Positions 1-64,000 of a stretch of DNA of 64,000 nucleotides are shown here, piece by piece (within the stretch, counting starts at the first letter, position 1; each line of letters starts with the position of its first letter). The notes under the pieces are model-generated. The model was not told the DNA's origin, made no database searches, and saw nothing but the letters and a program-made list of their open reading frames with translations. Location of the stretch: NCBI RefSeq assembly GCF_002831625.1, contig NZ_CP025116.1, positions 372,001-436,000 of the forward strand. Direction: 5' to 3'. A program made the position numbers and the translations under genes. This DNA is from Nonlabens sp. MB-3u-79 (GTDB lineage: Bacteria > Bacteroidota > Bacteroidia > Flavobacteriales > Flavobacteriaceae).

Positions 1-186
1 TATGGTTTTAGTCTTTCTATTTTTAAGACTTAAAGCGAGTGTATTAGGTCTGTAATTAAGTTCTTTTGCAATTTCTTTGACACGCGCGATGGTATCCTTG
101 CTTATCTCTGGACTGTCCTTTAATGCTTTAGAAACGGTAGAGACAGAAACTCCAAGTGTAGCTGCAAGATCTTTAAGCGTAATCAT
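1..186 (-). CDS. LacI-family transcriptional regulator, N-terminal part (cut by window edge)
   Basis: The reverse strand reads from an ATG at 186 and is open to the window edge (62 codons). It begins MITLKDLAATLGVSVSTVSK and continues through a second helix and the RPN hinge-helix signature (NYRPNTLALSL), which is the standard LacI/GalR helix-turn-helix plus hinge helix. The sugar-binding core lies outside the window, so the ligand cannot be inferred. Family members repress or activate carbohydrate-use genes by binding palindromic operators. The gene is divergent from prfC. The call as LacI family is secure; target genes are unknown. Confidence 0.9.
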   Translation of the reverse strand, partial: MITLKDLAATLGVSVSTVSKALKDSPEISKDTIARVKEIAKELNYRPNTLALSLKNRKTKTI

Positions 187-348
187 ATTTTATTGTTTAA
201 AAGTGGATCAAATGATAAGGTCTACAAACCTATGTCTGAATCTCCTTATAATAAAAGCAATTTAGTCATTACTGATCGACTTTTAAAACTTTGTTTTTTA
301 ATAATTGTACCTACTGAAAAGAACTCTGTTAAAGTGGGATGGTTGTTC

Positions 349-364
349 CGCTTTCGCGAAAGCG
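349..364. repeat. Dispersed palindrome, copy 1 (intergenic)
   Basis: Perfect CGCTTTCGCGAAAGCG in the divergent intergenic region upstream of prfC. First of 14 copies in the window. Confidence 0.95.
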
Positions 365-541
365 AGAAAACAACAGTTGTAAGGGCACTTCATTTACTTA
401 AGTCAGAGAACTCCATACTTTCAAAGGTAGTTTTAGCAAAAGAACAAACACCTTAAAGAGATACAAAGCAAATTACCACATCAATACGGTGATTTAACAA
501 CCTGATATGCAAAATTCTATTCTATAGTAAATACATTGTTC

Positions 542-549
542 TATTTTTG
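542..549 (+). promoter_or_regulatory. Possible -7 box of prfC
   Basis: TATTTTTG matches the Bacteroidota TAnnTTTG consensus and lies 20 bases before the prfC ATG. I see no TTG at the proper -33 distance, so this is tentative. Confidence 0.3.
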
Positions 550-569
550 CAACCTGATTAATTAGACAC

Positions 570-2180
570 ATGAAATTTACAGAAGAGATCGCAAGGAGAA
601 GGACCTTCGGTATTGTATCGCATCCAGATGCAGGAAAAACAACACTAACAGAGAAACTATTGTTATATGGTGGAGCTATTCAAGAAGCTGGAGCGGTAAA
701 AAGCAATAAGATTAAAAAAGGAGCCGCAAGTGATTTTATGGAAATAGAACGTCAGCGGGGTATATCTGTGGCTACCTCTGTACTGGCTTTTGAATATAAG
801 GGCAATAAGATTAATATTCTCGATACTCCTGGACACAAAGATTTTGCTGAAGACACGTTTAGAACACTTACCGCAGTAGACAGTGTGATCGTTGTGGTAG
901 ATGTGGCAAAAGGTGTAGAGGAACAGACTGAAAAGCTGGTGAAAGTATGTAGAATGCGCCAAATTCCTATTATCGTTTTTATCAATAAAATGGATCGTGA
1001 AGGTAAAGATGCCTTTGATCTTATGGATGAAATAGAGCAAAAACTGGGACTGCGAGTGACGCCATTGAGCTTTCCTATAGGAATGGGTTATGATCTCAAA
1101 GGGATTTATAACATCCATAAGAAAAATATCAATTTATTTACGGGTGCTTCTTCTAAGGATATTCATGACACCACTGCAATCAACGATTTAAACGACTCCA
1201 ATCTGGATGAGCTTATAGGAGAAAAAGCTGCTGGTACTTTAAGAGAAGAACTGGAACTGGTTAATGGCATCTATCCCGAGTTTAATAGACAAGAATATTT
1301 AAATGGAGAGTTACAACCTATATTTTTTGGTAGTGCGCTGCATAATTTTGGAGTAAAGGAACTACTGGACGGTTTTATAGAAATCGCTCCTGCCCCTCGT
1401 CCTAAAAAAGCCGAAGAACGCCTTGTAAAACCAGAGGAAAAAGATTTCAGCGGTTTTGTGTTTAAAATTCATGCCAATATGGATCCTAGACATAGAGATA
1501 GGCTGGCATTTATAAAGGTGGTGAGCGGTACATTTGAACGCAATAAAGCCTACAAGCACGTAAGGTTGGATAAGAATTTAAAATTCTCTAGTCCAAACGC
1601 CTTTTTTGCAGAGAAAAAAGAAATAGTTGACGAATCGTTCCCTGGAGATATTGTAGGCTTGCACGATACGGGTAACTTTAAAATAGGCGACACGCTTACC
1701 TCAGGTGAGGAACTTCATTACAAAGGAATTCCCGCCTTTTCACCAGAGCATTTTAGATATATTAACAATGCAGACCCTATGAAGTCTAAACAGCTGGCAA
1801 AAGGTATCGACCAGCTTATGGATGAAGGTGTAGCGCAGCTATTTACCTTGGAACTTAACGGTCGCAAAGTAATAGGTACGGTAGGTGCTCTTCAGTTTGA
1901 AGTGATTCAATACCGACTGGAACATGAATATGGAGCAAAGTGTTCTTATGAAAACCTCAATGTACACAAAGCTTGCTGGGTAGACGAATCTGTAGCAAAA
2001 CCAGAGGAGTTTACTGACTTTAAAAGAGTAAAGTCTAAGTTTTTATGCATAGATAAAAGAGGACAGTTGGTCTTTCTTGCTGACTCCTCATTTTCCTTGC
2101 AAATGACGCAACAAAAATACCCGAGTATCAAGTTTCATTTCATTTCAGAATTTGAGCCTGCTGCAAATGAAGAGGCGTAA
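570..2180 (+). CDS. prfC: Peptide chain release factor 3
   Basis: A 536-residue translational GTPase that recycles RF1/RF2 from the ribosome after termination. The P-loop HPDAGKTT is at residues 18-25, switch II DTPGH near residue 92, and the NKMDR guanine-specificity motif near residue 145. The sequence KKGAASDFMEIERQRGISV before switch II is typical of RF3 rather than EF-G. Length matches the family (about 525-540). It starts at the ATG at 570, which gives the expected N terminus (MKFTEEIARRRTFGIVSHPD). It is monocistronic, with an apparent bidirectional terminator downstream. No anomalies are seen. Confidence 0.97.
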   Translation: MKFTEEIARRRTFGIVSHPDAGKTTLTEKLLLYGGAIQEAGAVKSNKIKKGAASDFMEIERQRGISVATSVLAFEYKGNKINILDTPGHKDFAEDTFRTLTAVDSVIVVVDVAKGVEEQTEKLVKVCRMRQIPIIVFINKMDREGKDAFDLMDEIEQKLGLRVTPLSFPIGMGYDLKGIYNIHKKNINLFTGASSKDIHDTTAINDLNDSNLDELIGEKAAGTLREELELVNGIYPEFNRQEYLNGELQPIFFGSALHNFGVKELLDGFIEIAPAPRPKKAEERLVKPEEKDFSGFVFKIHANMDPRHRDRLAFIKVVSGTFERNKAYKHVRLDKNLKFSSPNAFFAEKKEIVDESFPGDIVGLHDTGNFKIGDTLTSGEELHYKGIPAFSPEHFRYINNADPMKSKQLAKGIDQLMDEGVAQLFTLELNGRKVIGTVGALQFEVIQYRLEHEYGAKCSYENLNVHKACWVDESVAKPEEFTDFKRVKSKFLCIDKRGQLVFLADSSFSLQMTQQKYPSIKFHFISEFEPAANEEA

Positions 2181-2395
2181 TCATTGTCCCGCTCTATTAA
2201 CTAATTTAACGTGTTCCAGAGAGCATCATTCCTTTAAATAGGTTGTTTTAAAAACAGCAGCTAGCCAAGTTTACATCCTGAGATTTGGATAGAAAACAAA
2301 GGCCTTTTAAGACGGTTATGACCTTAGTTTGATTTGAACAATTCCTATTTTTCATCTCATTTAATCAGTTTGGAAAAAACAATAATGATCACACT

Positions 2396-2437
2396 AAAAA
2401 AGGCGCTTCTCCTGCATTGGAGTTAAGGGCCTTTTTT
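2396..2437. terminator. Bidirectional terminator between prfC and the PorE-like gene
   Basis: AAAAAAGGC (2396-2404) pairs with GCCTTTTTT (2429-2437), with an inner CTCC/GGAG pair. It lies just past the stop of the convergent minus-strand gene and can serve prfC from the other side. Confidence 0.7.
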
Positions 2438-2446
2438 AATAATGTA

Positions 2447-4438
2447 TTAATCGCAATCCTTGAACTTCTCCAAACCAGAAACAATAAACTCTGATCTACG
2501 GTTCAATTGATGCTCCTCGCTAGAACATGCTACACCGTTAGCACACTGATTGAGCAATCTTATTTCCCCGTAGCCTTTTGCCGTTAAACGAGAAGCATCA
2601 ATGCCTTTTGATATCAGCCAGTTGCGTGTGCTTTGTGCTCTTCTATCTGACAGCACTTCGTTGTATTGATCTGGCGCTCTACTATCGGTATGAGAGCGTA
2701 TCTCAACACTAACTTGGGGATATAACTCCATAAAAGCTTTGATTTTAGACAACTCATAAGCGGCATCTGCCCTAATATTAAACTTGTCAAAATCAAAATA
2801 TATTTGCTCAATATCTAGTAATGGCCCTATGTCGTCACAATCTACCACAGGGATGCGATTGAGTTCAATTTCTAGAGAAATATCTATAAGCCCCGAACTT
2901 GTCGGAGTAGCAATAACCTCTTCGTCTGAGGTATAGTTATCCTTTACTACTCGTAGGACATATGGTTGATCACAATCTAATTTAAAAGTGTAAGTTCCAT
3001 CATCACTAGTAACTTGTCGATCAATCTTATTATTTTCCATATCCAAAAGCACTACGGTCGCGTCTTTAACAGGATTACCAATTTTTTTATCAATTATATT
3101 GCCCGTAACAAGTATTTCACATTTCGCCCTAAGATCTTCTAACTGCAGGAATCTATAAATATCATCATCTCCAGAACCACCAGGTCTGTTGGAGCTGAAG
3201 TATCCTATTTTAGTATCATCGTTTACAATAAAACCAAAATCATCGTATGTTGTGTTGATCGGCTTACCGATGTTAACCACCTCACCCGTGCTACCGTCAG
3301 GACTTATAGAACTAGCAAAAACGTCCAATCCTCCTAATCCTTGATGGCCTGAAGAGGAAAAATACAAGATGTTTGTTTTACTAATAAAAGGAAAGGTTTC
3401 CCTAGCTAGCGTATTGATGTTTTTAAGGTTTCTAGGCGCACTAAATGACCCATCTCCCATGATATCTACCACCCAAATATCTGACCTTGTAAATTCATTT
3501 TCGAGATCATATCCCATACTTCCAGGCATATCGCTGGAAAAATATAATTGTTTGCCATCTGGACTTAAAGCGGGGTGCGCAACAGAATATTCGTCGTTAT
3601 TAAAAGGAAGTTGTTCTGGTTTTGACCAAGTACCTTTATTCTTATAAGATCTAAATATTTTTAATTTATTAATCCCCTTTTTATCTTGAAGGTACACGCC
3701 ATTATCATAATTGTTGCGCGTAAAATACATGGTCTGTCCATCGGAAGTAAAGACAGGGGTGCTTTCATGATATTTGGTATTGATCACACTAGACATAGGC
3801 TTAGGCTTACTCAATACACCATTTTCATCAGTATCGGCAGTATATAATTGCAAGAAAGGTTGGTTATTCCAAGTGTGTCTTTCCCTTATTATGGATCCAG
3901 AATCCCTCGCTGTGGCATAAACTACTTGATTGTTTGAAGTATAAAATGCAGGTCCAAAATCAGCTGTATAGGAGTTGATCTCCTTGGCGTTTTTTATTTC
4001 AAACCTACCCGATTGAAGCTCTATAATTTCAAGGTAATTAGGTTCTTCTTTTAATATTTTTGATCTGGTGTCAAAACCTTTAGAACTACTAAACTTAGCC
4101 ATGAATAAATCTGACTCATCGTATTTATTCACTGTTTTTAATGTTTGCGCATATCTAAAAAAATATGCTGGAGTCACTGTATCCTCAAATTGTGTAAAAA
4201 GCTTTGCGTACCATTTATGAGCTTGCTTTAAATCGTCATTAAAATAGTAAGTGTCTCCTAGTTTTGCCAGTATTTCGTAGGTGACATAACCATCCTCAAC
4301 TAATTTCAAATAAATCTTTTGAGCCTCGATAAATGCAAAGGCATTGTATTTATTATTTCCCTTTTCTAACTGATATGTCTGTGCATGTCCCGCAACACAG
4401 GAGACAAGAAGTATAAATAAAATCAGTCTTTTAAACAT
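2447..4438 (-). CDS. OmpA-family protein with PorE-like architecture (TPR, PD40 propeller, CRD, OmpA)
   Basis: The 663-residue product has a signal peptide (MFKRLILFILLVSCVAGHAQ), a tetratricopeptide-like region to about residue 110, PD40/TolB-like propeller repeats (for example HPALSPDGKQLYFSSD), a carboxypeptidase-regulatory-like domain around residue 440-530, and a C-terminal OmpA peptidoglycan-binding domain (YFDFDKFNIR, then VEIRSHTDSR and LSDRRAQSTRNWL). This order of domains is that of PorE, which links the type IX secretion system to peptidoglycan. It lies 21 bases downstream of a PorP/SprF gene on the same strand, so the two are probably co-transcribed. No SprB-like adhesin is visible nearby. 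Whether it is true PorE or a paralogue of a PorP-OmpA pair cannot be decided here. Confidence 0.88.
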   Translation of the reverse strand: MFKRLILFILLVSCVAGHAQTYQLEKGNNKYNAFAFIEAQKIYLKLVEDGYVTYEILAKLGDTYYFNDDLKQAHKWYAKLFTQFEDTVTPAYFFRYAQTLKTVNKYDESDLFMAKFSSSKGFDTRSKILKEEPNYLEIIELQSGRFEIKNAKEINSYTADFGPAFYTSNNQVVYATARDSGSIIRERHTWNNQPFLQLYTADTDENGVLSKPKPMSSVINTKYHESTPVFTSDGQTMYFTRNNYDNGVYLQDKKGINKLKIFRSYKNKGTWSKPEQLPFNNDEYSVAHPALSPDGKQLYFSSDMPGSMGYDLENEFTRSDIWVVDIMGDGSFSAPRNLKNINTLARETFPFISKTNILYFSSSGHQGLGGLDVFASSISPDGSTGEVVNIGKPINTTYDDFGFIVNDDTKIGYFSSNRPGGSGDDDIYRFLQLEDLRAKCEILVTGNIIDKKIGNPVKDATVVLLDMENNKIDRQVTSDDGTYTFKLDCDQPYVLRVVKDNYTSDEEVIATPTSSGLIDISLEIELNRIPVVDCDDIGPLLDIEQIYFDFDKFNIRADAAYELSKIKAFMELYPQVSVEIRSHTDSRAPDQYNEVLSDRRAQSTRNWLISKGIDASRLTAKGYGEIRLLNQCANGVACSSEEHQLNRRSEFIVSGLEKFKDCD

Positions 4439-4459
4439 GTTAAAATTCTATATGGATTA

Positions 4460-5395
4460 TTAGAAGAACCGTGGTGTAATGATACGTTCGTAATTATTGA
4501 ACAATTCAAATCTTAGGAATAATTCATAGCTACCGTCATTAAAAATAGCATTTCCTAATGCCGTCGTCTCCCGATCATATGCAAAGCCTATCATCATTTG
4601 ATCACTTATCTGAAACCCTACAAGACCTGTCACAGCCGCACTCCACCGGTAAGCTACTCCTAAAGTTAACCTATCATTGAATAAAAAATTTGCTGAAAGA
4701 TCTATTTGTACGGGCGCCCCTTGAACGAGCTTCAACATCGTAGCTGGCTTGAACTTGACATCCTCATTTAAATCAAACACATAACCCGCTGTCGCAAATA
4801 AGTGAATTCGTTCTTGTGCTATATAAGTCGTACTGCGGTTGTTTTCAGTACCGTCAAAGTGATCTGTCTGTAAGAGGTTAGGGCTGCTTAATCCCAAATA
4901 AAGCTTCTCTGTATGGTAATACAAGCCCAGACCTAGAGTAGGCGAAAGTTTATTATCTATATTCTCTGACAGTCTAGGATCTCCCAAGTCAAAAGGGTTG
5001 AGCCTTCTATAATCTACATTTAAAACATGAATACCTCCTTTTATTCCAAAACTCAATCTGGCCTGATCACCAACTAGCAGGGTATAACTAAAGTCTGCAG
5101 CTACGTAAGTCTCATCTGAGGGACCTATTTCATCATTCACTATACTCAATCCTATACCTACCCGACTATTGGAAAGAGGTGTATGAAAAGACAAGGTTTG
5201 AGTATGTGGCGCGCCATCGAGTCCTACCCATTGACTTCTGTGAAGACCGACAATACTTGCCACTCCTCGATTTCCAGCATAGGCAGGATTCACCACTATA
5301 GGATTGTACATATACTGACTGTACTGTGGATCTTGTTGTGCCGTCACCGCTTTCGCGAAAGCGAAAAATAATAAACAACTTACTAGTTTCTTCAT
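4460..5395 (-). CDS. PorP/SprF family type IX secretion membrane protein
   Basis: The 311-residue product starts at the ATG at 5395 (MKKLVSCLLF), not at the upstream in-frame ATG at 5416, because this gives a normal signal peptide. The mature start QQDPQYSQYMYNPIVVNPAYAG is the hallmark of PorP/SprF, outer-membrane beta-barrel proteins connected to type IX secretion and adhesin export. The hydrophobic/cleavage part of the signal peptide is itself encoded by the dispersed palindrome (AFAKA, residues 12-16). It is transcribed together with the downstream PorE-like gene. Its cargo is unknown. Confidence 0.92.
   Translation of the reverse strand: MKKLVSCLLFFAFAKAVTAQQDPQYSQYMYNPIVVNPAYAGNRGVASIVGLHRSQWVGLDGAPHTQTLSFHTPLSNSRVGIGLSIVNDEIGPSDETYVAADFSYTLLVGDQARLSFGIKGGIHVLNVDYRRLNPFDLGDPRLSENIDNKLSPTLGLGLYYHTEKLYLGLSSPNLLQTDHFDGTENNRSTTYIAQERIHLFATAGYVFDLNEDVKFKPATMLKLVQGAPVQIDLSANFLFNDRLTLGVAYRWSAAVTGLVGFQISDQMMIGFAYDRETTALGNAIFNDGSYELFLRFELFNNYERIITPRFF
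5348..5363. repeat. Dispersed palindrome, copy 2 (in the PorP/SprF signal peptide)
   Basis: Perfect CGCTTTCGCGAAAGCG; read in frame as AFAKA at residues 12-16 of the PorP/SprF protein. Confidence 0.95.
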
Positions 5396-5772
5396 GCAAG
5401 AGATGATTACAAACAAGTTCTGTCTAAAAATTAAAACTTGATTTAATATCTATTAATAGATAAAAGTACAGCTTTATTGATGGTCTGATGTTAACCGTCC
5501 AGATATTCTATGACTTAGAGGTATACCGACAGGGCAAATCATTTTGTGTGGTTAGATTTGATGGCATGGGCCAAGCGCGTTTTGAAAGAGGTTGAAACGC
5601 TATTTTAGACAAGAACGAAGGCATAAACCGATCTTGAGGACCTATTGATACGACAAATGCTTTGAGGCCTTAGAGGGCTTGTATGAAAGGGGTGCTACTT
5701 GATGTTTTCGCCTTAGGTGTATTGTATTTTTTAAATAAAAAAAGCCTAATGATAAATCATCAGGCTTTAATA
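5396..5772. other. Intergenic region between PorP/SprF gene and the rpoBC operon end
   Basis: The stretch contains the promoter side of the porP-like gene and the terminator of the rpoC/DUF3467 transcript at its right end. I translated the middle (about 5500-5720) in several frames and found only short, stop-interrupted pieces without a recognisable family. Confidence 0.6.
5741..5768 (-). terminator. Terminator of the rpoBC-DUF3467 operon
   Basis: AAAGCCT (5741-5747) pairs with AGGCTTT (5762-5768) with an inner ATGA/TCAT stem. On the minus strand the stem is followed by a T-run, immediately after the DUF3467 stop. Confidence 0.8.
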
Positions 5773-6084
5773 TTATGCTTGACCAGTTGGGCCAAAATTT
5801 AAAGGAACGGGCGGTTGTTCATAATCCTTAATATCTCCATGAGCTTGCTCAAACTTTCTTACATTTTCATGTAGTGCTTTTGCCAGTCGCTTAGCGTGTT
5901 GAGGAGTTAATATTATTCTGGACTTCACCTTTGACTTAGGGTTTCCAGGCATAATATTTACAAAGTCTACAACAAATTCAGAAACCGAATGGTTGATGAT
6001 TGCAAGGTTACTGTATTGTCCCTCTGCAACTTCACCATCAATCTCAATATTGATTTTATGGTCAGGATTTTGATCTTTTGCCAT
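5773..6084 (-). CDS. DUF3467 domain protein
   Basis: A 103-residue acidic-to-neutral cytoplasmic protein, INIEIDGEVAEGQYSNLAII onwards, with the central VVDFVNIMPG and LTPQHAKRLAKAL motifs typical of DUF3467. The start is 5 bases downstream of the rpoC stop, so it is the last gene of the rpo operon, a placement commonly seen in Bacteroidota. The function is unknown; its position suggests a role linked to transcription or simply co-regulation. A strong hairpin terminator follows the stop. Confidence 0.9.
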   Translation of the reverse strand: MAKDQNPDHKINIEIDGEVAEGQYSNLAIINHSVSEFVVDFVNIMPGNPKSKVKSRIILTPQHAKRLAKALHENVRKFEQAHGDIKDYEQPPVPLNFGPTGQA

Positions 6085-6089
6085 TACTA

Positions 6090-9000
6090 TTAGTTATAAT
6101 TTACTTTAGGCTCTTCTTTTTGGTGAAGAAGTTTTTCAAACTCTTCTTTAGAACCTACTATGATATCTTCATAGTTACGCATTCCAGTACCTGCAGGTAT
6201 TCTGTGACCTACAATTACATTTTCTTTAAGACCTTCTAACGTATCTACTTTACCTGCTACTGCAGCCTCGTTCAATACTTTAGTCGTCTCTTGGAAAGAT
6301 GCTGCACTAATGAATGACTTCGTTTGAAGCGATGCACGAGTAATACCTTGAAGAACTGGCTCAGCAGTTGCAGGCATTACGTCACGAGCAGTTGCAAGAG
6401 CTTTATCTTCTCTACGTAATATAGAGTTTTCATCTCTTAACTCTCTAGAAGTAATAATTTGTCCCTCTTTTAAGTTTACAGAATCTCCAGCACTTTCAAC
6501 TACTTTCTTACCATAAAGTCTATCGTTTTGCAAGATAAAATCTTCCTTGTGAACCAATTGATTCTCTAAGAACATACCATCACCAGAATCAACGATTCTT
6601 ACCTTTCTCATCATTTGACGAACTACAACTTCAAAGTGCTTATCGTTAATCTTTACACCTTGTAATCTGTACACCTCTTGAACTTCATTTACTAAGTACT
6701 GTTGAACAGCACTTGGTCCTTTAATTGCAAGAATATCTTTAGGAGTAATAGACCCGTCGGATAATGGCATACCCGCTCTAACATAATCATTTTCTTGTAC
6801 AAGAATTTGATTAGATAGTTTCACTAGGTATTTCTTCACTTCATCAGTTTTAGAAGTCACGATGATTTCACGGTTACCACGTTTGATTTTACCGAAAGAA
6901 ACAACACCATCAATCTCACTTACTACAGCAGGATTAGAAGGATTACGTGCTTCAAACAATTCTGTTACACGTGGAAGACCTCCAGTAATATCACCTGCTT
7001 TAGCAGATTTACGTGGAATCTTTACCAATACTTTACCAACTTTGATCTTTTCATCATCGTTGATCATCAAGTGAGCACCTACTGGTAAGTTATAAGAAAT
7101 AACATTATCTCCTTTACTGTCTAAAATATGCAGCGTAGGAATCAATTTCTTATCTCTAGAGTCAGAAATTACTTTCTCCTCATATCCAGTTTGTTCATCA
7201 CTTTCTACTTGGAAAGTAACACCTTGTATGATATTTTCAAATTTGATCTTACCTGCAAATTCAGAAATAATAACACCGTTAAAAGGATCCCACTTCGCGA
7301 GAAGATCTCCTTTTTTAACCTTAGTTCCTCGCTTCACATAAAGCTCACAACCGTAAGGGATGTTATTTGAATTCAGTAGCATTCCAGTTTTTTCGTGTAG
7401 CAATTTAGATTCTGCCGTACGAGATATTACTACCTCTACTGGTTTGCCTTCACTGTTTTCACCTTTAACTGTTTTAAGATCTTCAATCTCAAGAATACCG
7501 TCATTCTTTGCAACAATAGAGCTGTCTTCAGATACGTTACCTGCTACCCCTCCTACGTGGAAAGTTCTCAAGGTAAGTTGTGTACCTGGTTCTCCAATAG
7601 ACTGCGCAGCAATTACACCTACAGCTTCACCTCTCATAACAAGACGGTTAGTAGCAAGGTTACGTCCGTAACATTTAGTACAAACACCTTTTGCAGCTTC
7701 ACAAGTAAGAGCAGATCTTACTTCTACTGATTCCAGATCAGAAGCTTCAATGATGTCTGCGATTTTTTCTACGATCAGTTCACCAGCAGCAATAATTACT
7801 TCTTGCGTCGCAGGATCAATAACGTCATGTAATGCAGTTCGACCTAGAACTCTCGCTCCCAGTTTCTCCATTACTTCTTCATTCTTCTTCAATGCAGAAA
7901 CTTCAATACCTCTTAAGGTTTCACAATCTTCATGATTTACGATCACATCTTGAGCAACATCGTGTAAACGACGTGTCAAGTAACCTGCATCTGCCGTTTT
8001 AAGGGCGGTATCTGCAAGTCCTTTACGTGCACCGTGAGTTGAGATAAAGTATTCAAGAATTGAAAGTCCTTCTTTAAAGTTAGAAAGAATTGGGTTTTCA
8101 ATAATTGCACCACCACCGTCATTGGATTTCTTAGGCTTTGCCATAAGTCCACGCATACCGGTAAGCTGTCTGATCTGTTCTTTAGATCCACGGGCTCCAG
8201 AATCAAGCATCATAAACACAGAGTTGAACCCTTGTTGGTCTTCTCTAATGTTTTTCATTGACAATTCAGTAAGCTGCGCGTTAGTGGCAGTCCACACATC
8301 AATTACTTGATTATATCTTTCGTTTTGGGTAATAAGACCCATACCGTAGTTACCACGTATCGCATCCACTTTAGTGTTTGCTGCATCGATCATCGATTGC
8401 TTTTCTACAGGGATCATGATATCTCCAAGAGAGAATGATAATCCACCACGAAATGCAAATCCATAACCTAGATCTTTAATTTCATCAAGGAAAGCAGCTG
8501 TTCTAGGAACATCTGTAACCTTTAATATCTCTCCGATAATATCTCTAAGAGCTTTCTTAGTTAATACCTCATTGATGTATCCAGCTTCATCCGGCACCTT
8601 TTGATTAAAAATCACACGACCAGCAGTAGTTTCAATGATCTGAGTTTTGTAAGAACCGTCTTCTTGAAGAAGATTGATTCTACATTTTACAGGAGCATTA
8701 ATATCTACACGCTTTTCATTAAAAGCAATTACTAATTCTTCAGGTCCGTAAAAAGTAAGTCCTTCACCTTTAACAATGTGTCCAGGTTCAGATCTACGAA
8801 GTTTGGTCATATAATAAAGACCCAATACCATATCCTGAGAAGGTACCGCAATTGGGCTACCGTTTGCAGGGTTCAGAATATTGTGTGAAGCCAGCATTAA
8901 TAACTGACATTCTAATATTGCTTCAGGACCTAACGGAAGGTGAACGGCCATTTGATCACCATCAAAATCGGCGTTAAATGCCGTACATACTAATGGGTGT

Positions 9001-10397
9001 AACTGGATCGCTTTTCCTTCAATAAGTTTAGGTTGAAATGCTTGTATACCTAATCTGTGAAGTGTAGGAGCACGGTTCAACATTACTGGGTGTCCTTTTA
9101 GAACGTTTTCCAGAATATCCCAAACCACTGGTTCCTTCTTATCTATAATTTTCTTAGCAGACTTTACCGTCTTAACGATACCGCGCTCAATGAGTTTACG
9201 GATAACAAAAGGCTTATAAAGCTCTGCAGCCATGTCCTTAGGTATACCACACTCATATAATTTAAGCTCTGGTCCAACAACAATTACCGAACGAGCAGAA
9301 TAATCTACACGCTTACCAAGTAAGTTCTGACGGAAACGTCCTTGCTTTCCTTTTAAGGAATCAGAAAGGGATTTCAATGGTCTGTTAGAATCGGTCTTGA
9401 CAGCACTAGATTTTCTTGTATTATCAAGAAGTGAATCTACTGCTTCCTGTAACATACGTTTCTCGTTACGAAGGATAACCTCAGGAGCTTTAATCTCCAT
9501 CAATCGCTTCAAACGGTTGTTACGTATGATCACACGACGGTATAAATCATTTAAATCAGACGTTGCAAAACGACCCCCGTCAAGTGGTACTAATGGACGT
9601 AATTCTGGCGGAATTACTGGAACCACTTTCATGACCATCCATTCTGGTTTGTTTTCTCGTCGCTCATTAGAATCTTTAAGAGCCTCCACAACTTGCAGAC
9701 GTTTTAAAGCTTCAGTCTTACGTTGTTTAGACGTCTCATTATTTGCTTTGTGTCTCAGGTCATATGATAGCGCATCTAAATCGATACGTTTAAGTAAATC
9801 GATCAAACACTCAGCACCCATCTTAGCGATGAATTTGTTAGGATCTGAATCTTCTAAATACATGTTTTCCGGTGGAAGCGTATCTAAGATATCTAGGTAT
9901 TCTTCTTCTGTAAGGAAATCTAAATTACGAACTTCTTCGCCTTCAGCATTCTTTGCGATACCTGGTTGAATCACCACATATCTTTCGTAATAGATGATCA
10001 TGTCCAGCTTCTTTGAAGGAAGCCCTAGTAGGTAACCAATTTTGTTTGGCAAACTACGGAAATACCAAATGTGGGCCACTGGCACAACAAGATTGATATG
10101 TCCTATACGATCACGTCTTACTTTTTTCTCTGTAACCTCTACACCACATCGGTCACAAACGATTCCTTTATAACGTATACGTTTATATTTTCCACAAGCA
10201 CATTCATAATCCTTTACAGGACCGAATATACGCTCACAAAAAAGCCCATCCCTTTCAGGTTTGTGCGTACGATAGTTAATCGTTTCTGGTTTTAACACCT
10301 CACCTCTTGACTCAGCAAGAATAGATTCTGGAGATGCAAGACCGATTGAAATTTTTGAAAATTTCTTTTGTGTTGGGTTGTCTTTATGTCTAGCCAT
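6090..10397 (-). CDS. rpoC: DNA-directed RNA polymerase subunit beta'
   Basis: The 1435-residue catalytic subunit carries the active-site NADFDGD motif ([14 protein letters not shown] near residue 470), the N-terminal zinc-binding CxC...CxxC cluster ([21 protein letters not shown]), and the second zinc site ([13 protein letters not shown]). Bridge-helix and trigger-loop sequence ([16 protein letters not shown]) is intact. It is downstream of rpoB with a 91-base gap that contains the dispersed palindrome. Length and order are normal for Bacteroidota. Confidence 0.98.
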
Positions 10398-10445
10398 AAT
10401 AATGGTACTATTTTAAGTTAAAGTAGCGAGGTTGGTGGATCATTT

Positions 10446-10461
10446 CGCTTTCGCGAAAGCG
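10446..10461. repeat. Dispersed palindrome, copy 3 (between rpoB and rpoC)
   Basis: Perfect CGCTTTCGCGAAAGCG, extended to a 22-bp perfect palindrome by flanking TTT/AAA (10443-10464). It sits in the 91-base rpoB-rpoC gap and would form a hairpin in the transcript. Confidence 0.95.
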
Positions 10462-10488
10462 AAACAAACATCCAACCTCACAGAAAAA

Positions 10489-13400
10489 TTAATCCTCCAG
10501 TCTTAGATCTAGTCCTAGACCTTTCAACTCGTGCATCAATACGTTAAATGATTCTGGAAGACCAGGCTCTGGCATAGGCTCACCTTTTACGATAGCTTCG
10601 TAAGTTTTGGCGCGTCCTATAACGTCATCTGATTTTACAGTTAAAATTTCACGTAAAGTACTAGAAGCACCATAGGCTTCCAGTGCCCATACCTCCATCT
10701 CTCCAAATCGCTGACCACCAAATTGTGCTTTACCACCGAGTGGCTGCTGTGTGATTAACGAATATGGACCGATAGAACGCGCGTGCATCTTATCATCTAC
10801 CATGTGTCCTAGTTTAAGCATGTAGATAATACCTACTGTTGCAGGTTGATCAAAACGCTCACCAGTACCACCGTCAAATAAATACGTATGTCCGAAACGT
10901 GGAATACCTGCCTCATCGGTGTAACCATTGATCTGATCTAATGTAGCACCATCAAAGATAGGAGTGGCAAATTTCTTGCCTAATTTCTCTCCTGCCCATC
11001 CTAGTACGGTTTCATAAATCTGTCCAATGTTCATACGAGAAGGTACACCAAGCGGATTCAATACGATATCTACCGGAGTTCCATCTTCAAGGAAAGGCAT
11101 GTCTTCCTGACGTACAATACGTGCAACGATACCTTTGTTACCATGTCGTCCTGCCATCTTATCTCCTACTTTAAGTTTACGCTTCTTAGCGATGTAAACT
11201 TTAGCAAGTTTGATAATACCAGCTGGAAGTTCATCTCCTACAGAGATGGTAAACTTCTCACGCCTTAATGATCCTTGTAGATCATTTTCTTTAATCTTAT
11301 AATTGTGAAGTAAGTCGGCAACCATATCATTCACCTCATTACCTGTAGTCCAAGTTCCTGAAGTTAAATGTGTAAAGTCATCTACGGAGTTCAACATTTT
11401 AAGAGTGTATTTTTTACCTTTTGGAAGAACTTCTTCCCCAAGATCGTTAAATACACCTTGTGATGTTTTACCACTTACAATTTCAAATAATTTTTCAATT
11501 AGACGCTCTTGAAGACCGTCAAATTTACCTTGATAATCTTGCTCTAATCGAGCAATATCTTCTTTGTCTTGAGCTCTTTTTCTCTTATCCTTAACGGCAC
11601 GAGAGAATAATTTCTTATCGATAACAACACCTCTTAGCGATGGAGAAGCTTTTAAAGAAGCATCTTTTACATCACCAGCTTTATCACCGAAAATCGCTCT
11701 AAGAAGTTTTTCTTCTGGAGTAGGATCACTTTCTCCTTTAGGAGTAATTTTACCTATTAATATATCTCCAGGCTTCACTTCTGCTCCAACACGTATCATT
11801 CCGTGTTCATCAAGATCAGCAGTAGCTTCCTCACTTACGTTAGGAATATCTGCAGTAAGTTCTTCGTTACCTAATTTAGTATCTCTAACTTCAAGAGAAT
11901 ACTCATCTACGTGAATAGAAGTAAAGATATCTTCACGAACTACTTTTTCAGAAATTACGATTGCATCCTCAAAGTTGTAACCTTTCCATGGCATAAATGC
12001 CACTTTCATGTTACGACCTAAAGCAAGTTCACCCGCTTCAGTCGCATAACCTTGACAAAGTACTTGTCCTTTATCAACTCGATCGCCTTTTTGAACGATA
12101 GGTTTCAAGGTAATACTAGTACCTTGATTCGTCTTACGGAATTTAATCAAATTGTAAGAAGTGTCTTCTGGCTCAAAGCTTACCAAAGCCTCACGTTCTG
12201 TACGATCATATCTGATCACTACTTTTTGTGAATCTACATATACTACTTCACCATCACCTTCTGCATTGATCAATACTCTTGAATCTGAAGCAACTTGTCT
12301 TTCCAGACCTGTTCCTACAATAGGAGCATCTACTCTAAGTAGCGGCACTGCTTGACGCATCATGTTAGATCCCATCAGTGCACGGTTAGCATCATCATGT
12401 TCCAAGAAAGGAATTAAGGATGCAGATATGGATGCAATCTGGTTAGGAGCAACATCAGCATAGACAACATCAGTAGCATTTATTACCGGGAAGTCACCTT
12501 CCATACGTGCAATTACCTTTTCTTGATCTATCTTACCATTAGTAAGGGGTAAGTTAGCTTGTGCAATATGCAAGCCTTCTTCTTCTTCTGCACTTAGATA
12601 AGTAGGTTGGTCTTGTAAATTCACAACACCATTAGTTACTTTTCTATATGGAGTCTCAATGAATCCCATTCCATTCACTTTTGCAAATACTGCTAGTGAA
12701 GAGATCAAACCAATATTCGGTCCTTCAGGTGTTTCAATTGGACAAAGTCTTCCGTAGTGCGTATAGTGTACATCTCGTACTTCAAATCCTGCTCTTTCTC
12801 TTGAAAGTCCACCAGGTCCTAGTGCTGATAATCTACGTTTGTGGGTAATCTCTGCTAATGGATTTGTTTGATCCATAAATTGAGATAACTGGTTGGTACC
12901 AAAGAAAGAATTAATAACAGAAGACAAGGTCTTTGCATTAATAAGGTCAATAGGTGTAAACACCTCGTTATCTCTTACGTTCATACGCTCGCGTATAGTA
13001 CGAGCCATACGAGCAAGTCCTACACCAAATTGTTGAGACAACTGCTCACCAACGGTACGTACACGACGGTTAGACAAGTGATCAATATCATCAATCTCTG
13101 CTTTAGAGTTGATCAACATGATCAAGTGCTTTATAATGGTGATGATATCTTCTTTGGTAAGCACTTGCTTATCCATTGGAATATCAAGACCCAATTTTTT
13201 ATTCATTCGGTAACGACCTACCTCACCTAAATTATATCTCTGATCAGAGAAAAATAATTTATCAATGATTCCACGAGCTGTTTCTTCATCTGGCGGCTCA
13301 GCGTTACGTAATTGTCTATATATGTGTTCTACCGCTTCTTTTTCAGAATTAGTAGGATCTTTTTGTAACGTATTGTGAATTATGGCATAATCAGCTGACA

Positions 13401-14298
13401 TATTATCTTCTTTGTGAAGAAGAATGGTCTTAGCTTGAGATTCAATAATCTCATCGATGTGCTCTTTTTCAAGAATGGTATCGCGATCAAGAACGATTTC
13501 ATTACGTTCGATAGAAACTACTTCACCAGTATCTTCATCGACGAAATCTTCATGCCATGTTCTAAGTACACGAGCGGCAAGTTTGCGTCCTAGGTACTTT
13601 TTAAGTCCTGTTTTACTCGCTTTCACTTCTTCAGCAAGATCAAAGATTCCTAGGATATCCTTATCTCTTTCAAAACCGATAGCACGGAAAAGTGTAGTTA
13701 CAGGTAATTTCTTTTTACGATCTATATAAGCGTACATTACGCTGTTAATATCTGTCGCAAATTCTATCCATGACCCTTTAAAAGGGATAACACGAGCAGA
13801 GTATAATTTAGTTCCATTTGCATGGAATGACTGTCCAAAAAAGACACCCGGAGATCTGTGTAACTGAGATACAACAACACGCTCTGCACCGTTGATACAA
13901 AAAGTACCAGATGGAGTCATGTAAGGAATAGTACCTAGATAAACATCTTGAACAATGGTTTCAAAATCTTCGTGTTCTGGATCAGTACAATATAATTTTA
14001 AGCGCGATTTAAGAGGCACGCTGTAGGTAAGTCCACGCTCTATACATTCTTGAATAGAATAACGAGGGGGATCTACGAAGTAATCGAGAAATTCCAACAC
14101 GAACTGATTACGAGTATCAGTGATAGGAAAATTTTCCATGAAGGTATTATAAAGGCCTTCTACTTCTCTTTTGTCAGATTTAGTCTCTAACTGAAAAAAG
14201 TCCTGAAAGGATTTTATTTGGATATCCAGCAGGTCAGGATATTCTGCCTTATTAGTTACCGTTGAAAAATTAATTCTTTCTGTGTTTGTTGCTAGCAT
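10489..14298 (-). CDS. rpoB: DNA-directed RNA polymerase subunit beta
   Basis: A 1269-residue subunit starting at the ATG at 14298 ([14 protein letters not shown]); a TTG directly before it is less likely. The rifampicin-binding region is present ([19 protein letters not shown], then [20 protein letters not shown]), with Asp516-, His526- and Ser531-equivalent residues of the sensitive type (E. coli numbering). C-terminal [20 protein letters not shown] is the conserved beta C-terminal motif. A hairpin region separates it from rplL upstream. Translation lacks a clear Shine-Dalgarno, as usual here. Confidence 0.98.
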
Positions 14299-14367
14299 CA
14301 ATGCACGGTATTAAGTGATTAAAAAAAGCGTTATCGACGACGTCTCATCTTTATACGCAAAATGGTC

Positions 14368-14396
14368 TAGGCCTGTGAGCGCCGCTCACAGGTCTA
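14368..14396 (-). promoter_or_regulatory. rplL-rpoB intergenic hairpin
   Basis: Thirteen-base-pair stem (14368-14380 with 14384-14396, one G-T pair, three-base loop) around CCTGTGAGC/GCTCACAGG. There is no following T-run on either strand, so it looks like a partial attenuator or RNase processing site rather than a full terminator. An attenuator occupies the same place in E. coli. Confidence 0.6.
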
Positions 14397-14422
14397 AACC
14401 TTTATTGTTTAGGTAAGAAGAA

Positions 14423-14797
14423 TTACTTCAACTCCACCTCAGCACCAGCTGCTTCTAGCTGAGCTTTAAGCGCTTCTGCTTCGTCTTTAGAAACACCTTC
14501 TTTAATTGGAGATGGTGCATCGTCAACAAGTGCTTTAGCATCTTTCAATCCTGCTCCTGTAAGTTCTTTTACAAGTTTCACAACAGCTAGTTTAGCACCA
14601 CCTGCAGCTTTAAGGATTACATCAAATTCTGTTTGCTCTTCAGCAGCGTCTCCACCACCTGCAGCTGGTCCAACCATAGCAACTGCCGCTGCTGCTGGTT
14701 CAATACCATACTCATCCTTAAGGATGTCTGCTAATTCGTTTACTTCTTTAACAGTTAAATTAACTAACTGCTCAGCGAAATCTTTTAAATCTGCCAT
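14423..14797 (-). CDS. rplL: 50S ribosomal protein L7/L12 (bL12)
   Basis: The 124-residue stalk protein has the N-terminal dimerisation region ([20 protein letters not shown]), an Ala/Gly-rich hinge around residues 35-55, and the C-terminal factor-binding domain ending [17 protein letters not shown]. It recruits translational GTPases to the ribosome. It lies directly after rplJ in the L10 operon and before rpoB, the standard order. Confidence 0.97.
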
Positions 14798-14852
14798 TTT
14801 TCTATCGTTTTAATAAAATTTATAAATAATTAATTGCGTACTAAATTGGGTT

Positions 14853-15368
14853 CTATCTTTCAGATAGAGTTTTAAGTATTCCTGCGAGTTTACCACCACC
14901 TGATTGAAGTGCTGATATCACATTTTTAGCAGGACTTTGAAGTAGACCGATGATATCACCAATCATTTCTTCTTTAGACTTGATATTGCTTAATGCATTG
15001 ATCTTATCATCACCTACATAAATTGCTTCTTCAATATAAGCTCCTTTAAGCACAGGCTTGTCAGACTTCTTTCTGAAGTTTTCGATAACCCTAGCTGGTG
15101 CATTTGCAACTTCAGAAAGCATGATGGATGTATTACCTTTTAATAAATCAGGTAACTCACCAAAGTCTTTATCTGAAGCTTGCATAGCCTTAGCCAGAAG
15201 AGTATTCTTAACTACTGACATGGTTATATTAGCTTTGAAACAAGCTCTACGTAAATTTGATGTATCTGAAGCATTTAAGCCAGATATGTCTGCTAGGTAT
15301 ATAGTTGAATTCTCACCTAACGTAGCAGTCAAATCTTGAATAACATTTGCTTTTTGTTCTCTTGTCAT
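14853..15368 (-). CDS. rplJ: 50S ribosomal protein L10 (uL10)
   Basis: A 171-residue protein that anchors L7/L12 dimers on the ribosome stalk (MTREQKANVIQDLTATLGEN..., with NTSIMLSE in the middle and a C-terminal helix ALQSGGGKLAGILKTLSER). In many bacteria L10 autoregulates its own operon through the mRNA leader; nothing specific to that is evident in the 11-base rplA-rplJ gap. The synteny rplK-rplA-rplJ-rplL supports the call. Confidence 0.96.
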   Translation of the reverse strand: MTREQKANVIQDLTATLGENSTIYLADISGLNASDTSNLRRACFKANITMSVVKNTLLAKAMQASDKDFGELPDLLKGNTSIMLSEVANAPARVIENFRKKSDKPVLKGAYIEEAIYVGDDKINALSNIKSKEEMIGDIIGLLQSPAKNVISALQSGGGKLAGILKTLSER

Positions 15369-15379
15369 GATCTAGATTT

Positions 15380-16078
15380 TTAGTCTTCTGCAAAACGTTT
15401 AGTGTCTATCTCAATACTAGGACTCATCGTACTAGAAATGAAGATACTTTTGATATAAATACCTTTAGACGTTGTCGGTTTTAATTTAACTAGTGTATTG
15501 ATTAATTCTCTTGCATTACCTGCAATCTTCTCCGCATCAAAAGATGCTTTTCCAACTGCTGCATGTATAATACCAGTCTTATCCACTTTAAAGTCGATTT
15601 TACCAGCTTTAACTTCCTTAACCGCTTTTGCTACATCCATAGTAACTGTTCCAGTTTTAGGGTTAGGCATTAAACCTCTAGGACCTAGTATACGACCTAA
15701 TGGACCTAATTTTCCCATAACACTAGGCATGGTAATAATTACATCTACATCAGTCCATCCACCTTTGATCTTATCGAGGTATTCATCAAGACCTACATAG
15801 TCAGCACCAGCTTCAGTAGCTTCCGCTTCCTTATCTGGAGTAACTAACGCAAGTACTTTAACGTCTTTACCTGTACCATGAGGTAATGTAACAACACCTC
15901 TAACCATTTGGTTAGCTTTACGTGGATCTACATTTAACCTTACAGCTAGATCTACAGAAGCATCAAACTTTGTGCTTGTTACTTCCTTTACTAATTTAGA
16001 GGCATCAGCAACAGAATAAGTTTGTAACCTATCTATTTTTACTTGATTCTCTTTTTGATTTTTTGTTAATTTTGCCAT
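15380..16078 (-). CDS. rplA: 50S ribosomal protein L1 (uL1)
   Basis: The 232-residue L1-stalk protein has the signature [15 protein letters not shown] and the N-terminal [20 protein letters not shown] stretch. It binds 23S rRNA and assists release of E-site tRNA. It lies 11 bases downstream of rplK, with which it forms a classical two-gene unit. Length is normal. Confidence 0.97.
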
Positions 16079-16089
16079 TGTTACAGGTT

Positions 16090-16530
16090 TTAAGCCGGTG
16101 CGTTTCCACCTTTAACGTTCACACCCATTGACTTAGCAGTACCAGCTACCATTCGCATAGCGCTATCTACTGTAAATGCATTGAGGTCTGGCATCTTATC
16201 CATTGCGATCAAACGAATTTGATCCCAACTGACAGTTCCAACTTTCTTACGGTTAGGTTCTCCACTTCCGCCTTTAAGCTTTAACGCTTCAAGGATTTGT
16301 ACTGCTGCTGGAGGTGTTTTAATTACAAAATCGAAGGACTTATCCTTAAACACCGTAATCGCTACAGGTAATATTTTACCCGCTTTATCCTGAGTTCTAG
16401 CATTAAACTGCTTACAGAACTCCATGATATTCACACCAGCCGCACCAAGTGCAGGTCCTACAGGAGGAGATGGGTTTGCTGCACCACCTTTAACTTGTAG
16501 TTTTACAACCTTAGATACTTCTTTAGCCAT
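16090..16530 (-). CDS. rplK: 50S ribosomal protein L11 (uL11)
   Basis: The 146-residue product has the N-terminal [21 protein letters not shown] motif region and C-terminal rRNA-binding domain ([16 protein letters not shown]). It forms the GTPase-associated centre with L10 and L12. It is directly followed by rplA and preceded by nusG, with a 70-base gap that shows no strong hairpin. Confidence 0.97.
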
Positions 16531-16600
16531 TTCTAATTAATTTCACTTATTTAATGATAATAAAGTGGAAGCCTTATTTATCACCTATAAATTGTAACAT

Positions 16601-17155
16601 TTATACTTTCTCTACTTGCATATAACTAAGCTCCAAAGGAGTCTTACGGCCAAATATTTTAACCATAACTTCTAGTTTACGCTTTTCTTCGTTTACTGTT
16701 TCAATAGTACCGTTAAATCCATTAAATGGACCGTCTACTACTTTTACTGTTTCACCACTCTTAAAAGGAATAGCTATATTATCAGTTTGCTCGGCAAGTT
16801 CATCAACTTTACCTAACATTCTGTTTACTTCAGCCCTTCTTAAAGGTACCGGTTCTCCACCTTTAGTTTCACCTAAAAAACCGATTACACCGTTCACAGA
16901 TTTAATAATATGAGGCACTTCACCTTCTAATCGGGCTTGTACCATAATATACCCAGGAAAATAAACACGTTCCTTGTGATATTTCTTACCATCTCTAATC
17001 TGAACCACCTTCTCAGTAGGAACTAGAATTTGCGTTAAATAATCCCCAAGATTATGGTGAGCAATTTCTGACTCTATATAATCCTTGATCTTATTTTCTT
17101 GGCCGCTTACAGAACGAACAACATACCATTTCATTAAATCCTTCTCTTCTGACAT
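16601..17155 (-). CDS. nusG: Transcription termination/antitermination factor NusG
   Basis: The 184-residue protein has the NGN domain (KWYVVRSVSGQENKIKDYIE and PGYIMVQARLEGEVPHIIKS) and a C-terminal KOW domain (PFKSGETVKVVDGPFNGFNG). It binds RNA polymerase and couples it to Rho or the ribosome. It is 8 bases downstream of secE, the universal order. Start is the ATG at 17155. Confidence 0.97.
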   Translation of the reverse strand: MSEEKDLMKWYVVRSVSGQENKIKDYIESEIAHHNLGDYLTQILVPTEKVVQIRDGKKYHKERVYFPGYIMVQARLEGEVPHIIKSVNGVIGFLGETKGGEPVPLRRAEVNRMLGKVDELAEQTDNIAIPFKSGETVKVVDGPFNGFNGTIETVNEEKRKLEVMVKIFGRKTPLELSYMQVEKV

Positions 17156-17163
17156 AGCGATTA

Positions 17164-17361
17164 TTAATTTTGCTTAATCCAACTAAAATAATTCTCAATA
17201 GCAGCACTGAAAACATAATCAATACCCGCTACAATTAGCGCAAAAATAATAGAGAATACAGCAACTGTAACTGTTAACTTTTGCGTTTCAGCCCAAGTAG
17301 GCCAAGTAACGTGATTCGTTAACTCATTATAAGACTCTTTTACGTATGTTATCAAACTCAT
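17164..17361 (-). CDS. secE: Preprotein translocase subunit SecE
   Basis: A 65-residue single-spanning membrane protein: the amphipathic segment YVKESYNELTNHVTWPTWAE followed by one transmembrane helix (VTVAVFSIIFALIVAGIDYVF). The short, one-helix form is usual outside enterobacteria. It completes SecYEG. It precedes nusG and follows tRNA-Trp, an arrangement known from many bacteria. Confidence 0.95.
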   Translation of the reverse strand: MSLITYVKESYNELTNHVTWPTWAETQKLTVTVAVFSIIFALIVAGIDYVFSAAIENYFSWIKQN

Positions 17362-17381
17362 AATAGTGATGTTCTGAACGT

Positions 17382-17389
17382 CAAACTTA
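17382..17389 (-). promoter_or_regulatory. Possible -7 box before secE
   Basis: On the minus strand this reads TAAGTTTG, matching TAnnTTTG, 20 bases before the secE ATG. No TTG is found at the ideal -33 spacing, so it may be fortuitous. Confidence 0.3.
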
Positions 17390-17437
17390 AAACATCAATA
17401 AAAAACTTGTTGTTTAAAGCCAACTATATTTATAATG

Positions 17438-17510
17438 CACGGGCTGAGAGACTCGAACTCACGACACCTGGTTTTGGAGACCAGTGCTCTACCAACTGAG
17501 CTAAGCCCGC
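17438..17510 (-). tRNA. tRNA-Trp (anticodon CCA)
   Basis: The minus strand folds as a 73-base cloverleaf: acceptor GCGGGCT with AGCCCGT (terminal G-T), D arm AGCTCAGTTGGTAGAGC, anticodon stem CTGGT/ACCAG with loop CTCCAAA giving CCA, and T arm GAGTTCGAGTCTC. CCA is not encoded. It sits between tuf and secE. Confidence 0.96.
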
Positions 17511-17561
17511 AAAAAAATCACCCTAAAAAGAACGATTTATTGCCTTCCCCATATAAAGGGA

Positions 17562-17593
17562 AAGTATCCTATCTAAAAATAGATAGGATACTT
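17562..17593 (-). promoter_or_regulatory. Strong hairpin between tuf and tRNA-Trp
   Basis: A perfect 14-bp stem (17562-17575 with 17580-17593, loop of four) lies 18 bases past the tuf stop. On the minus strand it has no clean T-run after it, so it may be a processing or mRNA 3'-end stabilising element separating tuf mRNA from the tRNA rather than a simple terminator. Confidence 0.65.
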
Positions 17594-17611
17594 AATATAA
17601 TCAATTAGAAA

Positions 17612-18799
17612 TTAATCTAAAATCTCAGTAACCTGACCTGCTCCAACAGTTCTACCACCTTCACGGATAGCAAAACGAAGTCCTAGGCTCAATGCAATAG
17701 GCTGGATAAGTTCAACATTAATTGTCAAGTTATCACCTGGCATTACCATCTCAACACCATCAGGAAGTGAGATGTTACCTGTTACGTCAGTTGTACGTAC
17801 ATAAAACTGAGGACGGTAGTTATTGTGAAATGGAGTGTGACGTCCACCTTCTTCTTTCTTAAGGATATAAACCTCTGCTTTAAATCTTGCGTGAGGAGTT
17901 ACAGATCCTGGCTTAGTAATTACCATACCACGAGAAATTTGAGACTTCTCAATACCTCTTAACAAGATACCTGCGTTATCTCCTGCTTCACCTCTATCAA
18001 GGATCTGACGGAACATTTCAATACCTGTTATGGTAGAAGTCAACTTCTGTGCACCCATTCCAATAATCTCAACAGGATCTCCAGTGTTAGCTACACCAGT
18101 CTCAATACGACCAGTTGCAACAGTACCACGACCTGTAATAGAGAATACATCTTCTATAGGCATAAGGAAAGGCTTGTCCATTTCACGTACTGGCTCTTCG
18201 ATCCAGCTATCAACAGCAGCCATCAATTCAAGTACAGAATCAACCCATTTTTGTTCTCCATTAAGCGCTCCAAGAGCAGAACCAGAAATAACAGGACCAT
18301 TGTCACCATCATATTCATAGAAACTTAATAGATCACGTACTTCCATATCCACTAATTCAAGAAGCTCTTCATCATCTACCATATCCACTTTGTTAAGGAA
18401 TACAACCATACGAGGAATACCTACCTGACGTCCAAGAAGGATGTGCTCACGTGTCTGTGGCATAGGACCATCAGTAGCAGCAACAACAAGAATAGCACCA
18501 TCCATTTGAGCAGCACCAGTAACCATGTTCTTTACATAATCGGCGTGACCAGGACAATCTACGTGTGCGTAATGTCTGTTTTCTGTTTGATACTCTACGT
18601 GTGAAGAGTTAATTGTAATACCACGCTCTTTTTCTTCAGGAGCGTTGTCAATTTGATCAAAACTTGTCGCCTTAGAGAAACCAGCATCAGCAAGCACTTT
18701 AGTAATTGCTGCAGTAAGTGTAGTTTTACCGTGGTCAACGTGACCAATAGTTCCTACATTCAGGTGGGGTTTCGAACGATCGTACGTTTCTTTAGCCAT
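17612..18799 (-). CDS. tuf: Translation elongation factor Tu
   Basis: The 395-residue GTPase delivers aminoacyl-tRNA to the ribosome. P-loop GHVDHGKTT at residues 18-26, DCPGH near residue 80, NKVD near 135, and the domain 2-3 sequence ([10 protein letters not shown]...[16 protein letters not shown]) are intact. It follows a four-tRNA cluster, the same order as the E. coli tufB operon. Length is normal for the family. Confidence 0.98.
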
Positions 18800-18916
18800 A
18801 ATTTATAATCTTAGTTTATATTAGTGTTCAATTTTAAAATAAGACAGACACGGAGCTAAAACCAAATCAGTCTATACTAGTAATGGCCTCTGTTGAGACC
18901 TATTTTTATTTAACAG

Positions 18917-18988
18917 AGCCAATGATGAGATTTGAACTCATGACCTCTTCCTTACCAAGGAAACGCTCTACCCCTGAGCTACACCGGC
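18917..18988 (-). tRNA. tRNA-Thr (anticodon GGT)
   Basis: Minus-strand 72-base cloverleaf: acceptor GCCGGTG with CATTGGC, anticodon stem TTTCC/GGAAG region with loop TTGGTAA giving GGT, T arm GAGTTCAAATCTC. It is the last tRNA before tuf, matching thrT in E. coli. Confidence 0.95.
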
Positions 18989-19054
18989 AAAACCCTTATT
19001 ATAAGGAAATGGACAAATTGACTTTAAACCCAATAAAAATAGAGTTTAATCTAG

Positions 19055-19127
19055 AGCGAGAGACCAGGTTCGAACTGGCGACATTCAGCTTGGAAGGCTG
19101 ACGCTCTACCAACTGAGCTACTCTCGC
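19055..19127 (-). tRNA. tRNA-Gly (anticodon TCC)
   Basis: Minus-strand 73-base cloverleaf: acceptor GCGAGAG with CTCTCGC, anticodon stem CAGC/GCTG with loop CTTCCAA giving TCC, T arm CAGTTCGAACCTG. Equivalent in position to glyT of the E. coli tufB operon. Confidence 0.95.
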
Positions 19128-19191
19128 ATTTATTAGTTTTACAACTAAAAGGTATTCATTATTTCAAATTATCTTCCCAGATAATATCAAG

Positions 19192-19272
19192 TGGGGAGAG
19201 CAGGATTCGAACCTGCGAAGGTTTCCCAACGGAGTTACAGTCCGTCCTCGTTGGCCGCTTGAGTATCTCCCC
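19192..19272 (-). tRNA. tRNA-Tyr (anticodon GTA)
   Basis: Minus-strand 81-base tRNA with a long variable arm: acceptor GGGGAGA with TCTCCCC, anticodon stem ACGGA/TCCGT with loop CTGTAAC giving GTA, T arm CAGGTTCGAATCCTG. Class II length fits tyrosine tRNA. Confidence 0.95.
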
Positions 19273-19304
19273 TAAAAGTCTTTTAAGACCTCACTATTTT
19301 AAAG

Positions 19305-19378
19305 AGCCGATGGAGGGACTCGAACCCACGACCTGCTGATTACAAATCAGCTGCTCTAGCCAGCTGAGCTACATCGGC
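19305..19378 (-). tRNA. tRNA-Thr (anticodon TGT)
   Basis: Minus-strand 74-base cloverleaf: acceptor GCCGATG with CATCGGC, anticodon stem GCTGA/TCAGC with loop TTTGTAA giving TGT, T arm GGGTTCGAGTCCC. First tRNA of the cluster in the direction of transcription. Confidence 0.95.
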
Positions 19379-19398
19379 TTTTATACTTTTTTAGCCAT

Positions 19399-19423
19399 AA
19401 AAAAAGCCCGCTATTTCTAACGG
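19399..19423 (-). terminator. Terminator after hpf
   Basis: On the minus strand CCGTTA-GAAA-TAGCGG is followed by GC and a run of seven T. It lies between hpf and the tRNA cluster, implying the tRNA-tuf unit has its own promoter or partial read-through. Confidence 0.7.
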
Positions 19424-19476
19424 ACTGCAAATGTAAGCCTATTTTTTAATTACCAAAATATTTTTTAATATTTTTT

Positions 19477-19776
19477 TCAGTGCGCAGCTAACTTTTCTTT
19501 TCTTTTTATCAATTGACGCTCTAAAGAAGCCACGCATTCATCTATACACTGCTCAAAAGTTTTACAAGTCTTCTTTACTACCATATCATCTCCCGGAACA
19601 AAAAGTCTTATCTCAGCTATTTTATTTTCTGGAGCAGAGGTCTTTTGCACCTTTAAATATACATCTGCATTAATAATTTTACTGTAGAACTGTTCCAGCT
19701 TATCTAATTTGTTTTGAGAGAAACTGATGAGCTTTAAATCTGCATCAAAATTGACTGCTTGCATGTTTACCTTCAT
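19477..19776 (-). CDS. hpf: Ribosome hibernation-promoting factor (short HPF/RaiA family)
   Basis: A 99-residue protein (MKVNMQAVNFDADLKLISFSQNKLDKLEQFYSKI) matching the sigma-54 modulation/ribosome-associated family of short HPFs, ending in a basic helix (LERQLIKRKEKLAAH). Such proteins occupy the mRNA/tRNA channel of 30S subunits in stationary phase. It lacks the C-terminal dimerisation domain of long HPF. It lies 20 bases downstream of the tyrosine recombinase gene, likely in one transcript, as commonly seen in Bacteroidota. Confidence 0.88.
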   Translation of the reverse strand: MKVNMQAVNFDADLKLISFSQNKLDKLEQFYSKIINADVYLKVQKTSAPENKIAEIRLFVPGDDMVVKKTCKTFEQCIDECVASLERQLIKRKEKLAAH

Positions 19777-19796
19777 AATACATAGTTTTAGATTAA

Positions 19797-20681
19797 TTAT
19801 TTTTTGGACCTAGGATGCGCATTACCATAAACACCCTTTAATGTCGCCATACTAGAATGCGTATAAATTTGTGTTGATGATAAACTAGCGTGACCTAGCA
19901 ATTCTTTAACAGCGTTTAAATCTGCCCCACGGTCTAGTAAATGAGTTGCAAATGTATGTCTCAATACGTGTGGGCTTATTTTTACCTTCAAAGAAACCTT
20001 ACTAAAATATGATTTTATCACTCGATAAACAAGACTTGGGTACATTTTAACTCCTTTAAGAGTTGTGAATAGCTCATCTGTTACTGGTTGCGCTATAGAC
20101 TGGCGCAAGACTACATACTGTTCGATATGATCTTTTATCGAATAAACTAAGGGCACTATCCGCTCTTTATTCCTTTTACCTAACACTTTAATCGTGTTAC
20201 CAGAGACATCGACATCCTTGAGCTTTATATTGATCAACTCTTCTCTTCTTATGCCTGTCGCGTAAAAGAGTTCGATGATTAAAAAGTCTCGTGACTCCAC
20301 AAAACTAGTGGTGTCGTAGGGTGAATCTAGTAATTTCAAAACCTCTTCTGTTGAGAAAGGTATTTGTATCTTTTTAGAAATTTTAAGGCTCTTATAAGAG
20401 GCCGCAGGACTTGAAGTTATCTCACCCACTTTAAGCAGAAATTTAAAATATGACTTTAAGGAAGACATCTTTCTATTCACTGTACGATTAGAACCTCCGT
20501 TCTCTAGCAAGCTAGTAACCCAACCCCTAATCAAACTGTAGTTCACCTCATTTATCTCCTGCACCCCTTCTTCTCTCAGGAAAGAATTAAATTGATTTAA
20601 ATCCTTTTCATAAGCTAAGATGGTATGAGAAGAATAATTTTTCTCAAGTTGAAGATATTCTATATATGAGGTAAGATCCAT
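19797..20681 (-). CDS. Tyrosine recombinase (XerC/XerD type)
   Basis: The 294-residue product has an N-terminal SAM-like core-binding domain (YIEYLQLEKNYSSHTILAYEKDLNQF) and a C-terminal catalytic domain with TGIRREEL (Arg I), SPHVLRHTFATHLLDRG (His-x-x-Arg), LLGHASL (His) and TQIYTH (nucleophile Tyr). Length equals chromosomal XerC/XerD, so dimer resolution is its probable role; integrase activity of a mobile element is unlikely as there are no att-like repeats or phage genes. The start codon ATG abuts the T-run of the rpsU terminator hairpin, so expression depends on read-through. Confidence 0.92.
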   Translation of the reverse strand: MDLTSYIEYLQLEKNYSSHTILAYEKDLNQFNSFLREEGVQEINEVNYSLIRGWVTSLLENGGSNRTVNRKMSSLKSYFKFLLKVGEITSSPAASYKSLKISKKIQIPFSTEEVLKLLDSPYDTTSFVESRDFLIIELFYATGIRREELINIKLKDVDVSGNTIKVLGKRNKERIVPLVYSIKDHIEQYVVLRQSIAQPVTDELFTTLKGVKMYPSLVYRVIKSYFSKVSLKVKISPHVLRHTFATHLLDRGADLNAVKELLGHASLSSTQIYTHSSMATLKGVYGNAHPRSKK

Positions 20682-20682
20682 A

Positions 20683-20725
20683 AAAAAACCGCTAATTGTA
20701 AATGTATAAATTTACAACTAGCGGT
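20683..20725 (-). terminator. rpsU terminator abutting the recombinase start codon
   Basis: On the minus strand ACCGCTA...TAGCGGT plus an inner TTGTAAAT-type stem gives about 15 paired bases with one mismatch, followed by seven T running straight into the ATG of the downstream gene. Acts as terminator or attenuator. Confidence 0.85.
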
Positions 20726-20749
20726 ATGATATTCTAAAGGAAAAATTCT

Positions 20750-20944
20750 CTAGAGGTTTTCTGCGTCACGAAGTCCTTGAATGTAAGAAGCTTTAATGTT
20801 TTGAGCACGTTTTGCAACAGATGGTTTAGTAAACTGCTGTCTTCTACGTAGTTCGCGCATTTTTCCTGTACGATCAAATTTTCTTTTGAAACGCTTTAGA
20901 GCTCTGTCGATATTTTCTCCGTCTTTAACTGGTATTATTAACAT
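20750..20944 (-). CDS. rpsU: 30S ribosomal protein S21 (bS21)
   Basis: A 64-residue basic protein (MLIIPVKDGENIDRALKRFKRKFDRTGKMRELRRRQQFTK), full-length for bS21. In Bacteroidota, bS21 with bS18 and bS6 sequesters the 16S anti-Shine-Dalgarno tail, which explains why most genes here have no SD. Unusually this gene carries an extended perfect SD 5' of its ATG; in Flavobacteriia this is known to permit autoregulation, since ribosomes lacking bS21 translate rpsU best. It has its own promoter and terminator. Confidence 0.96.
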   Translation of the reverse strand: MLIIPVKDGENIDRALKRFKRKFDRTGKMRELRRRQQFTKPSVAKRAQNIKASYIQGLRDAENL

Positions 20945-20950
20945 AGTGTC

Positions 20951-20962
20951 ATCACCTCCTTT
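20951..20962 (-). promoter_or_regulatory. Extended Shine-Dalgarno of rpsU
   Basis: On the minus strand this reads AAAGGAGGTGAT, a 12-base match to the complement of the 16S 3' end, placed 6 bases before the ATG. It is the only such strong SD noticed in the window. Confidence 0.9.
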
Positions 20963-20973
20963 CTTTGGGATCG

Positions 20974-21003
20974 CAAAAGTACATATTATTTTACAATCTC
21001 AAA
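20974..21003 (-). promoter_or_regulatory. rpsU promoter
   Basis: Minus strand: TTTG (21003-21000), 18-base spacer, TACTTTTG (20981-20974). This fits the Bacteroidota -33/-7 consensus well and lies just upstream of the Shine-Dalgarno. Confidence 0.65.
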
Positions 21004-21036
21004 GATATTTATTTAAATTGATATGTGTGTTATTTT

Positions 21037-21052
21037 CGCTTTCGCGAAAGCG
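21037..21052. repeat. Dispersed palindrome, copy 4 (intergenic)
   Basis: Perfect CGCTTTCGCGAAAGCG between the acyl-CoA dehydrogenase stop and the rpsU promoter. Confidence 0.95.
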
Positions 21053-21063
21053 GAACACTTAGA

Positions 21064-22233
21064 CTACTTTGCAGCAGGTTTATAATCCTTACCGTCAAGA
21101 GTCATTTTTGCGATAATCTCCCGCATAATCTCACTCGTTCCACCACCTATAGGCCCTAAACGACTATCACGTGACATTCTAGCCAGTGGGTATTCTTCTA
21201 TATAACCGTAACCACCTAGGTACTGAAGGCATTTATAAATAACTTCGTCTGCAATTTTTGTAGAAAGAAGCTTAGACATGCTTGCCTCTTTTACAGGGTA
21301 GAGCCCTTTATCCAGCTCTTCTGCAATGGAATAATTAAAGCATTTTGACATTTCTACCTCGCTCATCATGTCTGCAAGGTTATGACGTAAGGCTTGATAA
21401 GTGTCTAGTGACTTACCAAATGCGGTACGATCCTTCATATAACCAATGGTGTACTCAAGGGCATATTCTGCGCGGGCATGAGAATTAATCCCCATGATCA
21501 AACGCTCTAATGCAAAATGTTGCATGATGTAAGGAAAGCCTTTCCCTTCTTCTCCCATCAGGTTCTCAACAGGGATACGCACATTATCAAATCCTATTTC
21601 TGCTGTATCACTTGCTCTCCATCCTAGTTTATTCAACTTAGTCGCACTGATACCTGGTGTCTCGCGATCCATTACAAAAATAGAGATGCCTCTACCTTTT
21701 GCTTCTAAATCTGTTTTTGCAGCGATCACTAGGTAATCACTGTAAACACCGTTTGTTATAAAAGTTTTTGAACCGTTAATTACGTAATGATCGCCATCTT
21801 TTACGGCTGTAGTTCTCATTCCCGCTACATCACTACCTCCAAAAGGCTCTGTAATACCTAGACATCCTATTTTCTCACCCGTAAGTGTAGGAACTAGATA
21901 TTCTTGCTTGATGCGCTCGTCACCTTCTTTCAATAAATGTTGAGCTCCTAAAAATGCCTGTACCCACATTGCAGCGGCAAAGCCACCAGAATTGATACGT
22001 TGCATTTCTTCTAGAAAAATAACCGTGTAGAAAAAATCTAAATCAAGACCTCCATACTCTTCAGGATAGTAAAGACCGAAATACCCCATCTCTCCCATTT
22101 TCTGAAAAATCTCCCGATCTATATGACCGGTTTCTTCCCATCTTTCAATATGAGGAACGGCTTCTTTGTTTAAGAAATCTCTAAAGCTTTGTCTGAAGGC
22201 TTCATGCTCCTCAGTAAAATATTTTGAATACAT
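21064..22233 (-). CDS. Acyl-CoA dehydrogenase
   Basis: The 389-residue flavoenzyme shows the family signatures GCLGITEPFGGSDVAGMRT (N-terminal/middle domain), FITNG, and the C-terminal QYLGGYGYIEEYPLARMSRDSRLGPIGGGTSEIMREII. The catalytic base region and FAD contacts are intact. It oxidises an acyl-CoA to the 2-enoyl-CoA, passing electrons to ETF. Chain-length or branched-chain specificity cannot be read from sequence. It stands alone, with no other beta-oxidation gene beside it. Confidence 0.93.
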   Translation of the reverse strand: MYSKYFTEEHEAFRQSFRDFLNKEAVPHIERWEETGHIDREIFQKMGEMGYFGLYYPEEYGGLDLDFFYTVIFLEEMQRINSGGFAAAMWVQAFLGAQHLLKEGDERIKQEYLVPTLTGEKIGCLGITEPFGGSDVAGMRTTAVKDGDHYVINGSKTFITNGVYSDYLVIAAKTDLEAKGRGISIFVMDRETPGISATKLNKLGWRASDTAEIGFDNVRIPVENLMGEEGKGFPYIMQHFALERLIMGINSHARAEYALEYTIGYMKDRTAFGKSLDTYQALRHNLADMMSEVEMSKCFNYSIAEELDKGLYPVKEASMSKLLSTKIADEVIYKCLQYLGGYGYIEEYPLARMSRDSRLGPIGGGTSEIMREIIAKMTLDGKDYKPAAK

Positions 22234-22312
22234 ACAGTTGTTACAATATAATTATTGAAAAACATTTAAAATCAAATTTTAAATGTGAAATTCTCAGTTA
22301 AGACTGATTTTA

Positions 22313-23176
22313 TCAATCTAATGACAAATATAGCTGAATTAAACCTAATTTTTCCTGCGGAAACCTAGATGTTAACATGACTTTATCCCAACTTTTAAAA
22401 CCATCCCTTAAAGTTCTCTGCTCCACAAGCTTTTCTACTAGATAGTCGTCAAAATATGGAATAGATAACAACTCTTCTTCAGTAGCCGTGTTCAATGCTA
22501 TTTTTAAAAACCCTGATGGCGGGGTCACATAGAAATGCTTTTTTAACTGAATCATGGTCGAGTCCGTAAGTCCGTAAACACCTCTTACCTGTGAGATATC
22601 GATAAATCCCTTGAGGCGTCCCCTTTCTTGCAGTATCCTGCTAGATAGCGCTGGGCCTATACCGTATACTTTTTTGAGCTCCTCCTGACTTGCCGCATTA
22701 ATATCTTTTGCCACCACTTTGCGACCCTGAAGCCATGTGTTGTCGTTTTTGTAAGAGTTCTCAGGCCTGGTCACCCAATCTGGAAATTTAAAATAAGGAG
22801 CTATGCTATCCAACCACTGATTGCTTACTTGTGTGACTTGCTGGAAATCTTTCCTAGAATTGATAAATTTTCCGCTTTCGCGAAAGCGGTGCAATCGATC
22901 TATTTCTTCTACATTAAGACCTAGTTTATAACCTCTATAATCTGTAATATAATTGGGATTGAAAGGATAAATGGTATCTCTCCTTCTTTGTTGTACTGCT
23001 GCAAGAGAGTCTACTTTACTCTGATAGGTCGTTGTATCTTTTAAACTCAAGACTTCTTTAGGCTTTTGTTTTACGTAAATAAAAACAGCCAGCACGACAA
23101 TTAAAAGTAGCATTAACACAAAAATCCCTCTTTGCTGTTTTCTATCAAATGCAAAGAGGGATTTAAAATTTTTCAT
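22313..23176 (-). CDS. Helix-hairpin-helix (ComEA-like) membrane-anchored protein
   Basis: The 287-residue product has one N-terminal transmembrane segment (IFVLMLLLIVVLAVFIYV, about residues 18-36) and tandem helix-hairpin-helix motifs: LNVEEIDRLHRF..., DINAASQEELKKVYGIGPALSSRI near residue 158-180, and LNTATEEELLSIPYFDDYLVEKLVEQR. Such proteins are ComEA-like DNA-binding proteins for natural transformation, but Bacteroidota HhH proteins are poorly characterised. The dispersed palindrome encodes RFRES (about residues 97-101) within the first HhH-like region. It is 9 bases downstream of the symporter gene. Confidence 0.85.
   Translation of the reverse strand: MKNFKSLFAFDRKQQRGIFVLMLLLIVVLAVFIYVKQKPKEVLSLKDTTTYQSKVDSLAAVQQRRRDTIYPFNPNYITDYRGYKLGLNVEEIDRLHRFRESGKFINSRKDFQQVTQVSNQWLDSIAPYFKFPDWVTRPENSYKNDNTWLQGRKVVAKDINAASQEELKKVYGIGPALSSRILQERGRLKGFIDISQVRGVYGLTDSTMIQLKKHFYVTPPSGFLKIALNTATEEELLSIPYFDDYLVEKLVEQRTLRDGFKSWDKVMLTSRFPQEKLGLIQLYLSLD
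22873..22888. repeat. Dispersed palindrome, copy 5 (in HhH protein gene)
   Basis: Perfect CGCTTTCGCGAAAGCG, read as RFRES. Confidence 0.95.
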
Positions 23177-23185
23177 TATATATAC

Positions 23186-25165
23186 TTAATCGAGAGCTTC
23201 TCGTTTCAATTTGATTGCGTTCATATACTTAGTCATTTCTTTCTTGACCTTAGGCGCAAGAAGTACAATACCTATCATGTTAGGAACCATCATAGAAAAG
23301 ATCATCGCATCAGAGAATCCGATCACGTTTCCTAAACTAGCAGCAGAACCTATTACTACAAATATACAGAACAAGATTTTGTAGGTATACTCCGTTCTAG
23401 TCGTTCTTCCAAATAGGTAAGCCCAAGCTTGGTATCCGTAATAAGACCAAGAAATCATAGTTGAAAATGCAAATAATACCACTGCAAGAGTAAGTACATA
23501 AGGGAACCAACTAATCACCGATGCAAAAGCATCAGATGTTAAAAGGATCGCATCAGCATCTGCAAGTCCAGCATTTTCTGGATTAACGTTACCTGTAATA
23601 ATCAAAACTACTGCGGTCATGGTACAAACCACTACCGTATCAATGAACGGCTCTAGCAAGGCTACCAGACCTTCACTTGCAGGATATTTGGTACGTACTG
23701 CAGAGTGTGCAATGGATGCAGATCCTACACCAGCCTCATTTGAAAAGGCTGCTCTTCTAAAACCTTGTACTAAAACTCCTATCGCACCACCGGCAACTCC
23801 TTCTGGACTAAATGCTCCATCAATGATTTGCATAAAGGCATCACCTATCATGTCATATCTTGCAATAATTACCCAAAGGGCAGCTCCTACATAAGTCACT
23901 ACCATAAAAGGAACGATCTTATCGGTAACCTTAGCAATAGACTTAATACCTCCTATGATAACAATTCCAACAAATATGGCCATCAAAAGTCCAAAGACCC
24001 AACGGTAACCATACATAAAGGATTCGGTTCCACCAGTTATATTTTCTACCATTTGCGCAGCTTGGTTAGCTTGGAACATGTTACCACCTCCAAAAGAACC
24101 ACCTATACACATAATGGCAAACAAAACAGCAAGTACTTTACCTAGACCCGCTAGACCCATAGACTTAAGTCCTTTGGTAAGGTAGTACATAGGCCCTCCG
24201 TAAATAGTTCCATCAGGACCTACATCGCGGTATTTTACACCTAACGTACATTCTACAAATTTAGAAGCCATCCCTAAGAATCCTGCAATGATCATCCAGA
24301 AAGTTGCTCCTGCACCACCTACAGAAACTGCAATCGCAACTCCAGCAATATTACCTAACCCAACCGTAGCAGAAAGTGCAGCGGTCAAAGCCTGAAAGTG
24401 AGTAACCTCTCCATCAGAGCTCTCGTCTCTAATAGTATCCTTGATGTCACCATCAACGGTAATTTCATCGCTCACTTCCTTTAAGTGCTCTTCTAGGCTG
24501 TCTACTTTATTTATGTCGACACCATTTGCAATACCATCTTCTCCGTAAAGCATTTCAGCACCGTGTTTCTCAATATCTTCATATTTACCACGTACCACTT
24601 GGATAGCTCTCCATACTCCTGAAAAGTTGACGAATTTAAAATATACTGTAAAGAATAAAGCTCCTAAGATTAATGGGAACAATACCCAGTAGATTCTTGT
24701 AAAAGGAGCATAAGCAGTTACTTCAACTTTATCCCTAAAGGACACATCAGCTTTAGCAATCTTAAAAACACCTCCAGTAACGATAATTTTATTATTTGGA
24801 GTTTTAAATTTTAGCTCTTCTGCCACCTGTTCTCCAGGAAGAGAAATACTACTTACCCTCAAACTGTCTTGTATCAATTCATACTGAACACCGCTATCGG
24901 AATTATAAGTAGGAATAGCATCAGGGTCTCCTGCGTCTATAATGGACAATCGGTCAAAAACATCCAACTCGATCGTCATGTCATGTTGAACAGATCCAAA
25001 TGGAATTTGATAAAAAACGCCGCTAACGTAGTCACCAGTAGCCCAACCGAAGGCATCGTCTATCTTTTCATCTATTCCTTTTTCATCCTTTTGCTCTTGC
25101 GCAAAAACAGCTGTTGATAGCATAATAGCTAGCAATGACAAGAAAATTCTGTTTAGATTTTTCAT
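23186..25165 (-). CDS. Sodium:alanine/glycine symporter (AGCS family) with N-terminal extension
   Basis: The C-terminal ~450 residues are a clear AGCS symporter: LTAALSATVGLGNIAGVAIAVSVGGAGATFWM, GTIYGGPMYYLTKGL, and AFSNEAGVGSASIAHSAV. It imports small neutral amino acids with Na+. The 659-residue length is about 200 more than usual: there is a signal peptide (ending VFAQ), roughly 130 periplasmic residues before the first usual membrane helix, and an acidic cytoplasmic insertion (about 45 residues, MLYGEDG...RDESSD) before the core. The start is the ATG at 25165 rather than the TTG before it. The extension may be a sensor or folding domain; it is not recognised. Confidence 0.9.
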   Translation of the reverse strand: MKNLNRIFLSLLAIMLSTAVFAQEQKDEKGIDEKIDDAFGWATGDYVSGVFYQIPFGSVQHDMTIELDVFDRLSIIDAGDPDAIPTYNSDSGVQYELIQDSLRVSSISLPGEQVAEELKFKTPNNKIIVTGGVFKIAKADVSFRDKVEVTAYAPFTRIYWVLFPLILGALFFTVYFKFVNFSGVWRAIQVVRGKYEDIEKHGAEMLYGEDGIANGVDINKVDSLEEHLKEVSDEITVDGDIKDTIRDESSDGEVTHFQALTAALSATVGLGNIAGVAIAVSVGGAGATFWMIIAGFLGMASKFVECTLGVKYRDVGPDGTIYGGPMYYLTKGLKSMGLAGLGKVLAVLFAIMCIGGSFGGGNMFQANQAAQMVENITGGTESFMYGYRWVFGLLMAIFVGIVIIGGIKSIAKVTDKIVPFMVVTYVGAALWVIIARYDMIGDAFMQIIDGAFSPEGVAGGAIGVLVQGFRRAAFSNEAGVGSASIAHSAVRTKYPASEGLVALLEPFIDTVVVCTMTAVVLIITGNVNPENAGLADADAILLTSDAFASVISWFPYVLTLAVVLFAFSTMISWSYYGYQAWAYLFGRTTRTEYTYKILFCIFVVIGSAASLGNVIGFSDAMIFSMMVPNMIGIVLLAPKVKKEMTKYMNAIKLKREALD

Positions 25166-25238
25166 CAATTATTATTTGGGTTAATATTAAGGCGGCAAGA
25201 TGCACAAAAATCTTGCTGTTTGAAAGTTTTGGGACTAT

Positions 25239-26249
25239 TTATGTAACCTCATTGTTAATTCTGTAGACTCTTTGCAACTTTTGAATTTGCTTTGTATTCC
25301 CAACAACAATAATCTTAGAACCTGGTGCTAGTTGCATTTTAGGATCTGGATTTACCGTATAATTACCGTCGGGCGCTTTGTACCCTATGATCGTACATCC
25401 TGTTTCCTTTCTTAAATTCAGATCTATAATGTTGCATTCTCTTATTTCGTCAAACATTTGCTCGTAAGAAATCTGTTCTAAATTCACTCCTTCACTACCT
25501 CCATAACTGAGATTATCCCAGAATTCGATCAAATCTGGACTCACAATTAAGGAAGCCATGTGCTGTCCACCTATAGTATCTGGAAGAATTACATTATCAG
25601 CTCCAGCGAGCTTTAATTTTTTATAAGAGTTCTCTTCACTCGCGCGCGAGATGATCTTAAGGTCCTTATTGAGCTGTCTTGCGCTGAGAACTATAAATAA
25701 ATTATCTGTGTCTTTTGGCAATGCAGTGATCAAAGTAGAAGCTCTTTCTATACCCGCATTTATTAACACATCATCTTCATTGGCATTCCCTCTAAAAAAG
25801 TTTTGCTCGTCAAGAGACGCATCATCTATAACCTGTTGATCTTTTTCTATAATAATAAAATCTCTTTTATAATCTTGTAATTTTTGAACAGCCTGCTTTC
25901 CATTACGACCATATCCACAAACGATAATGTGATTTTCCATAGATTCTAAATGTTTAATTTTTCTTTTCTTCCTGAGGTCTGCCTGATTATCCCGAGATAA
26001 CAAATATTCTGAAATAGCAGATACCGCGTAACCTACGACAATAACACTAATGAGAATAAAGAAGACTGTGAATAATTTAGCTGCTTGAGAGGGCTCTGCT
26101 ATTTCCCTGTAACCTACGGTCGTGATCGTGATTACGGTCATATACAAGGCATCTATCCATGATAGCTCCATGGATAATTTAAAGCCCAAAACTCCTGCAA
26201 AAAGCACGAGAAACAATAAAGCAATTGCTATTCTAAGTTTACTAGGCAC
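25239..26249 (-). CDS. Two-TM potassium channel with RCK (TrkA-N/TrkA-C) domains
   Basis: The 336-residue product has TM1 (IAIALLFLVLFAGVLGF), the pore with selectivity filter TTVGY at about residues 43-47, TM2 (FTVFFILISVIVVGYAVS), then an RCK N-domain starting IIVCGYGRNGKQAV (Rossmann GxGxxG) and a C-terminal RCK-C domain. It is the MthK/Kch-type ligand-gated K+ channel of the inner membrane. The start codon is GTG. The PspC-like gene lies 11 bases upstream, so both are probably in one transcript. Confidence 0.93.
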   Translation of the reverse strand: MPSKLRIAIALLFLVLFAGVLGFKLSMELSWIDALYMTVITITTVGYREIAEPSQAAKLFTVFFILISVIVVGYAVSAISEYLLSRDNQADLRKKRKIKHLESMENHIIVCGYGRNGKQAVQKLQDYKRDFIIIEKDQQVIDDASLDEQNFFRGNANEDDVLINAGIERASTLITALPKDTDNLFIVLSARQLNKDLKIISRASEENSYKKLKLAGADNVILPDTIGGQHMASLIVSPDLIEFWDNLSYGGSEGVNLEQISYEQMFDEIRECNIIDLNLRKETGCTIIGYKAPDGNYTVNPDPKMQLAPGSKIIVVGNTKQIQKLQRVYRINNEVT

Positions 26250-26260
26250 AAATTATAAGG

Positions 26261-26488
26261 TTAAAGGTCAAAAACAGAGCTGCGTTTTGTATAAACCAGG
26301 TCTTTGATTTTGATCCAAAAAGCCATAATCAAATACACTGCAAAACCAGCACCTAATGTCGCAAAGGTAAAATAGATAAAAGTGATGCGCACACTGCGAG
26401 CTTTCATCCCTAGTTTTTCCGCCACACGAGTAGATACGTAAAAACCGTATTTTTCCATGATAGTGCGCAAGTATGTAACTATTCCCAT
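26261..26488 (-). CDS. PspC-domain small membrane protein
   Basis: A 75-residue protein with the PspC fold: VSTRVAEKLGMKARSVRITFIYFTFATLGAGFAVYLIMAFWIKI, one transmembrane helix after an amphipathic start. The domain occurs in phage-shock regulators and in small flavobacterial proteins of unknown role. It sits between the DUF2851 gene and the K+ channel gene in a minus-strand run. Confidence 0.83.
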   Translation of the reverse strand: MGIVTYLRTIMEKYGFYVSTRVAEKLGMKARSVRITFIYFTFATLGAGFAVYLIMAFWIKIKDLVYTKRSSVFDL

Positions 26489-26554
26489 TGTGTAAATTTA
26501 GGCAATAGCTTTGATACTTTATAGGTCTTATTCAAGATTTAGAAAGTGACTCGA

Positions 26555-27823
26555 TTAAGGGCGCAGTAATGCGACTCCTATATCGCAGCTCAAGCATTTA
26601 TTCACATCACAGTAATTGGGCTTTAGCTGTAATAAAGATTGTGTTTGCAAGGCGTTTTCTACCTTAAAAAGCTTTCTAAAACCAGTTGTAATCGTATTCT
26701 TCTCTGGTTTCAATTGGTACATTAATTCCAGCAACTCTTCTGTGATATCTTTTGCGATAGCTCTGGCATGCATAAATTTTATAGGTACGATACAGTTGAT
26801 AATTAATAAATCGATAAAATCTGTAGTAAGTACTTTTTCTCTTTCTTCGGTTTTTTTATCAAATACATGATGCGTATCCCAATACTTAGCTGCTTTTACT
26901 TCAAAAAGTTGGTGGATTTCTGTTCTGGATTTAGCAAGAAGAAGGGCTCCAAAAAGAACTGGATTTTTTTGATACAATCTCGCGAGCTGTGAAATCCTGA
27001 TGGTAGGATAATTAGCCGGACGCAGCCTAAAGAATTTCATAGGGGTTAAAGAGGCTTTTAAGTTGTGTTTCGCTTTCGCGAAAGCGTACTCATCAGCCAA
27101 CTCTTTATAATAAGGATCTTTTTTACTTTCCTGCAACAAGCCTGCCTGACCTAATAAGGCGGCTTCTAACTGGAATGCATCTTTTGCTAATTTGCGTACC
27201 ACGGCCTGATCCATACTACTGGCGAGCTGTTCAAAGGCATCGGCATTTATGTTTGTGCCAAAACTTCTCGACAGCAACTGAAAAAAAGCAGCTTCCCAAT
27301 CGTTATTATTTTGGTCCAACATGTGTTTTATACGATCAGACTTCTGCGCTAATCTCTCAAAAAATAACTTTTCTAACCACAAGTCTCGCTTAAAAGAATC
27401 TATACGGGAAAACTGACTTTCACAGTTGATGAATTGGTTGTTTTTTACGGCAAAAAGTTGGTTGTAGGACTGCACTAAATCTGGAGTAACGTACTGCGAT
27501 ACTTCCAATACAGGGATGTTGATTCCATCTCTTCTCGTAATTTCTGCATCATGCATCCAGACAACATGCAGAATAACGTTATCATAAGCCGGATCATCGT
27601 CATGACCGTGAAGATACCAGTCACTTGCTTTGATGTGCATCTCTATATTGCCAGCCCAATCCTGACCATCAATTTCTACACGACCGTTAAAGAAGTCTGG
27701 TCCAGAAAAGAAATTATGTGTTCCCAGAGATTTTATTTTCACCTGTTTCCCCTCAGTAGTAAGCAGTTCCTGACCGCTTAACTTCTTAAATTTCCAGAGG
27801 TAATGTATAAAATCTTCTTGCAT
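26555..27823 (-). CDS. DUF2851 family protein
   Basis: The 422-residue product begins MQEDFIHYLWKFKKLSGQEL and carries NFFSGPDFFNGRVEIDGQDWAGNIEMHIKASDW, the hallmark of DUF2851, plus a C-terminal CDVNKCLSCDIG cysteine cluster. The family is widespread in Bacteroidota and its N-terminal part resembles a nuclease-like fold, but no activity is established to my knowledge. The dispersed palindrome encodes AFAKA at about residues 247-251 (EYAFAKAKHN). It often neighbours a PspC-like gene, as here. Confidence 0.88.
   Translation of the reverse strand: MQEDFIHYLWKFKKLSGQELLTTEGKQVKIKSLGTHNFFSGPDFFNGRVEIDGQDWAGNIEMHIKASDWYLHGHDDDPAYDNVILHVVWMHDAEITRRDGINIPVLEVSQYVTPDLVQSYNQLFAVKNNQFINCESQFSRIDSFKRDLWLEKLFFERLAQKSDRIKHMLDQNNNDWEAAFFQLLSRSFGTNINADAFEQLASSMDQAVVRKLAKDAFQLEAALLGQAGLLQESKKDPYYKELADEYAFAKAKHNLKASLTPMKFFRLRPANYPTIRISQLARLYQKNPVLFGALLLAKSRTEIHQLFEVKAAKYWDTHHVFDKKTEEREKVLTTDFIDLLIINCIVPIKFMHARAIAKDITEELLELMYQLKPEKNTITTGFRKLFKVENALQTQSLLQLKPNYCDVNKCLSCDIGVALLRP
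27071..27086. repeat. Dispersed palindrome, copy 6 (in DUF2851 gene)
   Basis: Perfect CGCTTTCGCGAAAGCG, read as AFAKA. Confidence 0.95.
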
Positions 27824-27983
27824 ACGGAAAGATAGAAATAAAATATAACATCTTAATAATCAGAGTTTATACACCTTTTTAAAATTTAAAGTAGAAAAAC
27901 AAAAAATCCAACATCCTTTGGCCTTTCCGACTACATTACTGCAGGCTTCCCCTTATCTGCATCAATTCATAAATGGTACAGAC

Positions 27984-28025
27984 TAAAAAAACCTCAAAAG
28001 CGATACGGTTTTGAGGTTTTTTTTA
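27984..28025. terminator. Bidirectional terminator after the CBS-like gene
   Basis: A-run plus CCTCAAAA pairs with TTTTGAGG plus T-run around a nine-base loop (GCGATACGG). It works on the minus strand for the CBS-like gene. Confidence 0.85.
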
Positions 28026-28093
28026 GCTTTAATAGCTATATCTGTGTGGAAATACTGAATATTTAATTTCTAAACACCCCAGCACTTCGTGTT

Positions 28094-29110
28094 TTATTCA
28101 TCGTCTGGATGGTACGTCCCATCTTCTTTTAACCAGCCTTTAGAACGCATCCAGTCGTCATTAAAAAACTTACCTACATAGCGACTTCCATGATCATGAT
28201 AGAGAATCACTACGACGTCGTCTTTGGTAAAACCTACTTCTTCGTGAATTTGTTTTAATCCTTTGATGGCAGCTCCGGCACTGTTTCCTAAAAACATTCC
28301 TTCTTCTTTTGCCAGTCTCCTTGTATAAACCGCAGCATCTTTATCGGTTACTTTAGTAAAGCCGTCGATGATTTCAAAACGAACATTGAGCGGCAAAATA
28401 TCTTCCCCTATTCCTTCTGTTACATAAGAATGAATCTCGTTCTCATCAAAAATTCCCGTCTCATGATATTTTTTAAACACAGAACCATAAGTATCAATTC
28501 CCCAAATCTTAATGTTAGGATTCTTCAATTTAAGATAAGAGCCTACTCCAGAGATCGTACCTCCAGTTCCTACACCTACCACAAAATGAGTGATCTTCCC
28601 TTCTGTTTGCTCCCATATTTCAGGACCAGTACTTTGGAAGTGGGCTTTACAATTGGAGGGGTTATCGTATTGATTCACATACCAAGAGTTAGGTATTTCT
28701 TCACTCAATCGCTTGCTAGTTGAATAATAAGATTGTGGATCGTCAGGAGCTACGTCTGTAGGACACACATAAACCTCAGCACCTACTGCTCTCAAAATAT
28801 CCATTTTTTCATTAGACTGTTTATCACTCAGTACACAGATTAACTTATATCCTTTTATGATTGCAGCAAGAGCAAGTCCCATTCCAGTATTACCACTAGT
28901 TCCTTCAATGATGGTTCCACCAGGTTTCAAACGACCGTCTGCCTCAGCATCTTCGACCATCAGTAACCCCATTCTATCCTTTACAGAGTTACCTGGATTA
29001 AAAGTCTCGTATTTTGCGAGTACTAAAGCTGGAATATCTTCTACCAGTTTGTTCATTTTAACAAGTGGCGTATTACCTATAGTACCTAATATATTTTCTG
29101 CGTAATTCAT
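28094..29110 (-). CDS. Cystathionine beta-synthase-like PLP enzyme (no CBS domains)
   Basis: The 338-residue fold-type II enzyme has the PLP lysine in NPGNSVKDRM (about residue 44), the substrate loop EGTSGNTGMGLAL, and phosphate-binding VGTGGTISGVG. The sequence around IPNSWYVNQYDNPSN resembles cystathionine beta-synthases more than O-acetylserine sulfhydrylases. The regulatory CBS-domain pair is missing. It may catalyse cystathionine or cysteine synthesis. It stands alone, with a possible -7 box upstream. Confidence 0.88.
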   Translation of the reverse strand: MNYAENILGTIGNTPLVKMNKLVEDIPALVLAKYETFNPGNSVKDRMGLLMVEDAEADGRLKPGGTIIEGTSGNTGMGLALAAIIKGYKLICVLSDKQSNEKMDILRAVGAEVYVCPTDVAPDDPQSYYSTSKRLSEEIPNSWYVNQYDNPSNCKAHFQSTGPEIWEQTEGKITHFVVGVGTGGTISGVGSYLKLKNPNIKIWGIDTYGSVFKKYHETGIFDENEIHSYVTEGIGEDILPLNVRFEIIDGFTKVTDKDAAVYTRRLAKEEGMFLGNSAGAAIKGLKQIHEEVGFTKDDVVVILYHDHGSRYVGKFFNDDWMRSKGWLKEDGTYHPDDE

Positions 29111-29127
29111 GTAACCTAATTAGACTG

Positions 29128-29135
29128 CAAAAATA
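29128..29135 (-). promoter_or_regulatory. Possible -7 box of the CBS-like gene
   Basis: Minus strand TATTTTTG, 17 bases before the start codon; no clear TTG at -33. Confidence 0.3.
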
Positions 29136-29364
29136 GGATTTTAGAAGTGTATGAATTAAAAATATCTCTTAATCTCCCAGAATATTTTAATTATTCTGAT
29201 TTCTGGTGTTTTATTTATAAAAAATGGAATTTGATGTGGCACTTTCTTTCACCGAGTTTACCTACACCGAATAGTTCAATAACTTCGACATCAACGGATC
29301 AAAGTATTCCAATGCCCAATTGATGCGGTTTCAAACCATCTTGAATCTTTATAGATCCAAAAAT

Positions 29365-30447
29365 TTAAGACCTAACACGTTCATAAAAAGTCTTTTTTGC
29401 CTCTTGATCATTTCCGAAAAGCCATTGCACTACATTCTCATCCCACATATCATCGGCCTCCTCTGAAGTAATGATGTCGCGTTCCATAGCGAGGTCTATT
29501 ATTTTGCCAGGATAACTGCTCTGTTTTTCACTATCCATCTCTCCAAGCGGGTAGGGGTCATCGAGACCAACAAGAACCTGCTTTGAACCTTGATTTTCAA
29601 CTAAAAGATGTAAGGAACCCGTATCATGAACAAGCGTATCAAAGAAAATATTAGGATGCCCCACTGATTTTCTAGGATGTGTTTTCCCTTCAAATAAATC
29701 TGGTCGCCCATCAAAGCCTTGAATTCGACGTCCTAAATTCATTTGTGCCAGTTGTCCACCATGCGCAAAACACACCCGCATTCCTGGATATTTTTGAGCA
29801 TACCCGTTTAAAGTTAGAAAGTGATACGCATCTGCACATTGAGCCAGCATCCAGATCAAATGAAAACGCCAAGAGGTGTTTTGAAGTTTAATAAATTTCT
29901 CTCCATCATAAGGATGTATTTCTACAGCGAGATTTAACTCGCTGGCCAACTCAAAAATAGGCTCGTTTTCTTCATCAAAAATGCACCTCCATTGACCTAT
30001 GGTATCCATATAATGAGTAGGTAAACAAAGTAGTTTCATCCCTAATACCTTTACACAGCGCTCCATTTCCCATAATGCGCCACGCACATAGCCTGGATGT
30101 ACCACAAAACCACTGGTAAATTTTGAAGGGTGATCACGTTGCACTCCAGCGTTAAAGTCATTTTGAAAACGCAGGGCTTGTTTCATCTCCTCTAGACGCA
30201 AGCCATTTCCGTATAATTGACTCAAATTGAGCACAACAGCATGATCTATCTTATACTTATCCATCCACTCCAACTTTTCATCTAGAAAGAAACTAGAGTC
30301 GGTTACTGGACGTGACCAGTCTTTTTGTAACATATTTTTACGCTCAGGATCCACCCAAAAAATCCCCTTTTCTCGCATGAAATCCGGAATCTGCTCCGGA
30401 TAAGGAAGTAAATGTGAGTGACCGTTGATACGTAGTTTTTTATTCAT
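29365..30447 (-). CDS. ACMSD-like amidohydrolase (TIM-barrel decarboxylase/hydrolase)
   Basis: The 360-residue protein has the N-terminal metal-ligand motif NGHSHLLPYP (HxH type), the barrel histidine EIHPYDGEKF, the CFAHGGQLAQMN stretch and a late Asp in VLVGLDDPYPLGE. This pattern fits aminocarboxymuconate-semialdehyde decarboxylase and relatives, which remove CO2 from the kynurenine-pathway intermediate. The following SDR gene and the semialdehyde dehydrogenase at 38662 suit that pathway. Exact substrate is inferred, not proven. Confidence 0.78.
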   Translation of the reverse strand: MNKKLRINGHSHLLPYPEQIPDFMREKGIFWVDPERKNMLQKDWSRPVTDSSFFLDEKLEWMDKYKIDHAVVLNLSQLYGNGLRLEEMKQALRFQNDFNAGVQRDHPSKFTSGFVVHPGYVRGALWEMERCVKVLGMKLLCLPTHYMDTIGQWRCIFDEENEPIFELASELNLAVEIHPYDGEKFIKLQNTSWRFHLIWMLAQCADAYHFLTLNGYAQKYPGMRVCFAHGGQLAQMNLGRRIQGFDGRPDLFEGKTHPRKSVGHPNIFFDTLVHDTGSLHLLVENQGSKQVLVGLDDPYPLGEMDSEKQSSYPGKIIDLAMERDIITSEEADDMWDENVVQWLFGNDQEAKKTFYERVRS

Positions 30448-30575
30448 TTTTAAGTACTTAGTTACTATTAAGTTTTATTCCCCAACTGTACTGCGGTCGT
30501 CTCAAAAAGAGAAGACTATTCAACATGATTCGACTAAAAATTCAAATTATGATTTTACTTTTATTTTTATTCTTG

Positions 30576-31361
30576 TTAAAGACTCTTCGTTCTTCCACCG
30601 TCTACTGGCAAGTTGACACCGTTGATATATCCAGCTTTGTCACTGGCTAAAAATGTAATCGCATTAGCTACTTCTTCTGGCTCGGCAAATCTTCTTGCAG
30701 GCACATGACCTTTCATGATTTCGGCAGCTTGTTCTTCACTCTGCCCAGCTCTTGAAGCTTTTCCCGAAATAATTTTATCCAATCTATCGGTTGCGGTAAA
30801 ACCAGGTAATATGTTATTTACAGTAATGCCGTGAGGGCCCAACTCGGTCGCTAGTGTTTTTGCCCAGCTGGCCACTGCTCCACGTATCACGTTAGAAACA
30901 CCTAAGAATTCGATAGGCGCTTTTACACTGGTAGAAATCACATTGATCACCCTTCCATAACCGGCCTCTTTCATTCCTGGAGCACAAGCTTGAATCAATA
31001 CCTGATTGCATTTTACATGTTGTGTAAAAGCTTGTTCTAAGGCATCGACTTCTGCATCGATTAAGAATCCTGGTGCAGGGCCGCCTGTGTTATTGATGAT
31101 GATGTGGATGGGGTTCGCTTTCGCGAAAGCGGAAACCACAGCTCCCACTTCCTTATAATTAGAAAAATCAGCAACCAAATACGTATGGTCATCGCGCTGG
31201 CTTTTATCTAATTCATTGAGAACTTCCTGAAGTTTATTTGGATTGCGCGCCAGTAAAATTACGCGAGCACCTGCCTGAGCAAACTGTATGGCTGTTGCTC
31301 TTCCTATTCCTGTACTGCTCCCACAAACCAGAGCAGTTTTATTTTTTAAGTCAATGTTCAT
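30576..31361 (-). CDS. SDR-family oxidoreductase, divergent active site
   Basis: The 261-residue Rossmann protein has TGxxxGIG as CGSSTGIGRA (residues 14-23), NNTGGP (residues 90-95) and the C-terminal GYINGVNLPVDGG. At the catalytic position, where Y-x3-K is usual, I read SNVIR in FLGVSNVIRG, so Tyr and Lys are absent; the first Ser is kept (ISTS). This is a known type of divergent SDR subgroup. It is encoded upstream of the ACMSD-like gene with a 128-base gap. The palindrome encodes AFAKA at residues 78-82. Confidence 0.85.
   Translation of the reverse strand: MNIDLKNKTALVCGSSTGIGRATAIQFAQAGARVILLARNPNKLQEVLNELDKSQRDDHTYLVADFSNYKEVGAVVSAFAKANPIHIIINNTGGPAPGFLIDAEVDALEQAFTQHVKCNQVLIQACAPGMKEAGYGRVINVISTSVKAPIEFLGVSNVIRGAVASWAKTLATELGPHGITVNNILPGFTATDRLDKIISGKASRAGQSEEQAAEIMKGHVPARRFAEPEEVANAITFLASDKAGYINGVNLPVDGGRTKSL
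31116..31131. repeat. Dispersed palindrome, copy 7 (in SDR gene)
   Basis: Perfect CGCTTTCGCGAAAGCG, read as AFAKA. Confidence 0.95.
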
Positions 31362-31672
31362 CTAGCGAATTTAAGAAAAATAGAAAGAAGTTTAAGAATA
31401 GAAAACAGCCTTTGTCTTGCAATGTTTCAATAATAGGCAAGTCCCATTGTCCTGCGGACATTTCCCCAAAGGAAAAAGCTCCAAGTTCTAGATCTATAGA
31501 TAATCAAATAATACGTATATGAACGATTCCAAGCGATTCCGCTCTAAAGTGCAATGAGCATTTAATAAATGAATCATTCCTTCTGTTTACTACAATCAAA
31601 TTTTCTGGGATCACAACCTACTTTAAAGACAAATGAAAGTATAATAACTACCTTTGTTGCTTTCTATAAAAT
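31362..31672. other. Divergent intergenic region between SDR gene and map
   Basis: No gene is seen in these 311 bases. They include a small hairpin (TGTCC/GGACA near 31450) and, at the right end, a TACCTTTG -7-like box at 31649-31656, 16 bases before map. Confidence 0.55.
31649..31656 (+). promoter_or_regulatory. Possible -7 box of map
   Basis: TACCTTTG matches TAnnTTTG just before the map start; no clear -33 TTG. Confidence 0.35.
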
Positions 31673-32482
31673 ATGATCGTAACAAAGAATAAAGAAGAGC
31701 TAGAAATCATGCGTCGTGCGGCGTTAATGGTAAGTAAAACCTTAGGGATGATTGCTGCCGAAATCAAGCCAGGAGTCACTACACTAAGACTAGATACTCT
31801 TGCAGAACAATACATACGTGACAATGGCGCCATCCCTGGCTTTAAAGGATTGTATGATTGTCCGAGCACATTGCTTATTTCTCCTAATGAAGAAGTTGTT
31901 CACGGAATTCCTAAAGAAGTAGCAATCAAAGAAGGTGATGTACTTTCTATAGATTGTGGTGCCATCGTAGATGGTTTTTATGGTGATCATGCCTATACCT
32001 TTGCCGTGGGAGAAGTACCTCAAGAAACGATTGATCTTCTCGATAGAACAAAAAACTCTTTATACGTAGGAATCGAAAAATTCAGAACTGGAAACCGAGT
32101 TGGTGATGTAGGTTATGCGATTCAGGAGTATTGTGAATCTTTTGGTTACGGAATCGTACGTGAACTCGTAGGTCATGGACTGGGAAAAGTGATGCATGAG
32201 GATCCACAAATGCCTAATTACGGAAAACGTGGTCGAGGTAAGAAATTTGTAGAAGGAATGACCGTGGCTATAGAACCTATGATCAACTTAGGAACTAAAG
32301 ACATCAAGCATTATCCCGACGGCTGGACGATCAAAACCAAAGACATGAAACCTAGCGCACATTTTGAGCACAATATAGCTATAGTAGATGGCGAGCCTCG
32401 CTTGTTGAGTACCTTTGATTATATCTATGAAGTGCTAGGAATAACTTCTAATGAAGAAGACCCCTACCGCTGGAAAGAGTAA
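31673..32482 (+). CDS. map: Methionine aminopeptidase type I
   Basis: The 269-residue enzyme removes N-terminal Met from nascent proteins. The metal-binding pita-bread residues are visible: SIDCGAIVDGFYGDHAYTF (two Asp), VGHGLGKVMHEDP (His), AIEPMINLG (Glu) and the late Glu in HFEHNIAIVDGEP. A length of 269 with no N-terminal zinc extension marks subtype Ia. It is monocistronic between divergent and unrelated genes. Confidence 0.96.
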   Translation: MIVTKNKEELEIMRRAALMVSKTLGMIAAEIKPGVTTLRLDTLAEQYIRDNGAIPGFKGLYDCPSTLLISPNEEVVHGIPKEVAIKEGDVLSIDCGAIVDGFYGDHAYTFAVGEVPQETIDLLDRTKNSLYVGIEKFRTGNRVGDVGYAIQEYCESFGYGIVRELVGHGLGKVMHEDPQMPNYGKRGRGKKFVEGMTVAIEPMINLGTKDIKHYPDGWTIKTKDMKPSAHFEHNIAIVDGEPRLLSTFDYIYEVLGITSNEEDPYRWKE

Positions 32483-32648
32483 AAATAAAATCAAAAGTAA
32501 AATCAAAATCAAGTAGAAAGCCCAACACTTTTTGATTAAGAAAAGAAAAACTCACCCTTTAGGGTTGGGGAAAAAGACCTTAGAGTTAAACTAAAGTGCA
32601 GATAGAACAAGCAGATTCAGCATCAAGTGCGGAATGACAAGATTAAAC

Positions 32649-33413
32649 ATGAAAAAACTCTTTAAATTCTTTCTCAACCTCATCCCCAGACCTTGGCTTA
32701 TAAGTGCCAGTTATTATGTGCGTCCATTGATCACCTGGTGGTATCGTGGCGAGCAATATGAAGACCCTATTGATGGAAAGACCTTTAAAAGTTTCTTGCC
32801 TTATGGCTATGAAAAGGTGCGGGAGAATGTGCTTTCTCCATCCACACTTTCATTAGAGCGCCATCGACTGCTTTGGCTGTACCTGAAGCACAAAACCGAT
32901 TTACTTAGTAGACCACAAAAGTTGTTGCATTTTGCTCCAGAGCAATGTTTTTATAAACGCTTTCGCCAAAGCAAGACCATCAACTACACCACCACCGACC
33001 TTAATTCGCCACTTGCTGATGTGTCTGCCGATATCTGTAATCTGCCATTTGCTGATAATGAATTTGATTTTATTCTTTGCAATCACGTCTTAGAACATAT
33101 TCCAGACGATTTTAAAGCGATGCAAGAAATCTTTAGAGTTCTTAAACCTGGTGGGAAGGCGATTCTACAAATACCATTAGACAATGATCGCGATCTAACA
33201 TTTGAAGATGATTCTATCACCGATCCTAAAAAACGCGCTCGTATTTTTGGACAATACGACCATGTGCGTGTTTATGGAATGGATTATTTTGACCGGTTAG
33301 AAAAAGCAGGTTTTACAGTTGCCGCAGTGGATTACACCAAAGAACTAGGGGCTCAACAAGTAGACCGTTACCGACTTGCCGCTGGGGAGTTGATTCCTGT
33401 GGTGAGTAAATAA
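32649..33413 (+). CDS. SAM-dependent methyltransferase (class I)
   Basis: The 254-residue product starts at either of two ATGs (32634 or 32649); I chose the second since MKKLFKFFLNLIPR is the more typical N terminus. It has a C-terminal Methyltransf_11-type domain: DLNSPLADVSADICNLPFADNEFDFILCNHVLEHIPDD and EIFRVLKPGGKAIL. The substrate is unknown; it could act on lipid or glycan. A worn palindrome copy encodes KRFRQS at about residue 104-109. Confidence 0.82.
   Translation: MKKLFKFFLNLIPRPWLISASYYVRPLITWWYRGEQYEDPIDGKTFKSFLPYGYEKVRENVLSPSTLSLERHRLLWLYLKHKTDLLSRPQKLLHFAPEQCFYKRFRQSKTINYTTTDLNSPLADVSADICNLPFADNEFDFILCNHVLEHIPDDFKAMQEIFRVLKPGGKAILQIPLDNDRDLTFEDDSITDPKKRARIFGQYDHVRVYGMDYFDRLEKAGFTVAAVDYTKELGAQQVDRYRLAAGELIPVVSK
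32958..32973. repeat. Degenerate copy of the dispersed palindrome
   Basis: CGCTTTCGCCAAAGCA differs from the consensus at two positions and lies in the RFRES frame (read RFRQS) of the methyltransferase gene. Probably a decayed copy. Confidence 0.6.
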
Positions 33414-33453
33414 ACCTTATTTCTTAAATTAAAATATGATGCTGGAAGAACAG

Positions 33454-33495
33454 GTTTTCCCTAAGGGTAATATTAATTCTACCCTTAGGGAAAAC
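33454..33495. repeat. Left hairpin of the IS200-type element
   Basis: GTTTTCCCTAAGGGTA pairs with its exact complement at 33480-33495 around a ten-base loop. Confidence 0.85.
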
Positions 33496-33550
33496 AAAGC
33501 CTTGATATGCTCTTACCTTCACTTTAAAAAATAATATGTAATTTTATTTC

Positions 33551-33952
33551 GTGTCTAGAAATAATCTACAACTATACATCCATCTAGTTTTTGTGACCAA
33601 TTATCGTGATTACTTAATAACTGACAGATTTGAAAAACAGTTGCATCAATTTTTATGGAATAAGCCATTAGAGCTAGAACTAACGCCGCTAATGATAAAT
33701 GGAATGCAAGATCATATACATTTACTTTTAAAAATTACATCGACAATAACCATAGCATCTGTGGTTAAAAATTTAAAAGCACCCAGTTCTAGGTTTTTGA
33801 ACGAGTTAACTCAAAGTGACTTTTTTGAATGGTCTAGAGGATATGGAGCTTTTACAGTGAGTAAAAAAGATGTAAGCTTTATTGCAGAATATATTAGAAA
33901 TCAAAAAACACATCATGATAAAGGAACCGTAAATCCTGAATTAGAAAATTAA
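33551..33952 (+). CDS. tnpA: IS200/IS605-family transposase TnpA (Y1 HUH)
   Basis: The 133-residue product has the HUH metal motif DHIHLLL (about residues 55-61) and the catalytic tyrosine in AEYIRNQKTHH near residue 115, both intact, with the GYGAFTVS stretch typical of TnpA. It cuts and joins single-stranded DNA at hairpin ends. Translation starts at GTG 33551. Length is normal, so it may be active. No TnpB accompanies it. Confidence 0.93.
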   Translation: MSRNNLQLYIHLVFVTNYRDYLITDRFEKQLHQFLWNKPLELELTPLMINGMQDHIHLLLKITSTITIASVVKNLKAPSSRFLNELTQSDFFEWSRGYGAFTVSKKDVSFIAEYIRNQKTHHDKGTVNPELEN

Positions 33953-33963
33953 GCGCTTTTTTA

Positions 33964-34001
33964 CTTTCCAAAGGGTAGAATTAATTCTACCCTTTGGAAA
34001 G
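33964..34001. repeat. Right 38-bp perfect palindrome of the IS200-type element
   Basis: CTTTCCAAAGGGTAGAATT followed by its exact reverse complement, without a spacer. It may also act as a terminator-like structure. Confidence 0.9.
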
Positions 34002-34040
34002 CGGCATATTTACGCTTTACAAAGTTAAATAGGTTAAAAT

Positions 34041-35087
34041 CTACCCAGCCTTTTTTACAAACCTCTCAAAACCTGGTGTGGTTTCAAACCTCAATAAACC
34101 ACTCCTATCCATATACATAATAAGCACCTCCAGGTCTGGTAAATCCTGAAGCAACTCTTTAGACTTCTCTAGTGGCATAGCCATAAAAGCAGTCGCAAAA
34201 CCGTCAGCTAGTGTGCAGTTTTTTGCGATCACATTAACGCCTAGAACCTCACTGGGTTGCGCCATACCTGTCAACGGGTTTACCGTGTGCACAAACTCTT
34301 GACCGCTTTCTGGATCTATTTTGAACTTGCGGTAATTACCGCTTCCAGCCATGGCTTTATCTGATAATTCCACCACAGTGATGTACTGGCGTTGCATAGG
34401 TTTTTGATTGGGATCGTCTATACCAACAGACCATTTTCCATTGCGCTCTAGATTCATTCCTTTGGTAACTACCTCTCCACCTACTTCTACCAAATAATTT
34501 TTAACTCCCATTTGATCTAGTAATCTGGCCATGTAATCCACCAATGTTCCTTTTGCGATAGCGTTAAATTCTAGGTACATTCCCTTTTGATCAGATTTAA
34601 TGTAAAAAGAATCTTTTACTTGAGAAGGAAGCAATTGCATTTTGTAAAAACCTACCAGTTGCTTGAGGCTGTCGATTTGCTTTTGAGAAGGTATTCTTTC
34701 CTGTGTACCGTCAGCGCCAAAACCATAAGCATTCACTAGATTCCCAACCGTGGGGTCAAAATAACCACCTGTCTTGCGATATACTTCTTGCGCTTGTTCA
34801 AATACTTCTTTAAAAGGCTTGCCCACGAGAACGCCGTCTTCTCCTGCATTTATTCTATTGATCAACGAGCCTTTTACCCACGTACTCATTGAATTATTGA
34901 ACATATCGATGATGCTATCCACTTCTGCTTTTACTTGTATTTCTTCGTCTGCAAATAACTTTATAGAATAGGTGGTTCCTATCGCATTGCCCACAAATTG
35001 TTGTGCTTCTGGAACAAACACATCAGCCTCTTTTTCTTTACAGGAAAAAAGCAAAAGTGACGCTGCGATAACTAAACAAAATCTCAT
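34041..35087 (-). CDS. apbE: FAD:protein FMN transferase (ApbE lipoprotein)
   Basis: Starting at the ATG at 35087 the 348-residue product has a lipoprotein signal (MRFCLVIAASLLLFSC). ApbE features: NAIGTTYSIKLF, STWVKGSLINRINAGE, FDPTVGNLVNAYGFG, LEFNAIAKGTLVDYMARLLD and the GxxxxG-like late region CTLADGFATAFMAM. It attaches FMN covalently to proteins such as NqrB and NqrC. A farther upstream in-frame ATG at 35123 would give an atypical N terminus. The next gene upstream is the NqrF-like small protein, which supports a link to Na+-NQR. Confidence 0.92.
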   Translation of the reverse strand: MRFCLVIAASLLLFSCKEKEADVFVPEAQQFVGNAIGTTYSIKLFADEEIQVKAEVDSIIDMFNNSMSTWVKGSLINRINAGEDGVLVGKPFKEVFEQAQEVYRKTGGYFDPTVGNLVNAYGFGADGTQERIPSQKQIDSLKQLVGFYKMQLLPSQVKDSFYIKSDQKGMYLEFNAIAKGTLVDYMARLLDQMGVKNYLVEVGGEVVTKGMNLERNGKWSVGIDDPNQKPMQRQYITVVELSDKAMAGSGNYRKFKIDPESGQEFVHTVNPLTGMAQPSEVLGVNVIAKNCTLADGFATAFMAMPLEKSKELLQDLPDLEVLIMYMDRSGLLRFETTPGFERFVKKAG

Positions 35088-35218
35088 ATTATATCTTTTA
35101 AGTTTCAAAAAAACCTTCTTCACCTACTCGTAAAGATGTTTATACTATATTCTTTAAGCGACTGGTGTTGAGCAAGAGCCGCTGTCGCAGTAAGCAGACC
35201 TTATTCTAAGCCGCAAGG

Positions 35219-35581
35219 CTACTTGATTTCTATCAATCCTGCAAAATTCACCACATAATCATCCTCGTGGTGCACCGGCATTTCATAATCTCGAGAATTA
35301 GCTAGACCTACTCCAGCATAATAGGTAGTGGCTTTGTATTTATCTCCATGATCGCGCATCATGTGGAGTAATTTCTCATCATAATGTACTGGGTTTTCAG
35401 GGTAGGTCACCGCACGCACCACCACAAAATGTAAAAATTTGTCTTTTAATGCCACAAACTGCGGGTCCTTTTTAGGTTTAGAATTGATGGATAAAAACTC
35501 AAATCCCAACTCTTCCATTTCTTTTCCTACGATATTCATCGCCAATTGGTGTAATTCCTGTTCTGATAGTGGTGTAAGCAT
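35219..35581 (-). CDS. Conserved small protein linked to Na+-NQR/ApbE genes
   Basis: A 120-residue cytoplasmic protein (MLTPLSEQELHQLAMNIVGKEMEELGFEFLSINSKPKKDPQF). To my knowledge, flavobacterial proteins like this are often annotated as NqrF-related, although they lack the ferredoxin and reductase domains. It lies upstream of apbE on the same strand, separated by about 95 bases from its 35123 start. Function is unknown. Confidence 0.65.
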   Translation of the reverse strand: MLTPLSEQELHQLAMNIVGKEMEELGFEFLSINSKPKKDPQFVALKDKFLHFVVVRAVTYPENPVHYDEKLLHMMRDHGDKYKATTYYAGVGLANSRDYEMPVHHEDDYVVNFAGLIEIK

Positions 35582-35627
35582 CCTACAAAGATAAAGTTCA
35601 TAGTTTAATTAAGAGTTAAAGTTATGC

Positions 35628-35643
35628 CGCTTTCGCGAAAGCG
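35628..35643. repeat. Dispersed palindrome, copy 8 (intergenic)
   Basis: Perfect CGCTTTCGCGAAAGCG in the divergent region between the NqrF-like gene and the GH92 gene. Confidence 0.95.
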
Positions 35644-35704
35644 GTATTAAAGTAAACTAAGAAAAACCTTTTCCATATCTTTAGCCTTATACGTGTACAG
35701 CCCT

Positions 35705-38644
35705 ATGAAAACTATATTTTACTGCTTTTTAATTTTTATAACAGCAACAATTTCCAGCTGCACGACAGATGCTAAGATCGACTCCTCCCCTGCCATCGCA
35801 GACCGACCACTGACCGAATATGTCAATACGTTTATAGGAACTGGCGGCCATGGGCATACCTATCCTGGAGCAACTATGCCTTTTGGTATGATGCAATTGA
35901 GCCCTGACACCCGTCTTGACGGTTGGGATGGCTGTAGCGGTTATCACTACAGTGACGATGTGATTTACGGGTTTTCACACACCCATTTAAGCGGCACTGG
36001 TGTGAGCGATTATGGAGATATTCTTCTCATGCCTACCGACAAAGCCGTCTACAATAACGGCGCCGATGGTAAGGAAGGCTACTCCTCTAAATTCTCTCAT
36101 GATAAGGAGAAAGCCAGCCCTGGGTATTATGAAGTGCATCTGGACGATACCGATATCGATGTGCGATTAACGGTTACCGAACGAGCAGGAATGCATGAAT
36201 ATCAATTCCCTTCTTCAAAGAATCAATTTGTGATGCTGGATTTAGAGCATAGAGATAAATTATTACAGCACGATTTACAATTGATATCAGAAACTGAAAT
36301 TATTGGGAAGCGTTTTTCTAGCGCTTGGGCAACAGAGCAAATGTTATTTTTCTACATAACAACCTCGCACCCTATTAAAAACTGGAATACAAAACAGGAG
36401 GTAACGCCTAAAAAATTAGCTCTAAATTTTGACAACCCTAACAATGAGCCCGTCAGCATTAAAATAGGAATTAGTGCAGTAGATGAAGCTGGAGCAAAAC
36501 AAAATCTAGAAACCGAAATAGGCAACAAAGATTTTGAAACCATTAAAAAGCAAGCTAACCACTCTTGGGAAAAGCAACTGAATAAAATTGTAATAGAAGA
36601 TGACAATTACGATAACAAAGTCAACTTTTACAGTGCTTTATACCATACCATGATAGCTCCTAATTTGTATCAAGATGTGGATGGACGTTATCGCGGTATG
36701 GATCTAGAAATTCATAAAACTAAAGACTTCGATTACTACACGGTTTTCTCCATGTGGGACACCTACAGAGCGGCTCACCCTTTGTACACCATTATAGAAC
36801 AAGAACGCACCAACGATTTTATCCATACACTAACGGCCAAATACGATGAAGGTGGTATTCTTCCTATTTGGGATTTAAGTGGCAATTATACCGGTTGTAT
36901 GATAGGTTATCACGCCATTCCCATCATTGCAGATGCTTATTTAAAAGGAATCAGAGATTACGACGTAGACAAAGCTTTTGAAGCCATGCTTCACAGTGCT
37001 AATCAAGATAAACTAGGCTTAGAATCTTATAAAAAATACGGCTTTATTCCTGTAGAACTAGAAAGCGAGTCGGTTTCTAAAACACTAGAATATGCCTATG
37101 ACGACTGGACCATCGCACAAATGGCCAAGGCTATGGGCAATGAAGAAAAGTACGCTGAATTTACTCGCAGAGCACAAAATTATAAGAACATGTACAATCC
37201 GGCTACTGGGTTTTTACAAGGTCGTTACCGCAATACATGGTTTGCTCCTTTTAAACCAGAAGAGGTCAATTTCAATTATACAGAAGCAAATGCCTGGCAG
37301 TACAGTTTGTACACGCCACAAGATATTTCTGGTCATATCGATCTGATGGGAGGTGATGCCGCTTATGAAAAGCACCTCGATCATATGTTTACTGCAAAAA
37401 TGGAAACCTCTGGCCGCCATCAAGCCGATATTACCGGATTGATAGGTCAATACGCTCATGGAAATGAACCCAGTCATCACATGGCCTATTTGTATAACTT
37501 TATAGGCAAACCTCATAAAACTCAAGAAAAAGTCCATGAAATTCTCACCACTTTGTACCACAACGCACCAGATGGCGTATCTGGAAATGAAGACTGTGGA
37601 CAGATGAGCGCTTGGTATGTGATGAGTGCACTAGGATTTTATCCGGTGACTCCAGGAAGCAACCAGTATATTATTGGAACGCCATTATTTGACAAAGCGA
37701 CTATTAACCTAGAAAATGGCGAGCAGGTTACTTTGATTAAAAATGGAGTTGGGAAGTATATAGAAAGTATTGATTATGATAGTGCCTCTTTAGCAAAAGC
37801 AGAACCAATTTCAAGTTCCTTTTTAACCCATGACATCATCACCGAATCTGGAACGCTCGTCTACAACATGAGTGCACAACCTACATCTTGGGCAACAGCA
37901 GTGGAAGACCGACCAGTAAGTGCTATTACTGAAGAACTCATTACCGCAGTGCCTTATATAGAATCTGGAGCTATTTCTTTTTCTGATACAACCACAATTA
38001 CGCTGAACACCATTGACGCCGATGCCGAGATATTTTACAGCATCAATGGAAGCGAATTTGAATTATACGAAAGCCCTATACCTATTTCAGAACCTATAAT
38101 CCTCTCGGTTAATGCAGTAAAGGATGACAAAATAAGTCATACCCTTACTACCGAATTTTACAAATACGACAAGAATATGTCCATCGTCTTAGAGCACACC
38201 TATGCAAACGAATACAGTGCTGGCGGCAACGATGCCTTGATAGACGGGATGAAAGGAACCCAAGATTTCCGTTCTGGATCCTGGCAAGGAACACAAAAAG
38301 AAGATGTGGTAGCTACAGTAGATTTAGGAAGTTCCAAAGAGGTACAACAAGTCCGTACCAGTTTCTTAAAAGACCAACGCAGCTGGATTTTCTATCCTAA
38401 GAAAGTCATCTTTGAACTCTATGATGAGAATAAAAAACTCCTCAAAACAGTATCAGAAAAACTACCTGAAACTGGCAAAGAAGAAATCGTTGCGATTCAT
38501 AATGTCAACTTGAAGACCGCAGTAAAAAATGTGCGTTTTGTAAAAATGCGAGCCCTTACTTATGGTAAATTACCAGAATGGCATTTGGGGCATCCTTATG
38601 ATGGCAATGCTTGGATTTTTGTGGACGAAATAACAGTGAAATAA
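35705..38644 (+). CDS. Glycoside hydrolase family 92 alpha-mannosidase, multidomain lipoprotein
   Basis: The 979-residue product starts at the ATG at 35705 and has a lipoprotein signal with Cys at ATISSC. The GH92 catalytic domains cover about residues 35-690 (YVNTFIGTGGHGHTYPGATMPFGMMQ..., FSHTHLSGTG, DCGQMSAWYVMSALGFYPV). After these come a chitobiase C-terminal-like domain (about 740-800) and an F5/8 type C-like carbohydrate-binding domain to the end. Family enzymes remove alpha-1,2/1,3-mannose, typically from N-glycans or mannans. No SusCD pair or other PUL genes are beside it in the window. Confidence 0.95.
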   Translation: MKTIFYCFLIFITATISSCTTDAKIDSSPAIADRPLTEYVNTFIGTGGHGHTYPGATMPFGMMQLSPDTRLDGWDGCSGYHYSDDVIYGFSHTHLSGTGVSDYGDILLMPTDKAVYNNGADGKEGYSSKFSHDKEKASPGYYEVHLDDTDIDVRLTVTERAGMHEYQFPSSKNQFVMLDLEHRDKLLQHDLQLISETEIIGKRFSSAWATEQMLFFYITTSHPIKNWNTKQEVTPKKLALNFDNPNNEPVSIKIGISAVDEAGAKQNLETEIGNKDFETIKKQANHSWEKQLNKIVIEDDNYDNKVNFYSALYHTMIAPNLYQDVDGRYRGMDLEIHKTKDFDYYTVFSMWDTYRAAHPLYTIIEQERTNDFIHTLTAKYDEGGILPIWDLSGNYTGCMIGYHAIPIIADAYLKGIRDYDVDKAFEAMLHSANQDKLGLESYKKYGFIPVELESESVSKTLEYAYDDWTIAQMAKAMGNEEKYAEFTRRAQNYKNMYNPATGFLQGRYRNTWFAPFKPEEVNFNYTEANAWQYSLYTPQDISGHIDLMGGDAAYEKHLDHMFTAKMETSGRHQADITGLIGQYAHGNEPSHHMAYLYNFIGKPHKTQEKVHEILTTLYHNAPDGVSGNEDCGQMSAWYVMSALGFYPVTPGSNQYIIGTPLFDKATINLENGEQVTLIKNGVGKYIESIDYDSASLAKAEPISSSFLTHDIITESGTLVYNMSAQPTSWATAVEDRPVSAITEELITAVPYIESGAISFSDTTTITLNTIDADAEIFYSINGSEFELYESPIPISEPIILSVNAVKDDKISHTLTTEFYKYDKNMSIVLEHTYANEYSAGGNDALIDGMKGTQDFRSGSWQGTQKEDVVATVDLGSSKEVQQVRTSFLKDQRSWIFYPKKVIFELYDENKKLLKTVSEKLPETGKEEIVAIHNVNLKTAVKNVRFVKMRALTYGKLPEWHLGHPYDGNAWIFVDEITVK

Positions 38645-38661
38645 TTAAGAGTTAAGAAAAA

Positions 38662-40107
38662 ATGGACATAAAAAATTTCATCAATAATGAAGAGCAAATC
38701 CCTTTATCAGGATTTTGGTTGGATAATTATGAACCTGCATCAGGAACTATTTATGGGGAGATACCCAATTCTAACGAAGATGATGTGGAGAAAGCTTATC
38801 AAGCCGCAAAAGCAGCTTTTCCATCTTGGTCGAACACATCAATTGATGAGCGCTCTAAAATCATGTTGCGCATCGCAGACTTGATAGAAGAAAATCTAGG
38901 AGCTCTCGCTGCAGCAGAATCTCGTGATAATGGGAAACCTGTATGGCTGGCTCAAGCTGTTGACATACCGCGAGCGTCTTCTAATTTTAGATTCTATGGT
39001 CATGCCATTACTCAATATGCTACTAAAGCTCATGAAAGTGTTGGCAAGAACACCATGAATTATACAATACGCAAACCTATAGGTGTCGTAGGTTGTATCT
39101 CCCCGTGGAATTTACCTCTGTATTTATTTACCTGGAAAATTGCTCCAGCCATCGCCGCTGGAAATTGTGTGGTAGCTAAGCCTAGTGAAGTGACGCCTGC
39201 CACCGCTTATTTATTGGGTGAAATCGTTGAAAAAGCTGGTTTGCCTGCTGGAGTTCTCAACATCGTTCATGGAAATGGAGCGAGCTGTGGTCAAGCAATT
39301 GTCGCGCATCCAGATATCAAAGCCATCAGTTTTACTGGAGGGACCACAACTGGCGCGCACATTGCAAGAACTGCTGCACCTATGTTTAAGAAACTTTCTT
39401 TGGAATTGGGAGGTAAGAACCCCAACCTCATTTTCGCTGACTGTGATTATGATAAAATGCTAGATACCACAGTGCGTTCCTCCTTTGCAAATCAAGGTCA
39501 GATCTGTCTTTGCGGCAGCCGTATTTTTGTGCAGCAGGAGATTTATGAGCGGTTTAAAACAGACTTTGTTGATCGTGTGAAGAACCTGAGAGTTGGTCAT
39601 CCAGACCAGTCTAGCACCAAAGTAGGTGCCTTGGTCAGTGCTGGTCATAGAGAAAAGATTGAAGAGTACCTCGCTTTCGCGAAAGCGGAACCAGAAAACT
39701 ACCGCATCTTAACCGGCGGAAACCGTGTCATCGTAAAAGAATATGAAAAGGGTTATTACCTAGAACCCACCGTAATCGAAGTGTCCTCCAACGACTGCAA
39801 ACTGAATCAAGAAGAGATCTTCGGACCGGTGGTGACCATCATGCCATTTACCGACGAAGCTCACGCACTAGAACTCGCAAACGGCACTAAATACGGACTC
39901 AGCGCGACTTTGTGGACCAACGATTTATCCAGAACCATGAGAATGACGCAAGAAATCGAAGCCGGAATAGTATGGGTCAACACCTGGCTGAATAGGGATT
40001 TGCGCACCCCTTTTGGCGGCGTAAAAGACAGCGGCGTAGGTCGTGAAGGTGGCTTTGAAGCTTTGGACTTCTTTACCGAACCTAAGAATGTTTGTATTGA
40101 GTATTAA
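38662..40107 (+). CDS. Aldehyde dehydrogenase, 2-aminomuconic/hydroxymuconic semialdehyde type
   Basis: The 481-residue NAD-dependent enzyme has PWNLPLYLFTWKIAPA (Asn of the oxyanion hole), FTGGTTTG (cofactor), LELGGKNPN (Glu) and nucleophile Cys in FANQGQICLCGSR. The C-terminal VNTWLNRDLRTPFGGVKDSG is the mark of muconic-semialdehyde/ALDH8-type enzymes. It fits the kynurenine/aminomuconate route with the ACMSD-like gene at 29365. The palindrome encodes AFAKA at residues 338-342. It lies 17 bases after the GH92 stop, probably without functional meaning. Confidence 0.88.
   Translation: MDIKNFINNEEQIPLSGFWLDNYEPASGTIYGEIPNSNEDDVEKAYQAAKAAFPSWSNTSIDERSKIMLRIADLIEENLGALAAAESRDNGKPVWLAQAVDIPRASSNFRFYGHAITQYATKAHESVGKNTMNYTIRKPIGVVGCISPWNLPLYLFTWKIAPAIAAGNCVVAKPSEVTPATAYLLGEIVEKAGLPAGVLNIVHGNGASCGQAIVAHPDIKAISFTGGTTTGAHIARTAAPMFKKLSLELGGKNPNLIFADCDYDKMLDTTVRSSFANQGQICLCGSRIFVQQEIYERFKTDFVDRVKNLRVGHPDQSSTKVGALVSAGHREKIEEYLAFAKAEPENYRILTGGNRVIVKEYEKGYYLEPTVIEVSSNDCKLNQEEIFGPVVTIMPFTDEAHALELANGTKYGLSATLWTNDLSRTMRMTQEIEAGIVWVNTWLNRDLRTPFGGVKDSGVGREGGFEALDFFTEPKNVCIEY
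39672..39687. repeat. Dispersed palindrome, copy 9 (in aldehyde dehydrogenase gene)
   Basis: Perfect CGCTTTCGCGAAAGCG, read as AFAKA. Confidence 0.95.
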
Positions 40108-40117
40108 AATATCCTTC

Positions 40118-40271
40118 TGATCCAGATGATGCCAATACAGATAGTTGAAAGGTCAATTCTCCTTTCTAGAAGCTGCTAACACCAATAGTTGGCATGTCGG
40201 GTCTTAATTATCCTTTTTAAATTAGAAACTAACATGCCAAGTATTCTTCTTTCTTGGCATGTTTGGTTGAC
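40118..40271 (+). repeat. REP-like direct repeat A upstream of the tyrosine transposase
   Basis: About 154 bases, nearly the same as 40349-40498. It ends in a hairpin made of ACATGCCAAG and CTTGGCATGT and contains the same core (TTGGCATGT) a third time in the middle. Confidence 0.9.
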
Positions 40272-40348
40272 ATCGAAAAGCCTAAAAATAAACTCGTACA
40301 CGGTTTCAAAATTTAAAGTAACCCTTTTTTAAAATCAGCTCCCCGATT

Positions 40349-40498
40349 TGATCCAGACGATGCCAATACAGATAGTTGAAAGGTCAATTCTCCTTTCTAG
40401 AAGCTGCTAACATAAGTAGTTGGCAGGTCGGGTCTCCACAATTTCTTTTAAATTAGAAACTAACATGCCAAGTATTCTTCTTGGCATGTTTGGTTGAC
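40349..40498 (+). repeat. REP-like direct repeat B upstream of the tyrosine transposase
   Basis: About 150 bases, very close to repeat A, with a hairpin AACATGCCAAG/CTTGGCATGTT at about 40461-40489. It ends 26 bases before the transposase start. Confidence 0.9.
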
Positions 40499-40524
40499 TT
40501 AAAAGATGTTCTTACCTTGTTATT

Positions 40525-41071
40525 ATGAACGATAGAATCGAAGGAGATAAATATTACCATATTTTTAATCAAGCAAATGGCATGATTGATATTTTTAAGG
40601 AATCTCGTAATTATCCTTTCTTTATCGATAAAATGGAAAAACACCTGTCACCAGTTTGCGAGATTATCGCTTTTTGTTTGATGAAAAACCATTTTCATCT
40701 CGTTGTTAAAACAAAAGAAATAGAAGAAACTCAAATTTCAAGAGCCTTTGCAAATTTATTTATAGGTTATGCAAAAGCATATAACAAAGCCTATAATCGT
40801 TCGGGAAGTTTATTTAAAAAGCCTTTTAAGAGGAAACTTATAGCATCAGAAACCTATTTGAAAAATGTTATTTTATATGTGCATTCCAATCCAGTTAAGG
40901 ATGGATTTGTAGAAGACATCATTAGTTATCCTTGGTCTTCTTACAATGAAATTTTAGATGATTTAGCCACATTTATAGATCGTGACTTTGTTCTAGAATT
41001 GTTTGATGATTCCACTAACTTTGTTGCCGCTCATAGAGCTTATCAATTAAACACCTCTTTCACTCCTACTT

Positions 41072-41085
<14 letters not shown>
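40525..41085 (+). CDS. REP-associated tyrosine transposase (RAYT, Y1_Tnp)
   Basis: The 186-residue product begins MNDRIEGDKYYHIFNQANG, carries the HUH motif KNHFHLVV (near residue 55) and the late tyrosine segment ILYVHSNPVKDGFVEDIISYPWSSY. This is the RAYT branch of the IS200-like superfamily, thought to act on REP hairpins and to be a domesticated, single-copy gene. Two long hairpin-bearing repeats precede it. Its stop overlaps the TTG start of the next gene by 14 bases. Confidence 0.92.
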
Positions 41086-42486
<1,401 letters not shown>

Positions 42487-42693
42487 TATGTGTTTATGAA
42501 AAGAAAAACGGTGCTTATAAATTTCACTGCTTTTATGAACTATTCTTTAGTGATCTTTCTCTATGGAACGCTGTGACTGATGCTATAAAATAAAATCTCG
42601 CAATCGCTTTCGTAGAAAAATATTCAATCAATTCTGTTATTTAGAGCTAAAAAGCTGTGGTTTTCTTAATTTAGGAGTTCAAATTTTGACACA

Positions 42694-44208
42694 TTGAATA
42701 AGCAAACGATTTTAATGATTCTCGACGGTTGGGGAATCACACAAGACCCAAAAGTAAGTGCTATTGCGCAAGCAAACACTCCTTTTATAGATAGCCTATA
42801 TAAGAAATACCCTCACGCCACCTTGCGTACTGACGGTGAGCACGTAGGACTTCCTGAAGGACAAATGGGAAATAGCGAGGTAGGTCACATGAACCTCGGT
42901 GCGGGTAGAATTGTCTATCAAGATCTTGCCAAAATCAATAAAGCCATAAAAGACGACACGCTTAAGGAAGAGAAAGTGCTGGTGGATGCTCTCGCTTTCG
43001 CGAAAGCGAACTCTAAAAAAGTACATTTCTTAGGATTGTTATCTGATGGTGGTGTTCATGCCCATATCAATCATTTAAAAGCATTGCTAGATATAGCGAG
43101 CGACCATGAAGTGGAAGAGGTTTTTATCCACGCATTTACTGATGGCCGAGATGTAGATCCTAAATCTGGCGCTGGTCATGTGGAAGACTTGATGAATTAC
43201 ATAAGCGGTACCAATGCACAGTTAGCATCTGTTACTGGACGTTATTTTGCCATGGACAGAGACCAACGTTGGGAACGTGTAAAGAAAGCTTATGATGTGA
43301 TCGTGCACGGTATGGGTCTTCCTACACATGATCCTGTTGTCGCGATAAAAGAGAATTATAAAAAGGGTGTTACTGATGAGTTTATAGAACCTATAGTCGT
43401 GCTCAACGGCACTGAGCCTGCAGGTTTAGTAGAAGAAGGCGATGTGGTTATTTTCTTTAATTATAGAACTGACAGAGGCCGCGAACTAACTCAAATGTTA
43501 TCCCAAAAAGATTTTCATGAGCAAAATACACATGCGCTGGATCTGTACTATGTCACCATGACTAAATATGATGAAAGCTACAAAAACATCAAGATCATCT
43601 TTGAAAAAGACAACCTTAAAAACACATTAGGAGAAGTCCTTTCTGCTGCTGGGAAAAAACAAATACGTATTGCAGAAACAGAAAAGTACCCCCATGTGAC
43701 CTTTTTCTTTAATGGTGGTCAAGAAGAACATTTTCCTGGAGAAAGCCGGTTGATGTGTAACTCTCCTAAAGTAGCTACTTATGACTTGCAACCTGAAATG
43801 TCTATAGATTGCGTAACTAGCAGTATCATTCCAGAAATTAATAAAAAAACAGCCGATTTTATATGCCTTAATTTTGCCAATCCAGATATGGTTGGACATA
43901 CCGGCTCTATGGAAGCAGCGGTAAAAGCATGTGAGGCTGTAGATGCTGCAGCAAACGAAGTCATTACTGCTGCCATTGAAAACGATTACACAGTGATCGT
44001 TATAGCAGACCACGGAAATTGCGAGGTAATGCTCAACCCCGATGGATCTGTAAATACAGCACACACCACTAATCCTGTTCCTATTATTATAGTCGATAAA
44101 GATATTAAAGAAGTAAAAGACGGGATTCTAGGGGACATCGCTCCTACTGTATTAAAGTTAATAGGTGTACAACAACCAAGTGAAATGACACAAAAATCAT
44201 TAATTTAG
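42694..44208 (+). CDS. gpmI: 2,3-bisphosphoglycerate-independent phosphoglycerate mutase
   Basis: A 504-residue, Mn-dependent glycolytic enzyme that interconverts 3- and 2-phosphoglycerate. Motifs: ILDGWG (metal Asp), GQMGNSEVGHMNLGAGR (catalytic Ser), HAFTDGRDVDP, YRTDRGRELTQ, FANPDMVGHTG and ADHGNCE (metal Asp/His). The start codon is TTG. The palindrome encodes AFAKA at residues 101-105, in the variable stretch before VHFLGLLSDGGVHAH. The thioredoxin lipoprotein gene follows after 4 bases. Confidence 0.96.
   Translation: MNKQTILMILDGWGITQDPKVSAIAQANTPFIDSLYKKYPHATLRTDGEHVGLPEGQMGNSEVGHMNLGAGRIVYQDLAKINKAIKDDTLKEEKVLVDALAFAKANSKKVHFLGLLSDGGVHAHINHLKALLDIASDHEVEEVFIHAFTDGRDVDPKSGAGHVEDLMNYISGTNAQLASVTGRYFAMDRDQRWERVKKAYDVIVHGMGLPTHDPVVAIKENYKKGVTDEFIEPIVVLNGTEPAGLVEEGDVVIFFNYRTDRGRELTQMLSQKDFHEQNTHALDLYYVTMTKYDESYKNIKIIFEKDNLKNTLGEVLSAAGKKQIRIAETEKYPHVTFFFNGGQEEHFPGESRLMCNSPKVATYDLQPEMSIDCVTSSIIPEINKKTADFICLNFANPDMVGHTGSMEAAVKACEAVDAAANEVITAAIENDYTVIVIADHGNCEVMLNPDGSVNTAHTTNPVPIIIVDKDIKEVKDGILGDIAPTVLKLIGVQQPSEMTQKSLI
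42993..43008. repeat. Dispersed palindrome, copy 10 (in gpmI)
   Basis: Perfect CGCTTTCGCGAAAGCG, read as AFAKA. Confidence 0.95.
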
Positions 44209-44212
44209 TAAC

Positions 44213-44827
44213 ATGAAAAAGATATATATACTCATTGCCGCAGTAACACTTGCTGCTTGTGGAACTCAAAAGGTTGCCACAGAAAAAACAAGTGCTAATA
44301 CGACTACCAATACAGAGGAGAAAATAAATAATGCCAGTCAGACAGATGGCAGCATAGACATAGGTGCTTCTTATGCAAAAGATGCGTCTGGAAATCTAAC
44401 TGGAGTTGTTCAAAAAGATGCTTTTATGCAAGCACCTTTTAACTCTTGGTTCAATAATAGAATGGAGACTTATGCGGCCGATCAAGAAACGATAGACGCA
44501 CTTAAATTAGCTCTTAAAGATGTAGAAATAAGAGCTTATATGGGTACTTGGTGCGGTGATTCCAAAAGAGAAACTCCTCAGTTTTATAATATCCTTGAGG
44601 CAGCCTACTTTGATATGGATCAACTTACCATGATCACTGTGGATCGTTCTAAAAAAAGACCTATAAACTTAGTTTCTGACTACAACATCCAGCGCGTACC
44701 TACCTTTATCTTTTACCGCAACGGGACTGAAATAGGCCGCTATGTAGAACGCCCTAGAGAATCTCTAGAAAAAGACATGTTGAAGATTGTTACTGGTCAA
44801 GAATACAAGCATTCTTACGATAACTAG
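44213..44827 (+). CDS. Thioredoxin-fold lipoprotein (WCGDS active site)
   Basis: The 204-residue product has a lipoprotein signal (MKKIYILIAAVTLAAC) and a thioredoxin-like fold with YMGTWCGDSKRETPQFYNIL and VPTFIFYRNG (cis-Pro). The active site is CxxS, so only one catalytic cysteine, which suits a reductase partner or chaperone-like role rather than a full disulfide reductase. It is 4 bases after gpmI, likely one operon, and a hairpin terminator follows. Confidence 0.85.
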   Translation: MKKIYILIAAVTLAACGTQKVATEKTSANTTTNTEEKINNASQTDGSIDIGASYAKDASGNLTGVVQKDAFMQAPFNSWFNNRMETYAADQETIDALKLALKDVEIRAYMGTWCGDSKRETPQFYNILEAAYFDMDQLTMITVDRSKKRPINLVSDYNIQRVPTFIFYRNGTEIGRYVERPRESLEKDMLKIVTGQEYKHSYDN

Positions 44828-44847
44828 AACGAACAATTTTATAATTT

Positions 44848-44880
44848 AAAACGAGGGATTCCCATTCCTCGTTTTTTTTA
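44848..44880 (+). terminator. Terminator after the thioredoxin lipoprotein
   Basis: AAAACGAGG pairs with CCTCGTTTT around a ten-base loop, followed by a T-run. Confidence 0.85.
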
Positions 44881-44904
44881 TATATTCCGTATAAATTAAC
44901 CAAC

Positions 44905-45975
44905 TTGAACCTTCACTTTTCAAATCGCTATGTGCTCAACGCAACGCTCATTATTTGCTGGCTAGCCACCGCTTTTATAGGTTTTAATGGTTTTTTTAAA
45001 TCTCATGATTTACTGACAGTTTCTTTATTTAATTATCACATTCCGGACGCATTGACTTTTTTACTAGCTGTAATGATGTTCTCATTACCAGTTACAGGAC
45101 TATTTATTAATGTAAGAATAGCCAAGTGGCTGCTTGTTATTTCAGTCTTTTTATACCTAGTCCTTATTGTCTTCGACTTGCACAGATTGACTCCATACAT
45201 GATTGTCTATCTAGGTGTATTTGCGGCACTTATTTTACTCAAATACGACTCCAGCATTCTATACACCGCATTACTGATCATCGCTTCTGGAATTTATATA
45301 TTTAGCGGTTTACACAAACTCAACATAGGTTTTGTCATAGATATTGCACCACGCTTTTGGTTGTATTCCTTGCCATTTAATTACACTAATACCATAGGAT
45401 ATGGTTTTGCCATCATAGAAATAGTTGCTGGATTATTACTGCTGTTACCGCTTACGCGAAAACTTGCTTGCATCCCACTCCTCCTACTACACACTCTGAT
45501 TATATGGAAACTAGGACCGTGGAAACTGGACTGGAACTCGATCGTATTGCCGTGGAATTTCTTGATGATCGTGATCTTAATTTACCTGTTTAGAAAAAGT
45601 GCTTTATCGACATTTAGAATAGGTTCTGCTCAACCCATTATGATTGTTTTAGGAGTTTTCTTTTGGTTGTTGCCAGCACTTTCACAAATCATATGGATTC
45701 CTGAGAACTTGAGCATGATGCTTTATTCGGGGAAATCAAAAAGTGGTTATCTCGTACTGAATGATCATATGGATCGGTTATCATCCTACGACCGCATTCC
45801 TGAAAAAGAAAAAATGCTCATCAGCCTGCAACGTCTTTCCATGGAAGAACGCGGTATTGCCATACATCCAGAACTAAAGATTTACGATAAAATATTAGAA
45901 AACTTCAAGTCCAAAATCCCGCAAACAGACCGTATTTATTATATAGATCCCAATAAAATAGCCGAAAAACTATGA
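44905..45975 (+). CDS. Polytopic membrane protein of unknown function
   Basis: A 356-residue protein starting at TTG 44905, with about eight to nine hydrophobic segments (for example LIICWLATAFIGFNGFF and IVLPWNFLMIVILIYLF) and a soluble C-terminal tail of about 80 residues. I do not recognise its family. It overlaps the downstream cupin gene by 4 bases (ATGA), so the two are translationally coupled. A weak palindrome-like piece (45449-45464, three mismatches) lies in it. Confidence 0.7.
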   Translation: MNLHFSNRYVLNATLIICWLATAFIGFNGFFKSHDLLTVSLFNYHIPDALTFLLAVMMFSLPVTGLFINVRIAKWLLVISVFLYLVLIVFDLHRLTPYMIVYLGVFAALILLKYDSSILYTALLIIASGIYIFSGLHKLNIGFVIDIAPRFWLYSLPFNYTNTIGYGFAIIEIVAGLLLLLPLTRKLACIPLLLLHTLIIWKLGPWKLDWNSIVLPWNFLMIVILIYLFRKSALSTFRIGSAQPIMIVLGVFFWLLPALSQIIWIPENLSMMLYSGKSKSGYLVLNDHMDRLSSYDRIPEKEKMLISLQRLSMEERGIAIHPELKIYDKILENFKSKIPQTDRIYYIDPNKIAEKL

Positions 45976-46331
45976 ACGCCATCAATCTTAAAGAAAAGCT
46001 GAGTTTATTCAAAGAGCAGTGGACTCCTAAAATTATAGGGGAGCTCAACGGTCAACAGGTAAAACTAGCCAAACTTCAGGGCGAGTTTGTCTGGCACGAT
46101 CACAAAAATGAAGATGAATTGTTTTACGTCATCAAAGGTCAATTACTTATAGAACTAAAAGATAAAACCATCACTTTAAATGAAGGGGACCTTTACATCG
46201 TACCCCGCGGTGTAGCACACAAACCTATCGCTCACGAAGAAGTTCATGTCATGCTATTTGAACCTGCAATGATCAAACATACCGGTGACGTACAACATGA
46301 GTTTACTAAAGAAAAACTGGACTGGATTTGA
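45972..46331 (+). CDS. Small cupin-domain protein
   Basis: A 119-residue single cupin barrel: WHDHKNEDELFYVIKGQLLIELKD (metal His-x-His-x4-Glu) and LYIVPRGVAHKP (second motif). It may be an isomerase, dioxygenase or sugar/metabolite sensor; no clear specificity. The ATG overlaps the stop of the membrane protein gene. Confidence 0.88.
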   Translation: MNAINLKEKLSLFKEQWTPKIIGELNGQQVKLAKLQGEFVWHDHKNEDELFYVIKGQLLIELKDKTITLNEGDLYIVPRGVAHKPIAHEEVHVMLFEPAMIKHTGDVQHEFTKEKLDWI

Positions 46332-46553
46332 TCAATTCGAACTCGAACTCGAACTCGAAAGTGAACATCGAATTAAAGAACATAGATCAAAGAATAATCA
46401 TTAACGAATTTGAATGGGTTATTCGCTGGAAAACCTATAAATAATTAAATCGAGATCAAATTACACCAAAACCATTTTACAACGACCTGACTTTTTAAAG
46501 TCATTTTCTATCTGAATTCAAGTTTGATTTTGACTTTCTTTTTGATTTTACTT

Positions 46554-47861
46554 TTACTTACGCAGCAAGGTTAAACTCTCTCTTAAACTAGAAAAACTAG
46601 GTGTTTTATCAGTGTATTCTTGACGCAATACTTTCTTTTCTTCATCTGTAGCTCCTATTTGTTCCAGCATATTGACCAGGTGCATTTTCATGTGTCCGGC
46701 TTGTATCCCTGTAGTTACTAAAGAATGTAAGGCAGCAAAGTTTTGAGCGAGCCCTGCAACCGCAGTTACCTTCATCAAATACTCAGCAGTAGGATTTCCT
46801 AAAATTTGTATGGCGAGTTTGGATAGTGGATGTAGGGATGTAAGCCCACCAACAGTTCCCAAAGCCAGTGGAAAATCAGCTTCAAAGATAAAGCTGTCGT
46901 TTTCTATTCGCGCACGAGTAAGACTTCGGTATTGTCCATCTCTAGAAGCAAAAGCATGCACTCCAGCCTCAACGGCTCTAAAATCATTTCCTGTAGCAAT
47001 GACTACCGCATCAATGCCATTCATGATTCCTTTGTTATGGGTTACCGCACGATAAGGTTCTACGGTGGCAATGTCCACAGCACGGACAAATTTTCTGGCA
47101 AACTCTGCCCCAGTCACTCCATTAATAGTTCCTATCTCCTCTATTTTACAGGACACCGATACGTTTACAAGACAGTCGGGAACGTAATTGCTCAAGATGC
47201 TCATGATCACCTCTGGCACATCGCTTGAGAAGCCTTGAAATTCGGCCGCTTTTTGTCTTAAAGTCGTTGACAGTTGCTCGAGTGTGGTGTTGATAAAGTT
47301 AGCACCCATGGCATCACGGGTTTCAAAGGTGGCATGCAACTGGTAATAGCCTTCGAGGCTTTTGGTTTTATCTACTAAGCTCAATTCTTGAATACCGCCA
47401 CCACGTTTTTTCATCGAGGCGTTGATTTGTTCTAGGGATTCTAATAATTCCGCTTTCGCGAAAGCGTAAAAAGCATCCATCTCACTGCCCAAACCATGAT
47501 ACATCAAATGTACTTGTCCAGATTTAAGAGTGCCTTTGATCTGTGTTTTAAAACCACCGCGATCCAGCCAAAACTTAGCGGCTTTACTCGCTGCAGCCAC
47601 CACACTACTTTCTTCAATCGCCATGGGAATGGTGACCAATTCCTGATCGATTAAAAAATTAGGCGCAAGACCAAATGGAAAAAAGTAGTTGGTTACTGTA
47701 TTTTCACTAAAACCGTCGTGAAGATCCTGTAATTTTTGATCTTCATTCCAGTATTGAATAAGCGTTTGTCGAGCCGTAGCGCTATCATCAAGGTGATGGG
47801 AAACCAGCCAATCTATCTTTTGAGATTTAGAAAGTTTTGAAAATCCAGTAACAGGTTGCAT
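46554..47861 (-). CDS. Hydroxymethylglutaryl-CoA reductase (class II type)
   Basis: The start is taken at the ATG at 47861 (MQPVTGFSKLSKSQKIDWL), giving 435 residues; an in-frame ATG 30 bases upstream has no support. HMGR motifs: DAMGANFINTTLEQ (substrate and Asp), HNKGIMNGIDAVVIATGNDFRAVEAG (catalytic Lys/Asp), and LAQNFAALHSLVTTGIQAGHMKMH (His). It makes mevalonate, the isoprenoid precursor. The palindrome encodes AFAKA in FYAFAKAELLE. No other mevalonate gene is nearby. Confidence 0.9.
   Translation of the reverse strand: MQPVTGFSKLSKSQKIDWLVSHHLDDSATARQTLIQYWNEDQKLQDLHDGFSENTVTNYFFPFGLAPNFLIDQELVTIPMAIEESSVVAAASKAAKFWLDRGGFKTQIKGTLKSGQVHLMYHGLGSEMDAFYAFAKAELLESLEQINASMKKRGGGIQELSLVDKTKSLEGYYQLHATFETRDAMGANFINTTLEQLSTTLRQKAAEFQGFSSDVPEVIMSILSNYVPDCLVNVSVSCKIEEIGTINGVTGAEFARKFVRAVDIATVEPYRAVTHNKGIMNGIDAVVIATGNDFRAVEAGVHAFASRDGQYRSLTRARIENDSFIFEADFPLALGTVGGLTSLHPLSKLAIQILGNPTAEYLMKVTAVAGLAQNFAALHSLVTTGIQAGHMKMHLVNMLEQIGATDEEKKVLRQEYTDKTPSFSSLRESLTLLRK
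47451..47466. repeat. Dispersed palindrome, copy 11 (in HMG-CoA reductase gene)
   Basis: Perfect CGCTTTCGCGAAAGCG, read as AFAKA. Confidence 0.95.
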
Positions 47862-47992
47862 ACATATAAAAATTGAGTCGCAAAGATACAATCGGTTAGG
47901 GAGAATTTACTCCTACAGGATAATCGCCTAAACCGTAGCTTTATTGGGATATTTTTAGTAAAATTGAGGTCACACGTAATTAAAACTAAGGA

Positions 47993-50146
47993 ATGATTAA
48001 AAACTGCATGCTTTTATTGGCTTTTATATTTGTAAGTCAAAGCATTACCGCTCAGAAAAACATTAGTGTTGAAGATATTTATAAAGGAGAATTCCGCACA
48101 GAAGGGCTTCAATCTTTAGCCTCATTAAACAACGGGACTGAATATTTAGTTCTTAACTACAATAGAGACCAGACGCAAACCATAGATAAATACAGTTATC
48201 TCACTGGAGAAAAAACAGCAACCCTAGTTAATAGCGCAGACATCAAGCTTCCTATCAGTAATTATATTTTAAGCAGTGATGAGAAGCAAATGATGATCAT
48301 TTCTGAAAGCAACCAAATCTTCAGACGCAGTTCCTATGATAAGGTGCATGTTTTGGACCTAGAAACTAAAAAACTGACTTCTTTAAGTGACGAGTTCGTT
48401 AGAAGCCCTTCTTTCTCTCCAGATGGTAAGAAAGTAGCTTATGTTTTTGAAAACAATATCTACTATAAGGACTTGACAACAGGAGTATTAGTTCAAGTGA
48501 CTCAGGATGGTGTCACTAATGAATTAATTAATGGAGTTACAGACTGGGTATATGAAGAAGAATTTGCTTTTGTAAAGGCCTATGAGTGGAGTCCTAATAG
48601 TGAGCAGATTGCTTTTATCTCTTTTGACGAAAGTGATGTTCCTGAATTTTCTATGGATATTTACGGAAAGGATTTGTATCAGTACCCTGAAGTATTTAAA
48701 TATCCAAAAGCTGGAGAAAACAATGCCGTTGTCGCATTGCACCAGTTTACTTTAGCTACAGGAACAAGACAAGAAGTTTCTTTAGGACGTAATGAAGAAT
48801 TTTATATAGCCAGAATCAATTACTCTCCTAATGGCCAACTTGCTGCCCAATTATTGAACAGACATCAAGATGTTTTGGATTTCTTTTACGTTAACCCTGA
48901 TGGAACATCAAAAATCGCTTTTACTGAAAAGGATACGGCGTATATAGATGTTACTGACGACCTTACTTTCTTAAAAGATGGCAGCTTTTTATGGACCAGT
49001 GAAAAAGACAACTGGAGGCATATTTATCTATACGATGCCGATGGTAAAGAAAAACGCCAAATCACAAAAGGAAACTGGGACGTTACTTCTTATTATGGTT
49101 ATGATGACAATTCAAAAAGCGTTTACTTTCAAAGCACAGAAGATGGCTCTATCAATAGAGGCATTTATTCCATCTCTTTAAAAGGAAAGAAAAAGAAAAA
49201 ACTCTCTTCTGAAACAGGTACCAACTCTGCTTCATTTAGTAAAAACTTTACCTATTATATCAATACATTTTCAAGTGCTACTGCTCCACCTGTATACACA
49301 TTGAATAATGCAGAGGATGGCAAATTAGTGCGAGAGATCAAAAACAACAATAATCTTCAACTCAAATTGAAGGATTATATAGTAGCCCAAAAAGAATTTT
49401 CTACCATTAACATCAATGGCAATGATTTGAACATGTGGACTATGAAGCCTCAAGGCTTTGATCCTAACAAAACCTATCCGTTATTCATGACACAATACAG
49501 CGGTCCTGGCTCACAATCTGTAGCTAACGGCTGGTACGGTGCAAATGACTATTGGTACAGTATGCTAGCTAATCAAGGTTACATAGTCGTATGTATAGAT
49601 GGACGTGGAACTGGATTCAAAGGAGCCGACTTTAAAAAAGTGACTCAAAAAGAATTGGGAAAATATGAAGTAGAAGATCAAATCGCAGCTGCTAAGAAAT
49701 TAGGTGCTATGAATCACATCGATGCGAGCCGCGTAGGAATTTGGGGCTGGAGTTATGGTGGGTTTATGAGTTCTAATTGCTTATTAAAGGGTAATGATAC
49801 TTTTAGCATGGCAATAGCTGTGGCACCGGTAACTAACTGGAGGTTCTACGATTCGATTTATACCGAACGATACATGACGACTCCACAAGAGAATGCCAGT
49901 GGTTATGATGAAAACAGCCCGATCAATCACGTAGATAAATTAAAAGGGAAGTACCTTTTAATTCACGGTAGTGCTGATGATAATGTACATGTTCAAAACA
50001 CCATGAGAATGGTAGAAGCATTGGTGCAAGCTAACAAGCAATTTGACTGGGCCATCTACCCAGACAAAAATCATGGGATTTATGGTGGGAACACCAGAAT
50101 CCACTTGTACAACAAGATGACCAATTTTATTAAAGAGAATTTATAA
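47993..50146 (+). CDS. Dipeptidyl-peptidase IV-type serine peptidase (S9)
   Basis: The 717-residue protein has a signal peptide (LLLAFIFVSQSITAQ), a beta-propeller with SFSPDGKKVAYVFENNIYY and the double-Glu-like VTDWVYEEEFAFVKAYEWSP, and a C-terminal hydrolase domain with Ser in GIWGWSYGGFMS, Asp in LIHGSADDNVH and His in DKNHGIYGG. It cleaves N-terminal dipeptides (X-Pro/X-Ala) from peptides in the periplasm. The next gene is a POT peptide transporter, so the two form a dipeptide-uptake pair. Confidence 0.95.
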   Translation: MIKNCMLLLAFIFVSQSITAQKNISVEDIYKGEFRTEGLQSLASLNNGTEYLVLNYNRDQTQTIDKYSYLTGEKTATLVNSADIKLPISNYILSSDEKQMMIISESNQIFRRSSYDKVHVLDLETKKLTSLSDEFVRSPSFSPDGKKVAYVFENNIYYKDLTTGVLVQVTQDGVTNELINGVTDWVYEEEFAFVKAYEWSPNSEQIAFISFDESDVPEFSMDIYGKDLYQYPEVFKYPKAGENNAVVALHQFTLATGTRQEVSLGRNEEFYIARINYSPNGQLAAQLLNRHQDVLDFFYVNPDGTSKIAFTEKDTAYIDVTDDLTFLKDGSFLWTSEKDNWRHIYLYDADGKEKRQITKGNWDVTSYYGYDDNSKSVYFQSTEDGSINRGIYSISLKGKKKKKLSSETGTNSASFSKNFTYYINTFSSATAPPVYTLNNAEDGKLVREIKNNNNLQLKLKDYIVAQKEFSTININGNDLNMWTMKPQGFDPNKTYPLFMTQYSGPGSQSVANGWYGANDYWYSMLANQGYIVVCIDGRGTGFKGADFKKVTQKELGKYEVEDQIAAAKKLGAMNHIDASRVGIWGWSYGGFMSSNCLLKGNDTFSMAIAVAPVTNWRFYDSIYTERYMTTPQENASGYDENSPINHVDKLKGKYLLIHGSADDNVHVQNTMRMVEALVQANKQFDWAIYPDKNHGIYGGNTRIHLYNKMTNFIKENL

Positions 50147-50173
50147 TCACAACCCCCAACTAACCCCAATTAT

Positions 50174-51718
50174 ATGTCAAATGCAATTAAACAAAAAGAA
50201 CTATTCGGTCATCCAGTAGGTCTGTACATTTTATTTCTTACAGAAATGTGGGAGCGCTTTTCTTATTATGGAATGCGTGCCATACTCGTATTATATTTAA
50301 CGAGCGAGACCCTTTCTGACAATCCAGGTTTAGGCTGGACAGATGGGAGAGCACTTGCTTTATACGGATGGTATACGATGTTAGTTTATGTAGCGTCCAT
50401 ACCTGGTGGAATAATAGCAGATAAAATAATAGGTCAGAAACGATCTGTCCTTTATGGAGGTTTATTGTTATGTGCAGGACATGGTGTTTTATCTATTGAG
50501 CAAAACTGGGCCTTTTATACAGGACTAGCTCTCATTGTTGCTGGTGTTGGTCTTTTAAAACCAAACATTTCCACTCTTGTAGGTGGTTTGTACGAACCAG
50601 GAGACGATAGAAGAGATAAAGGATTTAGTATTTTTTATATTGGAATTAATGTAGGGGCTGCTGCGGCGTCCATTATTGTTGGTTTAGTAGCCAAATCATA
50701 CGGATGGCATGCTGGTTTTGGATTAGCTGCTATTGGTATGGCATTAGGTCAAGTGGTGTATATGTTTGGTCAAAAGCACTTGAGCCACGTGGGTAACAAA
50801 CCCGCAAAAGCTGTGAAAAATGACGGTAACGTCTCCATTGCACAACTGTTTAAAAATATGATAAGCAACAAAGGATCGCTAGCTGCATGGGTTCTTTTAA
50901 CTATCGCCTCATTAGCCGCTCTTTTTATGTGGGACTGGGCTTATGGACTGTTGTTCTTGTTTTTATCTTTTGTCGTTGGTATGATGATGGCTATTTTTCA
51001 AGATCTAGACACTCAAATTGACAAAGACCGCTATGTGGTCTTATTGCTTTCATTTTTAATTGTAATTGTTTTTTGGGGCGCCTTTGAGCAAGCCGGAGGA
51101 TTAATGAATCTATATACGCAAACCAAGACAGATCGATTCTTTTTAGGATGGGAAGTTCCTAGTGCGTTGATGCAAGCATTTAACCCTATGTACATTATCA
51201 TTTTTGCAATACCTGTGGCAAGTGCCTGGATATGGTGGAAAAACCGTGGTAACGAAGCTTCTTCATTATTTAAAATGGCTTTTGGAGTTATTGTGATGGG
51301 ACTTGGATTTGTTTTTATGATAGGTGCCTCTTTACAATATGAAGAATTAGGAGAATCGGCATTGTATTGGCTTGCCTTAGCCTACTTACTTCACACGTTA
51401 GGAGAATTATGTGCTTCTCCGGTAGCCTTATCTTTTATCACAAAATTAGCTCCCATAAGATATGGAGCACTGATGATGGGTGTGTATTTTGCAGCAACAG
51501 GATTAGGAAATAAAGTAGCAGGAATTATAGGGGAAAGCGCAGAAGGAGCAGGTGAGTTAACCGTATTTACAAGCATCACTGTTTTCTGTGTTGTTTTTGG
51601 CTTACTAGTAATCGCTTTGCTTAAACCTTTAAAGCGCTTAACCCACGGAGCAGAAGATAAAAACAAAGAGCAACTCGAACAAGAAGGCTATGAACTTGCT
51701 GACACTGAAATCAACTAA
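50174..51718 (+). CDS. Proton-dependent oligopeptide transporter (POT/PTR2 family)
   Basis: The 514-residue inner-membrane carrier has the signatures LTEMWERFSYYGMRAILVLYL (PTR2, E-x-x-E-R near residue 22-28), GGIIADKIIGQKRSVLYGG and FSIFYIGINVGAAAA. It imports di- and tripeptides with H+. It is 27 bases after the DPP-IV gene, probably co-expressed. Length and motifs are normal. Confidence 0.96.
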   Translation: MSNAIKQKELFGHPVGLYILFLTEMWERFSYYGMRAILVLYLTSETLSDNPGLGWTDGRALALYGWYTMLVYVASIPGGIIADKIIGQKRSVLYGGLLLCAGHGVLSIEQNWAFYTGLALIVAGVGLLKPNISTLVGGLYEPGDDRRDKGFSIFYIGINVGAAAASIIVGLVAKSYGWHAGFGLAAIGMALGQVVYMFGQKHLSHVGNKPAKAVKNDGNVSIAQLFKNMISNKGSLAAWVLLTIASLAALFMWDWAYGLLFLFLSFVVGMMMAIFQDLDTQIDKDRYVVLLLSFLIVIVFWGAFEQAGGLMNLYTQTKTDRFFLGWEVPSALMQAFNPMYIIIFAIPVASAWIWWKNRGNEASSLFKMAFGVIVMGLGFVFMIGASLQYEELGESALYWLALAYLLHTLGELCASPVALSFITKLAPIRYGALMMGVYFAATGLGNKVAGIIGESAEGAGELTVFTSITVFCVVFGLLVIALLKPLKRLTHGAEDKNKEQLEQEGYELADTEIN

Positions 51719-51784
51719 AAATCCTGTTTTAATAAATAATAAACACGGATATATAGAATGTCATTTGAATATTATATTTTTAAC

Positions 51785-51813
51785 AAAAAACACACTACTT
51801 CGGTGTGTTTTTT
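51785..51813. terminator. Terminator between POT and thioredoxin genes
   Basis: AAAAAACACAC pairs with GTGTGTTTTTT around TACTTCG; a strong terminator on the plus strand, immediately upstream of the thioredoxin gene. Confidence 0.85.
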
Positions 51814-51841
51814 GCTTTAATAGAAGTTGTAAATTTGTTTT

Positions 51842-52366
51842 ATGAAATTATTCACTATAGTATTTCTGTTTATTTCGGCTTTTGGCTTTTCTCAAGTCAA
51901 CTGGATGAGTATGAATGATGCCCTTGCTGCACAGAAAAAAGAACCTCGTAAAATTTTGATGAAATCCTACACAGACTGGTGTCCTAATTGTAAATGGATG
52001 GATAAGTACGCTTTCGCGAAAGCAGATATCGCCACATACATCAACGAGAACTATTACCCCGTAAAATTTAATGCCGAAGGAAGTGAAGTGATCAACTACA
52101 AAGGTGCTACCTACGCTAATCCGCTTAAAAAGCGCAACGATCGCGCGCAACATCAATTTGCTGAATTTATAAGAATATTTGAATATCCTACACTGGTATT
52201 TTTTGATGAAAAAGGAACCATTATCAATCCAGTTCCTGGCAAATTAGATGCTAAAAAGTTGGAAATCTACATCACCATGCTCGCAGACGAGACTTATAAG
52301 TCCATCAACACGGGGAAAAAATGGAACGATTACCAGCGTGATTTTAAATACAAACTACAAGATTAA
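51842..52366 (+). CDS. Secreted thioredoxin-fold protein (WCPNC)
   Basis: The 174-residue product has a signal peptide (MKLFTIVFLFISAFGFSQ), then TDWCPNCKWMDKY (Cys47, Cys50) and a cis-Pro in IFEYPTLVFFD, so a thioredoxin-like disulfide protein of the periplasm. The dispersed palindrome (ending CA rather than CG) encodes AFAKA at residues 57-61, in the helix just after the active site. It is convergent with comEC, the coding regions overlapping by 4 bases. Confidence 0.88.
   Translation: MKLFTIVFLFISAFGFSQVNWMSMNDALAAQKKEPRKILMKSYTDWCPNCKWMDKYAFAKADIATYINENYYPVKFNAEGSEVINYKGATYANPLKKRNDRAQHQFAEFIRIFEYPTLVFFDEKGTIINPVPGKLDAKKLEIYITMLADETYKSINTGKKWNDYQRDFKYKLQD
52009..52024. repeat. Dispersed palindrome, copy 12 (in thioredoxin gene)
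   Basis: CGCTTTCGCGAAAGCA, one difference at the outer base, core intact; read as AFAKA. Confidence 0.9.
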
Positions 52367-54429
52367 TCGACTGCTACCGCTCCTTCTTCATAGGTGTTTA
52401 AAAACCTAATGTTCCTTTGATCACAAGTGACTTTCCAAGCCTCTATTAAATGGCGATAATTAGAACCGTCAGCGATAATCATTTTCGGTTGGGTGTCTAG
52501 AATAAGACGTTCGATGTTTATTTTGGGCGAGTGCGACAGCAAGACGTTAGCGTTCTTAATAGAAGTATCATAGACTCCATTTTCAGATATCACCACCAAT
52601 TGTGCGTCTTTATAATGTACCATACTTTGTAAATCGGCTATAGAGAGTTTCTTGCCTCGATGATTTTCTATGTTTTTTAATCGCTCCAAACTAATAACCG
52701 CTCTTGTAGTATCCATGACATGTAAATCAGTAAGCAGTAGGGCTTGATCCTTATTGCTCAGACTGACCGCACTTCCTGTGGCTTGATGCAGTACTAAAAA
52801 CTGCTCTTCACTGAAGGTATACTTTTCAAAAGCATGTATCCCTATCCAGAGTATTACAGATGCGAGACTGAGATGCAGCATCCAGTTGGGCTTTTTTAAG
52901 TAAAAACGTTCCTTTTTACTTCTTTTAAAATAAGGAACTACAAACAAAACCAAACCAAACAGAGCTGTATATATCAAAATGGTTTCCCACCAGGTGATGT
53001 AGATGTCTGTTATGATAAATGCATCCCAAGAGCTGATTGCAGCAACGGTTTCCATTATAAATTCCAGTAGTACATTTATAGCAGTCGTTAGCCAGTCGGT
53101 AGGAAGCCCGATCAACAATAAAAGAATCAACAACAACGCAGCACCTATAATGAATGGCAATAAGGGCAGCAGTAGCAGGTTACCAAGAATAAACAAGCCT
53201 GGAAACTGATGAAAATAAAACAGGCTCACTCCTGCTACTCCTATTTGAGCTGCAATAGTAACGGTACATATGCTCCAGAAAAAATCTTTGACCTTATTGG
53301 GCCAAGTCCATAATCCAGCCAGTACAGGCTGTATCAATACAATAGAAAATACCGCCATATAACTCAACTGAAAACCCACCTGAAACAGCAATCGTGGATC
53401 ATAAACCAATAACACAAAAGCAGATAAGGTCAAACTGTGATAAACCGATCCTTTGCGTTTGAGGTTCATACCTATGGCCACAAAAGAAAACATAGTTACT
53501 GCTCGCATGATGGATGGTGACATTCCGGTGAGTAGAGCAAAGCACCATAGAAGAACAATAAGAACAGCACTTTGAATCCAGCGACCGTATTTGAGTCGCA
53601 AGATACTTTGAGTGAGAAATCTTAGAATCAATAGAATGATTCCAACATGCAAACCACTTAAAGCGAGAATATGTATCACCCCTGCATCTCTAAAGCTTTT
53701 GGTGAGCTCGGGATCAACATTCTGTCGTTGTCCTAAAACCAAAGCTTCTATCATCGCACGAGGACGCTCTTTTAAACTGGATGCCGTTAGTTCCTTTAGA
53801 ATGGTATTTCTGACACCCAAGAGCACATCTGCTCTTTCAGGACCCCTCTCATCACTCCATATACGAGTTGGATCTGCATAAATCTGACCATAGACATCAA
53901 TAGACTTCAAATAGGCTCTGTAATCAAAATCACCTGGGTTACGTGCAAATGCTGGTAAACCTATATGCTCATAAACCACTAGCCTATCGCCTACCTGGTA
54001 ACCTAAACTGTCAGATCTTTTAAATAACACCAATGCTTTTCCTGAAACCTCTTGCTGCCCCAAAAACAATACCTCAGCATAAAAACGATCATTAAATGTA
54101 TTGGAAGTCAATCGTTGTTTTAGCTCAAGAGAAATAACTTGGTCTTCACCTTGTACCCGCTTATTAATAAAATGATTACTTGTTAGCTGATTACGGTACT
54201 GCAGATGAATTCCTCCTAGAAAAAAGAAAAAGCAGTAAACAGCTACTGCAAAGAATGTTTTTGAAAAAAATGAATACTTGTTGATGAGCAAGGAAAATAA
54301 GGCGATCAAAAAAGATATGCCCAAGCAGTATAGATAAGCCTCTGCAGGGAATTCTATACCCCTAGAAAAAATAATTCCTGCGATAAGAAAAAATAAAATT
54401 CTATAAAATGGATAATCAAGCCAGCGCAT
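52363..54429 (-). CDS. comEC: ComEC/Rec2-family competence channel protein
   Basis: The 688-residue protein has the N-terminal domain (beta-barrel-like, DRLVVYEHIGLPAFARNPGDFDYRAYL) and the Competence helices (DAGVIHILALSGLHVGIILLIL, SPSIMRAVTMF, FLLQVGFQLSYMAVFSIVL-like). It imports transforming DNA across the inner membrane. The C-terminal ~180 residues do not show the HxHxDH metal motif of the usual metallo-beta-lactamase domain. It lies after the C40 peptidase in a surE-lpxB-C40-comEC run. The only DNA-uptake gene besides the HhH protein at 22313. Confidence 0.88.
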   Translation of the reverse strand: MRWLDYPFYRILFFLIAGIIFSRGIEFPAEAYLYCLGISFLIALFSLLINKYSFFSKTFFAVAVYCFFFFLGGIHLQYRNQLTSNHFINKRVQGEDQVISLELKQRLTSNTFNDRFYAEVLFLGQQEVSGKALVLFKRSDSLGYQVGDRLVVYEHIGLPAFARNPGDFDYRAYLKSIDVYGQIYADPTRIWSDERGPERADVLLGVRNTILKELTASSLKERPRAMIEALVLGQRQNVDPELTKSFRDAGVIHILALSGLHVGIILLILRFLTQSILRLKYGRWIQSAVLIVLLWCFALLTGMSPSIMRAVTMFSFVAIGMNLKRKGSVYHSLTLSAFVLLVYDPRLLFQVGFQLSYMAVFSIVLIQPVLAGLWTWPNKVKDFFWSICTVTIAAQIGVAGVSLFYFHQFPGLFILGNLLLLPLLPFIIGAALLLILLLLIGLPTDWLTTAINVLLEFIMETVAAISSWDAFIITDIYITWWETILIYTALFGLVLFVVPYFKRSKKERFYLKKPNWMLHLSLASVILWIGIHAFEKYTFSEEQFLVLHQATGSAVSLSNKDQALLLTDLHVMDTTRAVISLERLKNIENHRGKKLSIADLQSMVHYKDAQLVVISENGVYDTSIKNANVLLSHSPKINIERLILDTQPKMIIADGSNYRHLIEAWKVTCDQRNIRFLNTYEEGAVAVD

Positions 54430-54451
54430 GATTAAATATACCTAATCTATT

Positions 54452-55171
54452 TTAATCGATTCTTCCAGCTCTTAAGAAAGCATCTATCCAATAGGCTTCG
54501 TTCAAAGTAGACGTCATCACACCTCTCGATGTAGTGGAATGTATGAATTCAATTTCTCCAGGAGTTACTCTTGTAATCAGTGCAACATGATTGACCTGTC
54601 GCTTGTTTTTACCAGTGGCAAAGAATAGAAAATCTCCCTTCCTCACCTGATCCAGATCCAGCGCATCAGCTTTTAAATAAATAGAACGGCTGCTCCGCGG
54701 TATACTTTTGCCAGCTTCTTCAAAAGCCGTAGAAATCAAACCACTGCAATCCATTCCTTTTGCAGTAGTGCCTCCATAACGGTATTTCACTCCTTTATAT
54801 CGCATCGCATTTTCCACTATTTGGTCTATAAAAGGAGTGCTTTCTGCATAGGGCTTGTCATTTGATTCTACCTCCAGTTGCACTTCTTCTATTTCCTCTA
54901 TCTCCGTTTCGTCGCCATATGTTGTAGGGCTTTTATAAACACCGGCTCTCGGTGCCTTTACAGCTTCCTTTTTAGTTGTAATTACGCTAGGCCTAGAACT
55001 TCCACAAGAAGTTAGTCCTAAGGAAAGCAGTAAGACTACTGACGATAAAACTATAGAAACAGATTTTTTATTGCTGTTGTTTTGCTTTCTATTTGTTCCG
55101 CTTTCGCGAAAGCGGAATAAAAAAAAACTGATGCCATACTTGCGATAAGAAAGTGGAATGATTAAACGCAT
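54452..55171 (-). CDS. NlpC/P60 (C40) cell-wall peptidase, lipoprotein
   Basis: The C-terminal half is a C40 cysteine peptidase: AKGMDCSGLISTAFEEAG (Cys), VNHVALITRV (His) and EFIHSTT. It cuts peptidoglycan stem peptides. The only in-frame start is the ATG at 55171, giving a long N-terminal stretch before a lipoprotein signal (VLSSVVLLLSLGLTSC). That stretch (residues 20-24, RFRES) is the dispersed palindrome. A nine-A run at 55119-55127 could allow slippage onto the alternative ATG at 55137. Confidence 0.85.
   Translation of the reverse strand: MRLIIPLSYRKYGISFFLFRFRESGTNRKQNNSNKKSVSIVLSSVVLLLSLGLTSCGSSRPSVITTKKEAVKAPRAGVYKSPTTYGDETEIEEIEEVQLEVESNDKPYAESTPFIDQIVENAMRYKGVKYRYGGTTAKGMDCSGLISTAFEEAGKSIPRSSRSIYLKADALDLDQVRKGDFLFFATGKNKRQVNHVALITRVTPGEIEFIHSTTSRGVMTSTLNEAYWIDAFLRAGRID
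55099..55114. repeat. Dispersed palindrome, copy 13 (in C40 lipoprotein N terminus)
   Basis: Perfect CGCTTTCGCGAAAGCG, extended to TTCCGC...GCGGAA; read as RFRES before the lipoprotein signal. Confidence 0.95.
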
Positions 55172-55324
55172 ACTACCCGTTAAATTTCAAAATATTGTGT
55201 ATAAAATTAGAATTCCTTTTAGGTCCAACCAAAGTAAAACATACCAGCATAACATCTGTTAGAATTCTATATTTATGGAGAATAAGACAGAAAAGAACTG
55301 ATTTGTAAACGACATATAGATATT

Positions 55325-56449
55325 TTATTGTTGTAATTTCTTTATATCTGCATATATCATACCAGCGGTATTCTCACTGGCTCCAATGCCCCCTAACTTT
55401 TTTTCCAATTCATAATAATCTGCAAAAATGCGGTTGCGCTGCGTAGGATTGAGGATTAGATCCAATTCTTTTTGCAGTGTTTTCTTGTTGAAGTGCGACT
55501 GTATCAACTCCGTAACTACTGGTTGATCCATGATAAGGTTTACCAGTGATATGTAATCCAGTTTGACAATACGTTTAGCAATGTTATAGCTTATGGAACT
55601 TCCCTTATAACAAACTACTTGAGGCACTTTAAAAAGTGCGGTTTCCAGCGTTGCCGTTCCTGAGGTAACTAATGCCGCATGGCATAAACTCATCAAATCA
55701 TAGGTGCGGTTCATGACTAAAGTTACCGGATAGTCCTTGAGGTAACCGCTATAAAAAGACTCGTCCTGACCTGGTGCTCCAGCGATAATGAATTGGTAAC
55801 CTGGATAACGATCTACCATTTCCAGCATGACGCTCAACATTTTTTTAATTTCTTGTTTACGACTTCCTGGCAACAGTGCAATTAAGGGTCTGTCATCCAG
55901 GTGGTAAGTAGCAAGGAATTTAATATGATCTACGGTCTTTCTTTGCGCGATGGCATCAATTAAGGGATGCCCTACAAAGTGAACTGGGAATTGATGTTTT
56001 TGCTCGTAAAAATCCTTTTCAAATGGTAAAATCACATACATCTGATCAACATCCCTTTTGATGGCTTTGATGCGACCTTCTTTCCATGCCCATATTTGTG
56101 GAGAAATATAATAATGATTTCGGTAGCCTTTGATTTTGGCCCATTTCATGATCCTAAAATTGAACCCCGGATAATCGATATAGATCATCGCATCTGGCTG
56201 AAAATCTTCAATATCTTCCTTGCAAATTCTGATGTTTTTAAGAATGGCTTTTAAATTGCTCAACACTTCTACAAAGCCCATAAAGGCGAGCTCTTTATAA
56301 TGTTTTACAAGGCTTCCACCTTCGGCCTGCATTAAATCGCCACCCCAAAACCGAAACTCTGCCTCTGGATCTTTGTTTTTGAGTTCTTTCATGAGCAACG
56401 CCCCATGAAGGTCACCACTCGCCTCACCTGCAATCAAATAATATTTCAT
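55325..56449 (-). CDS. lpxB: Lipid-A-disaccharide synthase
   Basis: The 374-residue glycosyltransferase joins UDP-diacylglucosamine to lipid X in lipid A synthesis. Motifs: YLIAGEASGDLHGALLM at the N terminus, YIDYPGFNFRIMKWAK, GHPLIDAI, LLPGSRKQEI and LVTSGTATLETAL. Length and motifs are normal. The upstream 99-residue membrane protein ends 3 bases before it. Confidence 0.96.
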   Translation of the reverse strand: MKYYLIAGEASGDLHGALLMKELKNKDPEAEFRFWGGDLMQAEGGSLVKHYKELAFMGFVEVLSNLKAILKNIRICKEDIEDFQPDAMIYIDYPGFNFRIMKWAKIKGYRNHYYISPQIWAWKEGRIKAIKRDVDQMYVILPFEKDFYEQKHQFPVHFVGHPLIDAIAQRKTVDHIKFLATYHLDDRPLIALLPGSRKQEIKKMLSVMLEMVDRYPGYQFIIAGAPGQDESFYSGYLKDYPVTLVMNRTYDLMSLCHAALVTSGTATLETALFKVPQVVCYKGSSISYNIAKRIVKLDYISLVNLIMDQPVVTELIQSHFNKKTLQKELDLILNPTQRNRIFADYYELEKKLGGIGASENTAGMIYADIKKLQQ

Positions 56450-56452
56450 AAG

Positions 56453-56752
56453 CTAGAATTCAAAATATAAAACTGCCAGTGCAGCAAGAATGGTAGCCAG
56501 TAATACCCCACGAGCTTCATATGGCTGCACGGGTTTTTTAAATTTCCCAATAGTTGAAGTGAGGAAAAAGAAAAATACCACTAAATTAAGTACGGCCCCT
56601 AAACCTATAAGCCCTCCTAAGAAACCTTGGCTATACCCTTCTTTGATGATGTACTCAAAGCCCTTATCTGTTGCAAAATAAACGTACAGATAAGTTCCTA
56701 TGGTATTGGCAATAAGCCCAAATATAAATCCTTTTAAAATCTTAATTACCAA
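56453..56752 (-). CDS. Small three-helix membrane protein
   Basis: A 99-residue protein with three hydrophobic segments (FIFGLIANTIGTYLYVYF, GGLIGLGAVLNLVVFFFFL and ARGVLLATILAALAVLYF). Function is unknown. It overlaps the end of surE by 11 bases and stops 3 bases before lpxB, so it is part of the same operon and conserved by position between them. Confidence 0.8.
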   Translation of the reverse strand: MVIKILKGFIFGLIANTIGTYLYVYFATDKGFEYIIKEGYSQGFLGGLIGLGAVLNLVVFFFFLTSTIGKFKKPVQPYEARGVLLATILAALAVLYFEF

Positions 56753-57524
56753 AATCCCATGTATTTAGTTCGCTTATATAGTGATGTGCGGTAAGATCAT
56801 ATTGGGTAGGAACAATAGAAATGTAATTATGAGCCAGTGCCCATTCATCGGTATCTTCACCTTTATCGTCATTAACAAATTTACCGGTAAGCCAGTAGTA
56901 GTCCTTACCATTTGGATTCGTGCGCTTGTCAAATTCTTCCACCCAATAAGCATTTGCCTGACGGCATATTTTTACTCCTTTGATTTCCTCTTTGGTAGCT
57001 TTTGGAATATTGACATTAAAAATGACTCCTTTTGCCATTCCTTTCTCTAGAACTTGCTCAATAATTTGTTTTACATACTCCCGAGATGAAGAGAAGTCTG
57101 CATCATGAGAATAATCACATAGAGAAAATCCTATGGCTGGAATTCCTTCTATACCTGCCTCCATGGCAGCACTCATCGTACCGCTATAAATCACGTTGAT
57201 CGCGCTATTACTTCCGTGATTGATACCACTAAGGCATAGATCTGGTTTGCGATCGAGTATTTCATGACTTGCCATTTTCACACAATCTACAGGTGTACCG
57301 CTCGTCGTATATTCCTTATGGTCGTAATCGTGTTGTAAAAACTCCTTCACATAAAGCGTGTCGTTGATGGTTATCGCATGACCCATGGCACTTTGCGGGC
57401 TATCTGGAGCCACCACGACTACATCACCTAGCTCTCTAGCGATACTTATTAATGTTCTGATTCCTTTTGCGGTAATACCATCATCGTTAGTAACTAGAAT
57501 GAGTGGTTTCTTTTTATTTTCCAT
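56742..57524 (-). CDS. surE: 5'/3'-nucleotidase SurE
   Basis: The 260-residue enzyme begins with the metal-binding LVTNDDGITAKGI and shows APDSPQSAMGHAIT and CLSGINHGSNSAINVIYSGTMSAAMEA. It dephosphorylates nucleoside monophosphates and is linked to stationary-phase survival. It is the first gene of the surE-orf-lpxB unit. Confidence 0.95.
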   Translation of the reverse strand: MENKKKPLILVTNDDGITAKGIRTLISIARELGDVVVVAPDSPQSAMGHAITINDTLYVKEFLQHDYDHKEYTTSGTPVDCVKMASHEILDRKPDLCLSGINHGSNSAINVIYSGTMSAAMEAGIEGIPAIGFSLCDYSHDADFSSSREYVKQIIEQVLEKGMAKGVIFNVNIPKATKEEIKGVKICRQANAYWVEEFDKRTNPNGKDYYWLTGKFVNDDKGEDTDEWALAHNYISIVPTQYDLTAHHYISELNTWDFGN

Positions 57525-57635
57525 AAGATATTTAAGGTGGTTAAAATTAAGTAAATTAGCCGTACCATGTAAGATTCTTACCTTACTTTAACCTTCTTAA
57601 ATTGGCACGGTTTTTACATGCATAGAAAGAGACAA

Positions 57636-59792
57636 ATGAAAATCCTTATGAATTTCCTAAAAAACAATTTTATACTGGCAGTTTTTACCCTACTTGTAGC
57701 AACAGCTAGCTGTAGTTTTACTAACGATACGGTAGACCCTGGAGATAAAGAAAAAGAACAGTTGCTGGTCAACTTGATTTCCCATGTTTTAAAAAGAAAT
57801 CACTTTTCTCCAGCAGACTTAACAGATGAATTCTCAAAAGATATTTTTGATAATTACGTCAAAGACCTTGATCCTGGAAAAAGATATTTCCTAGAAAGTG
57901 ACTATAAAGAATTTCAAGCCTATGAATATTTGATTGATGATCAAATACGTGATAGTAAAGTAGATTTATTCAATCTTACTTATGAAAGACTGCTGCAACG
58001 TCAAGAAGAATCTCAAAAGATATTTACAGAATTAATTAAGAAACCATTTGATTTTTCCATTGATGAAAGCATCAATACGGATTATGATAAAATCCCTTAT
58101 TCAAAAAATAAAAAAGAATTAAAAGACCACTGGAGAAAACTTTTAAAGCTATCTGCTTTAGGAACTTATTACGATAAGGTGGAAGAACAAAAAGAAAATC
58201 CAGAAGAAGAGCAAAAGAGTCTTGTGGAATTAGAAAAAGAAACCAGAGCAGAGATTAAGAAATCAATGCTAGAGAACTTTGACCTCACTGACGATGTAGA
58301 GCGGTTGGACTATTTCTCTGTTTTTGTAAATACCATCACCACACATTTTGATCCTCACACTAATTTTTTCCCACCACAAACCAAAGATCGTTTTGACACC
58401 TCTATGAGTGGAAAGTTAGAAGGAATAGGAGCTAGACTTCAAAAGAAGATGGATTACATCAGTGTGTTAGAAATCATTTCTGGTGGACCGGCATGGAAAA
58501 GTGAACTGATTGAAGTAGGAGATAAAATCCTTAAGGTTGCTCAAGAAAACGACACTATGGCTACATCTATTGTAGGTATGAGAATAGGAGATGCGGTAGA
58601 ACTGATCAAAGGACCTAAAGGAAGTAAAGTAATTCTAACGCTTAAAAAAGTAGACGGCTCTATTGAAGATATAACTCTTACAAGGGATATCGTTCAAATA
58701 GAAGAAACTTTTGCTAAGTCGGTTATAGGAAAAGACGATGCTTTTAGATTTGGGTTTATCAATTTACCTAAATTTTATTTTGACATGGAAGACCCTAGTG
58801 GGCGTGCTGCTGGTAATGATGTCTCTCAAGAAATTAAAAGGCTCAAGACCGAAGGTATGGACGGACTTATCATAGACCTGAGAAATAACGGCGGCGGTTC
58901 TTTAAGAGAGGTGATTGAAATGGCAGGATTATTTGTCGATAAAGGACCTGTAGTACAAGTTGCTTTAAAAGACAAAAGAACACGAACTTTAAGAGATAGC
59001 GACAGCGGTGAAATTCTCTGGGAAGGACCTTTAGTTATTATGGTCAATGAATTCAGTGCGAGTGCTAGTGAAATTCTTGCTGCTGCTTTACAAGATTATG
59101 ACCGTGCAGTGATTATAGGAAGTAAGCAAACCTTTGGAAAAGGAACGGTACAGAATTTTGAAGACTTGAACCAATGGGTACGTAATAATGAATACGGAGA
59201 CTTAGGAGCTATCAAGTTAACCACCCAAAAATTCTATAGAATTAATGGTGGGAGCACACAACTCGAAGGGGTGAAAAGTGATGTGGTAACCCCTGGAAGA
59301 TACAGTTATATTTTAGTAGGAGAACGCGACGAGCAGTACCCTCTTCCTTATGATGAAATCCCAAAGGCTGAATATGACAAATTTACTGGTTATGCAAATC
59401 TATCCGAGTCCATTAAAAAGGCTCAGAAAAGAGTTGATGCAAATCCAAATTTTAAGCTATTGGATGAAAACGCAAAATGGTTGAGCAATCAAAGAGAAGA
59501 TAATAACATTACTTTAAATTTTACCGCTTACAAAGAGCGTTTAGACCGCCTTGAAAAAGAAACAGAAAAATTTGAATCTTTATCTGACTATAAGAACACT
59601 TTAGATTTTGACATGCTCGCCTATGAGAAAGCATTAGTTAAAACTGACAGTGCTTTAGGAGACAAACGTGAAGCATGGATAAAGAATCTTAAAAAAGATG
59701 TTTATGTGGAAGAAGCTGTAAATGTTCTTAAGGATCTGCGCATGAATAATATCAAAAATGACAACAAGACTAAATGGAGTGTTAAGGACTAA
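57636..59792 (+). CDS. prc: Carboxy-terminal processing protease (tail-specific, S41), lipoprotein
   Basis: The 718-residue product starts near 57636 or 57648; both give a lipoprotein signal (FTLLVATASC). Domains: N-terminal TSP-like region, PDZ (IGARLQKKMDYISVLEIISGGPAWKSELIEVGDKIL), the S41 core with Ser in NEFSASASEILAAAL and Lys in SKQTFGKGTVQ, and a C-terminal DUF3340-like region. It degrades periplasmic proteins with exposed C-terminal ends. Its stop overlaps the start of the permease gene (TAATG). Confidence 0.93.
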   Translation: MKILMNFLKNNFILAVFTLLVATASCSFTNDTVDPGDKEKEQLLVNLISHVLKRNHFSPADLTDEFSKDIFDNYVKDLDPGKRYFLESDYKEFQAYEYLIDDQIRDSKVDLFNLTYERLLQRQEESQKIFTELIKKPFDFSIDESINTDYDKIPYSKNKKELKDHWRKLLKLSALGTYYDKVEEQKENPEEEQKSLVELEKETRAEIKKSMLENFDLTDDVERLDYFSVFVNTITTHFDPHTNFFPPQTKDRFDTSMSGKLEGIGARLQKKMDYISVLEIISGGPAWKSELIEVGDKILKVAQENDTMATSIVGMRIGDAVELIKGPKGSKVILTLKKVDGSIEDITLTRDIVQIEETFAKSVIGKDDAFRFGFINLPKFYFDMEDPSGRAAGNDVSQEIKRLKTEGMDGLIIDLRNNGGGSLREVIEMAGLFVDKGPVVQVALKDKRTRTLRDSDSGEILWEGPLVIMVNEFSASASEILAAALQDYDRAVIIGSKQTFGKGTVQNFEDLNQWVRNNEYGDLGAIKLTTQKFYRINGGSTQLEGVKSDVVTPGRYSYILVGERDEQYPLPYDEIPKAEYDKFTGYANLSESIKKAQKRVDANPNFKLLDENAKWLSNQREDNNITLNFTAYKERLDRLEKETEKFESLSDYKNTLDFDMLAYEKALVKTDSALGDKREAWIKNLKKDVYVEEAVNVLKDLRMNNIKNDNKTKWSVKD

Positions 59793-60895
59793 TGTCTTTT
59801 AAAACCACATCATTAAGTTCTCTAGCGCTCCAGAAGTTTAAAAAAAACTTCTGGGGCGTTTTGAGTTTTCTTATTATTCTATTTTATGCATTAGTTGCCA
59901 TATTTGCATACGTCATAGCTCCAGACGATACGCAATACGCAAACCAAATGCACATTTCTATACATTCCCAACCACCAGGTTTTACTGTGGATATGTTAGC
60001 TCTTCCCTCAACTACCGCCGAAACTAGTTTTTGGGACTGGTGGAATGGAAAAAAATCTACCCTGCAAGAAATCCCTTATGCCGATTTAAAAATCGAGAAG
60101 GGCACTATTTTCTACCGGCCTTTTGATGTGGACGGTAAGGAACTCTCTTTTGTAGATGCAAATTTTAGCGTTGATAAGGATCTGGAATTGTCTCGCTTTC
60201 GCGAAAGCTACACCTCACAAAAAACATTTCTATTAGGTACCGACAAATATGGTCGTGATCTATTAAGTCGCATGATGATAGGGACGAGAATAAGTATCTC
60301 TATTGGTTTTGTAGCGGTGTTGATCTCCTTACTTATAGGTGTTTTTTTAGGAGCTATTTCAGGGTATTACGGCGGTAAAATAGATGCTGCCATCATGTGG
60401 CTGATCAATGTAACCTGGTCCATACCTACTTTACTGATGGTTATCGCTATTAGCATCGCATTAGGAAAAGGCTTTCTCACTGTTTTTATTGCAGTAGGGC
60501 TTACCATGTGGGTAGAAGTGGCACGTGTGGTGCGTGGACAGATGATTGTAGCCAAAGAATACCAATACGTAACCGCAGCAAAAGCTTTAGGCTTTGATAA
60601 TTTTAGAATTATCACCCGACATATTTTACCTAACATCATGGCACCAGTCATTGTCATTAGTGCAGCAAATTTTGCAGCTTCCATACTTATAGAAAGTGGC
60701 TTGAGCTTTCTAGGATTAGGCGCACAACCACCAATGCCCAGTTGGGGCAGTATGATTAAAGATCATTATCAGTACATCATTCTTGACAAGGCTTATCTTG
60801 CCATAGTGCCAGGAATCGCAATCATGACTTTAGTAATGGCATTTATGCTCTTAGGAAATGCACTGCGAGACGCACTGGATGTAAAAACAAGTTAA
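59792..60895 (+). CDS. OppC/DppC-type ABC transporter permease
   Basis: The 367-residue permease has the N-terminal OppC-like helix (FLIILFYALVAIFAYVIAP) and BPD_transp_1 region with TDKYGRDLLSRMMIGTRISI and ARVVRGQMIVAKEYQYVTAAKALGFDN (EAA loop). Between helix 1 and 2 there is a ~120-residue periplasmic insert, containing RFRES (residues 135-139) from the palindrome. No ATPase or binding protein gene is next to it; its partners are elsewhere. It shares a transcript with the protease and nuclease genes. Confidence 0.9.
   Translation: MSFKTTSLSSLALQKFKKNFWGVLSFLIILFYALVAIFAYVIAPDDTQYANQMHISIHSQPPGFTVDMLALPSTTAETSFWDWWNGKKSTLQEIPYADLKIEKGTIFYRPFDVDGKELSFVDANFSVDKDLELSRFRESYTSQKTFLLGTDKYGRDLLSRMMIGTRISISIGFVAVLISLLIGVFLGAISGYYGGKIDAAIMWLINVTWSIPTLLMVIAISIALGKGFLTVFIAVGLTMWVEVARVVRGQMIVAKEYQYVTAAKALGFDNFRIITRHILPNIMAPVIVISAANFAASILIESGLSFLGLGAQPPMPSWGSMIKDHYQYIILDKAYLAIVPGIAIMTLVMAFMLLGNALRDALDVKTS
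60194..60209. repeat. Dispersed palindrome, copy 14 (in OppC-type gene)
   Basis: CGCTTTCGCGAAAGCT, one difference at the outer base, core intact; read as RFRES. Confidence 0.9.
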
Positions 60896-61717
60896 ATGAG
60901 AAAATACGTTTACCCATTAATCATTCTTGTCTGCGCAGCAGCTTACTATTTTTATGAGAATAAAGCTGTTAGCATCTATTCAAAAGAAAACCGCTCTCCA
61001 GAAGAACTTCTGAATGCTGATGTAAATGGTCGTGGGGCTAACTCCTTATCTCGAAAAGATTTCTTGCCCACATCTAAAAACCAAATTGTAAATCACCACA
61101 CCTACAGTCTTTCTTATAACGAACAACACGAGCAAGCCGAATGGACGGCACATGTTTTAAGAGCTTCAGACATAATCAGTAGGGATTATAAAAGACCTTA
61201 TTTTGAAATTGATGATCAAGTAACCACCGGTGCCGCTCACTGGCGCAATTACAAAAAGAGTGGTTATGACAAAGGACATCTCGTTCCTGCCGGCGATAGA
61301 AAATCAACCCAAGCCGCTTATGACGAAACTTTTTTAACCTCTAACATAAGTCCGCAGAGGCATGATTTTAATGCGGGTATCTGGAATACATTAGAACAAA
61401 AAACCAGGTATTATGCCCAGCGTTATGAGGAGCTTTATGTGATTACCGGTCCTGTCTTAAAAGAAGGTTTAAAATCTATAGGCACAGAAAAGGTATCGGT
61501 TCCAGAACAGTATTATAAAATCCTATATCGCTACGATGCTAATGGAGGTAAAATGCTCGCTTTTTTAATGCCGCATCAAGACACTAATACATCGATCTAT
61601 GATTTTATCAGCAGTGTGGATGAGATCGAGAGATTAACTGGTACTGATTTTTTTTACCAACTTCCTGATGCTATTGAAAATCGATTAGAAGCTGGAAAAA
61701 GTGCTAAGGGCTGGTAG
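60896..61717 (+). CDS. DNA/RNA non-specific endonuclease (NUC1 type), membrane-anchored
   Basis: The 273-residue protein has an N-terminal hydrophobic anchor (YPLIILVCAAAYYFY) and the endonuclease core with DKGHLVPAGDRK (in place of the usual DRGH), NISPQRHDFNAGIWNTLEQ (Asn metal ligand). The His of the catalytic GH is kept. It probably degrades external or periplasmic nucleic acid. It starts directly at the stop of the permease gene, so likely one operon. Confidence 0.88.
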   Translation: MRKYVYPLIILVCAAAYYFYENKAVSIYSKENRSPEELLNADVNGRGANSLSRKDFLPTSKNQIVNHHTYSLSYNEQHEQAEWTAHVLRASDIISRDYKRPYFEIDDQVTTGAAHWRNYKKSGYDKGHLVPAGDRKSTQAAYDETFLTSNISPQRHDFNAGIWNTLEQKTRYYAQRYEELYVITGPVLKEGLKSIGTEKVSVPEQYYKILYRYDANGGKMLAFLMPHQDTNTSIYDFISSVDEIERLTGTDFFYQLPDAIENRLEAGKSAKGW

Positions 61718-61809
61718 TCCTATTGTTATTGATGGTATGCTTTGATAGCAACAGCAGCTATATCATTTGTTGATTTAACAATAACCGCAGGATCCAACCA
61801 TTAGATAAG

Positions 61810-63045
61810 TTACTCAAATCGCATCGCCTTTACAGGGCTGATTTTACTGACGATCAAAGTAGGAATAATTAAAGCGATTAGACATACTACAAAAGTTCCT
61901 AAATTCAAGGCGATCACTTGCCACCACGAGATATAAACTGGCATCTCCGTCACATGGTAAGACTGAGGATCTAAGGTCAACGGACTGAAATAGAATTGAA
62001 TTCCTATCAACCCTAAACCGATGACATTTCCTATCAACAGTCCTTTGAACACCAGATTCATGGCGTTATAAAGAAAGATCTTGCGCACCGTCCAGTTAGA
62101 GGCCCCTAAAGATTTGAGAACCCCAATCATGTTAGTACGGTCCAGAATAAGAACCAGTAATGCGGTAATCATATTTATAATTCCTACGATAAGAATGATC
62201 CCTATTATTCCAAAAATATTCCCATCTAATAATGCCAACCATTGAAAAATTGCTGGTAGTTCTTGTTCAATGGTTCTTGCGTTTAATTCTGAAGGCGTAT
62301 TCAATTGGATCGCTCTTCCCACTTCATTAAGTCGATCAAAATCATTGATGAATATTTCAAACTTTCCTATCTGGTCGGCGTCCCATTTATTGATGCGCTG
62401 TATATTTCTAATATCTCCTATAATAAATTTAGAATCGTATTCTTCTAGTCCACTATCATAAATTCCTGAAACACTAAAAGCTCTTCCTATAGGTTCCTGA
62501 CCGTTAGCTTTCATAAAGTAAGTTGGTGCCTTGTCCCCTACTTTTAGTTGTAAACGAGCAGCGATATCATCAGAAATAAGAATATCAAACGAAGTTTGCT
62601 CCTGGGCCACATCTGGCAATTTACCTTCTACTAAGAAGTCTTGTAAATAGTTCCAATCGTAATCACTTCCTACCCCTTTGAGAATGATCCCTTCAAAATC
62701 GGTTGCGGTACGTATCATTCCGCCTTTTGTAGCTACTGCTTGAATATGGGTAACTTCTGGTACAGCGGTAAAATCTGGATAGAAATCCTGATGACTAGAG
62801 ATGGGTTTTATGGTCGTTATAGAGTTATTACGGTCATAAAACGACACACTTACATGACCATTAAAGGCACTTACCTTCTCTTTTATCTTTTTTTGAAGGC
62901 CCACGCCAGTGGCAATAGCTATTAGCATCACAATAATACCTATTGCAATTGCTGCTACTGCAATTTTTATAATCGGCGCACTTACGCTATTTTTATAACT
63001 TGTACTACTCTGTACCCTTTTAGCAATGAAATACTCTAGATTCAC
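61810..63045 (-). CDS. LolC/LolE-type ABC transporter permease (FtsX/MacB family)
   Basis: A 411-residue product if GTG 63045 is the start (MNLEYFIAKRV, the usual LolC/E opening); an upstream ATG at 63075 is possible. There is an N-terminal helix (IAVAAIAIGIIVMLIAIATGVGL), a periplasmic domain and three C-terminal helices ending ISPVKAMRFE, typical of LolC/E permeases of lipoprotein release. Its start overlaps the divergent DUF1343 gene. Confidence 0.88.
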   Translation of the reverse strand: MNLEYFIAKRVQSSTSYKNSVSAPIIKIAVAAIAIGIIVMLIAIATGVGLQKKIKEKVSAFNGHVSVSFYDRNNSITTIKPISSHQDFYPDFTAVPEVTHIQAVATKGGMIRTATDFEGIILKGVGSDYDWNYLQDFLVEGKLPDVAQEQTSFDILISDDIAARLQLKVGDKAPTYFMKANGQEPIGRAFSVSGIYDSGLEEYDSKFIIGDIRNIQRINKWDADQIGKFEIFINDFDRLNEVGRAIQLNTPSELNARTIEQELPAIFQWLALLDGNIFGIIGIILIVGIINMITALLVLILDRTNMIGVLKSLGASNWTVRKIFLYNAMNLVFKGLLIGNVIGLGLIGIQFYFSPLTLDPQSYHVTEMPVYISWWQVIALNLGTFVVCLIALIIPTLIVSKISPVKAMRFE

Positions 63046-64000
63046 ATTTTTTGATTCAATATTCAAATATACCATAATAGCTATGGTTGTAGGAATGACT
63101 TCCTGTAATTCTAAAACCAATGGTAACAATACCGCTACTTCTCCTCAAGAGGAAAAATTTGTTCTTGAAAAATACCAAGGCCAAAGGCTTCTCGTAGAAA
63201 CCAATGATAACGAACCTATTCCGGCGGCTTATCTATTGGGAGAGTGGATTGAAAAACTCAAAGGAAAAAGAATTGCCTTAGTGGGAAATCAAACCAGTGT
63301 CGTAAAAACTGAAGATACCGTTATTTCTAAAGAATGGGATACTAGAGATAAATTGCGTTACGCACATCTCGTCGACACCTTACTAGCTCATGGAATAGAC
63401 ATCAAACGTGTTTTTGCTCCAGAGCACGGTTTTAGAGGCACTGAAGATGCTGGTGCCAGCATCAAAGATGGACTAGATGAACAAACCGGCATTCCTATCA
63501 TTTCTCTTTATGGCAAAAACAAAAAGCCGTTTAAAGAACAACTGGAAGATGTAGATATCGTTTTATTTGACATTCAAGATGTGGGCGCTAGGTTCTACAC
63601 CTATATATCTACCCTTCATTATGTAATGCAAGCTTGTGCAGAGTACGACAGCAAGCTCATTATCTTGGACCGTCCTAACCCTAACGGGCATTACATCGAC
63701 GGCCCTATTCTAGAAAAAAAACATCAAAGCTTTGTGGGCATGCACCCAGTTCCTGTGGTACACGGTATGACTATAGGGGAATATGCGATGATGATTAATG
63801 GCGAAAACTGGCTGGGTAACAACCTACAAACTGACCTAGAAATTATCAAATGCAAGAATTATACGCATGCTACTCCCTACAGCATCCCTATCAAGCCATC
63901 TCCCAATTTACCTAACGATCAAGCTATAAATCTGTATCCTAGCCTTTGCTTTTTTGAAGGAACTGAAGTAAGTGTAGGACGTGGAACAGAAATGCAATTT
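63026..64000 (+). CDS. DUF1343 (NamZ-like exo-muramidase) lipoprotein, partial
   Basis: The reading frame from ATG 63026 runs open past the window end. It has a lipoprotein signal (YTIIAMVVGMTSC) and the DUF1343 motifs APEHGFRGTEDAG, LFDIQDVGARFYTYISTLHY, LDRPNPNGHYIDGP, VVHGMTIGEYAMM and KPSPNLPNDQA. The family includes NamZ, which releases N-acetylmuramic acid from peptidoglycan fragments. The first 20 bases overlap the divergent LolC/E gene. The C terminus is missing because of the window edge. Confidence 0.88.
   Translation, partial: MKYSRFTFFDSIFKYTIIAMVVGMTSCNSKTNGNNTATSPQEEKFVLEKYQGQRLLVETNDNEPIPAAYLLGEWIEKLKGKRIALVGNQTSVVKTEDTVISKEWDTRDKLRYAHLVDTLLAHGIDIKRVFAPEHGFRGTEDAGASIKDGLDEQTGIPIISLYGKNKKPFKEQLEDVDIVLFDIQDVGARFYTYISTLHYVMQACAEYDSKLIILDRPNPNGHYIDGPILEKKHQSFVGMHPVPVVHGMTIGEYAMMINGENWLGNNLQTDLEIIKCKNYTHATPYSIPIKPSPNLPNDQAINLYPSLCFFEGTEVSVGRGTEMQF

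Follow-up and report, generated by a model that had tools for sequence, protein, structure and literature searches.

A densely repeated, exact palindrome in Nonlabens as a candidate docking site for a dimeric DNA-binding protein

There are 14 copies of the exact 14-bp palindrome GCTTTCGCGAAAGC in the window, the whole 64-kb stretch of Nonlabens DNA that was analysed, and the 3.18 Mb genome contains 563 (around one copy per 5-5.7 kb) but none of the reversed word used as a control. It is best read as a HIP1-like yet methylation-independent docking site of a candidate dimeric DNA-binding protein. The fuller proposal, that the motif is recognized by a putative two-fold symmetric (dimeric) protein of double-stranded DNA and is selected for density, most likely in the service of chromosome upkeep, is one that we tentatively favor, stopping a little short of calling it probable.

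All 14 positions given in the initial annotation are correct, the 14-mer itself beginning one base past each, at 350, 5349, 10447, 21038, 22874, 27072, 31117, 35629, 39673, 42994, 47452, 52010, 55100 and 60195. Its remark that two copies vary at the outermost base also holds, as 12 of the 14 carry the full 16-mer and those at 52010 and 60195 deviate at the 3’ outermost base. No strand is assigned to any copy. By our own gene calls copy 1 (349-364; CGCTTTCGCGAAAGCG) is intergenic with divergent genes on either side, and copy 8 (35628-35643) likewise lies between divergent genes; copy 3 (10446-10461) is intergenic between ORFs of 1435 and 1270 amino acids, which we take to be rpoC and rpoB, and copy 4 (21037-21052) is intergenic, with a 21-base gap-opening insertion within its orthologue in genome G005. 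The motif is read as AFAKA close to the N-terminal end of a PorP/SprF-family ORF (copy 2, 5348-5363; ORF 4460-5416, minus strand) and in genes for a DUF2851 protein (copy 6, 27071-27086), a short-chain dehydrogenase (copy 7, 31116-31131), an aldehyde dehydrogenase (copy 9, 39672-39687), the phosphoglycerate mutase iPGM (copy 10, 42993-43008), HMG-CoA reductase (copy 11, 47451-47466) and a thioredoxin-like protein (copy 12, 52010-52023; 14-mer only, 3’ neighbor A). It is read as RFRES in a helix-hairpin-helix protein gene (copy 5, 22873-22888; gene 22313-23176, minus strand), close to the N-terminal end of an NlpC/P60 ORF (copy 13, 55099-55114) and in a transporter permease gene (copy 14, 60195-60208; 14-mer only, 3’ neighbor T). 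With up to two mismatches allowed the window holds 16 matches, against a mean of 0.20 and a maximum of 1 in 100 dinucleotide shuffles; the two additional matches are a one-mismatch copy at 32959-32972, which is exact in the G005 orthologue and so was either lost here or gained there, and a two-mismatch match at 45450-45463.

The claimed excess over chance is borne out well beyond the window, and the genome-wide count lies nowhere near expectation: 1.2575 Mb of unmasked sequence, 40% of the genome, contained 235 copies where base composition predicts 0.002. This sample held 235 exact, 27 one-mismatch and 17 two-mismatch forms (reversed control 0, 0 and 3), the one-mismatch 14-mers being still above chance despite the preponderance of exact copies. 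For the inner 10-mer, 58 one-mismatch forms were counted with 44 expected, which is close to chance. The half-site GCTTTCG occurs 270 times on the forward strand, 235 of these within whole palindromes, and is not otherwise enriched, since about 46 occurrences outside palindromes are expected from base frequencies; no looped hairpins between half-sites were found in the sample. Searches of the open-licence PMC literature, whose coverage leaves subscription journals outside, did not find the exact 14-mer or a report of highly iterated palindromes under Flavobacter-, and returned for the inner 10-mer, and for Nonlabens with palindromes, only matches judged unrelated from their listing; for over-represented palindromes in Flavobacteriaceae genomes a single paper was listed.

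Comparison of alignable orthologues reveals that copies arise by substitution in place, with no clean insertion of the motif. The iPGM copy is an ungapped in-place substitution relative to other genera, and the orthologue of copy 9 in N. xylanidelens has no gap and three mismatches. Existing sites are strongly conserved in genome G002, where 11 of 11 alignable sites are exact (0.79 expected) at a flank identity of 81%. Of the 13 sites that can be aligned in G005, insertions have disrupted three and a point mutation one, which indicates that single sites are dispensable; the large gaps in these comparisons reflect sequence inserted into the motif in G005, not insertion of the motif itself. The first OEP site was left out of scoring, as the alignment was gapped there.

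Within the sample, 146 of the 235 copies (62%) lie inside genes, while intergenic density is 3.2 times the genic density and is greatest between divergent genes (7.2 per 10 kb, as against 2.9 between convergent pairs, the lowest of the intergenic classes). Copies are spaced apart: over the first 100, the coefficient of variation (CV) of spacing was 0.69 (random 0.99 ± 0.10), only three spacings fell below 1.4 kb where 23.7 were expected, and counts per 20 kb across the sample were under-dispersed (index 0.64). Pooling genomes G250, G234, G005 and G002, six of 149 spacings were shorter than a quarter of the mean (33.0 expected), the CV being significant only in the window’s genome and G250 (P = 0.19 in G234, 0.29 in G005 and 0.21 in G002). 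Site counts track GC content (rho 0.44), and the sample showed no gradient between origin and terminus with the origin guessed from GC skew (rho -0.20, p 0.12). Genes of the housekeeping type, rho among them, occupy one site-free gap of 20 kb, so a site is not required everywhere. The idea that such gaps are foreign DNA is unsupported, one of them carrying rho, an M16 peptidase and an ABC transporter, and no recognized mobile gene was seen in a second. The motif had been described as lacking a longer conserved flank; this needs amendment, as a weak symmetric context extends for about 30 bp on each side. The flanks are G/T-rich on the 5’ side and C-poor out to about -30, T-rich before the motif and A-rich after it, and alike in coding and non-coding copies; flank context is weak in G234. 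A longer hairpin was rejected, arm complementarity being no higher than in shuffled pairs. The two arms are mutually independent (z between -1.3 and 0.4), which points to two separate protein half-contacts rather than a longer hairpin.

The motif is present at 288-857 copies in all 22 Nonlabens congeners searched. Among 397 Flavobacteriaceae genomes sampled, only two outside Nonlabens are rich in it (408 and 857 copies), and 74 carry 1-19 copies; in eight of nine such low-copy genomes whose DNA was inspected, copies are located within or next to a copper-resistance island that is also present in Nonlabens. The second clade has an identical core at different sites and with a different base at -2. 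The motif is missing from two related virulent phages of Nonlabens and present in some uncultivated phage contigs, with copies in phage head genes; the viral scan gave at least 120 stretches with matches, many of them probably due to chance, and the window’s own iPGM as a query had no match in the phage collection. The motif also serves as a watermark for DNA that has resided in such hosts.

These observations bear on several alternative explanations. Broad spread and horizontal movement with the copper islands would suit a selfish or mobile palindromic element, akin to the self-spreading palindrome that the initial annotation had suggested, but copies do not appear as insertions against empty sites: the iPGM replacement is ungapped, as are the other alignable losses and gains, no orthologue comparison gave a clean insertion, and there are no half-sites. 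This reading is largely refuted and scarcely credible, while the accompanying claim of a sequence-specific motif in Flavobacteriaceae that is no insertion sequence is supported. An ordinary operator or bidirectional terminator is very improbable; the higher intergenic density, peaking between divergent genes, speaks for it, but most copies are genic, convergent pairs are the least dense intergenic class, there is neither a preference for gene ends nor a T-run after a hairpin (the T-rich to A-rich order is the reverse of a terminator tail), and hundreds of spaced-apart copies are ill-suited to a regulon. Among published precedents for an exact palindrome spread through a whole genome, the nearest is HIP1 of cyanobacteria (GCGATCGC; Elhai 2015, PMC4390886). 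The motif resembles it in being a short exact palindrome in genome-wide excess, within and between genes, and in that exact copies far exceed near misses (GGCGATCGCC: 5648 exact, 1830 one-mismatch; PMC1939737, Table 6). It differs in its 14-bp core and weak symmetric context, in its density of about one copy per 5.7 kb, and in a one-mismatch excess of 0.31 for the inner 10-mer as against 10.4 for the HIP1 decamer. A by-product of DNA methylation and mismatch repair, as proposed for HIP1, is nonetheless very unlikely. Searches with four methyltransferase families in 13 genomes (eight of them motif-rich) and then in 21 motif-rich genomes found none that is universal among the motif-rich genomes tested; three of the four are missing from G234 (408 copies), and the window’s own genome matches neither PF00145 (E 1e-10) nor PF01555, PF02086 or PF02384 (E 1e-8), so the HIP1 methylation model does not fit here.

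Chi sites, read by RecBCD or AddAB, are 5-8 bases long and polar. A two-way, palindromic counterpart that halts end-degradation and starts recombination on host DNA seems rather improbable. Density favors it, about one copy per 5 kb being near that of E. coli Chi, for which Table 6 of PMC1939737 gives 1008 copies in 4.64 Mb, as do the motif’s presence in some phage contigs and the G/T-rich 5’ side on each strand, which recalls the TG-rich regions near Chi mentioned in PMC3763553. The same paper, however, reports no RecA nucleation on Chi, and for GT-rich islands it cites an explanation by codon usage; one-mismatch forms of Chi are abundant (8855; PMC1939737). The motif is unlike Chi in being long, palindromic and hence not polar, and all-or-none, and the RecC family was matched in none of 26 genomes, motif-rich or not. 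The DUS and USS of Neisseriaceae and Pasteurellaceae, which come in clade dialects, are like the motif in their hundreds of copies, more than half in genes, and in evolving in place. The motif as a DNA-uptake or self-recognition signal, whereby motif-bearing DNA is preferred in transformation and sites accumulate until there is one per fragment, is unlikely, though less so than a Chi-like role. The difference at flank base -2 between the two clades is dialect-like, and the genic share of copies (62%) is near the 65% of H. influenzae uptake sequences (PMC1939737). In Riemerella columbina, of the same family, the species’ own DNA acted as a competitor whereas heterologous DNA in the same quantity did not (PMC7965970); no uptake test on Nonlabens was found in the open-licence PMC literature. 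The window contains a competence gene of the ComEC type (52363-54429), but ComEC by itself is no evidence of competence. Uptake sequences are, moreover, non-palindromic, and molecular drive leaves their one-mismatch forms enriched (A. pleuropneumoniae: 438 exact, 947 one-mismatch; PMC1939737), whereas here near misses are scarce, at 235 to 27, and those of the inner 10-mer near chance. The uptake signal suggested earlier survives, but it fits less well than the protein-binding site suggested alongside it, which accommodates the two-fold symmetry and the all-or-none mismatches; a candidate protein was not found.

Sites of the parS, Noc-binding and matS types are palindromes of 14-16 bp that are read by dimers for chromosome work, and the motif is like them in form and unlike them in its hundreds of copies with no origin or terminus pattern. 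The canonical parS, GTTTCACGTGAAAC, is separately present, twice in the sample. A Noc-like ParB paralogue was considered as the reader and rejected: among the eight motif-rich genomes tested, ParB_N had a single match in the window’s genome, as in G002, G004, G005, G020, G234 and G250, and two in G019, where the additional protein is a 616-residue form also present in motif-poor genomes. The docking-site reading would place a putative dimeric reader in Nonlabens and in the second clade of the same family. Such a reader would need about one site per 4-5 kb on DNA residing in these cells, which would entail selection for density with diminishing returns and not the regulation of particular genes; its most likely role would be chromosome upkeep, be it nucleoid organization, segregation or the processing of broken DNA. 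Against this reading count the ParB_N result, the missing origin-terminus pattern, the non-significant spacing CV in G234, G005 and G002, the weak flank context of G234, the broken sites of G005 and the 20-kb gap with housekeeping genes. More specifically, and with distinctly less confidence, the motif may be a palindromic self or upkeep mark, density-selected and methylation-independent, with its own dimeric reader, borne by the chromosome, integrated islands and some phages, absent from virulent phages, and a genome-scale cis signal that arose in two clades of the family at different sets of sites. What genome-wide palindromes of the HIP1 kind do is unsettled, and the model in PMC4390886 ties them to methylation; a longer and stricter palindrome in a genome that matches none of the four methyltransferase families separates the two. 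The spacing repulsion, the site-by-site conservation and the phages with and without the motif make its function testable in marine bacteria that are culturable and harmless. A palindrome search of 74 loci of other taxa (up to 21.5 kb) returned, besides A/T words, a run of N in L066 and, as the only other iterated palindrome, three copies of CGATAGCTATCG in L063.

All 14 copies of the palindrome that the initial annotation had located in the window were recovered in place, and a genome-wide count gave 563 copies of the exact 14-bp word and none of the reversed control. Counting in related Flavobacteriaceae, as had also been proposed, gave 288-857 copies in each of 22 congeners; the motif is thus present in 23 of 23 Nonlabens genomes. 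In the same search (59 genomes, own included), one of 13 representatives of other genera of the family had six copies and 23 genomes from other families of the order had none. Across the family, 80 of 397 genomes matched: four Nonlabens, G234 and G250 from other genera (408 and 857 copies), and 74 with 1-19 copies. Outside the family, among 266 of 296 phylum genomes (our own tally of rows), six had a single copy each, no commoner than the reversed control (11 genomes).

Judged by the sequence of the phosphoglycerate mutase gene (iPGM), which carries window copy 10, the genus is Nonlabens, since the named iPGM loci nearest to it belong to Nonlabens and the window's genome (G000) and its relatives G002, G005 and G021 are placed among them in the tree (support 100). 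G234, G250, G188 and G372 form one group (support 99), separate from Nonlabens, though the backbone between the two is weak; G188 and G372 have only nine and six copies. In iPGM, the Nonlabens motif replaces without a gap a stretch encoded in other genera as, for example, AFEYAKKNN (34 of 80 loci yielded this stretch in the residue search; the other 46 yielded none). The motif lies at offset 498 in G250, 501 in G234 and 300 in the window's genome, so that the sites of one clade are not those of the other. Window copies within genes translate as AFAKA or RFRES; several sampled AFAKA copies look, in our reading, as though they terminate apparent signal peptides.

The motif is kept almost exact. 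The genome was sampled in 60 stretches of 20 kb, together with the window (1.264 Mb in all, 1.2575 Mb unmasked). This sample held 235 exact copies, 27 with one mismatch and 17 with two, against 0, 0 and 3 for the control. The half-site GCTTTCG occurred 270 times on the forward strand, 235 of them within whole palindromes; outside palindromes, base composition predicts about 46. One-mismatch 14-mers exceed chance (27 versus 0.08 expected), as decay would give, and one-mismatch forms of the inner 10-mer are little above it (58 versus 44). Among the alignable sites of the window's genome, G002 has all 11 in exact form (against 0.79 had they evolved like their flanks; 3 of 14 dropped for want of alignment), G005 has 9 of 13 (3.6 expected; 1 of 14 dropped) and N. 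xylanidelens has 5 of 6 (against 0.37), comparisons that share ancestry and are not independent. The non-exact G005 sites comprise three with insertions and one point mutation. In G005, 200 kb contained three copies of a second palindrome, CCTGYCGGCAGG (L391 about 18227, L393 about 15080, L396 about 14793), two of these within sites intact as the motif in the window's genome.

By our own simple gene finder, 146 sampled copies lie in genes (frames 88, 30 and 28) and 89 between genes, at 3.2 times the genic density; intergenic density per 10 kb is 7.2 in divergent, 4.1 in co-directional and 2.9 in convergent gaps (p 0.015; five edge sites excluded). Spacing is more even than chance: over the first 100 copies the coefficient of variation (CV) is 0.69 versus 0.99 ± 0.10, with three spacings below 1.4 kb versus 23.7 expected. 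For G250, G234, G005 and G002, with 200-220 kb analysed per genome, the CV is 0.73, 0.85, 0.86 and 0.86 (P 0.011, 0.19, 0.29 and 0.21); pooled, 6 of 149 spacings fall below a quarter of the mean versus 33.0 expected. Sampled counts per 20 kb have a dispersion of 0.64 and track GC content (rho 0.44), without a clear trend away from the origin (rho -0.20, p 0.12). The sole motif-free stretch of the 60, L159 (G000:C1:2597001-2617000), is low in GC (0.324) and close to the GC-skew change taken for the terminus.

Intergenic half-sites prefer C at -1 (91%) and T at -4 (84%), -7 (61%), -10 (67%) and -13 (58%). Whichever strand is read, the 5' flank is rich in G and T and poor in C as far as about -30, whether the copy is coding or not; G250 shares this trend and G234 shows it weakly. 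Base -2 is mostly C/T in the window's genome and G002 and A in G250. The two flank arms vary independently, an observation that speaks for two separate half-contacts rather than a longer hairpin.

Of the systems compared, the cyanobacterial palindrome HIP1 is nearest to the motif, but its link to methylation found no support here in the four families searched. Methyltransferase families PF00145, PF01555, PF02086 and PF02384 had no match in the window's genome at the thresholds used, and only PF01555 matched in G234; PF02384 is present in 19 of 21 motif-rich genomes, and a shared enzyme is therefore excluded by these two genomes only. An uptake signal is a live, if unlikely, rival, and a Chi-like action slightly less likely again: in the counts of PMC1939737 Table 6 both uptake sequences and Chi retain many near misses, whereas the Nonlabens motif does not. 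Because near misses are scarce and the HIP1 link found no support in those four families, we tentatively favour a putative reader protein, dimeric and acting inside the cell, whose role in chromosome upkeep would depend on site density, a reading we hold at a little under even odds. Seven of the eight motif-rich genomes searched had a single ParB_N match, and none of 26 genomes matched RecC. The window holds a ComEC-type competence gene (52363-54429) and a helix-hairpin-helix protein gene (22313-23176), the latter itself with a motif copy.

Neither P12024S nor P12024L, two virulent Nonlabens phages of 35.7 kb each, has a copy or any match with fewer than three mismatches, where about six copies would be expected at host density; as close relatives they count as one case. 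Among at least 120 viral stretches with the word, at least 24 sites in at least 17 stretches have Nonlabens-like flanks (score >4), several being near-duplicates. Viral stretch L353 has three such copies, one within a head-protease-like gene that adjoins genes for portal and capsid; in L319 the three copies have other flanks, and a head maturation protease gene contains one of them.

In eight of nine low-copy genomes examined (of 74), copies lie within or adjoin one island family encoding RND pumps, an outer-membrane efflux protein (OEP), multicopper oxidase, P-type ATPases and an RteC protein. These eight genomes supplied nine OEP genes, of which eight keep the site near column 1056 exactly and one differs there by six mismatches; the same OEP occurs in 14 of 22 Nonlabens genomes (68-97% identity to the query). 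The simplest reading is that these copies would derive from motif-rich hosts by horizontal transfer; some of the remaining 65 genomes have scattered single copies that island transfer does not account for. This copper-resistance island family (L171-L185) is common to at least eight other genera and the 14 Nonlabens genomes.

Two other repeats were seen. A tandem array at window 42265-42443 (7-bp unit GGCAGTA, 25.6 copies, 99% matches) lies at the end of the 41072-42286 open reading frame, and Flavobacterium sp. ZT3R18 (L063) carries three copies of CGATAGCTATCG within 21.5 kb, at 5146, 5214 and 20617, two of them 68 bases apart.
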